From NCBI RefSeq assembly GCF_001438845.1, contig NZ_JQCL01000013.1:1-37119 (forward strand): 37,119 bases of DNA. Direction: 5' to 3'. This DNA comes from Lactiplantibacillus xiangfangensis (GTDB lineage Bacteria; Bacillota; Bacilli; Lactobacillales; Lactobacillaceae). The notes under the pieces are model-generated. The model was not told the origin of the DNA. It searched no databases and worked only from the letters and a program-made list of their open reading frames with translations. The position numbers and the translations under genes are program-made. Within the stretch, counting starts at the first letter, position 1. Each line of letters starts with the position of its first letter. Of the stretch, positions 1-37,119 are shown in pieces.

Positions 1-325
1 GAAAATGAACTGGTTTCCTCATAAAGTTCCTCATCAACAGCCGTTGACAAAGAGCCCTAATTTTGACACCTGTTTTTATTTGGATTAAAAGTTAAATTTA
101 GACTTGAGTGTTATTACATTAATGATACCTAGTCCGGTTGTCGCTGATAACATACGGTCGTGGGACCGGACCAAGCCTGAAAAGCGTCTTGCTCCTCGTC
201 TGGGACAATTGCAAAAAGCGCAACTCTGTGGCTGGGACCGTCCCCCAGAGCACCCAATTCTGTCCGATGGAGCGGCTAATTTTAGATTGTTCAATCTTTA
301 AAGCTATATTGAAGGATAAAAATGG
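1..325. other. non-coding left edge with CTGGGAC-type repeats
   Basis: I find no convincing gene here; short open frames have no ribosome binding site or recognisable product. About 150-275 carries several GGGAC/GTCCC modules (GTGGGACCGGACC, CGTCTGGGAC, GGCTGGGACCGTCCCC) that can fold on each other. The same CTGGGAC word reappears at 30041-30050 at the head of the longest intergenic repeat, so this is probably decayed intergenic repeat material. Just downstream of the ABC permease stop, AGATTG/CAATCT at 286-297 is a weak hairpin on the minus strand and not a convincing terminator. Confidence 0.4.
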
Positions 326-1543
326 TTACTTCAAAGTAAGTCCTCGTTTCAGATTACCCCAGAAGCCAAGTTCGTCCGTCTGGAGCATTAAGCCACCGTA
401 AATGCGGCCAATGTAGGCCATGCTACCAACGATCGTTGCAATCAATAGGAGCATTGAAATACCAGCTTGTAGGCCGGATGCAGTGTTATTGATTAAGCGC
501 AGCGGCATCAGGTACGACGAGAAGAACGGCACGTACGAGAAAACTCTGACAAACGTATTAGTGGGATTGCCTTGAAAGGCAAGGGCCACAGCAAAGGTGA
601 TTAGGTTAAGGTAGACGACTGGTTGTGACGCCTTACTAGCATCTTCAATCCGGGTCACGAGTGCGCCACAGAAAGCCGAAATAACGGTGTACAACAGGAC
701 GGCCAGAAGGGCAAAGAGCAAGTTGATCGATAACAAATTATGCAAGACTTGGTTGATCACCCCGGTATTTTGCGACCATAAGTTGGCCGTGACCCGGCTG
801 TGTTGTGCGACCTGAACAATCACTGCGCCCCCTAAGAGGTAAATTAAAAGTTGGGTCACAATTACGAGTAAGACCCCGTACACCTTACCGTTGAAGTATT
901 TCCGCGGTGTCGTGCTTGAGAAAATGACTTCCATGATCTTGGTCCCTTTTTCCGCGGCAATTTCTTGGGCCGTGATGGATGAATAGGTCGTCAGAATTAA
1001 GTAAACAAAGAAAACGATGATGTAGAAAGAAATTCGTTTAGCCAGTTTGTTCGTGGCGGTCTTTTTTTGTAACGACTGCTTAAACTTTGGTTGAACCGCT
1101 AAAGCCCGTGTCTGCTTGGGCGATAGTTTAGCTAAACGCAGGTTTAAGGCCGTTTGGTTAGTCGCTAAGAACCGTTGAATTTTAGCTTGATCACCACTAT
1201 TGACGGCGTCGGGTCCGTGAAAGGTTGCTTTTAACTGTTGATCCTGCATAGATAAGGTCAGGTAGCCGTTGATATCACTGCGCTTAGTGGCCCGTTGCGC
1301 ACTAGCGACGGTGTCGTACTTATCAGTGGTTGCCACGCCGCTACTTTGGATGAAGTTCGCACGGAGCTGCGTGTCCTTACTGATGACGGCGATATCGCTC
1401 TTACTTTGACTGGGTACCGCTAAGTAGGAGAGACCAAAAGACAAGCCGACGAAGAGAAAGGGCATTAAGACTAGCGTCAAAAAGCTCCATGATTTGACCT
1501 GACGTAGATAAGTTTCTAACGTAACGATCCAAGTCTTATTCAT
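326..1543 (-). CDS. ABC-2 type exporter permease, NatB-like
   Basis: Membrane subunit of an ABC exporter working with the ATPase encoded just upstream. The 405-residue protein has one N-terminal membrane helix, a roughly 150-residue extracytoplasmic domain, and then a cluster of about five helices starting at IIVFFVYLILTTYSS. The stretch AEKGTKIMEVIFSSTTP after the second helix is typical of the NatB/YhaP family, associated with Na+ or drug efflux; the substrate cannot be told from sequence. The start is the ATG at 1543, 8 bases after AGGAGG; an in-frame GTG at 1552 overlaps that ribosome binding site and is less likely. It overlaps the ATPase stop by 8 bases, so the two are probably translationally coupled. 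Confidence 0.9.
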   Translation of the reverse strand: MNKTWIVTLETYLRQVKSWSFLTLVLMPFLFVGLSFGLSYLAVPSQSKSDIAVISKDTQLRANFIQSSGVATTDKYDTVASAQRATKRSDINGYLTLSMQDQQLKATFHGPDAVNSGDQAKIQRFLATNQTALNLRLAKLSPKQTRALAVQPKFKQSLQKKTATNKLAKRISFYIIVFFVYLILTTYSSITAQEIAAEKGTKIMEVIFSSTTPRKYFNGKVYGVLLVIVTQLLIYLLGGAVIVQVAQHSRVTANLWSQNTGVINQVLHNLLSINLLFALLAVLLYTVISAFCGALVTRIEDASKASQPVVYLNLITFAVALAFQGNPTNTFVRVFSYVPFFSSYLMPLRLINNTASGLQAGISMLLLIATIVGSMAYIGRIYGGLMLQTDELGFWGNLKRGLTLK

Positions 1544-2435
1544 GTACGCCACCTCCTGCTTCGGTTCGGAAAATTTCGTCTAGGGTTGGTGGTTGCTGGC
1601 TAAATTCTGGAACGTAATGGCCGGCCGTCACCGCGTCAAAGATGGCTGGACCAACGTTGGCGTCGGCTAATTGCAGCTGATACCGTTGTGGACCAATCGT
1701 TTTGACATTCGTTACGCCATTCAGTGCGGCTAGCTGGTCGCTGGTCCAATCAGTGGTCAAGAATAGGCGGGTCCGGCCAAATTGTTGACGAACATCGTCG
1801 ATCGTGCCTTTGAGTACGGCTTGCCCGTTGCGCAACATGACGAGGGCGTCGCAGATTTCTTCAACGTTACTCATATCGTGACTTGAAAAAATAATAGTCG
1901 CGCCCCGTTGTTTAGCGTCTAAGATGGCCTGCTTTAATAAGTCGGCGTTGACTGGGTCCAGGCCGCTAAACGGTTCGTCTAGGATAATCAGTTGTGGATC
2001 GTGAATCAGGGTGCAGATCAATTGGACTTTTTGTTGGTTCCCCTTGGAGAGCTTTTTAATGCGGTCACTGGGTTGTCCTTTGACAGCGAAGCGTTGCATC
2101 CATTCCTTAATCTTGGGCTTAGTAATACTAGCCGGTTGATTTTTTAAGCGTGCTAAGTAGACAATTTGTTGGGTAATGGTTAGTTTGGGCATTAGACTAC
2201 GTTCTTCAGGTAAGTAACCAATTTGGTTATAGTCATCCGCAGTTAGCGGTTGCCCATTCCAAGTAATTTGGCCGTCGAATGCGAGAAAGTTGAGAATACT
2301 GTGAAACGTGGTTGATTTACCAGCCCCGTTTTGACCGATTAACCCCATGATTTCCCCGTCATGGACGTCAAACGAAACGTCGTTTAACGCTTTAACCGTG
2401 CCAAAGGTTTTACTAATGTGTGCTACCGATAGCAT
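1536..2435 (-). CDS. ABC transporter ATP-binding protein, NatA-like
   Basis: Cytoplasmic ATPase subunit (299 residues) that powers the neighbouring NatB-like permease. It shows Walker A (GQNGAGKST, about residues 36-44), a degenerate signature (LSKGNQQK), Walker B (LIILDEPFSGLDP) and the switch histidine (SSHDM). The C-terminal 80 residues form the extra domain common in NatA/CcmA-type exporters. ogt ends 75 bases upstream on the same strand, so a joint ogt-ABC transcript is possible, though no functional link is known. The ATG is preceded by a G-rich site (GGGGGCG). Confidence 0.93.
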   Translation of the reverse strand: MLSVAHISKTFGTVKALNDVSFDVHDGEIMGLIGQNGAGKSTTFHSILNFLAFDGQITWNGQPLTADDYNQIGYLPEERSLMPKLTITQQIVYLARLKNQPASITKPKIKEWMQRFAVKGQPSDRIKKLSKGNQQKVQLICTLIHDPQLIILDEPFSGLDPVNADLLKQAILDAKQRGATIIFSSHDMSNVEEICDALVMLRNGQAVLKGTIDDVRQQFGRTRLFLTTDWTSDQLAALNGVTNVKTIGPQRYQLQLADANVGPAIFDAVTAGHYVPEFSQQPPTLDEIFRTEAGGGVHE

Positions 2436-2509
2436 TGTGTCGCCCCCAATACATAGAATATGTTCATAATGGCATAACTCCGTAAGTCAGGCAAGTTTCC
2501 GCTAATTTA

Positions 2510-3004
2510 TCACGCGTTATTTTTCTCGAGGCTCAACAGGGCCGTTTTCATCACTAAACCACCCCGATAGCCACCTAACGTGCCATCCTTGCGCAAGACG
2601 CGGTGGCAGGGGACGACAATTAGGAGCGGATTTTTACCCACGGCACTCGCAATCGCGCGGACAGCAGTCGGTCGGTTTAAAGTGGTGGCTAATTCGGAAT
2701 AGGTCACCGTTTGACCGTATGGAATTTGTTGTAAGGCGTGCCACACTTGGCGTTGAAATGGGGTGCCGGACGTTTGGTCAAGGAAAAGGTCAAAGGACTG
2801 GGATGTGCCGGTTAAATAAGTTGTTAAGGCAGTTGCTGCGACTTGGTTAGCTTGCTGATCGATGGATGGTGTCGCCTCAGGGTAAAAGCGTTGCCATTCA
2901 TTTTTGGGACCGTTAGCACTCCCAACGAAGGCTAAGCCTTGAATGGTACTCCCAAGCCAGTAGGTCTGGTGATCAATGGTCACTGAACTTAAAACGAGCT
3001 TCAT
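2510..3004 (-). CDS. ogt: methylated-DNA-[protein]-cysteine S-methyltransferase
   Basis: Suicide DNA-repair enzyme that moves the alkyl group from O6-alkylguanine onto its own cysteine. The active-site motif PCHRV is at residues 132-136 (Cys133). The helix-turn-helix 'arginine finger' region is visible as NRPTAVRAIASAVGKNP, and GGYRGG follows the active site as expected. At 164 residues it is full length for an Ogt without the Ada N-terminal part. I chose the ATG at 3004, preceded by GTGAGG at 8 bases; an upstream in-frame start would add 19 residues through the promoter. It is divergent from an AdaA-type regulator and so probably induced by alkylation damage, the arrangement known as AdaA/AdaB in Bacillus. 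Confidence 0.95.
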   Translation of the reverse strand: MKLVLSSVTIDHQTYWLGSTIQGLAFVGSANGPKNEWQRFYPEATPSIDQQANQVAATALTTYLTGTSQSFDLFLDQTSGTPFQRQVWHALQQIPYGQTVTYSELATTLNRPTAVRAIASAVGKNPLLIVVPCHRVLRKDGTLGGYRGGLVMKTALLSLEKNNA

Positions 3005-3013
3005 AATGTTGAC

Positions 3014-3055
3014 CTCACTTTGTTTGATTATCGCCAGTATAGCAGACAAAGTGAG
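3014..3055. promoter_or_regulatory. 10-bp perfect inverted repeat around the ogt -10 box
   Basis: CTCACTTTGT (3014-3023) and ACAAAGTGAG (3046-3055) are perfect inverted arms separated by 22 bases. Between them on the minus strand is a TATACT -10 box (3036-3041). The proximal arm also covers the ogt ribosome binding site. One arm lies upstream of the -10, outside the expected transcript, so a DNA-binding-protein operator fits better than an RNA hairpin. AdaA is the obvious candidate binder, but that is inference. Confidence 0.5.
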
Positions 3056-3117
3056 CAGCAATGTTTAAGAATCTTGCTTTTTAATGTGGGATAAGGTTAT
3101 GCTGACAGAAAAGCGGT

Positions 3118-3139
3118 TATACTGCTGGTATGGAGGTGA
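3118..3139 (+). promoter_or_regulatory. adaA -10 box and ribosome binding site
   Basis: TATACT at 3118-3123 is a good -10 box, but 17 bases upstream I see only GGTTAT, which is not a usable -35. A weak -35 is what an activator-dependent promoter would show. GGAGGTGA at 3132-3139 fixes the start at the ATG at 3145 rather than the ATG at 3130. Confidence 0.45.
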
Positions 3140-3144
3140 GTGTG

Positions 3145-3684
3145 ATGGGACCAACTAAGCGTCAGTGGAAAGCCATTCAATCAAATGACGATCATGCCGA
3201 TGGGCAATTTTATTACGGTGTGATGAGTACGGGGATTTTTTGTCGTCCCAGCTGTAGGTCCAGATTGCCGTTACAACGCAACGTTCAAATCTTTAAAACA
3301 CCTACCGCAGCCATTGAAGCGGGCTTGCGACCTTGCAAACGGTGTCGGCCAACTGGTGACTTAGTTTCACCGGATGTTTGGGTGACAGAAATCAAAACGA
3401 TTATTGAACACCATTATGCGGAAAATTTAACTTTAACGGAACTGGCTACGTTAGCGCACGGGGCGCCGTATTATTTACATCACGTGTTTCGGCGGGCAAC
3501 TGGGCTGACACCGTTAGCGTATTTACAACAAGTTAGGTTAGAACATGCGCAGGAATTGCTACGAGGGACTACTTGGACCGTGCAGGTGATTGCGCAGCAA
3601 TGTGGGTTCCGTTCGTCCAGTTATTTCAGTACTCAGTTCAAGGCGGCGATTGGGCAGACACCGCGCGCATTTCGGGAAAAGTAA
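3145..3684 (+). CDS. adaA: AdaA-type methylphosphotriester-sensing AraC-family activator
   Basis: Sensor and activator of the adaptive response to alkylating agents. Residues 1-75 are the Ada zinc domain: Cys33, Cys37, Cys64 and Cys67 (FCRPSC, RPCKRC), with the same 4/27/3 spacing as E. coli Ada Cys38/42/69/72. In that family one cysteine accepts a methyl group from DNA phosphotriesters, which turns on DNA binding. Residues 85-179 are the double AraC helix-turn-helix, ending QFKAAIGQTPRAFR. It lacks a methyltransferase domain; the separate Ogt protein divergent from it supplies that activity, so together they equal a split Ada. GGAGGTGA precedes the chosen ATG. Confidence 0.93.
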   Translation: MGPTKRQWKAIQSNDDHADGQFYYGVMSTGIFCRPSCRSRLPLQRNVQIFKTPTAAIEAGLRPCKRCRPTGDLVSPDVWVTEIKTIIEHHYAENLTLTELATLAHGAPYYLHHVFRRATGLTPLAYLQQVRLEHAQELLRGTTWTVQVIAQQCGFRSSSYFSTQFKAAIGQTPRAFREK

Positions 3685-3740
3685 GTAACCGGAATAAATG
3701 TCGTTTAGAAATTAGTTATGAAGGTTCCAGCCTTTTAACT

Positions 3741-3809
3741 GAAACGTGGGCAAAAAGGCAGTTTGTTCCACGTTAATGCTCACAACCTAGCCGCCTTTTT
3801 GCCCACTCT
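3741..3809. repeat. intergenic hairpin repeat, copy A (inner stem deleted)
   Basis: The outer arms GTGGGCAAAAAGGC (3747-3760) and GCCTTTTTGCCCAC pair perfectly over 14 bases. The element runs from GAAACGTGGG to CCCACTCT, the boundaries shared with the copies at 17931, 24999 and 30105. It lacks the inner variable stem and the CGCTTAAC side of the internal loop: GTTCC runs straight into ACGTTAATGCTCAC. It lies between convergent adaA and the LysM gene. Confidence 0.8.
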
Positions 3810-3839
3810 AAAAAAAGAGACACCAATAAATGGTATCTC
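3810..3839 (-). terminator. intrinsic terminator of the LysM gene
   Basis: On the minus strand GAGATACCA - TTTAT - TGGTGTCTC forms a 9-bp stem with one U-G pair, followed by seven Ts. It begins about 20 bases after the stop codon. Confidence 0.85.
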
Positions 3840-3858
3840 AGTGATTTAACGTATTTAT

Positions 3859-4917
3859 TTAGTACCAACCATTATTGAGCCAGAACGTTTTAGCGGCGCT
3901 CCATGAACCATAACGGTTTTGAACGTACGTATTGGCAGTAGCTTCCTGATTAGCAGGTGAGTAATCGCCATTTAATAACGATTTGGTTAATTGATACTTA
4001 CCATAGAATTGACCGTTAGTTGCCGTGTAAGAGCCACCGGATTCGTGAGAAGCAATCCATGCTTGGGCTGCTGATTCTGACGTATCGGTCGTTGCCGTAG
4101 TCGTTGTGGTAGCAGCTGGGGCTTTGGCCTGACTAGATGCGGCTGAACTAGTGCTTTGGCTAGGTGCTTGACTGGCAACACTAGTCGTTGAACTAGCTTT
4201 AGCTTGGCTCGTTGCACTCGCTTGGCTAGCAGCACTCACTGGTGCAGTACTGGTTTGGCTGGCGCTTTGTTGAACGGCTTTAGGTGCTTGGCTGGCACTG
4301 CTGCTAGTGGCGCTGGTTGAACTGGCCGACTTAGCTTGGCTAGCGGGTGCTTGACTTGCCGTACTCGTCACTGAAGCAGCGCTAGCTTGGCTGGTGCTAC
4401 TGCTACTGCTCGTAACGCTAGTTGAGCTAGCAGACTTAGCTTGGCTAACTGGCGCCTGACTAACAGTTTGTGTTGCTGAAGCTGCACTAACTTGGCTAGT
4501 ACGACTGCTACTGGCAACGCTGGTCGTTGATGCGGCACTAGTTTGGCTAGTTGCGTGTTGAGTAGTTGTTGTCATAGTTTTAGTACTGCTACTATTCGAA
4601 GTTACCGGTGTCGTACTAGTGTTAGCACTAGCTGGAGCGGTCGTAACGGCGCCCATTGGAACGACTGCGTGCGCCGTCGTTTTCTTAACCACGTGGCGGG
4701 TGTTAACGTTGAGCTTATCACCGATGTAAATTAAGTTGACGTTTTTTAAATGGTTAATTTTTTGAATCGCTTTAACGGTCGACTTATGTGTCACGGCGAT
4801 TTCGCTAACCGTATCACCGGCTTTGACAGTCACCGTGTCAGCCTTAGCAGCGGTCGTGCCGAGGGCGATCGCGCCAGTTGCGGCTAATGATGATAATAAT
4901 ATGTTTTTAACTTTCAT
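3859..4917 (-). CDS. secreted LysM protein with AST-rich linker and transglycosylase-like C-terminus
   Basis: Probable secreted peptidoglycan-acting enzyme, 352 residues. Order: signal peptide (about 1-27, ending TTAAKA); one LysM domain (about 28-73, VTVKAGDTVSEIA) that should bind glycan; a linker of about 190 residues made almost only of Ala, Ser, Thr and Gln; and a C-terminal domain with Glu292 in SHESGGSY followed by GQFYGKYQL, like the transglycosylase-type domains of lactobacillus cell-wall proteins. Such AST linkers are known O-glycosylation targets in L. plantarum, and two glycosyltransferase genes of the right family are divergent from it. I chose the ATG at 4917, with GGGAG about 10 bases upstream; the GTG at 4929 sits on that site. 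Confidence 0.85.
   Translation of the reverse strand: MKVKNILLSSLAATGAIALGTTAAKADTVTVKAGDTVSEIAVTHKSTVKAIQKINHLKNVNLIYIGDKLNVNTRHVVKKTTAHAVVPMGAVTTAPASANTSTTPVTSNSSSTKTMTTTTQHATSQTSAASTTSVASSSRTSQVSAASATQTVSQAPVSQAKSASSTSVTSSSSSTSQASAASVTSTASQAPASQAKSASSTSATSSSASQAPKAVQQSASQTSTAPVSAASQASATSQAKASSTTSVASQAPSQSTSSAASSQAKAPAATTTTTATTDTSESAAQAWIASHESGGSYTATNGQFYGKYQLTKSLLNGDYSPANQEATANTYVQNRYGSWSAAKTFWLNNGWY
4312..4521 (-). repeat. two 105-bp units in the AST linker
   Basis: A stretch beginning GCTGGTTGAACTGGCCGACT (4312) recurs imperfectly at 4417 (GCTAGTTGAGCTAGCAGACT). The period is 105 bp, or 35 residues, so the frame is kept. Each unit encodes a SQAP-SQAKSASSTS-type block. Such repeats can change linker length between strains by slippage or recombination. 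Confidence 0.65.
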
Positions 4918-5228
4918 ACGGATGTTCACTCCCTGTATTTAAATGTATTCACTTTGAATTTTAACATTTAGGGCGCGATTAGTTAAGCGGTAACAAAAAT
5001 AATTAGGCACTTGGCGCATAAAGTTAGCCAAATCGTGTCAATTAATTAGTGAATAGTATGACTAGTTGAAAGTAGTCGTCAATTTTGACGATGGAAAAGT
5101 AAACGCTCAAATTAGGTCGATAAGACTGATGAAATGGTAAAGTCTGTGAGTAAATTACAAACCGGGTGCTCGAAGTTTGCTATAATCATAGGCGTCAGGC
5201 ACATTGTGGACACGAGGGAGCGAAAAAT
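4918..5228. promoter_or_regulatory. LysM gene / gtfA divergent intergenic region
   Basis: Non-coding and AT-rich. TATAAT at 5181-5186 is preceded by TG one base away (extended -10), placing a gtfA start of transcription near 5193; the -35 is weak. GAGGGAG at 5214-5220 is the gtfA ribosome binding site. CGTCAATTTTGACG near 5077-5090 is a short palindrome of unknown role. No clear promoter for the LysM gene was identified. Confidence 0.5.
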
Positions 5229-6770
5229 ATGTATTATTTTGTTAATACCAGTATTAATCCCAAAAAATCAGGGATCGAACACGCTGAAATGAAGCGGCTA
5301 GCACTTTTTAATCAGCATCAGGTGCCCGCCAAAATGGTGACGCGTTTCTTTTCATTGTCACTACATAAAACATTAAAAGACGCCGGTATTGCGGAAGCTA
5401 ATCAGATTAATTTATTTGATTACTTGCAACAATCATCGGATTTTAAACCAGTTAAGCTAACGATTGAAGATTTACACCTAGCCGATGATTTACGAATTGA
5501 AGCGGATGGACGCAATTACATTGTTTATCAGCGTGACCAATTGCTGATGCGCGTCAATACGTTTGCGAACACGCAAAAACAATTGAACAACGTTCAGTAC
5601 TATGACCAAAAAGGAAAGTTGGTCAAGACGGATTGGTACGATACACGTGGGTTCAAGGGACTAGAACAGTTTTATACGTTTGATGGGCAGGTTGCCAGTG
5701 AACAAGTCTTTGATCCTGACGGCAACGTGGTGTATCAGACCTTTCACATGCCGGACCGGCAAAGCCAAGTCCAGAACTCACTGTACCGGTTTGTGAATTA
5801 TCACGGTCAGGATTGGTCGTTTACGGGTGAAACGGCAATGACGACGTTCTTCCTAGATGAATTAAATCGGAAGACGCCCGGTGCAGTTTTCGTAATTGAC
5901 CGGACTTACGAACTCGCTTATGCGGCCTTAAACATGCAGACCAAAGCCTTTAAAGTGATGCATTTACACAGTAATCACGTGAACGATCCGGCACATCCAC
6001 AGACCGCCACTTTGAACTTTAATTATGCCTATGCGTTGCATAACTTATCTCAGTGGAATGGTGTGATTGCATCAACGGAACAACAAACGCAGGATTTCGT
6101 TGCTCGCTATGGAAGCAAGCCGGCAACGTATACGATTCCGGTTGGGATCGTTCCCGATGCGACCTTAAAAGCTAGACATCCAGCTTGGAAGACGCGGACG
6201 CCCGGAAAGATTATTTTTGTGGCGCGGTTAGCGGAAGAAAAGCAACAGGACCAAGTGATTCGGGCATTTAAACAAGTTCGGCAAACGGTGAAGAATGCGA
6301 CGCTGGATTTCTGGGGTTACGCTAACGGGGATACTGGCAAGAAATTAAAACAATTAGTCACGGATCTGAACCTAACGGATAGCGTGACGTTTAACGACTA
6401 TACGACTGATTTGACGAGTGTGTATAATCACGCTCAACTCGCGATGCTAACGTCGCGGGCGGAAGGTTTTGCTTTGGCACTCTTAGAAGGCCAAGCCCAC
6501 GGTGTGCCACAGGTGGCGTACGACGTTAAATACGGTCCACGAGACATTATTCGAGACGGTCAAGATGGGATCTTAGTCCCCGTTAATAATGAAGCTGCGT
6601 TAGCGACTGCAATGATCGACTTATTGAGTGATTCTGATAAAAGTCAGGCGTTCAGCAAGCAAGCCTATGAAGACGCAAAACGGTATGGAACCGACGCGGT
6701 CTGGCAACGTTGGGAGCCATTGATGGCAGCAGCGAAGGCGTTTTACCAAACGGAAGGTGGGGAAGCATAA
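5229..6770 (+). CDS. gtfA: GtfA-type protein O-glycosyltransferase (TagE5-like)
   Basis: GT4-family, GT-B-fold glycosyltransferase of 513 residues, probably cytoplasmic. Residues 1-200 resemble the N-terminal domain of TagE/GtfA proteins (MYYFVNTSINPKKSGIEHAE). The C-terminal half is the nucleotide-sugar domain: FVARLAEEKQQDQ, then an intact E-x7-E pair Glu412/Glu420 (EGFALALLE), then HGVPQVAYDVKYGPRDII. In L. plantarum the GtfA/GtfB (TagE5/TagE6) pair is reported to be jointly required for O-glycosylation of secreted AST-domain proteins; the family was first annotated as teichoic acid glucosyltransferases, which stays an alternative. The ATG at 5229 follows GAGGGAG. The stop overlaps the gtfB start (TAATG). 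Confidence 0.85.
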   Translation: MYYFVNTSINPKKSGIEHAEMKRLALFNQHQVPAKMVTRFFSLSLHKTLKDAGIAEANQINLFDYLQQSSDFKPVKLTIEDLHLADDLRIEADGRNYIVYQRDQLLMRVNTFANTQKQLNNVQYYDQKGKLVKTDWYDTRGFKGLEQFYTFDGQVASEQVFDPDGNVVYQTFHMPDRQSQVQNSLYRFVNYHGQDWSFTGETAMTTFFLDELNRKTPGAVFVIDRTYELAYAALNMQTKAFKVMHLHSNHVNDPAHPQTATLNFNYAYALHNLSQWNGVIASTEQQTQDFVARYGSKPATYTIPVGIVPDATLKARHPAWKTRTPGKIIFVARLAEEKQQDQVIRAFKQVRQTVKNATLDFWGYANGDTGKKLKQLVTDLNLTDSVTFNDYTTDLTSVYNHAQLAMLTSRAEGFALALLEGQAHGVPQVAYDVKYGPRDIIRDGQDGILVPVNNEAALATAMIDLLSDSDKSQAFSKQAYEDAKRYGTDAVWQRWEPLMAAAKAFYQTEGGEA

Positions 6771-8281
6771 TGTATTTTTTTGTTAATCAATACGTGATGG
6801 CCTTAAATTCCGGTGTGGAACACGCGGAGTTTAAGCGGCTGCAATTATTCAAAGAACACCAAACACCGGCCAAGCTGGTCACCCGCCAGTTTGACGGTTT
6901 GTTACATCAAAATATGCGGCGGTTTAATCTGGAAGACAATCAAATGGCGAACCTCTTTGATTTCTTCCGGGGAACGGCAACGTTTGAACCGCACGTTTTG
7001 AAGATTGAAGATTTAAATTGGCCAGGGGCTTACGAAATTAAGCCTAACCCGAACGTGAGCGAAGTGCATGCCGGTGACCGGTTGATCGCCAAAGTTCACT
7101 TTGTCCCGAGTACGGTTGGCCACGTTTATTACGTGGAAATTTTTGATAAATTCAATAACCGGGTTCAACGAACTGACTATGACGAACGGGGATTCAAAGC
7201 CCGGGATCAGTTTATTGCGCCGAATGGTGAAGCGGTAACGGATATTTTTTATCGGCCGGATGGCAGTCGCTTTGCGGAACAATACTACGCACACGACGGT
7301 AACGGCGCGAACACGGTCTCAATGTGTAAGTTGATTGGGTACCATGGTAAAGACTATTACTTTAATGGTGAATTAGAATTTTACCGGTTCTTCTTAGATG
7401 AATTAAACCGTGCTAATGGCGAAAATAACGTCTTCATCGCGGACCGACCATTAGCGGCACAGTGGCCGGTTATCAACATGCAAAGCAAGGCTCAGAAGTA
7501 TTTATGGTTACCAACACCGCATACGGTCGATCCACAAGACCAGGTCTATGCTAATTTGAATAACGCTTACGTCTATGGAATTCACGAGTACTTAACGTCC
7601 TTAGACGGAGTCATTACCAGCACCCCACAACAACGTGATGATCTTAGTAAGTGGTTAGGTGGTAAGCCCAAACGGCCAATCCGGGCAATCTCAGCCGCGG
7701 TCGTTTCCAAAGACCAGGCCAGTCAGCCACACGTTGCCATGAGTGCACGGCGGTCCCACCAAATTATTTATACTGGACGCGTTGATAATGAACGGCGTGT
7801 CGACCAAATCATTACGGCCTTCTCACAAGTTCGGCGTCGGATTAAGGACGCAACCTTACTGATTCACGGGTACGGTGGTGCCGTCGATGCACTTAAAGAA
7901 CAGGTGAAGAAGCTTGATTTGGACAGTGTTGTGACCTTTGCGGGTTACCAAGTCGATTTGCAACAGGACTACAATCTGTCGGGGGCTTACGTTTACGCTG
8001 GGGAAAGCGATGCGCAGCCCTTATCGCTAATCGAAGCACTTAGTCACGGGGTTCCTGCCGTGGCGTACGATATCAATTACGGTCCAAAAGATATCATCAA
8101 AGACGGCCGCAATGGTTACCTGGTTAAGAATGGTGCGGTCAATCAACTCGTGACCGCCTTAACGAAGGTTCTGGAAAATCCACAACGTCAACAAAAAATG
8201 AGTGACGCGGCGTACCGTAGTAGTACGCAGTATAGTAGCGATGCTGTCTGGAAACAGTGGCAAGTTATTGTAAAAGATTAG
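6770..8281 (+). CDS. gtfB: GtfB-type partner glycosyltransferase (TagE6-like)
   Basis: Paralogue of the upstream gene along its whole length (503 residues; both begin MY-FVN and share SGVEHAEFKRL-LF). The sugar-nucleotide domain is present (IYTGRVDNERRVDQ, HGVPAVAYDINYGPKDII), but the first Glu of the E-x7-E motif is replaced: the aligned pair is Asp414/Glu422 (DAQPLSLIE). In serine-rich-repeat glycoprotein systems GtfB is the non-catalytic partner of GtfA, and this substitution fits that role. The ATG shares one base with the gtfA stop, and the AGGTGGGG at its ribosome binding site lies within the end of gtfA, so the two are translationally coupled and probably form one complex. Confidence 0.85.
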   Translation: MYFFVNQYVMALNSGVEHAEFKRLQLFKEHQTPAKLVTRQFDGLLHQNMRRFNLEDNQMANLFDFFRGTATFEPHVLKIEDLNWPGAYEIKPNPNVSEVHAGDRLIAKVHFVPSTVGHVYYVEIFDKFNNRVQRTDYDERGFKARDQFIAPNGEAVTDIFYRPDGSRFAEQYYAHDGNGANTVSMCKLIGYHGKDYYFNGELEFYRFFLDELNRANGENNVFIADRPLAAQWPVINMQSKAQKYLWLPTPHTVDPQDQVYANLNNAYVYGIHEYLTSLDGVITSTPQQRDDLSKWLGGKPKRPIRAISAAVVSKDQASQPHVAMSARRSHQIIYTGRVDNERRVDQIITAFSQVRRRIKDATLLIHGYGGAVDALKEQVKKLDLDSVVTFAGYQVDLQQDYNLSGAYVYAGESDAQPLSLIEALSHGVPAVAYDINYGPKDIIKDGRNGYLVKNGAVNQLVTALTKVLENPQRQQKMSDAAYRSSTQYSSDAVWKQWQVIVKD

Positions 8282-8293
8282 CTGAAAATAGAA

Positions 8294-8338
8294 AAATCAG
8301 GGCCATCAGAAGCAGTGAGTTTCTGATGGCCCTGATTT
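8294..8338. terminator. bidirectional terminator, gtfB / LysR gene
   Basis: AAATCAGGGCCATCAGAA and TTCTGATGGCCCTGATTT pair perfectly over 18 bases around a 9-base loop. A/T runs flank both sides, so it can end both convergent transcripts. Confidence 0.85.
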
Positions 8339-8346
8339 ATTTTGAG

Positions 8347-9171
8347 CTAATGCCACCGTTGTAAATAGTTGGTAATCACTTGCTGGATTGATTCTAAATC
8401 AGCGTTGGGTTGCGTTTTGGTCAGTAGAAAGAACTGACGTTGATAGTGGTCGCTTAAATGTTCAACGGGGACCCGGTCGGTTAAGACGTGTCGTGAAATA
8501 ATCGATTGACCGACGCCCTGGTCTAGTAAGTCCGCAATCACTTGATTACTGTGAATGACCATGACTTGTTGGGGCTGAACGTTACGGGCCTTTAAAAAGG
8601 CGTTAGTATAGTGGCGGACGCCAGAATTTGGTTCGCGTAATAGCCAGAGGGGACTGTTGAAGTTGCCCGCATGGACGAGTTCGTCGTGTCCAAAGGCGAG
8701 TCGGTTCAAGTTGTCCGTGACCAGCGGCTTTTCAACTAGGCCAAAATCCAGCTTATGTTGGGACATGGCCGTTAAGATTTCCGCTGAATTGGCTAGGTTG
8801 ACCTGAAAATCAAAGTGTTCGCCGTATTCTGCTAGGGTTGCTAATAGTCCCGGGAGAATCAGGTTACCCGTCGTGTGGGATGCACCGATCCGACACGGAA
8901 TTTTGACTAATTGACCGGTCGCGCGGACTGCCGCTTTGGTCGTATCCCAAGTTTCAAGTAATTGCTGAGCTTGACGGTACAGCAGTTTACCACTGGCCGT
9001 TGGTACAATTTCCTGACGACCGTTTCTAGTGAACAAGGTGGTGTTCAGTTCAGTTTCTAACTGCTTGATCTGTGTCGAAACGGTTGGCTGTGAAATAAAG
9101 AGTTGCGCGGCTGCGTGTGAAAAATTACGGGTCTCGTAGACGATTTTGAATGTCTGTAATTGTTTAAACAT
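8347..9171 (-). CDS. LysR-family transcriptional regulator
   Basis: DNA-binding regulator of 274 residues. Residues 1-60 form the winged helix-turn-helix (FSHAAAQLFISQPTVSTQIKQLE), and about 90-274 the periplasmic-binding-protein-like effector domain. It sits back to back with a YeiH-type transporter, the arrangement in which a LysR protein (YeiE/CysL type) controls its neighbour. A perfect inverted repeat between the two starts is the likely site. The ligand is unknown; compounds of sulfur metabolism are possible by analogy. AAGGAA precedes the ATG at 7 bases. Confidence 0.93.
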   Translation of the reverse strand: MFKQLQTFKIVYETRNFSHAAAQLFISQPTVSTQIKQLETELNTTLFTRNGRQEIVPTASGKLLYRQAQQLLETWDTTKAAVRATGQLVKIPCRIGASHTTGNLILPGLLATLAEYGEHFDFQVNLANSAEILTAMSQHKLDFGLVEKPLVTDNLNRLAFGHDELVHAGNFNSPLWLLREPNSGVRHYTNAFLKARNVQPQQVMVIHSNQVIADLLDQGVGQSIISRHVLTDRVPVEHLSDHYQRQFFLLTKTQPNADLESIQQVITNYLQRWH

Positions 9172-9213
9172 GGCGATTTCCTTACTGTTGTGTGTCTATC
9201 GGGCCGGAATACA

Positions 9214-9238
9214 TTACTATTACGATTGTTAATAGTAA
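9214..9238. promoter_or_regulatory. LysR-type operator
   Basis: TTACTATTA (9214-9222) and TAATAGTAA (9230-9238) are perfect 9-base inverted arms with a 7-base spacer. It lies in the 145-base gap between the divergent regulator and yeiH, about 40 bases upstream of a TATACT -10 box (9279-9284) that lacks a good -35. This is the normal position for an activating LysR site. Confidence 0.65.
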
Positions 9239-9316
9239 CTATCATAATAATTTATTTCTCAAATGTAAATCATTTCCGTATACTAAAAGCTATCGAAGAA
9301 AACGGGAGTGGATTGA

Positions 9317-10327
9317 ATGACGGTCAAAAGGATCTTACCAGGCTTAGGGATGAGTGTGGTAATTGCAATTATTAGCCAATTCTTGGCACAATATATTCCA
9401 GCGTTAGGCGCAGCTACGATTGCGATTTTACTAGGAATCGTTGGTGGGAACACATTTTTGAAACAGCCACAACTTAGTCGGGGGACTAAGTTTGCGGAAA
9501 GTAAGTTATTGGAGTACTCCGTAATGTTGCTTGGGGCAACGATGACGGTTCAGACCATCGGCAAAATTGGTGGCTGGGGCGTGGGGTTCATTTTGATTCA
9601 AATGACCATTACGATCGTGGGCGCACTTTGGCTCGGTAACCGCTTAGGATTTAGTCAAAACATGCGGTTATTAATGGCTGGTGGGAACGCCGTTTGTGGC
9701 TCATCCGCGATTGCGTCGATTGCACCAGTGATTGAGGCTGATGAAGATGATAAGGGAACGGTCATTACCTTAGTTAACTTAATGGGGACGGTCTTAATGC
9801 TGACCCTGCCACTATTAGGAGGTGCCATCTTTGGCGGAAGCGTCATTTTAAAAGGGGCCTTGATTGGTGGAACGTTGCAATCAGTAGGTCAGGTGGTGGC
9901 TGCCGCTAGTATGGTCAACCAAACGACGGTTCAATTTGCCACTATTTTTAAAATTATGCGGATCATGATGTTAGTTGTCGTCGTCTTAATTTTTGGACGG
10001 CTTCACAAGCGGACGATTGAAAATGAATTAGCCGAAGACGCTGAAGTTAGCGGTAATGGTAGTGGGCACTGGTTACCGTGGTACGTAGCGGGATTTCTGA
10101 TCCTATGTGCCCTCAACAGTTTAGTTACTTTGCCGGCCATCGTGGGTGCGACCGCGCACACCATTAGTAGCTGGTTTGAAATTACCGCCTTAGCAGCGAT
10201 TGGTTTGCGATTAAATCTAGCTAACTTTTTGAAGGCCGGCAAGCGCCTCGCATTATACGGATTAGGGGTCGGGACGATTCAAGTTGTGAGTGCATTAGCC
10301 TTAATCACGTTGTTGTTACGGCATTAA
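9317..10327 (+). CDS. yeiH: YeiH family putative sulfate/anion exporter
   Basis: Integral membrane protein of 336 residues with about ten hydrophobic segments, of the YeiH/UPF0324 family, often named putative sulfate exporter although the substrate is poorly established. Family landmarks are [18 protein letters not shown] and the conserved small-residue stretch [19 protein letters not shown] in the middle. GGGAGTGG precedes the ATG. It is probably activated by the divergent LysR protein. Confidence 0.88.
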
Positions 10328-10340
10328 GCGGTATCAAATA

Positions 10341-10384
10341 AAAAGAATTGGCTTGAGAAAATTTCTCAAACCAATTCTTTTTTA
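10341..10384. terminator. bidirectional terminator, yeiH / DUF4811 gene
   Basis: AAGAATTGG-TTGAGAAA pairs with TTTCTCAA-CCAATTCTT, with a run of Ts on the plus strand and As on the other side, between two convergent genes. Confidence 0.85.
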
Positions 10385-10391
10385 CTGTGAT

Positions 10392-10898
10392 TTAGTTTTT
10401 GGCTTTTAACGTCACGGTGGTCCATGACGTTGGAATCGTAAAGATGTAATGCCGATTGACAACCGTGGCCTTGCCGGCGCCTAAGCGGAACAAGGTCTTG
10501 ACCACGTGGTTACGATATTCCCAACGTGTCGTGGCAATTTGGACTTGTGCTGCCGTACCGGTCGTAATCTTAGTTGTCGTCGTCGCGTCTGCTACCGTAT
10601 GACTAGGCTTAGCAGCGTTAGCGACCCGGTAAATCACCGTTTTTTCGGAACCAGTGCCAAGGGGCTGGTTGAGTAATGCGGCCCGTTGCGAACGCACGGG
10701 CACTAAATCTTCAATTGTGGTCGTGGTCACTTGGTGCATTCCCCAGTGAGCAGTATCGTTACCCGCCAAACCAATGAGGCTGCCCGCAATGATAACGAAG
10801 CTGATGGCAACGGTGACGTTGCGAGTCAGACTAGCGTGACCAAAGATCATGGCTCCGGCGAATACGAACGTCGCTAAGATTAAAAGAAGAATAATCAT
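10392..10898 (-). CDS. DUF4811 membrane-anchored protein
   Basis: Protein of 168 residues: two hydrophobic segments in the first 45 residues (LLLILATFVFAGAMI, VAISFVIIAGSLIGLAG), then a Thr/Ala-rich, probably extracytoplasmic domain with conserved-looking RWEYRN and IPTSW. I assign it to DUF4811, a lactobacillus family of unknown function usually next to an MFS drug exporter, as here. Its start overlaps the MFS stop by 4 bases (ATGA), so the two are co-translated and it may be an accessory subunit of the pump; that last point is inference. Confidence 0.8.
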   Translation of the reverse strand: MIILLLILATFVFAGAMIFGHASLTRNVTVAISFVIIAGSLIGLAGNDTAHWGMHQVTTTTIEDLVPVRSQRAALLNQPLGTGSEKTVIYRVANAAKPSHTVADATTTTKITTGTAAQVQIATTRWEYRNHVVKTLFRLGAGKATVVNRHYIFTIPTSWTTVTLKAKN

Positions 10899-12379
10899 GC
10901 TGCATCGTCCTCCCGTTCAACCTCAGTAGAGTGATGTGCTTTTAGTAAGCAACTTAAAAGAAAACCAAAGGCACAAAAGATCAATGATACGATGAAGGCC
11001 ATGTGATAGCCGGTCAACGTCGCATTGATGGTTGCTGATTTATATTTTAAAGGTGCTGATGTGAGCAGGTGTTGACTAGGTAAATTCCATTTAGAAACAT
11101 TGGAGTAAACACTGATCAGCACGGCGGTCCCCATGGAGGCAGCGACTTGGCGTAACGTGTTGTTAGCGGCAGTCCCGTGAGAAATCAAGTTAAATGGTAG
11201 GGCGTTGATTCCAGTAGTTGTCACGGGCATGGTGACCATGGTTAAGCCAAACATCCGGATTGCATAGACAACGATGATCCAAAGAATCGGGGTCGTTGCG
11301 CTAATGGATAGGAAGAAGGCCGTTCCAGTTGTTAGGAGTAACATCCCGGTCATGGCTAAACGCCGCGCACCAATGTGGTCAAAAATGCGGCCGGTAATAG
11401 GACTCATAATCCCCATCATAATGGCCCCGGGTAGCAAAATGAGCCCAGAATCCATGGCGGAGCGTCCTAAAACCGTTTGAATGTACATCGGTAAGATCAT
11501 TTCGACCCCCATCATGGCCATGTAGGCGAGGGCGGTCAGAATAGCTGATAAGGTGAATGCCGGGATCTTAAAGACCCGTAGTTCCAATAATGGCTGTTCC
11601 ATGTGCAATTGTCGATAAACAAACAGACCGATAAAGATAATCCCAATGATCAAAGTGGTAATGACGACGGGGTCGCCCCAGCCGGATTCACCGACTGAAG
11701 AGAAGCCGTATAACATGCTCCCAAAACCGATGGTGGAAATTAGAACTGACCACCAGTCGATGGGCTGCTTAGACGTTGGCAAAACTTTGCGGAGTGTGAA
11801 AAATGAAATAATAATGACGGCTAAGTTGATGGGCATGATGAATAAAAATAGGGCACGCCAATTATAGTTGTCGATGATCCATCCAGATAACGTCGGGCCA
11901 ATTGCGGGTGCTAGGCCAATAACGATCCCCGCGGTTCCCATGGCAGAGCCCCGTTTTTCTGGCGGGTACACCGACGACATGATGGTTTGAAAAACTGGGG
12001 CGGAAATACCAACCCCCATCGCCTGAATCATCCGGGCAATCAGCAACATTTGAAAATTGACGGAGAGGTAGGCCAGAATGGTTCCCAGTCCGAAAATAAT
12101 CATTGCCGCTAAGTACAAGTACTTGGAGTTGATTCGCGTCAGCATCCAAGCGCTGACGGGAATCATTATTCCCATGATCAGCATGAAGCCGGTGGTTAAC
12201 CACTGTACCGCGTTCGCCGAAATATTAAAATAGTTCATTAACGTTGGGAACGCGGTTGTTAACAACGTTTGGGTAATAAAAGTGCTAAAGGTTCCGACTA
12301 GCAGGGTTAAAACTAACCACGTGCGGTGGTACGGTTGACCGTTAGCATCTAAAGGTAAGGTGGAATTGTTGGTTGGCAT
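10895..12379 (-). CDS. MFS multidrug efflux transporter, DHA2 (EmrB/LmrB) type
   Basis: Drug:H+ antiporter of 494 residues with 14 predicted membrane helices. Family marks are LTTGFMLIMGIMIPVSAWM and the antiporter motif C stretch around GIVIGLAPAIGPTLSGWII, with NWRALFLFIMPI after it. Its likely role is export of hydrophobic toxic compounds; substrates are unknown. The ATG follows AAAGGA. An inverted repeat over the promoter suggests repression, but no regulator gene is next to it. Confidence 0.92.
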   Translation of the reverse strand: MPTNNSTLPLDANGQPYHRTWLVLTLLVGTFSTFITQTLLTTAFPTLMNYFNISANAVQWLTTGFMLIMGIMIPVSAWMLTRINSKYLYLAAMIIFGLGTILAYLSVNFQMLLIARMIQAMGVGISAPVFQTIMSSVYPPEKRGSAMGTAGIVIGLAPAIGPTLSGWIIDNYNWRALFLFIMPINLAVIIISFFTLRKVLPTSKQPIDWWSVLISTIGFGSMLYGFSSVGESGWGDPVVITTLIIGIIFIGLFVYRQLHMEQPLLELRVFKIPAFTLSAILTALAYMAMMGVEMILPMYIQTVLGRSAMDSGLILLPGAIMMGIMSPITGRIFDHIGARRLAMTGMLLLTTGTAFFLSISATTPILWIIVVYAIRMFGLTMVTMPVTTTGINALPFNLISHGTAANNTLRQVAASMGTAVLISVYSNVSKWNLPSQHLLTSAPLKYKSATINATLTGYHMAFIVSLIFCAFGFLLSCLLKAHHSTEVEREDDAA

Positions 12380-12422
12380 AGTACCGTCCTTTCATAAAAT
12401 AATTTATAACACACAATTAATA

Positions 12423-12443
12423 AGTATAGCACGATAACTATAC
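12423..12443 (-). promoter_or_regulatory. MFS pump promoter with inverted-repeat operator
   Basis: On the minus strand TGCTATACT is an extended -10 (hexamer 12423-12428). It overlaps GTATAG (12424-12429) and CTATAC (12438-12443), perfect 6-base inverted arms with an 8-base spacer, placed to block polymerase. Confidence 0.5.
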
Positions 12444-12555
12444 CAATCACACATATCCGCCTTGGTAAAGGAAAATGGCGGTTACTAAAAACTAGGCCAA
12501 TTTCAAAAAAACGGCTGTGCTAAAATGATATTGAGTACATGAAAGGTGATTGAAA

Positions 12556-13221
12556 ATGATGAAAAGTAACTATTTGACGTTTGATTGTTACGGCACTTTA
12601 ATCAACACTGATCCGGTATACCAATGGATCGAAAATTTAGCATTGGCTGCGGGGCTAGATCCGCAAGCCGTTAGAAACGCGTATGCATCTTATGAAGATG
12701 ACCCGGTCAGTGTTCAACCATACTTGGACTTCGCTGACTTAGTGCGGGAAAACTTAAAACACTTAGATGGTATGTTTGACCAAGAACATTTTTTTGAAAG
12801 CCACTATGTTGAAGGGTTACAGATCCAGCGGAATTTGTTGCCGTATCCGGACATTGTGCCGGCCCTTCAAACTTGGCACGATCAGGGTTATCAGTTGATC
12901 ATCATGTCCAATTCCTCGTGGGACATCATGTCTGCAAATTTAGCGACGTTAAAAGTCCCATTTGACGTGGTGATTACCGCTGAAGACGTGCAAGCTTACA
13001 AGCCAGATTTGGCGTTCTTTGAAGCCGTTCAGAAACAGTTTGGTTTCACATCAGCAAACCACTGGCATGTCGCACGGGGATACGACTCCGACGTTGTACC
13101 TGCCGAACAGATGGGATGGCCAATGCTGTGGATCAACCGTGATCAGGCAAAACCAAGTCGCACTGAAAAACCAACGCACACGGTGGCGGATTTAACTGCT
13201 GCAAAGGCGTGGATTGGCTGA
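12556..13221 (+). CDS. HAD-family hydrolase, haloacid dehalogenase type II-like
   Basis: Cytoplasmic hydrolase of 221 residues. The HAD motifs are visible in order: motif I FDCYGTL with the nucleophilic Asp near residue 9, motif II IIMSNSS, motif III lysine in AYKPD, and motif IV region HVARGYDSDVVPAEQMGW with WINR. That ending is typical of the haloacid dehalogenase type II subgroup; whether the substrate is a haloacid or a phosphate ester cannot be told. I prefer the ATG at 12556 after AAAGGTGA; a TTG lies two codons upstream. A 25-codon frame overlaps its stop. Confidence 0.88.
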   Translation: MMKSNYLTFDCYGTLINTDPVYQWIENLALAAGLDPQAVRNAYASYEDDPVSVQPYLDFADLVRENLKHLDGMFDQEHFFESHYVEGLQIQRNLLPYPDIVPALQTWHDQGYQLIIMSNSSWDIMSANLATLKVPFDVVITAEDVQAYKPDLAFFEAVQKQFGFTSANHWHVARGYDSDVVPAEQMGWPMLWINRDQAKPSRTEKPTHTVADLTAAKAWIG

Positions 13222-13298
13222 TGATGACTACGCGAACCTTACCAGTGGATCAGCAACTTAAGCACTGGTTGATTATTAGAGTTGAACAGGCCTTTTGA
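13221..13298 (+). CDS. possible 25-residue peptide coupled to the HAD gene
   Basis: The HAD stop TGA overlaps an ATG (TGATG), opening a frame of 25 codons (MMTTRTLPVDQQLKHWL...EQAF) that ends with TGA. The overlap would allow coupled translation. No own ribosome binding site or recognised family is seen; it may be the stub of a decayed gene or chance. Confidence 0.2.
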   Translation: MMTTRTLPVDQQLKHWLIIRVEQAF

Positions 13299-13346
13299 TG
13301 ATAATACTTGTTGGTGGTTGTGGTGTTACATTGAAAGGACCTAATT

Positions 13347-14546
13347 GTGAAAAGTAAATCTTTAAATCGAAGTACCGTTTTACTCATGGCGGTTTCGGCA
13401 GCAATCGTCGTGGCCAATATTAATTACATTCAACCAATTGAAGCGGATATCGCACGACAATTTAACTTAGCGAATGCCGTCGTAGGAGCCGTTGCCATGT
13501 TAACGCAGCTAGGCTATGCGTTCGGGCTACTATTGATTGTCCCAATGGGCGACATTATGAACCGACGAACGTTGATTTTGCGGTTGCTCGCCCTAGCAAT
13601 TCTGTCAGCTTTATTGGCCTTCATGGCGCCCAATATTTGGGTATACGCGGCGGCCAGTTTACTGATTGGGGTGACATCGGTGGCGCCGCAAGTGATTATT
13701 CCGTACGCCGGATTCCTAGCACCACAGGGGCAACGTGGCCGGGTGCTTGGCAATATCTTAAGCGGGTTACTTGTTGGGGTGCTCCTCTCAAGGACGGTCA
13801 GCGGGGTGCTCGCCAGCGTGTTACCGTGGCAGGACGTTTACCTGATTGCGGCGGTCATGATTGCTTTGTTAGGGATTGTTTTAATTAAAAAATTGCCACG
13901 GGATCCAGTGACGGCCCATACGACGACGTATAGGGCAATGATCAAAACGGTTCCTCAACTGGTAAAACAGTATCCCGTGTTGCGAGCAGCGGCTGTGAAT
14001 GGATTTGTGTTGTTCGGCGTTTCCAATATTTTCTGGGCGACTCTAGTTTTTTACTTGCAACACCAGTACGGCTGGGGCAGTCGTGAAGCCGGATTACTAG
14101 CCTTACTTGGCGTGACCGGCGTGTTAGCCGCACCGCTGATTGGCCGGTTAGCTGACCGGTTCCGTCCGCGGACGATTATTGGCCTAGGACTAGTCTTATC
14201 AACGGTGGCTTACGTTGTTTTCATTTTGTTTGGCACCCGGTTGGCAGGTCTGATTGTTGGCATCGTTATTTTGGACTTGGGGACGCAATTTGGGCAGGTC
14301 GCTAATCAAACGCAGATTCAAAATATCGCGTCCAATGCTAGCAGTCGGTTTAACTCGGTCTTCATGTTTGGCTACTTTATGGGTGGCGCACTCGGATCAT
14401 TTTTCGGTAACCTATTATGGGATTTTGCTGGCTGGTACGGGGTCTGCGGTTTAGGCTTTGTTGTATTAGTAGTTGGGTTTTACGCCCACTTTATCCACTA
14501 TCCGCACGTCATTGCTAAAAAGAAAAACGGGATTCAAACTAATTAA
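13347..14546 (+). CDS. MFS transporter, 12-helix
   Basis: Major facilitator of 399 residues with about 12 helices. The cytoplasmic loop between helices 2 and 3 reads PMGDIMNRRTLI (motif A), repeated in the second half as RLADRFRPRTII. The N-terminus (VANINYIQPIEADIARQF) resembles YgaY/YfcJ-type putative sugar or drug exporters; the substrate is unknown. It starts at a GTG, with AAAGGA about 10 bases upstream. It is 125 bases after the HAD gene on the same strand and could be co-transcribed. Confidence 0.87.
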   Translation: MKSKSLNRSTVLLMAVSAAIVVANINYIQPIEADIARQFNLANAVVGAVAMLTQLGYAFGLLLIVPMGDIMNRRTLILRLLALAILSALLAFMAPNIWVYAAASLLIGVTSVAPQVIIPYAGFLAPQGQRGRVLGNILSGLLVGVLLSRTVSGVLASVLPWQDVYLIAAVMIALLGIVLIKKLPRDPVTAHTTTYRAMIKTVPQLVKQYPVLRAAAVNGFVLFGVSNIFWATLVFYLQHQYGWGSREAGLLALLGVTGVLAAPLIGRLADRFRPRTIIGLGLVLSTVAYVVFILFGTRLAGLIVGIVILDLGTQFGQVANQTQIQNIASNASSRFNSVFMFGYFMGGALGSFFGNLLWDFAGWYGVCGLGFVVLVVGFYAHFIHYPHVIAKKKNGIQTN

Positions 14547-14559
14547 ATAGTCTCAATAA

Positions 14560-14677
14560 GGAGGTTGAAAGGTAAGTTTAAGGATTGACTGCCGGCGAAG
14601 CGCCGAAAACTACTAATCTTCTAACGATAAGTAGTGCCGTGGCGATGATTGAACTAGTTTTTGCACCTTCAACCTTT
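14560..14677 (+). ncRNA. candidate folded RNA between convergent genes
   Basis: This stretch has nested complementarity: a closing stem AGGTTGAA-A-GGT (14562-14573) with ACCTTCAACCT (14665-14675); a second helix AGTTTAA (14575-14581) with TTGAACT (14649-14655); a hairpin CGGCG-AAG-CGCCG (14593-14605); and a hairpin ACTACT/AGTAGT (14609-14635). CGCC (14601-14604) could instead pair with GGCG (14641-14644), giving an alternative fold. No open frame of note. Strand is assumed from the single G-U pair. The family is not recognised. Confidence 0.35.
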
Positions 14678-14692
14678 AGATAAAATTCAAAA

Positions 14693-14719
14693 AGCCAATC
14701 AGAAAATTTCTGGTTGGCT
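14693..14719 (+). terminator. terminator-like hairpin of repeat copy B
   Basis: AGCCAATCAGAAA pairs with TTTCTGGTTGGCT, with one U-G pair on the plus strand. The T-run after it is poor (GTTCTTATTATT). Nearly the same hairpin is at 30062-30090 ahead of the other long repeat copy, so it is part of the repeat unit and may also end the upstream MFS transcript. Confidence 0.55.
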
Positions 14720-14737
14720 GTTCTTATTATTATGGTC

Positions 14738-14771
14738 GAAACGTGGGTCAGAAGGCAGTTTGGCCCACTCT
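14738..14771. repeat. intergenic hairpin repeat, copy B (truncated)
   Basis: GAAACGTGGGTCAGAAGGCAG joins directly to TTTGGCCCACTCT; the centre of the element is missing but both outer ends are kept (GTGGGTC/GGCCCAC). On the minus strand the AGAGTGGG end overlaps the TAG stop (14770-14772) of the auxin-efflux-type carrier. Confidence 0.7.
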
Positions 14772-15696
14772 AATGTAAGTTCATTAGGGCAAAAACCAGT
14801 GGAATTGAAATAACACTTAAAATCGTTGAAATACTCATCAACGCAACGGCAGGGCCAGGTTGGCCGTGGACCTTCAGCGTGAATAAGACCACGATTCCGG
14901 CTACCGGACAAGCGGCCATCAAAACGGTCGTGAATAAGGGGATGCCGGTAATGCCCATAAATTGGAGTACCACGATGGCTAGGTAAGGGAATAAGAAGTT
15001 GCGCAGCAATAAGACGCCCCATAACCGTTTATCCAAGGTCTCGCGGTTTAGTTTGACGTCGGCCAGACTGTTCCCGATAACGATCATCGACAGTGGCGTG
15101 TTAATCGAACTGACGTAGGTCACAGCACTGTTTGCAATTGATGGTAAGCGGAAGGAGGTCACAAATAAAATCAAACCAACAATGATTGCAATGATGTTGG
15201 GATTTAAAACGATCTGTTTGAGATTCTCTTTGCGGCTACCCTGGTTACCCGTAAATAAGGTAATCCCGTGGGTCCAACTAAAAATGTTGAAAGCAGCCAG
15301 TGAAGCAACCGCAAAAAAGACCCCGGTGGAACCGAATAGTGAGCTGGTTAATGGGATGCCCATAAAACCAGCGTTGGAATAGACGGACCCGTAGCGCATG
15401 ATTCGGCGCAAGTTGGGGTCGGCGACGCGTTTAAAAACAAGCTGGGTGACTAAAATCATAATGGCATAGATAATGATGATTCCTAAAATAACGCGTCCTA
15501 GCATTTGCAGCCGGTCAGCTGAAAATGTTTGTTCAAACGCCTTGATAATTAGGCAGGGCGAGACCACGTACAACAAGATGTTGGTGAGATCAGTTGAAGT
15601 CTGGGCGTGCATGAACCCCAGTTTGTTGATCAACAGACCGACCAGCATCAAGAGAAACATTAAAATGATTTGACTCGTTAATTGTGTTAGGTTCAT
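14770..15696 (-). CDS. auxin efflux carrier (AEC) family transporter
   Basis: Membrane transporter of 308 residues with about ten helices in two blocks around a short central loop. AEC features are LLINKLGFM at the start, SVYSNAGFMGIPL (a conserved NxGFxG-type stretch) and MIVIGNSLA in the second half. In lactic bacteria members often carry malate or other organic acids, but the substrate here is open. A minus-strand promoter lies upstream. Its stop codon is formed at the edge of a hairpin repeat, and no other terminator is seen. Confidence 0.9.
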   Translation of the reverse strand: MNLTQLTSQIILMFLLMLVGLLINKLGFMHAQTSTDLTNILLYVVSPCLIIKAFEQTFSADRLQMLGRVILGIIIIYAIMILVTQLVFKRVADPNLRRIMRYGSVYSNAGFMGIPLTSSLFGSTGVFFAVASLAAFNIFSWTHGITLFTGNQGSRKENLKQIVLNPNIIAIIVGLILFVTSFRLPSIANSAVTYVSSINTPLSMIVIGNSLADVKLNRETLDKRLWGVLLLRNFLFPYLAIVVLQFMGITGIPLFTTVLMAACPVAGIVVLFTLKVHGQPGPAVALMSISTILSVISIPLVFALMNLH

Positions 15697-15727
15697 AAGC
15701 TTCAGTCCAATAAATTAGAATACTCTC

Positions 15728-15757
15728 ATTATTGGGGCTAAGCTGATTTAATGTCAA
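15728..15757 (-). promoter_or_regulatory. promoter of the AEC carrier gene
   Basis: On the minus strand TTGACA (15752-15757) and AATAAT (15728-15733) are 18 bases apart, about 30 bases upstream of the ATG. Confidence 0.55.
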
Positions 15758-15795
15758 CGCATTTTATGGTTGAAAACGTTTTTAAATTGGCTTGC

Positions 15796-16476
15796 CTAAC
15801 CTGCATGGTGGCTTGCTTGTACCACGTCGACGTGGTGTTTGAGGTTTGGAAAGACGTGCGTATCGGACCAGCCCATGATGGCCCCCTGAGCGACCAAGGC
15901 GAAGACGGTCCCAATTCCGATAGCGTGAAGCTGACCGGTGGCGATAAAGGAAATAATGATAATCAGCACCGGTGGCAAGTAGCTGGCCCATTGCGCAATG
16001 ATGGCTGACCCGTGTAAAAAGCGGAAGCGTAAAATATAGGACAGGTCATCGTTGGGGTGCTGGATCAGATTACAACGTTGGTAAATGGAGACGGCGGCCG
16101 CAACGGCAACCAGACCGACAAAATTTAAAATCAAGCGTGCGGTAAAGGAAAAGTTTGGGACGCCCAGCCACTGCCAAAAATAGCCAATAAATTCAACTAA
16201 GTAACTAAACGGAATAATGTACAGCAGGTTTGAGATGAAGCGCCGGCGGTCAAAGTGGCCTAGTAGAAGCTGGTTCAAGAGGGTCACGACGATGCCGTAA
16301 AGTAGTAGCGTCGTCCCCAGTGGAATTTGAATCCAGTTGGACAGGTTGACGCTGGACCCCGTCCAAACCGCACTGCCGAGGTCGGCAGAAATGGTCAGGG
16401 CGTTGCCTGCGGAGTTAAGCAGGATTGAAAAAACAAGAAAAAAGAAACGTTGGCGAAAATCAACGATATTAAACAC
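15796..16476 (-). CDS. YczE/YitT-like membrane protein
   Basis: Integral membrane protein of 226 residues with about five to six helices. NSAGNALTISADLGSAVWTGSSVNLS resembles the start of YczE/YyaS/YitT-type proteins, whose biochemical role is not settled. The start is a GTG preceded by AAAGGA at 8 bases. It is divergent from the NapA-type antiporter. It could share a transcript with the AEC gene downstream (gap of 99 bases), though that gene has its own promoter. Confidence 0.75.
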   Translation of the reverse strand: MFNIVDFRQRFFFLVFSILLNSAGNALTISADLGSAVWTGSSVNLSNWIQIPLGTTLLLYGIVVTLLNQLLLGHFDRRRFISNLLYIIPFSYLVEFIGYFWQWLGVPNFSFTARLILNFVGLVAVAAAVSIYQRCNLIQHPNDDLSYILRFRFLHGSAIIAQWASYLPPVLIIIISFIATGQLHAIGIGTVFALVAQGAIMGWSDTHVFPNLKHHVDVVQASHHAG

Positions 16477-16560
16477 GGTAGAGGTCCTTTCGAAATGACT
16501 GGAATAAACTTATTATAGCGGTTTTACCAAGTGACCGTCACGGCTAGATAAATGAAAATG

Positions 16561-16569
16561 TGCTATACT
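16561..16569 (+). promoter_or_regulatory. extended -10 promoter of the antiporter gene
   Basis: TGCTATACT (TATACT 16564-16569) is an extended -10, with no good -35. Transcription should begin near 16576, giving a leader of about 95 bases that contains the hairpin at 16598-16660. Confidence 0.55.
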
Positions 16570-16597
16570 TGTTTCATAAATTAATTATTCGGTTGAA

Positions 16598-16660
16598 GGG
16601 TACTTCAAGAATTCGGACTGTTTTTGGGTTGGACAGTCGTTTCTTGAAGTACCCTTTTTT
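16598..16660 (+). promoter_or_regulatory. leader terminator hairpin (candidate attenuator)
   Basis: GGGTACTTCAAGAA (16598-16611) pairs perfectly with TTCTTGAAGTACCC (16641-16654), followed at once by six Ts (16655-16660). An inner helix GACTGT/ACAGTC (16616-16621, 16633-16638) extends it. This is a textbook intrinsic terminator, but it lies between the promoter and AGGAGG (16661-16666) of the antiporter gene, and the gene behind it points away. It should stop most transcripts unless something disrupts it. I do not recognise it as a known riboswitch class. Confidence 0.7.
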
Positions 16661-16671
16661 AGGAGGTAAGC

Positions 16672-17847
16672 ATGAATTATGTAGGAAGTTTGAGTTTGAT
16701 ATTAATCGTGACGGCGGTGGCTGGGCACATCAGTGTACGGATGGGATTGCCCGCCGTGATTGGTCAGTTAATTAGTGGAATCATTTTAGGACCCGCCGTA
16801 CTGGGGTGGGTGACGGCCACTAGTTTTATTAAAGACTTTGCGGAACTCGGTGTGATTATTTTGATGTTTATGGCCGGGCTAGAAAGTGATTTGCAATTAT
16901 TAAAAAAATATTGGAAACCAAGCTTACTGGTCGCGGTTTTAGGCGTGATCTTACCAATTGGTGTCATCGACTGGTGTAGTCAGTTATTTCATTTGAACAG
17001 TACGGAAAGCCTCTTTTTAGGCGTAACGTTTGCCGCTACCTCGGTCTCGATTTCGGTGGCCGTTTTGAAGGAACTAGGCGTTTTGGATGGCAAGGAAGGC
17101 ACAACGATTTTAGGGGCAGCGGTGGTCGATGACGTACTCGCCGTTCTAATCTTGAGTTTGATGATCAGTTTATTTGGAAATGAAGTCAGCGGGGGCGGTA
17201 ACCACGCTTCAACCAGTTTGGCGGTCTCGTTGACGATCCAATTGGCGTTCTTTATCGCTTTATATTTCGTGGTCAAATGGTTAGTGCCGCACTTGATGTC
17301 CGTAGGGAACGCGCTGTTAGTGCCGACCTCGGTGACCTTGATGTCTTTAGTCATTTGTTTCGGCTTGTCCTACTTAGCAGACATGATTGGCTTGAGTGCC
17401 GTCATTGGGGCGTTTTTTGCCGGGATTGCGGTGGGCCAAACGGACTATCACGAGATTATTGACGAGCATATCCAACCAATCGGCAACGCCGTTTTTATCC
17501 CCGTTTTCTTCGTCAGCATCGGCCTAAACATGTCGTTTAAAGGTTTCCTAAGTGACTTCTGGTTTATCGTGGTCATCACGATCGCGGCCATTTTGACAAA
17601 GTTGATTGGTGCTGGCATTGGTGCCAGAATGGTTGGCTTTAGCTGGCTCAGTGGTTATGAAATTGGTGCCGGAATGGTTTCGCGGGGTGAAATGGCCCTG
17701 ATTATCGCCCAGATTGGTTACCAAGGAAAACTATTGTCGGAAAATCGCTATTCAGCGGTTATTACGGCCATTATCTTAACAACGTTGATTGCGCCAATCC
17801 TCCTGCGACATGCCGTCAAACGGATGAAGTTAAGCGAGGCGTCGTAA
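16672..17847 (+). CDS. napA: NapA-type Na+/H+ antiporter (CPA2 family)
   Basis: Membrane antiporter of 391 residues with about 12-13 helices, expected to export Na+ (or exchange K+) for protons. The ion-binding Asp pair is visible as AAVVDDVLAV with Asp153-Asp154, close to Asp156-Asp157 of Thermus NapA. Other landmarks are LPAVIGQLISGIILGPAVLGW, FAELGVIILMFMAGLESD and GVTFAATSVSISVAVL. There is no C-terminal RCK/TrkA domain, which separates it from full-length Kef proteins. AGGAGG precedes the ATG. Expression is probably controlled by the terminator hairpin in its leader. Confidence 0.9.
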   Translation: MNYVGSLSLILIVTAVAGHISVRMGLPAVIGQLISGIILGPAVLGWVTATSFIKDFAELGVIILMFMAGLESDLQLLKKYWKPSLLVAVLGVILPIGVIDWCSQLFHLNSTESLFLGVTFAATSVSISVAVLKELGVLDGKEGTTILGAAVVDDVLAVLILSLMISLFGNEVSGGGNHASTSLAVSLTIQLAFFIALYFVVKWLVPHLMSVGNALLVPTSVTLMSLVICFGLSYLADMIGLSAVIGAFFAGIAVGQTDYHEIIDEHIQPIGNAVFIPVFFVSIGLNMSFKGFLSDFWFIVVITIAAILTKLIGAGIGARMVGFSWLSGYEIGAGMVSRGEMALIIAQIGYQGKLLSENRYSAVITAIILTTLIAPILLRHAVKRMKLSEAS

Positions 17848-17856
17848 AAAAATATT

Positions 17857-17917
17857 GGCATCTAAAATGGCCCTACAGAATTTAGTGAAAACTTCTGCAG
17901 GACCTTTTTTTGATGCC
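17857..17917 (+). terminator. terminator of the antiporter gene
   Basis: CCTACAGAA/TTCTGCAGG (17872-17901, one mismatch) is followed by a T-run to 17911. An outer helix GGCATC/GATGCC closes the whole structure. Confidence 0.8.
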
Positions 17918-17930
17918 TATTTTTCTGGTT

Positions 17931-18051
17931 GAAACGTGCGTCAAAAGGCAGCTTGCTCCGCTTAACGTGGATTCAGAAATTATCCCTGGGTTTGGGATAA
18001 TTTCTGAATCCACGTTAATGCTCACAACCTACTCGCCTTTTGCCCCACTCT
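17931..18051. repeat. intergenic hairpin repeat, copy C (full)
   Basis: Begins GAAACGTGCGTCAAAAGGCAG and ends CGCCTTTTGCCCCACTCT. The inner perfect inverted repeat pairs AACGTGGATTCAGAAATTATCCC's 23 bases around TGGGTTT. The internal-loop words CCGCTTAAC and GTTAATGCTCAC are present. The minus-strand AGAGTGGG end lies inside the 3' end of the RibD-like gene and encodes its last residues and TAG stop (18029-18031). Confidence 0.85.
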
Positions 18052-18577
18052 GTTTTCGATAATGCACTTCAGCTAATTGTCCATACTGATTCGTGGCCAC
18101 GAGTTCGAAGCGTTGTTGATGATCGATGGTTGTAAATAACGGAATCCCGCTGCCCAAGATGACGGGCGCAATTTGAATGAACATCTCGTCAACGAGATTC
18201 GCTGCCAGTAATGGCATTAAAATACCGGCCCCACCGACAATCCAAATGTTTTGGCCCGCTTTTTGACGTAGTTCTTGAACCAATTCAGTGACGTCAGCGT
18301 TAGTGAATTGCGTGTGGTCGTCACCGGGATGCGGGGCGGAGGTCATCACGATACTTTGTGTGTCAGGATTAAACGGATTGATCAATTGATCAGTCGTTTG
18401 TTCCATGGTGTACTCGTAAGTATGGCGCCCCATAATGGCAGTGTCCACTTGTTGCATGAACGTCTTGGTTGGGGCTTCGTCCGCGCCACTAGTCTGGAAA
18501 AGCCAGTCTAGCCGATTATCCTTAGTGGCGAGATAACCGTCGATTGAGATTGCCCCGTAAAATTGTACTTTACGCAT
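18029..18577 (-). CDS. dihydrofolate reductase-like / RibD C-terminal domain protein
   Basis: Small NADPH-dependent reductase-type protein, 182 residues, of the RibD_C/DHFR-fold family. Markers are the N-terminal GAISIDGYLATKDNRLDWL, IMGRHTYEY in the first half, and the nucleotide-binding IWIVGGAGILMPLL. Such stand-alone proteins are common in Gram-positive bacteria and seldom have a proven substrate; a true folate or riboflavin role is not implied. I chose the ATG at 18577 after AGGTG; an upstream in-frame start adds 12 poorly conserved residues. The last residues (SGAKGE) are encoded by the hairpin repeat, so the original C-terminus was probably replaced. Confidence 0.88.
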   Translation of the reverse strand: MRKVQFYGAISIDGYLATKDNRLDWLFQTSGADEAPTKTFMQQVDTAIMGRHTYEYTMEQTTDQLINPFNPDTQSIVMTSAPHPGDDHTQFTNADVTELVQELRQKAGQNIWIVGGAGILMPLLAANLVDEMFIQIAPVILGSGIPLFTTIDHQQRFELVATNQYGQLAEVHYRKQSGAKGE

Positions 18578-18686
18578 GGTATGACACCTACTTCTAGTCT
18601 TTTTAATAGTCACATTGTACCATGATTACAACTTACGATTATGAGAAATCAACTGTGAACTGTAAGTTAAACAGTGGATTAACCAA

Positions 18687-18728
18687 ACAGCGATTAGATT
18701 CTGAAGATAAGCAGAATCTAATCGCTGT
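18687..18728 (-). terminator. hairpin after the P-type ATPase gene
   Basis: ACAGCGATTAGATTCTG and CAGAATCTAATCGCTGT pair perfectly over 17 bases with an 8-base loop, just past the ATPase stop. The T-run on the minus strand is weak (TTTGGTT). Confidence 0.7.
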
Positions 18729-18734
18729 TAGTGT

Positions 18735-21506
18735 TTATTTAGCTAAGTGATGACGGACGATGGCTTTACGTAATTCTTCAATTAAGATTAACGGAATCGG
18801 GATGCTAAGGAGTAATCCCCAGTCACTACCCGCAATTCCAGTCGTATTGAACAGGCCTTGCAGGACGGGCACGTACATTAAGAGCGCAATCAGGATAATC
18901 TCAAAGCCAATCCCGAACCAGATGCGGTGGTTGCTGAATAGACCAATCTTGAAGACGGAAGTTAATTGCGTCCGACAGTTGATGGCCGCTGCAATTTGGC
19001 AAAAGACGATGGCCGCTAAAGTCATGGTCGTTGCCATGATGTAGACGTTCCCACTGGCTGCTAAGGCAACGTGTGGCCAACCGTGTAACCAGTTAACGAA
19101 GAAGTAGGCGACGGTTGAGAGCACCGACGCAATCATGCCGTACCAACCAAAAGCTTTCCAAACAATCGTCTTATTGAGGAGGTGGGCCGTCCGGGCGCGT
19201 GGTGGTTGATCCATGATTCCAGGTTCACTCTTTTCAGCTCCCAGACCAAGTGCGGGAAGCATGTCCGTTCCAAGGTCGACCGTTAAGATCTGCATAACGG
19301 TCAATGGGAGGGGAATTAGTCCCCGTGAGAATAAGAAGAGCACGGATGGAATCGCTTCGGGAACGTTACTGTTCAAAATGTAGAGCAGGAACTTTTGCAA
19401 GTTACTGTAGACGGTCCGGCCCTCTTCAATGGCCGCAACGATCGAGGCAAAATTGTCGTCGGTCAGAATCATATCGGCCGCGTCTTTAGCGACGTCCGTC
19501 CCGGTGACACCCATGGCAATACCGATGTCGGCTTGTTTCAGTGCGGGGGCGTCGTTCACGCCGTCACCGGTTGAAGCGACGATTTCGCCGTTATACTGGT
19601 TGGCTTTAACGATGCGGTACTTTTGTTCGGGGGCGACCCGGGCAAAAATAACTTCATGTTTCACGGCCGCTTGCAGGTCGGTGTTGTTCATTTTAGTGAG
19701 CTCGTCACCGGTAATGACGCGAACTTGGTCATCGTCGATCCCAATCTTCATGGCAATACTTTTAGCCGTCAGGGGACTGTCCCCGGTGACCATGATAATG
19801 CGAATATTAGCGCGATGGCACTTTTCAACGGCATCGTAAATCTCTGGCCGCGGTGGGTCAGCCATAACGGTTAACCCAACGAAAGTTAAGTGTTGTTCCG
19901 TATTAGCAATTGTGCAATCAGCACTGTCTGCGGGGAGCCCGTTTTGACCGTCAAATGGTCGGTACGCGATGGCCATGGAACGTAAGCCCTGAGCGGCATA
20001 ATGCCGGTTAGCGGCGTTGATTTTGGTTATGTCTTCGTCAGTTAATGGCCGTGCGTGACCGTTTTCTAGCAACTGATCACTGATGGCTAAAATCCCATCT
20101 AAGGCCCCTTTGACGTAAATAACGGCTCCCGCATGATTGGGTTGCATGTGAATCGTGGTCATGCGCTTACGGTCAGAATCAAACGGTAGTTCTTGCACTC
20201 TAGGATATTGCTTGTTGAGCTGGTCTAAATCTAAACCGGATTTTTGTGCCAGCACGAGGTGAGCAGCTTCCGTAGGGGTCCCGATAATTTTAGGCTTGGC
20301 AGAAGTTTCTTCTTGAATTTCGGTGTCGTTGTCGAGGGCGGCGACTCGGACGATTGTTGCGAGCGCCGGGTGTTGTGACAAGTCGATTGGTGCTTGTTTA
20401 AATTGGATTTGGCCGTTGTTGACGTAACCTTCACCGCTGACCGTATATTCGCGGTCGGGAAGCCAGACGTGGTTGATCGTCATTTGGTTTTGGGTGAGGG
20501 TCCCAGTTTTATCCGAACAGATCACGGTCGTTTCACCTAACGTTTCCACGCTACTTAGTTCTTTGACCAGCGCGTGTTTTTTAGACATGCGGGTCACCCC
20601 TTGTGCCAGTGAGAGGGTCACGGTCGGCAATAGGCCTTCTGGAATGAAGGCGACGATCATGCCCAGCGCAAACACAAATGATTTTGCAACGGGGTAGTGG
20701 ACAAAAAAGATAGCGGCAACAAAGAAAATTAAGCCAATCAAAATAGCAATCAGTGAAATCTGCCGGGTCAAGCGGTCGAGTTCGGCAGTTAACGGGGAAA
20801 CCGTATCTTTTTGGTGTTCCGTTAACGAGGCGATTTGCCCGAATTCGGTCTGCATCCCCGTCTGAATAGCGACCGCAGTGGCCGTACCGTTGACCGCAAC
20901 GGTGCCCGCGTAAACAACGTTTTGTTCTTCAAAGCGGCCGTCGCCCTTGGCATAGGTTGGGGTCTTATCAACGGCTAGTGATTCGCCGGTTAATGCGGAT
21001 TCGTCAACTTGCAGGGCCGTGGCTTCAATGATGCGGGCATCGGCTGAGATACTGTTACCAGCTTGAATGGTAAAGACGTCGCCGGGAACGAGGTCGTCGG
21101 CATCAATTTGCTGAGTAACGCCGTGGCGCAAAACGTGGGTATAAGTTGGCAACATCTTTTTGAGGGAATCCGTCGCCTTTTTTGCGGCGTGTTCCTGCCA
21201 ATAGCTGAAACAACCATTGATTAGGTTGACCGCCCAAATGGCAATTCCTAGTTCTAACATCCCGGTAAACATTGCGATTAGGCCACTGACCCAAAGTAGT
21301 AGGGCCATCAAACTAGTAAAGTTTTTGATGAACGCTTTAAATTGTGAGCGTGACTTGGTTTGTTGAATCGTGTTAGGGCCGACTTCTTTTAGTCGTTGTG
21401 CGGCGACGGTGTCGGTTAAGCCCGTTGGGTGCGTTTGTAAAGTTTTGTAAAACTGATCGACGGATAAGTGTGCTAATTGGTCGGTCGTCATCTGAGATTT
21501 AGACAT
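18735..21506 (-). CDS. P-type cation-transporting ATPase, type II with Na+/K+-ATPase-like signatures
   Basis: Membrane ion pump of 923 residues. It has an N-terminal cation-ATPase domain, the actuator TGES (ALTGESLAVD), phosphorylation site DKTGT with Asp332, MVTGDSPLTAKSIA and the hinge TGDGVNDAPAL, then six C-terminal helices. The ion-site helices read IPEGLLPTVTLSLA (M4), SNVPEAIPS (M5) and DLGTDMLPA (M6), closer to Na+/K+-ATPase (PEGLL, SNxPE, DLGTDM) than to SERCA (PEGLP). Ca2+ or Na+ export are both possible; the published label 'cation-transporting' is safest. The ATG at 21506 has GGGAG at about 8 bases; the GTG at 21515 overlaps it. Confidence 0.92.
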   Translation of the reverse strand: MSKSQMTTDQLAHLSVDQFYKTLQTHPTGLTDTVAAQRLKEVGPNTIQQTKSRSQFKAFIKNFTSLMALLLWVSGLIAMFTGMLELGIAIWAVNLINGCFSYWQEHAAKKATDSLKKMLPTYTHVLRHGVTQQIDADDLVPGDVFTIQAGNSISADARIIEATALQVDESALTGESLAVDKTPTYAKGDGRFEEQNVVYAGTVAVNGTATAVAIQTGMQTEFGQIASLTEHQKDTVSPLTAELDRLTRQISLIAILIGLIFFVAAIFFVHYPVAKSFVFALGMIVAFIPEGLLPTVTLSLAQGVTRMSKKHALVKELSSVETLGETTVICSDKTGTLTQNQMTINHVWLPDREYTVSGEGYVNNGQIQFKQAPIDLSQHPALATIVRVAALDNDTEIQEETSAKPKIIGTPTEAAHLVLAQKSGLDLDQLNKQYPRVQELPFDSDRKRMTTIHMQPNHAGAVIYVKGALDGILAISDQLLENGHARPLTDEDITKINAANRHYAAQGLRSMAIAYRPFDGQNGLPADSADCTIANTEQHLTFVGLTVMADPPRPEIYDAVEKCHRANIRIIMVTGDSPLTAKSIAMKIGIDDDQVRVITGDELTKMNNTDLQAAVKHEVIFARVAPEQKYRIVKANQYNGEIVASTGDGVNDAPALKQADIGIAMGVTGTDVAKDAADMILTDDNFASIVAAIEEGRTVYSNLQKFLLYILNSNVPEAIPSVLFLFSRGLIPLPLTVMQILTVDLGTDMLPALGLGAEKSEPGIMDQPPRARTAHLLNKTIVWKAFGWYGMIASVLSTVAYFFVNWLHGWPHVALAASGNVYIMATTMTLAAIVFCQIAAAINCRTQLTSVFKIGLFSNHRIWFGIGFEIILIALLMYVPVLQGLFNTTGIAGSDWGLLLSIPIPLILIEELRKAIVRHHLAK

Positions 21507-21677
21507 AGTTTTCACTCCCGAAAACCGGCTAGAACAACTGTTGAAGCACGTGAAACGTTGTAATGACGTGTTGTTGACGGCTTGGTCGGTAAATGTATCG
21601 ATTACAATCCTTAGAATAGTCTCATTAGTTCGAAAATACTACCATAAAATTCAGATAGAAATGAGTTGTTTTCAAAC

Positions 21678-21705
21678 TGAGACGCTTTCGGTATAATTGA
21701 GACGC
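21678..21705 (+). promoter_or_regulatory. promoter with two direct repeats
   Basis: TGAGACGC occurs at 21678-21685 and 21698-21705, exactly 20 bases apart (two helical turns), on either side of a perfect TATAAT (21692-21697). No good -35 is seen. This looks like an operator for a protein binding one DNA face at the nucleoside hydrolase promoter. Confidence 0.5.
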
Positions 21706-21716
21706 ATTTATAAAAT

Positions 21717-21778
21717 AGTGGTTAAACACCGGACAATCCGTCCGGTGCATCCACTGGCTGGTTCGTAAACTTCCCAGC
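21717..21778 (+). promoter_or_regulatory. structured leader of the nucleoside hydrolase-ECF operon
   Basis: CACCGGAC/GTCCGGTG (21727-21734, 21740-21747) is enclosed by AGTGG/CCACT (21717-21721, 21751-21755) and followed by GCTGG/CCAGC (21757-21761, 21774-21778). GGAGG lies downstream before the ATG at 21818. It may be a riboswitch or protein-binding leader; no T-run follows. I do not match it to a known class. Confidence 0.4.
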
Positions 21779-21817
21779 ATAAAAAACCAAGAACTTCACT
21801 TAATCGGAGGTAAGAAA

Positions 21818-22810
21818 ATGAATGCAACTCGTAACGTCATCATTGACTGTGATCCGGGCATTGATGATAGTTTGGCGCTTTTGTTAGCGCTGAATTCACC
21901 AGAATTAAACGTGGTGGGAATCACGACTGTTTGTGGTAACGTTCCGACCCACATTGGCGCGCAAAATGCGCTGAAAATGCTCGATTTGGTTGATCGGTTG
22001 GATATTCCGGTTTACCTAGGCGCCAATCGGCCATTAAAAGTGGCTTACACGAGCGCGCAGGATACGCACGGTGACGACGGCCTGGGCAATAGTCACCTCC
22101 CCGAAGTTACCGCGGTAGGGCCGGCACAAGATGCCGTTCAGTTCATTGCGGATACCCTCGCTACAGATCCGACAACGTCCATCTTGGCACTGGGACCTCT
22201 GACCAATATCGCGCAGGTATTGCAACGTGATCCGCAGTTGTTTGAACAAGTGGATCGGTTTACCCTGATGGGCGGTAGTTACTTAAGTCACGGTAATTGT
22301 TCACCGGTAGCGGAATACAATTTCTGGTGTGATCCGGACGCCGCACAGCTGGTCTTTGATCAGATGCCGGTGCCAATTCAAATGGTTGGCTTAGACGTGA
22401 CCCGTAAAATTGTGCTCACGCCCAGTCTATTAGAATATATTCAAGACATTAATCCTCAAATGGGGGCGCTGATCAAAAAAATCACCCGCTTCTACTTTGA
22501 TTTTCACTGGCAGTATGAACGGGTGATTGGTTGCGTGATCAATGATCCGTTGGCCGTGGCTGCGTTTATCGATCCTGAAATTTTGCACGGCTTTGAAAGT
22601 TTCACAACGGTGGCCGTAGACGGGGTCGCCCGTGGACAATCCATTGTAGATGCCCATGACTTTTGGCATGAGCCCGCCAACAGCCAAATCATGACGACCG
22701 TTGACGTTGAAGCATTCTGGCGCCTGTTTTTAAAGCGGGTCGCGGGTGCAACTGACCCTGATTTAACGCGGGTCCTACAACAACTTGGGGTGGCGCCATG
22801 CACAAAATAA
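21818..22810 (+). CDS. ribonucleoside hydrolase (inosine-uridine nucleosidase family)
   Basis: Hydrolyses nucleosides to base and ribose. The N-terminal calcium-binding signature DCDPGIDDS is at residues 10-18 (Asp10, Asp12, Asp16, Asp17), and the family stretches GNVPTHIGAQNALKML, HGDDGLG and ILALGPLTNIAQ follow. At 330 residues it is of usual length. The pyrimidine versus purine preference (RihA/B/C, IunH) cannot be fixed from sequence alone. The next gene, an ECF S component, overlaps its end by 13 bases, which suggests that the nucleoside or base is imported by that transporter. Confidence 0.92.
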   Translation: MNATRNVIIDCDPGIDDSLALLLALNSPELNVVGITTVCGNVPTHIGAQNALKMLDLVDRLDIPVYLGANRPLKVAYTSAQDTHGDDGLGNSHLPEVTAVGPAQDAVQFIADTLATDPTTSILALGPLTNIAQVLQRDPQLFEQVDRFTLMGGSYLSHGNCSPVAEYNFWCDPDAAQLVFDQMPVPIQMVGLDVTRKIVLTPSLLEYIQDINPQMGALIKKITRFYFDFHWQYERVIGCVINDPLAVAAFIDPEILHGFESFTTVAVDGVARGQSIVDAHDFWHEPANSQIMTTVDVEAFWRLFLKRVAGATDPDLTRVLQQLGVAPCTK

Positions 22811-23346
22811 AGACGCGGACCCTGACGTTATTAGCGTTATGCATTGCGTTAAACGTGGTTGGGGCCAATATCGCCCTTATGCTGAAACTTCCGATTTATT
22901 TAGATTCAATTGGGACCGTTTTGGCCGCGGCCGTTTTTGGTCCACTAGGCGGGATGCTAGTCGGGGGTGCGTCCGCACTGTTGGCTGGAATCACCGACCT
23001 ATACGCCTTATTCTTTATGCCCGTTCAACTTTTGACTGGGTGCGTCGCTGGATTGTTATACCGGCGGTTTAAACCGGGAACTTGGCGGTCCAACTGGTGG
23101 ATGGCGTTGGCCATTTCACTTCCGGGGACCGTGGTCAGCACGCTAATTACGGTGATTTTATTCCATGGAATTACGTCATCGGGTTCTAGCATGCTTGTCC
23201 AGGTGTTGCTTGGTACCGGGATGAGCAAGGTAGCAGCGGTCTTTCTGATTCAAATCGCGACCGACTACCTGGACCGGTTCATTACGGTTTACGTCGTAGC
23301 GCTTGTTTACCGGATACTTCGGTCTCGGTTACCACAGGCGAACTAA
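22798..23346 (+). CDS. ECF transporter S component, probably nucleoside/base uptake
   Basis: Substrate-binding membrane subunit of an energy-coupling-factor importer, 182 residues with about six helices. Typical S-component features are the N-terminal basic stretch followed by LALCIALNVVGANIAL, and LPIYLDSIGTVLAAAVFGPLGGMLVGGASALLAGI. It would use the shared EcfA/A'/T module encoded elsewhere. The substrate is inferred from coupling to the nucleoside hydrolase. GGGGTGG precedes the ATG within the upstream gene. Confidence 0.85.
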   Translation: MHKIKTRTLTLLALCIALNVVGANIALMLKLPIYLDSIGTVLAAAVFGPLGGMLVGGASALLAGITDLYALFFMPVQLLTGCVAGLLYRRFKPGTWRSNWWMALAISLPGTVVSTLITVILFHGITSSGSSMLVQVLLGTGMSKVAAVFLIQIATDYLDRFITVYVVALVYRILRSRLPQAN

Positions 23347-23358
23347 CTGAATAATTTC

Positions 23359-23402
23359 AAATGGCATTTCAGACGTGGTAAACTTTCTGAAATGCCATTT
23401 TT
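23359..23402 (+). terminator. terminator of the nucleoside operon
   Basis: AAATGGCATTTCAG pairs perfectly with CTGAAATGCCATTT, followed by a short T-run. Confidence 0.85.
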
Positions 23403-23453
23403 GAGTTGCAATAAGGCGTCACGACTAAAAATTAATTAATTGGAATCAACCGC

Positions 23454-23484
23454 TTGACCCTGACGTGGCGTCACCCCTTATGCT
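23454..23484 (+). promoter_or_regulatory. MerR-type promoter with 19-bp spacer
   Basis: TTGACC (23454-23459) and TATGCT (23479-23484) are 19 bases apart, the overlong spacing that MerR-family activators correct. The spacer holds the palindrome TGACG-TGG-CGTCA (23461-23473). It lies just ahead of a MerR-family gene, so autoregulation is very likely. GGCGTCAC also occurs at 23415-23422. Confidence 0.75.
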
Positions 23485-23510
23485 AAGTAATGTTGAAAGG
23501 AAGGGTGACC

Positions 23511-24275
23511 ATGACTTATCAGACAAAACAACTCGCTGATTTGGCGGGTGTCAGTGTGCGGACGTTGCGCTACTATGACCAGATTGGATTATTAAAACCA
23601 GCTTGGGTCGGGGACAATGGGTACCGGTACTACGAAAATGACCAAGTGAACCGACTACAACAAATTTGTTTGTACCGCGCCATGCAATTGCCGCTAGCGG
23701 AGATTCAAAAGTTATTGGCGCAAACTACTGATCAGCAGGTCGTCAGCCTTCAACAGCAATATCAAGCGTTATTGCAACAGCGGAAACATTTAGATCAATT
23801 GTTGACCCTGGTGCAGACGACGATTCGAACTCAGCAGGAGGAAACAACGATGAATAATGATGAAGCGAAGTTTAAGGTGTTTAAAGCGGCTCAGTTAGCT
23901 CAAAATGAGGAACAGTACGGGGATGAACTCCGAGAACGGTACGATGAACCAATAATCAAACAGTCTCAGACCAAGTACGCAAATTTGAGTGCGACCGATT
24001 ATCAGCGCATGCAAGCCATTGAAGCCGAGTTGGTGACCGATTTAGCCGTATTGTTAAAGCAACCGACGTTGGATGATGGATTAGCACGGCAGGTGTATCA
24101 GCTTCACCGGCAGTGGCTCAGCTTTGCGTGGCCCCATTACACGGCGACAATGCACCGCGGTTTAGCTGATATGTACGTAGCCGATGACCGGTTCATCCAG
24201 TACTATGATCAGCGTGCCGGCGTTGGTGCGACCGCGGTACTGGTTGAGAGTATTAAAAAGTATGCGCAGGATTAG
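23511..24275 (+). CDS. MerR-family regulator with TipAS antibiotic-recognition domain
   Basis: Transcription activator of 254 residues. Residues 1-70 are the MerR winged helix (LADLAGVSVRTLRYYDQIGLLKP, GYRYYENDQVNRLQQI). About 75-115 is a glutamine-rich dimerisation coiled coil, and about 130-254 matches the TipAS domain (YGDELRERYDEP, RQWLSFAWPHYTATMHRGLADMYVADDRF), which in TipA and Mta binds drugs such as thiopeptides. The ATG at 23511 follows GGAAGG. It probably responds to a hydrophobic antibiotic; the next gene, a TMEM175-like channel, is separated by a terminator. Confidence 0.92.
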   Translation: MTYQTKQLADLAGVSVRTLRYYDQIGLLKPAWVGDNGYRYYENDQVNRLQQICLYRAMQLPLAEIQKLLAQTTDQQVVSLQQQYQALLQQRKHLDQLLTLVQTTIRTQQEETTMNNDEAKFKVFKAAQLAQNEEQYGDELRERYDEPIIKQSQTKYANLSATDYQRMQAIEAELVTDLAVLLKQPTLDDGLARQVYQLHRQWLSFAWPHYTATMHRGLADMYVADDRFIQYYDQRAGVGATAVLVESIKKYAQD

Positions 24276-24281
24276 TCAGTT

Positions 24282-24330
24282 AAAATAGTGCCCTGATAGA
24301 ATGATCACATTCTGTTCAGGGCACTATTTT
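24282..24330 (+). terminator. terminator of the MerR gene
   Basis: AAAATAGTGCCCTGA pairs perfectly with TCAGGGCACTATTTT; the loop holds a second small helix AGAATG/CATTCT. Confidence 0.85.
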
Positions 24331-24401
24331 ATTTGGCCAAACGTTGGCGAGTGGTATATTTAACTTAGTTAATCAGATTACTGAATTAAGGGGTTGGCAA
24401 G

Positions 24402-24998
24402 ATGAATAAAGGACGGGTCGAAGCGTTTACTGATGCTGTGGTGGCCATTGTATTGACGATTATGGTATTGGAGTTTGACGTGCCAAATGAGCCGACATTT
24501 GCGGCCTTGGCGGAGAATGGGAGCTATTTGATTGCGTACTTGATTAGTTTCCTGTTTATTGGCGTGGCGTGGTATAACCACCATTATATGCTGACGCTAA
24601 CGAAACATATCACGAAACGGATTTATTGGCTGAACAACTTTTGGATTCTCACGATGTCGTTACTACCAGTGTCGACGGCTTGGGCTGGAAAATTTATTGA
24701 TCAGCCGCAACCAGAATTATTCTATTTCATTATCTTTATTTTATGGACAATTGCCTACGCGGTACTCTCACGTGCAATTGCACAGGCTAATGTGGCCGAT
24801 CATCCTAAAATTACGGCGAAGATTCAAGCGATGCCGGCTTATCGCATTCATGCCAACGTTTTTTTCTGGGTGATCGCGGCAATCGTGGCTCTTATGATTA
24901 TCTTTGTCTGGCCGCCGTTATCAATGGTGTTTACGGTGATTGAACTAATTTTGATGGCGCTTCGCACGCCCGCTGACAGTGATAAGATTGCTGAGTAA
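24402..24998 (+). CDS. TMEM175-family (DUF1211) potassium channel-like protein
   Basis: Membrane protein of 198 residues with six hydrophobic segments. It opens RVEAFTDAVVAIVLTIMVLE with Arg5, Phe9 and Asp11, the R-x3-F-S/T-D signature of the TMEM175 family, whose bacterial members form tetrameric K+-permeable channels. Selectivity here is inferred. Its stop (TAA at 24996-24998) directly abuts the AGAGTGGG end of a hairpin repeat, which ends in a T-run and probably ends the transcript. Confidence 0.88.
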   Translation: MNKGRVEAFTDAVVAIVLTIMVLEFDVPNEPTFAALAENGSYLIAYLISFLFIGVAWYNHHYMLTLTKHITKRIYWLNNFWILTMSLLPVSTAWAGKFIDQPQPELFYFIIFILWTIAYAVLSRAIAQANVADHPKITAKIQAMPAYRIHANVFFWVIAAIVALMIIFVWPPLSMVFTVIELILMALRTPADSDKIAE

Positions 24999-25107
24999 AG
25001 AGTGGGCCAAAGGCGGTTAGTTTGTGAGCATTAACATAAAATCAGCGACTATTCCTAGGATTGGAATGGTCGCTGATTTTGGGTTAAGCGGAACAAACGG
25101 TTTTTTT
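24999..25107. repeat. intergenic hairpin repeat, copy E (reverse orientation)
   Basis: Reads AGAGTGGGCCAAAGGCGG...GAGCATTAAC, inner arm AAAATCAGCGACTATTCC, loop TAGGATT, GGAATGGTCGCTGATTTT, then GTTAAGCGGAACAAACGG and seven Ts (25101-25107). The inner stem has one U-G pair on the plus strand. The outermost 3' arm of the family is lost and replaced by the T-run, so this copy looks like a working terminator for the channel gene. Confidence 0.85.
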
Positions 25108-25194
25108 GAGTTTTGTAATGCCAAATACTGATAGTTGAAATGGGTGACAAAAGACACGCTTGTTGTTTTTCTATGATGAGAATCAAAAGTCCCG

Positions 25195-25872
25195 TTAATC
25201 GGTTCGGGTCATCTTACCGTCTTCAATGCGATAAACGACGTCACAATTACTAATTAGACGCTGATCATGGGTGACCATGACGATGGCTTTATTGTGGTGA
25301 TGCGCTTCGTCAGCTAATCGTTTAACGACGTCGATTGAACGGGGGGTATCCAGACTAGCGGTTGGTTCATCGGCAAGAATCACACTCGGGTTATTGTAAA
25401 GCGCCCGTGCAATGGCCACCCGCTGGCGTTCACCACCGGACAGTTCGTTAGGATAAGCATCCTTAACGTCGCTTAAGGCCAGTTCATCGAGCAACTTTAA
25501 GGTTGCGGATTTTTGAAAGGTGCGGCGGGCCATTTTGTCGACCAGTTTGAACTGCTCAGTGACGGTTAAAAAGGGAATCAAGTTGGAACTTTGAAGAATG
25601 AAGCCAATTTCATTAAAACGGTAGGCCAAGCGTTGCTTCTCACTCTGTTGTGTCAAGGCTTGCCCGTTGAGAAGAACTTTGCCGCTAGTCGGGGTTTGTA
25701 GCCCGGCCGCAATGGTTAAAAAGGTACTCTTTCCAGAACCGGAAGGCCCAATGATAGCTACAAATTCCCCGGCGTTGACCCGAAAGTTGGCGTCAGCAAG
25801 TGCGGTGACCGCAGTATGACCATGGCCAAATTCTTTATTGATATGTTGTAATTCTAAAACGCTAGTTGACAT
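25195..25872 (-). CDS. ABC transporter ATP-binding protein, MacB/LolD type
   Basis: ATPase subunit of 225 residues paired with the FtsX-like permease upstream. Walker A GPSGSGKST, Q-loop ILQSSNLIPF, signature LSGGERQRVAIARAL, Walker B VILADEPTASLD and switch VTHD are all intact. AGGAGG precedes the ATG. The gap to the permease is 12 bases, so they form one operon. Members of this type export lipids, peptides or drugs, or act as mechanotransmission complexes. Confidence 0.93.
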   Translation of the reverse strand: MSTSVLELQHINKEFGHGHTAVTALADANFRVNAGEFVAIIGPSGSGKSTFLTIAAGLQTPTSGKVLLNGQALTQQSEKQRLAYRFNEIGFILQSSNLIPFLTVTEQFKLVDKMARRTFQKSATLKLLDELALSDVKDAYPNELSGGERQRVAIARALYNNPSVILADEPTASLDTPRSIDVVKRLADEAHHHNKAIVMVTHDQRLISNCDVVYRIEDGKMTRTD

Positions 25873-25884
25873 ATTGAGTCCTCC

Positions 25885-26952
25885 TTATCCGATGGCAACA
25901 ACGGGATCGATTTTGGCAACGGTTCGCCATGAAAGCAAAGCGCCAACGACCGCTGCACCTAATAACGCCAAGCTATAGATGCCAAAGGCTTGCCAGTTGA
26001 TTACGAACGGCAATCCGGCCGGCATGATTTGCGCTAAGCCAACGGTGATGGCGAGGCCTAAGCCGATGCCAATCAGCGCCATGACGACACTTTGACTGAG
26101 TAGTGCGGCGATGATGTGGCTGGTTCCAATGCCTTGGACTTTCAAAACGCCAAATAAAGCCTGTTTCTGAAGGGTCAAGACGAACATGAAAATCCCGATG
26201 ACTGCTAAGGCAATCACGAATAGGAAGTAAATCATGGTATTTAACGTGAGTTGTTCAGCACTGTACCCCGGAAGGTTCTCAATAAAAGTGGCGATACTCA
26301 ATCGTTGTAAGTTGCCGTGGTGCGCTGTCTTGAACTGACTCTTTTTTGTCACGAATGCGTTGATTGGTTGTTGCTTACCAGTCGTAATGGGACTGTCTTT
26401 TAAGCGGTTCAGCGTTGACGTATCCGTGTAGACGGTCGGCGCAATACTGTAAGTACTGCTGGCGTAAGTCCCCACGATTTTAACGGTTCGTTTCGTTGTC
26501 CCGATGCGGACCTTTTGACCAACGTGGTAGCCTTTGTCCTTGAGCGTTGCCGAAATTAATAACTGGTTTTTACCATTGATTTTATGGCCGCTAATAACAG
26601 TGGGCATCAAGAAGCTGTTACGGCTAGTCCCGAATGCGCTAGCCGTTGTTTTTAAGTGGTTGGTGCTTGTCCGCAACGTTCCGGACAAGTTTGACAGGGG
26701 CGCAACCGTGTTACCGTCAATATGCTTTTTATCGGCCAACGTTAATTGTGAGGCTGATAACGTTTGGTTGGCATTCTTATTCAGGTAGACGGTGGTTGCG
26801 TGCCACTGATCGACGGCTTGCCGGTTCCCGTTAGAAAGACCATTCGCTAATCCCGCTAACATGAAAACGACGAGGGCAATCAGTAACAGAACCCCGCTCA
26901 GTAGACTGTAGCGGAGCTTTTCGTGCCACATTTCCTTTAATCCTAGATACAT
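25885..26952 (-). CDS. ABC transporter permease, FtsX/MacB-type
   Basis: Membrane subunit of 355 residues: one N-terminal helix (LLSGVLLLIALVVFMLAGLA), an extracytoplasmic domain of about 190 residues, then three helices, ending TVAKIDPVVAIG as usual for FtsX-domain permeases. It is the first gene of the operon with its ATPase. AAGG precedes the ATG. A palindrome just upstream (26977-26992) may be an operator. The substrate is not identifiable. Confidence 0.92.
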   Translation of the reverse strand: MYLGLKEMWHEKLRYSLLSGVLLLIALVVFMLAGLANGLSNGNRQAVDQWHATTVYLNKNANQTLSASQLTLADKKHIDGNTVAPLSNLSGTLRTSTNHLKTTASAFGTSRNSFLMPTVISGHKINGKNQLLISATLKDKGYHVGQKVRIGTTKRTVKIVGTYASSTYSIAPTVYTDTSTLNRLKDSPITTGKQQPINAFVTKKSQFKTAHHGNLQRLSIATFIENLPGYSAEQLTLNTMIYFLFVIALAVIGIFMFVLTLQKQALFGVLKVQGIGTSHIIAALLSQSVVMALIGIGLGLAITVGLAQIMPAGLPFVINWQAFGIYSLALLGAAVVGALLSWRTVAKIDPVVAIG

Positions 26953-26976
26953 GCTACGAACCTTCTTCCAATTTGG

Positions 26977-26992
26977 TTTATCAAGTGATAAA
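26977..26992. promoter_or_regulatory. palindrome upstream of the MacB-type operon
   Basis: TTTATCA-AG-TGATAAA is a perfect 7-base inverted repeat 25 bases ahead of the permease start. Half-site words recur as TTGATAA (27048-27054) and TTATCA (27076-27081) in the same divergent gap, so a dimeric repressor site is plausible. Confidence 0.45.
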
Positions 26993-27130
26993 TGAATATC
27001 AGAAGCATAACACGCTTAATTCTAAAATTCAAATTTTTATTTATTAATTGATAATTTGAGCTTAATTATTACGAACTTATCAGGAAGGCTGGTATGATGA
27101 AGTTATTGAATAGAGAGGCAGGTTTTATTG

Positions 27131-27646
27131 ATGACTAAAAAGTGTTTTAACCACCGTGCGGCCATGATTGCGGGCGTTACTGGCGGAATTATCTCGGGAT
27201 TAGTTAAGTTGGGCTGGGAGAATATCTTGCCACCGCGGACACCTGAACGGGATCAAACCAATCCACCACAGCAACTCCTTCAGCAAGTGGGGGTTCCTGC
27301 AAGCGTGACCCATGCGACTTATTCGTATTCAGGGCATGACTTACCGGTAGTTAGTTACATGATGCACTTTGGTTTTTCGACAACCTTTGCCGTTGCATAT
27401 AGTTTGTGGGCCCGGAAGCATCCGAAGGCCAAAGCGGGGAGCAGTGCTTTATTTGGGCTCGGCATTTTCAGTGCGTTTCATCAGGTGATTTTACCGGCAC
27501 TGGGGACCATTCCCGCAGCTAAGGATCAACCCGCAACGGAGCACGTTTCGGAAGCCCTTGGCCACGTTTTATGGATGTGGACCGCTGACTGGGTCAGTGC
27601 GACGGTTTATAACCGCTTAACAGCTGATAAGAAAAAAGCTAAATAA
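27131..27646 (+). CDS. YagU family inner-membrane protein (DUF1440)
   Basis: Membrane protein of 171 residues with about three to four helices. AGVTGGIISGLVKLGWENILPPRTPER at the start and SEALGHVLWMWTADWVSATVY near the end are typical of the YagU family, linked in E. coli to acid resistance; the mechanism is unknown. The ATG at 27131 is taken as the start; a TTG at 27128 sits better behind GAGAGG (27113-27118), and the choice is not settled. Confidence 0.82.
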   Translation: MTKKCFNHRAAMIAGVTGGIISGLVKLGWENILPPRTPERDQTNPPQQLLQQVGVPASVTHATYSYSGHDLPVVSYMMHFGFSTTFAVAYSLWARKHPKAKAGSSALFGLGIFSAFHQVILPALGTIPAAKDQPATEHVSEALGHVLWMWTADWVSATVYNRLTADKKKAK

Positions 27647-27657
27647 TTAAGATCAGG

Positions 27658-27697
27658 ACGTTTCCACCGGCAGTTATTGGGTGGAAACGTTTTTTTA
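27658..27697 (+). terminator. terminator of the YagU gene
   Basis: ACGTTTCCACC pairs perfectly with GGTGGAAACGT and is followed by seven Ts. Confidence 0.9.
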
Positions 27698-27736
27698 CAT
27701 TAGTGAATTCTAATTAGGCTCTCATTTAATTAATGA

Positions 27737-27766
27737 TTGTGCTAAAATGTTAATATTGTTGCACAA
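27737..27766 (+). promoter_or_regulatory. promoter and inverted repeat of the symporter gene
   Basis: TAAAAT with upstream TGTGC looks like an extended -10. TTGTGC (27737-27742) and GCACAA (27761-27766) are inverted arms around it, a possible operator. Confidence 0.35.
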
Positions 27767-27809
27767 AATTAGTGAAAATATTCAGTAATTAGAACGGGGC
27801 GAATGGGTT

Positions 27810-29126
27810 TTGAAAACAGAAACACAGATGAAACGGTATCACCGATTTCGGTTGAGTTTAGGATGGCAAATCCTGATTGGGCTAGTTTTGGGGATCGTGT
27901 TAGGTGTCATCTTTTACGGTAACCAAACGGCCATTACGGCGATGCAAAATATTGGGACGATGTTTATTAGTCTGATTCAAATGATCGTATTACCAATCGT
28001 GGTGGCGTGCCTGATTACCGGGATCGCCAACATGGGTGATTTAAAGAAATTGGGTCGAATCGGTGGTAAAACCATCATCTACTTTGAAGTGATGACGACG
28101 ATTGCGATTGCTTTAGGACTATTGATGGGTAATATTTTCCACCCCGGAGATTACATCAATATTCATCAGTTACACGCTTCTAATATTAGTCAGTACGTCC
28201 AAACCGCCAAGACGGTTTCCCATAACGGGGTCTGGTCAACTATCATGGGCATTATCCCAACGAACGTCTTCAAGTCGTTGTCTGCGGGCGATATGATTCC
28301 GGTCATCTTCTTTGCCGTGTTCTTCGGCCTGGGGACCGCCGCGATTGGTGAGCAGGGTAAGATTATTTTGAACTTCATGAATGCCGTTGCCGAAGCAATG
28401 TTTAAAGTGACAAATTGGGTCATGCATACGGCACCGATTGGCGTCTGTGCACTGATTGGGGTTACGGTCGCACAAATGGGGTTAAAAGCCTTGGCACCGT
28501 TGGGCTACTTCATTATTCTAGCGTATATCACGATGGCCATTTTTATTGTCGTTGTTATGGGGATTGCTGCGCGTTTGTTTGGTTTGAACATCTGGCACTT
28601 GTTACGAGTGATTCGTGATGAAATGGTGTTGGGCTTTTCAACGGCGAGTTCGGAAGCGGCCCTACCACGGATTATCGATAAAATGGGCAAGTTCGGTGTC
28701 AGTGAAGGCATCGTGTCCTTCGTGATTCCGACTGGTTACACGTTTAACCTGGATGGTTCAGCTATTTACCAATCATTGGCCGCGTTATTCTTGGCGCAAG
28801 CGTACGGGATCCACTTGTCATTGAGTCAACAAATTACGTTATTGATCGTCTTAATGATTACGTCAAAGGGGATTGCGGGCGTACCCGGTGCCTCGTTTGT
28901 GGTCTTGTTAGCCACTATCTCGACCATTGGGGTTCCCGTACAAGGGCTAGCCTTTATTGCCGGAATTGATCGGTTGGTTGATATGGGCCGGACCGTGGTC
29001 AACGTGGTTGGTAATTCACTAGCCGCGGTAATTATTGGTAAATCAGAACATGAATTTGATGAGCCACAAAGTGAGCGCTACTTGGCAGAGGTCCGTTCGG
29101 GACACGCAACTAGTGCGGCTAAATAG
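27810..29126 (+). CDS. gltP: dicarboxylate/amino acid:cation symporter (GltP/DAACS type)
   Basis: Secondary importer of glutamate/aspartate or C4-dicarboxylates driven by H+ or Na+, 438 residues with eight helices and two re-entrant loops. Family marks are the serine-rich loop FSTASSEAALPRI, the helix-7 TGYTFNLDGSAIY (NMDGT-like) and the second re-entrant loop TSKGIAGVPGASFVVL, with DRLVDMGRTVVNVVGNS in helix 8. The TTG at 27810 is placed about 10 bases after GGGG; the ATG at 27828 has no ribosome binding site. Confidence 0.9.
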   Translation: MKTETQMKRYHRFRLSLGWQILIGLVLGIVLGVIFYGNQTAITAMQNIGTMFISLIQMIVLPIVVACLITGIANMGDLKKLGRIGGKTIIYFEVMTTIAIALGLLMGNIFHPGDYINIHQLHASNISQYVQTAKTVSHNGVWSTIMGIIPTNVFKSLSAGDMIPVIFFAVFFGLGTAAIGEQGKIILNFMNAVAEAMFKVTNWVMHTAPIGVCALIGVTVAQMGLKALAPLGYFIILAYITMAIFIVVVMGIAARLFGLNIWHLLRVIRDEMVLGFSTASSEAALPRIIDKMGKFGVSEGIVSFVIPTGYTFNLDGSAIYQSLAALFLAQAYGIHLSLSQQITLLIVLMITSKGIAGVPGASFVVLLATISTIGVPVQGLAFIAGIDRLVDMGRTVVNVVGNSLAAVIIGKSEHEFDEPQSERYLAEVRSGHATSAAK

Positions 29127-29130
29127 AAAG

Positions 29131-29165
29131 AATGAGTCTGGGCCTAATAGCTCGGACTCATTTTT
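29131..29165 (+). terminator. terminator of the symporter gene
   Basis: AATGAGTC pairs with GACTCATT, extended by G-C pairs in the apical part and followed by five Ts. Confidence 0.8.
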
Positions 29166-29278
29166 GTCACAAGCTAAAGAAGCTTAAATTTAAGGATTAG
29201 TGTCGGTTGTATCCTAAGCCAATAAATTAGCTACTTGTAAGTTATTCCGGTTACCACTGATTGATTACGGGATTACGG

Positions 29279-29309
29279 TTGACTCTCAAGCTACTTGAGA
29301 CTTTATAAT
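29279..29309 (+). promoter_or_regulatory. second MerR-type promoter (19-bp spacer) at the DUF554 gene
   Basis: TTGACT (29279-29284) and TATAAT (29304-29309) are near consensus but 19 bases apart. The spacer is occupied by TCTCAAG-CTA-CTTGAGA (29286-29302), a perfect 7-base inverted repeat. This is the standard layout for a MerR-family activator. The rest of 29166-29337 shows nothing else clear. Confidence 0.6.
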
Positions 29310-29337
29310 GGTGTATAAATTCTGATGGGGTGAAGTG

Positions 29338-30015
29338 ATGATAGGAACAATTTTTAACGTTGGGATGATTTTAGTTGGTTGCACGATTGGAAGCTTATTT
29401 AAGCACGGAATCAAACCAGCGTACCACGAGATTTTAATGCAAGCACTGGGACTGGCCGCCTGTATGATTGGGATTAATGCGGTGGTGCAGCGCATGCCGC
29501 AAAGTAAGTATCCGGTCTTGTTCATTGTTAGTTTGGCGCTGGGCGGGCTCATTGGGCAGGCGTTAGATTTACAAGGCCGTTTTGACCGCCTTGTGGGCCG
29601 GTTTTCAAGCGGCAACTTATCGGAAGGCTTGGCGACAGCGGTACTACTGTATTGTATCGGGTCCTTATCAATTTTAGGACCCATTGAAGCCGCACTTAAA
29701 CATGATTATACGTTCTTATTTACGAACGGGATGTTGGACGGAATTACGTCGATCGTACTGGCGTCAACGTTTGGGTTTGGAATTGCAATCGCTGCGGGGG
29801 TTCTATTTATCTGGCAAGGCTCACTGTACGTGTTGGCGCTCGTATTGCAGGGCGCGTTAAGTACGGCTATTTTAAATGAGATTACCATTGTTGGGGGTAT
29901 CTTAATTCTGGCATCGGGGTTAGGGCTACTGAAGATTAAGCAGATCAATACGTTGAATTTATTGCCAGCGCTGTTAATTCCACCATTGGTCATTAGTGTG
30001 TGGCAACTGTTCTAG
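29338..30015 (+). CDS. DUF554 family membrane protein (YdfK/YqgA-like)
   Basis: Membrane protein of 225 residues with about six to seven helices. It opens MIGTIFNVGMILVGCTIGSLFK, has LALGGLIGQALDL and LYCIGSLSILGPIEAAL, and FTNGMLDGITSIVLASTFG in the middle; all are typical of DUF554, whose function is unknown. The ATG at 29338 fits GGGGTGA at 5 bases better than the GTG one codon earlier. Its promoter has MerR-type geometry, so it may be induced by a metal, oxidant or drug; this is inference. Confidence 0.85.
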   Translation: MIGTIFNVGMILVGCTIGSLFKHGIKPAYHEILMQALGLAACMIGINAVVQRMPQSKYPVLFIVSLALGGLIGQALDLQGRFDRLVGRFSSGNLSEGLATAVLLYCIGSLSILGPIEAALKHDYTFLFTNGMLDGITSIVLASTFGFGIAIAAGVLFIWQGSLYVLALVLQGALSTAILNEITIVGGILILASGLGLLKIKQINTLNLLPALLIPPLVISVWQLF

Positions 30016-30040
30016 AACTTTTATGATTAAACCAAAAAAG

Positions 30041-30230
30041 GGGCTGGGACAAAACTCAAAAAGCCAATCAGAAAAAAATTCTGGTTGGCTTTTCCTACTG
30101 TTATGGTCGAAACGTGGTCCAAAAGGCAATTTGTTCCGCTTAACCCGAAAGCAGTGACTATTCCAAAACCCAGGAATAATCACTGCTTTCACGTTAATGC
30201 TCGCAAATTAACCGCATTTTGGTCCACTCT
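30041..30230. repeat. intergenic repeat, copy D (longest, about 190 bp)
   Basis: Three joined parts: GGGCTGGGAC; a terminator-like hairpin AGCCAATCAGAA/TTCTGGTTGGCT plus TTTT (30062-30093); and the core hairpin from GAAACGTGGTCC (30109) to GGTCCACTCT (30230). Inner arms are GAAAGCAGTGACTATTCC and GGAATAATCACTGCTTTC around AAAACCCA; the single C-A mismatch is a U-G pair in the minus-strand RNA. Internal-loop words CCGCTTAAC and GTTAATGCTCGC match the other copies. It lies between convergent DUF554 and YueI genes. Confidence 0.85.
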
Positions 30231-30246
30231 TTTTAGGTTTAGTTGA

Positions 30247-30753
30247 TTAGTTAGCTAGGTGGTGTCGTTCGCGGAATTCGCGCCGGTTACGTTCCAAATG
30301 CTTGTGGATTTTTTCAATCAGCAGTTCGTGTGCAGCGGTTGATTTGCAAGGTGTCGCAATTTCCGGAAAGCGGACATCGATGTTGATCGTGTCTGGGGTA
30401 ATCGCAGTTTTAGCAGCCAACGCGATGGCGAGACTATCCGGTGTGTGCTGATACATCAGGTCATTGCGAATGGCAAACTTAATATTTTGCTGGTTGGCAA
30501 GTCGAACGTAACGGTTGAGAATGTCTTGATCCAAAAGGCCGTGTAGTAGTAGTTGATAGTCGGGGTGGGCCGTCATTTCTGTTTGAAATGCGGCAGAATA
30601 ATCACGGGTCAGTGCTTGGGTAAACGTGGCGCCCAGGTCGATGCGTTCGTGAAACGTTCCCAAATTACGGTGCTGTTCGTCTGGATGCAGTACCGGAGTA
30701 CCAAACATAGCGGATTGGAGGTGCTTATCCATTTGCTCATCAGATAAAGACAT
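30247..30753 (-). CDS. yueI: YueI family protein (DUF1694)
   Basis: Small cytoplasmic protein of 168 residues. LHPDEQHRNLGTFHERIDLGATFTQAL near the start and the later part around NLMYQHTP and TINIDVRFPEI are typical of the YueI/DUF1694 family of Firmicutes; the function is unknown. AAGGA precedes the ATG. It shares its orientation with the AgrC-like kinase upstream but is separated by 90 bases, and it carries no link to signalling that I can see. Confidence 0.85.
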   Translation of the reverse strand: MSLSDEQMDKHLQSAMFGTPVLHPDEQHRNLGTFHERIDLGATFTQALTRDYSAAFQTEMTAHPDYQLLLHGLLDQDILNRYVRLANQQNIKFAIRNDLMYQHTPDSLAIALAAKTAITPDTINIDVRFPEIATPCKSTAAHELLIEKIHKHLERNRREFRERHHLAN

Positions 30754-30843
30754 GGCGGTCAGTTCCTTTCAGAATATGAAGTCTTATTACTATCATTGTA
30801 GTAAAGAAACCGCTTTTATCAAACAAAAATTTCTAAAAATTGT

Positions 30844-32169
30844 TTAACGTTTCACATTTAAGCAGGCCAAAAACGTGTCATCCTTGATTTTATAAGTGAC
30901 GTTGAGCTGTTTATTTGCTAACTGTTCAATGCTAGTCAGTCCGTAACCTAAGTGTCCAGGCTTAGTCGTGAAGCGACTTTTGGAGATGCGATCTAAGTCA
31001 ACGGTATCGTTAGCCGGAAATTTATTTTGAATTCTAAAGGTTACGGCCGCCGCCGTTGTCTCAATGGCTAAATGAACTTGATGATCAACTTTAATAGCGG
31101 CGTCAATGGCATTGTCCAGTAAGTTACCCAAAATTCGAACAAGCTTGACCTGGTCCGTTTCCGGAAGGTCAACGGTTTGCAGGAGTGAAATTGATAGGGT
31201 GACGCCGAGACTTGCTGCGGATTCGTACTTCGAATAGATCAAACCGCTGAGTGCCGGGGCGTGTAGGTAGCGTAATTGTTCAGGCGCACTTGTCGCTAAT
31301 TTTTGATCGTTTGGTAGGACTTCGCGTTCAAAGTAATGTTTTAAGCCAGCCATATCGTCTTTTTGGATATATTGCGATAGGCTGAGCAAAACGTTTTGAT
31401 AATCGTGTTTGAAAAGGTGTAGTTCTTGATTGCGGTGACTGAGGAGGATGTTATATTGAGAAACTTCGCCGAGTAGCTGAGCATCGGATAGCCGGCTGTT
31501 TTTACTACTAACTAAGTAGAAACTGACGATACCAAAGATGATGCTGGAAGCCACGGCAACGTACATTTGGGAGACGACGGATAGTTCCATGGCATAAGCG
31601 TACGCCAGAATGTAGAGCCCGTAGCAGAGGAGCACCAGTAAGTAGTCGCTGCGGTCAATTTTAGCGTGCTGAAAGAAATCAGCTGCGGCGGAGCGAATAA
31701 CTAAGTGGTGAGCCCACAAGCCAATCAAAATGATGAATGGCAAACTGAGTGCGACGGCGTAAAACAAGTCCAGGTTAGCCGCAAAGATCTTTAGGCTAAG
31801 GGCTTGCCGCAAGCGCATTTCGAGACTAGACCCCATAATGACTTTGACTAAACTGCCGGAAAGTCCGCCAACTAAGCGTTTCAGTGCATTTAAAAAGACC
31901 ACGATGGGTAGCGTTAAAATCCACTTAGTATAAAGCAGGCGGGTACACATGACCGTATTAAAGATCGTGATTGGGACAATCCAGAAAAAGACGAGTGGAA
32001 CGTGTGGAAAAAGGGTCGTTGCGACTTGAGCAAAAACAGCGCCAAAGATCACCAGACCCGTCCAGACAGTGGCAATTCGCCAAGTCAGAAATTCACGGAA
32101 GGCTAGCATTAAAATCAGCATTTCGTACGTGCCGGAAAATAGCGATAAGATGTAAATCAGTATCTGCAA
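30844..32169 (-). CDS. AgrC/ComD-like sensor histidine kinase (GHKL), orphan
   Basis: Membrane sensor kinase of 441 residues. The first about 200 residues contain six to seven hydrophobic segments, as in peptide-pheromone receptors. The kinase half has the H-box His255 in LFKHDYQN, the N-box LGNLLDNAIDAA and the G-box GHLGYGLTSI. No response regulator and no agrB/agrD-like gene lie beside it, unlike most members. The start is a TTG at 32169 preceded by GAGGTG at 6 bases; a TTG at 32202 lacks a ribosome binding site. It probably senses a peptide, but the ligand is unknown. Confidence 0.85.
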   Translation of the reverse strand: MQILIYILSLFSGTYEMLILMLAFREFLTWRIATVWTGLVIFGAVFAQVATTLFPHVPLVFFWIVPITIFNTVMCTRLLYTKWILTLPIVVFLNALKRLVGGLSGSLVKVIMGSSLEMRLRQALSLKIFAANLDLFYAVALSLPFIILIGLWAHHLVIRSAAADFFQHAKIDRSDYLLVLLCYGLYILAYAYAMELSVVSQMYVAVASSIIFGIVSFYLVSSKNSRLSDAQLLGEVSQYNILLSHRNQELHLFKHDYQNVLLSLSQYIQKDDMAGLKHYFEREVLPNDQKLATSAPEQLRYLHAPALSGLIYSKYESAASLGVTLSISLLQTVDLPETDQVKLVRILGNLLDNAIDAAIKVDHQVHLAIETTAAAVTFRIQNKFPANDTVDLDRISKSRFTTKPGHLGYGLTSIEQLANKQLNVTYKIKDDTFLACLNVKR

Positions 32170-32609
32170 AAGATTCACCTCGTAAGGAATAATAATAGCC
32201 AAAAAACAGTTTGTTAATTGACATTACTATCATAAAACAAATTCTAATTATTATGAAAGAAATTTTTAATTTAGACGGAAAAAGTAGGAACTGGACAATT
32301 AATAATGTTTGGTTAACAGATACGGGCACAGATTTTTTAAAATTATAACTGTGCACCTCGATTCTAGAAGATTATCAAATTAAATACAAAAAATAACGAT
32401 AGGAATGATTTAGCCCTAAAAATTGGTTCCTGCTAGGCGCAGTAAGCAGGAATGAAAATGGTGTTTTTTTAATTATGTCAGAGCAGCTTAATACTTAAAA
32501 AAGCTAAGATTCTAAAGGTGTTTTTATTAATTAGTTCATGGTATGATACGCATTGACTGTTAGAACTTTATTGTTCAATATTTTAAACAAGGAAACGGGT
32601 GGAAAGTGA
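32170..32609. other. AT-rich divergent gap, kinase / C39-like peptidase
   Basis: About 440 bases, clearly richer in A/T than the flanks. On the minus strand TATGAT near 32231-32236 may be the kinase -10. Two hairpins are visible: GCACAG/CTGTGC (32326-32354) and TTCCTGCT/AGCAGGAA (32427-32452, perfect 8-base stem), the latter followed 12 bases later by seven Ts. On the plus strand TATGAT at 32541-32546 may serve the peptidase gene. The gap could hide a small RNA or a short peptide gene (see 32253-32348). Confidence 0.4.
32253..32348 (+). CDS. possible 31-residue peptide
   Basis: ATG-to-TAA frame encoding MKEIFNLDGKSRNWTIN...DTGTDFLKL. It has no cysteine, no double-glycine leader and no signal peptide, and no ribosome binding site is seen. 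It is listed only because it lies between a pheromone-receptor-like kinase and a C39-like peptidase. Chance or a decayed gene fragment is as likely. Confidence 0.15.
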   Translation: MKEIFNLDGKSRNWTINNVWLTDTGTDFLKL

Positions 32610-33380
32610 ATGCCAAGACATTTAAAGAGACGGCAACGACGACCATGGTCGTTGATCCTTATTGTTGTGGTACTTTTTGGGGTCATTGGCTTTACAATTA
32701 CGCAGGGGTCGGACTGGATCGACGCATCTTTTGCTAACCGGTCATCGGCTAAACCGACTGCAAAAGCGCAGCCACAAAAGAAAGTTAATCAGGTCATGCT
32801 CGACGTGCCGCTAGTTAATCAGATGACGGCACCGAGTTTGTATAATGGTTGTGAAGTGACGTCGCTAGCGATGATGATGAACTACTACCACATTAATGTG
32901 ACTAAAAATCAGCTAGCGGACCATTTGACAAGTGTGCCCATTACTTATGATAACGGGCAACACGGTAATCCGAATTATGGGTTTGTTGGGGATATCAATG
33001 GTAATGACCCTGGTCTGGGCGTTTACCATGGCCCTATTTATAAGGTTGCTAAGACGCAAACGAGTCACGTTAAGGATCTGAGCGGAGCTAGTTTTGATGC
33101 TGTGATTAAACAGTTGGAAGCTGGCCGCCCGGTTTGGACGGTTACGACGGTTGCGTTTGCGCCGGTTAGTTCAATGGAAAACTGGCAGACACCACAAGGC
33201 TCAGTCAAGGTTACATATGACGTACATAGCGTTGTCATTGTTGGCTTTAATCGTGCAAAGCAAAAAATCTACATCAATAATCCTTATGGTGAAAAACAGC
33301 AGGCCGTTGATTGGCAAGACTTCCAGGCTGCCTACAAGCAGATGGGTCAGCAAGCCATTGTGTTAACTTTGAACCATTAA
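32610..33380 (+). CDS. membrane-anchored C39-like (papain-fold) peptidase
   Basis: Protein of 256 residues with basic N-terminus, one membrane helix (SLILIVVVLFGVIGFTITQG) and an extracellular C39_2-type domain. Catalytic candidates are Cys81 in YNGCEVTS, His206 in DVHSVVIVGF and Asn/Asp in NNPYG. It resembles YvpB-like proteins, which lack the ABC transporter part of true bacteriocin-processing C39 peptidases; the substrate is unknown. It is divergent from the AgrC-like kinase. GTGGAAAG precedes the ATG. Confidence 0.88.
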   Translation: MPRHLKRRQRRPWSLILIVVVLFGVIGFTITQGSDWIDASFANRSSAKPTAKAQPQKKVNQVMLDVPLVNQMTAPSLYNGCEVTSLAMMMNYYHINVTKNQLADHLTSVPITYDNGQHGNPNYGFVGDINGNDPGLGVYHGPIYKVAKTQTSHVKDLSGASFDAVIKQLEAGRPVWTVTTVAFAPVSSMENWQTPQGSVKVTYDVHSVVIVGFNRAKQKIYINNPYGEKQQAVDWQDFQAAYKQMGQQAIVLTLNH

Positions 33381-33396
33381 ACGAAAAAACAAAGTG

Positions 33397-33440
33397 AAAA
33401 GGTCGTTCAGAAATGTTAAATGTTTCTGAACGACCTTTTT
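33397..33440 (+). terminator. terminator of the C39-like gene
   Basis: AAAAGGTCGTTCAGAAA pairs with TTTCTGAACGACCTTTTT, a 16-bp stem ending in Ts. Confidence 0.9.
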
Positions 33441-33781
33441 GTGTCTGACTTCCAGATTTTTTTGGTTGCAATGGGAATTTGTTAACAAGCTGTAACTTAA
33501 TTGCAATCGAATTGAAGTCGTTTTTCAGAAAAAAAGCGTTTATGATAAAAGAGTATATAAATATTAAAATAATCATGAATAGATTAACTGTTCTGGTAAG
33601 CTTAGTTGCCACAAATTCTGATAAATTCAGCTATTGCCATATATTTTTTGATATTATAGTATAAATGCGGTCGTGTACGGGAAACGGTATTATAAGTTGA
33701 CCTATACCGGGGACTGCTGGTGAACAGGGGCACAAGCAACATCATTGTTCAGTGTTTGTAAAAATAGGGAGGACATTTTTT
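33441..33781 (+). promoter_or_regulatory. promoter and long leader of the secreted-protein gene
   Basis: TTGCCA (33634-33639) and TAGTAT (33657-33662) are 17 bases apart, giving a leader of about 110 bases. The leader contains two hairpins, CGGTAT/ATACCG (33685-33709) and TGAACA/TGTTCA (33721-33751), then GGGAGG before the ATG. 33441-33630 is AT-rich with nothing supportable. Confidence 0.45.
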
Positions 33782-34447
33782 ATGGATTTTAAGCGCAAAG
33801 TTAAATTAGGTATCGCAACTGCCACCGGTGCGCTGGTGTTAGGCTTAGTTGCCGTACCATCAGTGAACCACGTGTTGCACGCAGCTTCTAATAACGTTAG
33901 TTCGGTGAGTCAAACGGCGGCACCAACGAATGTAAAAGCTACGAATCAAACGGTCAGTGCGAAGAGCGCTAGCGGAACTAAGTCAAATTATAGTGTTAAG
34001 TATGTTAAGGCTGGCACTAACGCAACTACTGCTACATACAAGAATACGGACTATAACACCAAGAGTGACGCCAAGAATCAAGTGAACTATCTTGGTGCGA
34101 CTCAGGGTGATACGGTTAAGTTGGATAATGGTGAAACGGCAACGGTTCAAGGAACTATGGGCCGGATCTACGTTCACTGGAATACTGGCAATTGGTCCGT
34201 TACAACGATTGCTAACACGGAAGACGTTGCTAAAGATCCAGCTAAGTTTGCCAACCAAGTAAATAATCAGATTCAAAAACAAGATTTAACGGATAAGAGT
34301 GTTACGAACGGTGCGGTCACGGTGTACAATCAAAGCCAATCAGGACAAGCTAACACTGTTAAGTGGCAAAAAGCGGACAAAGTGTCGCAAGTTCAAGGCC
34401 AACAAGCAAATACGGTCATTAAGATTGCAGCGGATGCCAAAAACTAG
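33782..34447 (+). CDS. secreted protein of unknown function
   Basis: Protein of 221 residues. The N-terminus MDFKRKVKLGIATATGALVLGLVAVPSVNHVLHAA is a signal peptide, probably cut after HAA. The mature part is rich in Asn, Thr, Val, Gln and Lys, with little hydrophobic clustering, no cysteine and no LPxTG, LysM or WxL motif, so it should be released or loosely bound. A central stretch DNGETATVQGTMGRIYVHWNTGNWSVT looks like a compact beta domain. I do not recognise the family. The ATG at 33782 follows GGGAGG at 8 bases; an upstream in-frame start adds 10 residues. Confidence 0.8.
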   Translation: MDFKRKVKLGIATATGALVLGLVAVPSVNHVLHAASNNVSSVSQTAAPTNVKATNQTVSAKSASGTKSNYSVKYVKAGTNATTATYKNTDYNTKSDAKNQVNYLGATQGDTVKLDNGETATVQGTMGRIYVHWNTGNWSVTTIANTEDVAKDPAKFANQVNNQIQKQDLTDKSVTNGAVTVYNQSQSGQANTVKWQKADKVSQVQGQQANTVIKIAADAKN

Positions 34448-34458
34448 TCAATCAATGT

Positions 34459-34486
34459 AGCTTAGGTGTTAGGCCTAAGCTTTTTT
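34459..34486 (+). terminator. terminator of the secreted-protein gene
   Basis: AGCTTAGG pairs with CCTAAGCT, followed by six Ts. Confidence 0.9.
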
Positions 34487-34503
34487 GATCCCTTAAAACA
34501 GGA

Positions 34504-34532
34504 TTGACTTTTAGCGTGGCAGTGCTTATCAT
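34504..34532 (+). promoter_or_regulatory. tyrS promoter
   Basis: TTGACT (34504-34509) and TATCAT (34527-34532), 17-base spacer; transcription should start near 34539, at the 5' end of the T-box. Confidence 0.75.
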
Positions 34533-34538
34533 GTTAGA

Positions 34539-34768
34539 TAATAATTAAAAGTAGTGATCTTTAATTAGTAGTGGCTAACCCAACAGTTAAGCGACTCGGT
34601 GGATGGTGCGAACCGAGCTGTGGTTAGACACGAATTACATGAAGTGAACTGCCAATCGGCCGGATGATTTTCGTTATCAATCAATGAGCGATCACGTTAA
34701 GCGTGATAACTTGGGTGGTAACGCGGAAAAACTCGTCCCTGTTGTATAGACAGGGACGAGTTTTTTGT
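34539..34768 (+). promoter_or_regulatory. T-box riboswitch (tyrosine specifier UAC)
   Basis: The conserved T-box TGGGTGGTAACGCGG is at 34712-34726. ATCACG-CGTGAT (34691-34707) is the stem before it. The terminator ACTCGTCCCTG/CAGGGACGAGT with a T-run is at 34731-34767. The likely specifier codon is TAC at 34636-34638 in CGAATTACATGAAG, matching tyrosine and the gene downstream. Uncharged tRNA-Tyr should bind and favour the antiterminator, letting tyrS be read. Confidence 0.92.
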
Positions 34769-34801
34769 TTTTATTCGGACCTTAACTTAGGAGGAAAACA
34801 C

Positions 34802-36058
34802 ATGAACATTATTGACGATTTAAAGTGGCGCGGCGCAATCAATCAACAAACTGATGAAGCTGGTCTTAAAGAACTAACTGAAAAGCAGTCAGTTGCATTG
34901 TACTGTGGGATTGATCCAACTGGTGATAGTATGCATATTGGGCATTTGATTCCCTTTATGATTTTGAAACGGTTCCAGTTAGCTGGTCATCATCCATACG
35001 TGGTTGTTGGTGGTGGGACTGGTTCCATCGGTGATCCTTCAGGTAAGAACTCCGAACGGAAACTACAAACGATGGACCAAGTTAAACATAACCAAGACGG
35101 CCTGAACGCTCAGATGCACAAGTTGTTTGGTTCTGACAAAAACTTCTCAATTGTAAATAACTACGACTGGTTATCAAAGATTTCATTACTAGACTTTTTA
35201 CGTGATTACGGGAAGTTGTTCAGTGTGAACAACATGTTGAACAAAGAAGTTGTGGCTAGTCGCTTGGAAGTTGGTATCTCATACACCGAATTTACTTACC
35301 AGATTCTTCAATCCGTGGACTTTTTACACCTTTACCGTTCAGAACACGTTCAGTTACAAATTGGTGGTGCTGACCAGTGGGGCAACATCACGGCCGGAAC
35401 GGACTTGATTCACCGTTTGGAAGGTAACGACGCAAAGGCATATGGTTTAACGATTCCGTTACTATTGAAGGCTGATGGTACGAAGTTTGGTAAGACGGCT
35501 GGTGGTGCCGTTTGGTTAAACCCTGAACGGACGTCACCTTACGAATTTTACCAATTCTGGATTAACCAAGATGACCGTGACGTGGTCAAATACCTCAAGT
35601 ACTTTACGTTCTTAAGTCATGAAGAGATTGATCGATTGGCTGAAACGGTGAAGACTGCGCCTGAAAAACGGGAAGCGCAACGGCGCTTAGCTGAAGAAGT
35701 TACGGAATTTGTCCATGGCAAAGAAGCCGTTGTGGAAGCTGAAAACATCACTAAGGCACTATTTACCGGGGATGTTCAGAATTTAAACGCCGATGAAATT
35801 GAACAAGGCTTTAAAGGAGTACCTTCTGCAGACGTTACTGCTGAAAAGCAAAACATCGTCTTGTGGTTAGTGGATGCAACTAAGTTTGAACCATCACGGC
35901 GTCAAGCACGTGAGGATATTCAAAATGGTGCAATTCGGATTAATGGTGAAAAGGTTACTGACTTGGATGCTGAAATTGATCCAACGGCAGCGTTTGACGG
36001 TAAGTTTGTCATTGTCCGTCGTGGGAAGAAGCGTTACTTCTTAGCACGTGTTAAATAA
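34802..36058 (+). CDS. tyrS: tyrosyl-tRNA synthetase
   Basis: Attaches tyrosine to tRNA-Tyr in the cytoplasm. The 418-residue protein has the class I signature HIGH at residues 45-48 (SMHIGHLIPF) and a KMSKS-loop variant KFGKT at 228-232, as in bacterial TyrRS of the TyrS type. YCGIDPT and QIGGADQWGNI form the tyrosine-binding region, and the C-terminal 70 residues carry an S4 RNA-binding domain (ARRQAREDIQNGAIRINGEKV). The ATG at 34802 follows AGGAGG. It is regulated by the T-box upstream. Confidence 0.98.
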   Translation: MNIIDDLKWRGAINQQTDEAGLKELTEKQSVALYCGIDPTGDSMHIGHLIPFMILKRFQLAGHHPYVVVGGGTGSIGDPSGKNSERKLQTMDQVKHNQDGLNAQMHKLFGSDKNFSIVNNYDWLSKISLLDFLRDYGKLFSVNNMLNKEVVASRLEVGISYTEFTYQILQSVDFLHLYRSEHVQLQIGGADQWGNITAGTDLIHRLEGNDAKAYGLTIPLLLKADGTKFGKTAGGAVWLNPERTSPYEFYQFWINQDDRDVVKYLKYFTFLSHEEIDRLAETVKTAPEKREAQRRLAEEVTEFVHGKEAVVEAENITKALFTGDVQNLNADEIEQGFKGVPSADVTAEKQNIVLWLVDATKFEPSRRQAREDIQNGAIRINGEKVTDLDAEIDPTAAFDGKFVIVRRGKKRYFLARVK

Positions 36059-36073
36059 GACTAATGTTTAATT

Positions 36074-36103
36074 GGCTGGACCCTTGGCGGTTCGGCCTTT
36101 TTT
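36074..36103 (+). terminator. terminator of tyrS
   Basis: GGCTGGACC pairs with GGTTCGGCC through nine pairs including two G-U, followed by six Ts. Confidence 0.8.
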
Positions 36104-36179
36104 GATGTTTTAATGACAATTTGTAGTAGAATTAAAACCATCGATGGGGACGGTGTAGTGAAGGGGTAAACTAGAGAGG

Positions 36180-36704
36180 ATGAGTCATTTGGCAGGACAA
36201 CAGCATCAAAAGGTTACCACGAGGCTAGTCACGACTTTGGGAATCTTAATTGCAGCAACGGTCGTGATTTCCTTGTTTTTTCATATCCCAGTTCCACTGA
36301 CGCACGGCTATATCAACTTGTGTGACGCGGGCATCTTTATTGCGGCGTTATTGTTTGGCCGGCGTGGTGGTGCAATTGTGGGTGGCGCTAGTGGGCTATT
36401 GTTGGACTTATTATTAGGATATTCGCAGTATATGATCTTTTCGTTAATCGTACACGGGTTGGAAGGCTGGATTGCTGGACAATTCGGTGCGGGTCAACGA
36501 AAGGGACGTCAAGTCGTCGTTTTGGGGGTAGCGGTTGTTGTGATGGTAACGGGGTACTTTATTTCTGATTCCATTATGTATACCGTTGCGACGGGACTGA
36601 TTGGAATTCCAACGAACCTCATCCAAGGTGTTGTGGGCGGCTTGATTGCTTTTCCAGTAGTTACGCAGGTTAAGCGGCACGTCAAAACTGAATTTAATGC
36701 CTAG
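36180..36704 (+). CDS. ECF transporter S component (HmpT/PdxU-like)
   Basis: Membrane subunit of 174 residues with about six helices that would bind a vitamin-type substrate and dock on a shared ECF module. HIPVPLTHGYINLCDAGIFIAALLFG and GAIVGGASGLLLDLLLGY follow the S-component pattern of the HmpT/PdxU group; thiamine-precursor or pyridoxine-type substrates are possible but not shown. GAGAGG touches the ATG at 36180, too close to work, whereas a TTG at 36189 would be 9 bases away; the true start may be that TTG. It has its own gap from tyrS and may not be co-regulated. Confidence 0.85.
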   Translation: MSHLAGQQHQKVTTRLVTTLGILIAATVVISLFFHIPVPLTHGYINLCDAGIFIAALLFGRRGGAIVGGASGLLLDLLLGYSQYMIFSLIVHGLEGWIAGQFGAGQRKGRQVVVLGVAVVVMVTGYFISDSIMYTVATGLIGIPTNLIQGVVGGLIAFPVVTQVKRHVKTEFNA

Positions 36705-36734
36705 TCTGGTGAATCATATTAAGACTGCAGTTTC

Positions 36735-36767
36735 AGGAACTGACCCAGAAGTGGTCAGTTCCTTTTT
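36735..36767 (+). terminator. terminator of the ECF gene
   Basis: AGGAACTGACC pairs perfectly with GGTCAGTTCCT, followed by Ts. Confidence 0.9.
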
Positions 36768-36832
36768 ATGTGGAAATGAGCGTGTTTAGTCAGATGGTTT
36801 TACATAATTATGAAAAACGTCGTAAAAAATCA

Positions 36833-37031
36833 TTGACAGTTTCATATTAGCTTGGTATATTAGTAAACGTTGTTGCAACGGACGACGACCGGTTAATTAA
36901 AAATTGTTGTTGACAATGATTTTGTTAATTGGTATGATTGTTCTCGTTGTCACAAGACAACTTAACGTTTGAAGCCAAGTTGAACAGCTTGAAAAAAAGT
37001 TGTTGACGGTAAGCGCTTTAAATGCTATGAT
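36833..37031 (+). promoter_or_regulatory. three tandem rRNA promoters
   Basis: Three promoters, each with a 17-base spacer: TTGACA-TATATT (36833-36838, 36856-36861), TTGACA-TATGAT (36910-36915, 36933-36938) and TTGACG-TATGAT (37003-37008, 37026-37031). The sequence ahead of the first is A/T-rich like an UP element. No gene lies between them and the window end. Confidence 0.85.
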
Positions 37032-37119
37032 GATTAAGCTGCATGAGGGAAACCGAAGCAGTCAATTAGACCTTTGAAAACTGAACAAAGTTTCGACAAA
37101 TCAAATGTGTAGGGTCTCT
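37032..37119 (+). other. 5' leader of an rRNA operon (16S beyond the edge)
   Basis: Contains GACCTTTGAAAACTGAACAA (37069-37088), the boxA-like leader text found just ahead of 16S genes in lactobacilli. The 16S gene itself is not in the window. Confidence 0.8.

Follow-up and report, generated by a model that had tools for sequence, protein, structure and literature searches.

EFAR, an element of Enterococcus faecalis, is reportedly about 170 bp long and built of two independent stem-loops. At its empty sites the resident stem-loops are said to be mostly deleted upon insertion, with parts of the stems kept. EFAR is counted among the MITEs in PMC3733652. For Streptococcus pneumoniae, PMC10969869 describes SPRITE as terminator-like, and the SPRITE, BOX, and RUP elements as inserting into each other. 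The repeat considered here is likewise a small intergenic one, a likeness to the pneumococcal elements in description, and like EFAR it has two stem-loops per unit, a terminator stem-loop and a core hairpin. It is probably a small non-autonomous mobile hairpin that targets terminators and couples a bidirectional terminator to the core. The stretch in which it was found, called the window below, comprises 37,119 nt of Lactiplantibacillus xiangfangensis DNA (contig NZ_JQCL01000013.1), and is contig C49 of a 2.99-Mb draft genome in 103 contigs (G000).

Copies in the window and their fold

Read from left to right, the unit opens with a terminator stem-loop, which a short spacer separates from a core hairpin of ~120 nt running from GAAACGTG to CACTCT. 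The arms of the terminator stem-loop are variable yet complementary, typically GGGACAAAACTCAAAAAGCC ... GGCTTTTTCC. The core is a single long hairpin. Its outer helix is followed by a short middle helix, then by an inner helix that carries a bulged T, and last by a long inner arm; the outer frame is AAACGTGNNNNAAAAGNCAG ... CTAANCGNCTTTTNNNNCACTCT. One helix, GCTTAAC/GTTAA-GC, may resemble the core sites of integron attC.

A sequence-only reading had listed five related elements in the window, and all five are found where it had placed them and can be aligned with each other. E5 has both modules, the left end with the terminator stem-loop (30041–30099, plus strand), missing from the sister species G012, which has a plain, different terminator there, and a full core from GAAACGTG to CACTCT (30109–30230, plus; covariance match 30106–30240, 153.4 bits). 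E3 is also a full core (17931–18051, plus; match 17928–18061, 132.9 bits), and the terminator stem-loop to its left (17866–17912, plus) is common to the window and G012. The core of E4 is reversed (24999–25107, minus; match 24989–25117, 104.3 bits), with a degenerate outer arm on the GAAACGTG side, and its AGAGTG begins immediately after the stop codon of the gene at 24402–24998; at this junction (C49:24989) G012 has a copy in unchanged orientation, with the inner hairpin missing. The two remaining copies are shorter. E1 is a core without the inner hairpin (3741–3809, plus; match 3738–3819, 55.9 bits), which is present at the same junction in G012. E2 is a remnant with the outer stem only (14738–14771, plus; match 14735–14781, 25.2 bits), preceded by a terminator stem-loop and spacer (14686–14734, plus), the module also found in E5; the G012 copy at this junction is full. 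Slippage within a long palindrome most likely deleted the missing parts of E1 and E2. Folding z-scores relative to shuffled sequences are -5.4 for E1, -2.8 for E2 (the weakest), -9.3 for E3, -8.3 for E4, and -9.0 for E5. Five of the seven convergent junctions in the window hold an element, as had been noted, and the two exceptions do have simple stem-loop terminators, at about 8282–8346 and 10328–10391.

Similar junctions in congeners (L081, L086, L087) are occupied by another structured repeat, which is longer and measures several hundred bases. It is found at the E3 junction of G012, where it sits between core remnants, and at the E5-like junction of G018 and G004, and a piece of it lies to the left of E2 (window about 14560–14680).

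Within G000, the 125-bp E5 core gave 44 BLAST matches, a number that excludes chance. Four of these read one palindrome a second time, from its opposite strand, which leaves 40 distinct places. With a covariance model of 30 copies there were 103 matches at E up to 0.05, 39 of them opposite-strand duplicates, and 58 places were classified, omitting six matches of 25.3–30.2 bits and retaining E2 (25.2 bits) as a member of the window. The bipartite hairpins are a real family, as had been proposed. At two of these places, C44:57262 and C53:119184 (L074, L068), the terminator arms (GAGTTTGGGAYAAARCCCAAACTC) and the inner arm are distinct, which marks a second subfamily. Tandem copies, repeating about every 125–130 bp, occur in three genomes (three copies at L057, two each at L058 and L059), the terminator module being missing between copies.

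Among the 39 full copies, 34 have a stem of at least 8 bp in the 80 nt that precede the core, and these 80 nt fold with a mean of -22.2 kcal/mol, compared to -10.3 for base-shuffled versions. The fold of the core itself was assessed in a MAFFT alignment of 25 copies, of which 24 represent a genome each and one a Pediococcus plasmid. Of the cells, 93.6% are paired, a share favored by the choice of the structure from one sequence of that alignment, and 32 of 42 pairs have changed on both sides. The covariation score is 0.530, compared to 0.146 in shuffles and at most 0.111 with a slid partner. The fold is thus kept despite changes of letters, with strong covariation of the pairing.

No Rfam family matched the elements, either in the whole window at gathering level or, with E values up to 1, in four loci; the earlier reading had likewise not recognized a named repeat. 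The search of the window found a T-box leader (34545–34743, plus) and a PreQ1 riboswitch (21752–21796, plus) elsewhere, each over its gathering score; that of the four loci returned six matches, none near a gathering score. A search of the open literature, also by letter strings and with subscription papers mostly outside its scope, found no account of a Lactobacillaceae repeat of this kind.

Placement at gene 3′ ends and strand asymmetry

The elements had been thought confined to convergent junctions, which does not hold for the genome as a whole. With genes called by a custom script based on ORFs and codon usage and trained on G000, the 58 places in that genome are 26 convergent, 29 tandem, none divergent, and three undetermined; the script skipped a gene at 3130–3684, so that E1 was scored as tandem, and the corrected counts are 27 convergent and 28 tandem. 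In the tandem places as first scored, the CACTCT side is at the stop codon in 23 and opposite in six. At 52 places a gene runs into the CACTCT edge, and at 46 of them no more than 25 nt separate its stop codon from that edge. The rule of placement is therefore the 3′ end of a gene rather than convergence, and the earlier reading is borne out as far as position at mRNA 3′ ends goes.

A similar pattern is found in 755 kb of G012, where 55 places are 26 convergent, 21 tandem with CACTCT at the stop codon, five tandem in the opposite orientation, three undetermined, and none divergent, and where 43 of 48 stop codons fall within -23 to +31 nt of the CACTCT edge. Gaps of at least 60 bp in the same 755 kb are 240 tandem, 102 divergent, and 94 convergent overall. 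The lack of enrichment at convergent junctions that would have spoken against the earlier reading is not seen, the convergent to tandem ratio being 26:26 for copies and 94:240 for gaps (Fisher p 0.002, for stretches that were picked around copies). The enrichment could simply reflect the two gene 3′ ends that each convergent gap contains. The two genomes together have 44 tandem copies with CACTCT at the stop codon and 11 in the opposite orientation. No such bias is seen in 37 distinct places from other genomes, which are 14 convergent, 18 tandem (nine in each orientation), two divergent, and three undetermined.

The minus strand of the element is the one transcribed from the gene whose stop codon adjoins CACTCT, and mismatched pairs were counted by strand. 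Pairs read as A.C on the plus strand, equivalent to G.U on the minus strand, outnumber G.T pairs 40:10 in the 25 cross-genome copies and 141:60 in 88 copies from two genomes; without four poorly paired positions, the ratios are 29:8 (binomial p 0.0008) and 83:47 (p 0.002), ancestry being ignored in both tests. Counted as distinct events of position and type, they are 20:7 across genomes (p 0.02) and 29:26 in the pair of genomes, which leaves support for the asymmetry only across genera. A mutational bias in transcribed DNA would give the same sign.

These observations bear on the possibility that the repeat is an RNA element beneficial to the host, a stabilizer or regulator at mRNA 3′ ends that is selected on the RNA of the abutting gene. 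Its position next to stop codons, the orientation bias in two genomes, the covariation of the core, and the excess of minus-strand over plus-strand G.U across genera, both by cells (29 vs. 8) and by kinds (20 vs. 7), would all agree with such a role. However, the wobble excess among the 88 copies (83 vs. 47 cells) vanishes when distinct kinds are counted (29 vs. 26), the orientation bias does not extend to other genomes, and the preceding genes have no common theme among those tested. Many junctions also differ between sister species, and matches range from 2 to 116 per genome within one genus. A host RNA function is on balance very unlikely to be the explanation.

Turnover between sister species

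A counterpart in G012 was identified for 36 of the 58 junctions. Full copies in the same orientation are present in both species at 12 of these, and at two more both copies are full and inverted relative to each other. At 13 the inner hairpin is found in one species only, having been lost five times in G012 and eight times in G000, in some cases with further loss of the core; at one it is missing from both. G012 has no element at six junctions and retains only the terminator module at one; the remaining junction is that of E3, filled in G012 by the longer repeat. The presence of copies in both species at 28 of the 36 would also fit an old, rarely moving element.

At the E5 site, which is empty in G012, that species has CCAAAAAAG, a plain stem-loop, and CTTTTTGGG, where the window has CCAAAAAAG, the element, and TTTTTAGG. 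At C98:94327 and C44:57262 a plain terminator of G012 is replaced by the element in the same manner. The right boundary is ill-defined at C9:66062 and C100:249004. At C53:119184 the insertion is flanked by an 11-bp direct repeat with one mismatch; the native terminator is kept, so that replacement of the terminator is not the sole outcome. No target-site duplication was evident at the other empty sites read.

Two of these junctions were followed in congeners. Both flanks of C100:249004 were found in nine of 19 loci, eight of which lack the element, several with a plain stem-loop instead; the ninth, from L. garii (G006), has an inverted, diverged copy. At C98:94327 the gap is just 43–82 nt in 10 of 19 congeners; the copies of G007 are inverted, a remnant is left in G015, and others have a different sequence or long gaps. 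Outgroups at two junctions only thus point to probable insertion rather than loss.

A different origin for such changes would be the swapping of terminator hairpins as DNA replicates, by gene conversion or by template switching, through microhomology of their A- and T-tracts and with no dedicated transposition. The swaps of stem-loops retain just these tracts, copies are inverted in place at two junctions, and the inner hairpin is often lost. In the 25-copy alignment, 212 cells have changed on both sides, compared to 10 with a G.T intermediate, which also speaks for swapping, as does the lack of Y1 and RVT_1 proteins in three of the most match-rich genomes (see below). The frame, however, is conserved far past the A- and T-tracts in other families of the Lactobacillales, which suggests that sequence is recognized too, and one site has a duplication rather than a swap. 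Exchange by microhomology appears unlikely, less so than a host RNA function.

At the level of sequence, the genomes compared display many copies, placement at 3′ ends, presence and absence at matched junctions, copies inverted in place or lacking the inner hairpin, and strong covariation of the core. Under the mobile hairpin interpretation preferred here, the element would insert right after stop codons, at intrinsic terminators. Several native terminator stem-loops would be lost down to their outer A- and T-tracts, so that the element's own terminator substitutes for them. The mobilizing machinery would presumably recognize a folded single strand, and insertion may be tolerated because the element brings a terminator with it. 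Against this interpretation, no helper enzyme (see below) and no general target-site duplication were found, and no autonomous copy is among those compared.

Distribution and comparison with known systems

Matches occur in every one of the 21 genomes of the genus; their number, which may include both strands of the palindrome, ranges from 2 to 116 per genome. Three of them (G016, G013, and G017, 3.3–3.7 Mb) have 2 to 6, compared to 94 to 116 in four other congeners. Under stricter filters, with 11 and 8 candidates scored per genome, respectively, matches were found in 139 of 301 genomes of the family, representing 20 of 40 genera, and in 64 of 395 genomes of the order. Beyond the family, in other Lactobacillales, the inner body is different and the outer frame is retained. 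With up to five mismatches the frame is found in 14 of 30 loci, compared to 0 of 30 shuffled and 1 of 61 control pieces, and with up to six in 22 of 30, compared to 2 of 30 and 3 of 61; at looser settings chance matches become common.

Some relatives are carried on plasmids. One from genome G425 matches 107 Enterococcus and three Lactococcus plasmid records, a second matches one Aerococcus tenax plasmid, and a third, used as query, had zero plasmid matches. Relative to the frame, the plasmid cores have 0 and 1 mismatches in Aerococcus and 3 and 3 in E. faecium and Lactococcus. With E5 as the query, the only plasmid matches are three Pediococcus damnosus records. Carriage by phages was rejected; E5 matched no phage record, and of 65 viral stretches with the 5′ half of the frame, none had the 3′ half as well (up to two mismatches).

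Candidate helper enzymes were sought among the 301 genomes of the family. A Y1 transposase (PF01797) is encoded in 92 and a reverse transcriptase (RVT_1, PF00078) in 77; neither was found in G000, G012, or G007, three of the four most match-rich genomes (the fourth is G006), so a resident helper of either kind was rejected for these three. A group II intron derivative was set aside as well, no PF00078 protein having been found in these three.

In its widest form, the proposal would be of a family spanning the Lactobacillales and recognized through its single-strand fold, with a fixed frame, exchangeable inner hairpins, a terminator of its own that replaces intrinsic ones, a machinery of movement other than a resident Y1 transposase or reverse transcriptase, and an active fold on whichever strand is transcribed from the host gene. 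Taken together in this way, it is offered tentatively, as a possibility that is rather doubtful. Filled, empty, inverted, and shortened versions of one site are available in sister genomes, making the replacement of hairpins directly open to study. The finding also suggests that mobile DNA exchanges terminators, and hence mRNA 3′ ends, throughout a bacterial order; this would bear on terminator evolution and on the annotation of 3′ UTRs in food and gut bacteria.

Among known systems, the element resembles MITEs in being short, non-coding, intergenic, and present in multiple copies. It differs from them in that no cognate transposase was found, in the lack of a regular target-site duplication, and in that structure, not the ends, is its most conserved feature. 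With REP/RAYT systems it shares extragenic palindromes in many copies, but it is much longer, and no Y1 transposase was found in G000, G012, or G007. EFAR, compared here by description, differs in that the Lactobacillaceae element has an inner body of its own. Membership in EFAR is not claimed. In terms of mode of action, the element would appear to work like EFAR: among the empty sites, replacement of a stem-loop is not seen at C53:119184, is blurred on the right at C9:66062 and C100:249004, and is clear at E5, C98:94327, and C44:57262.
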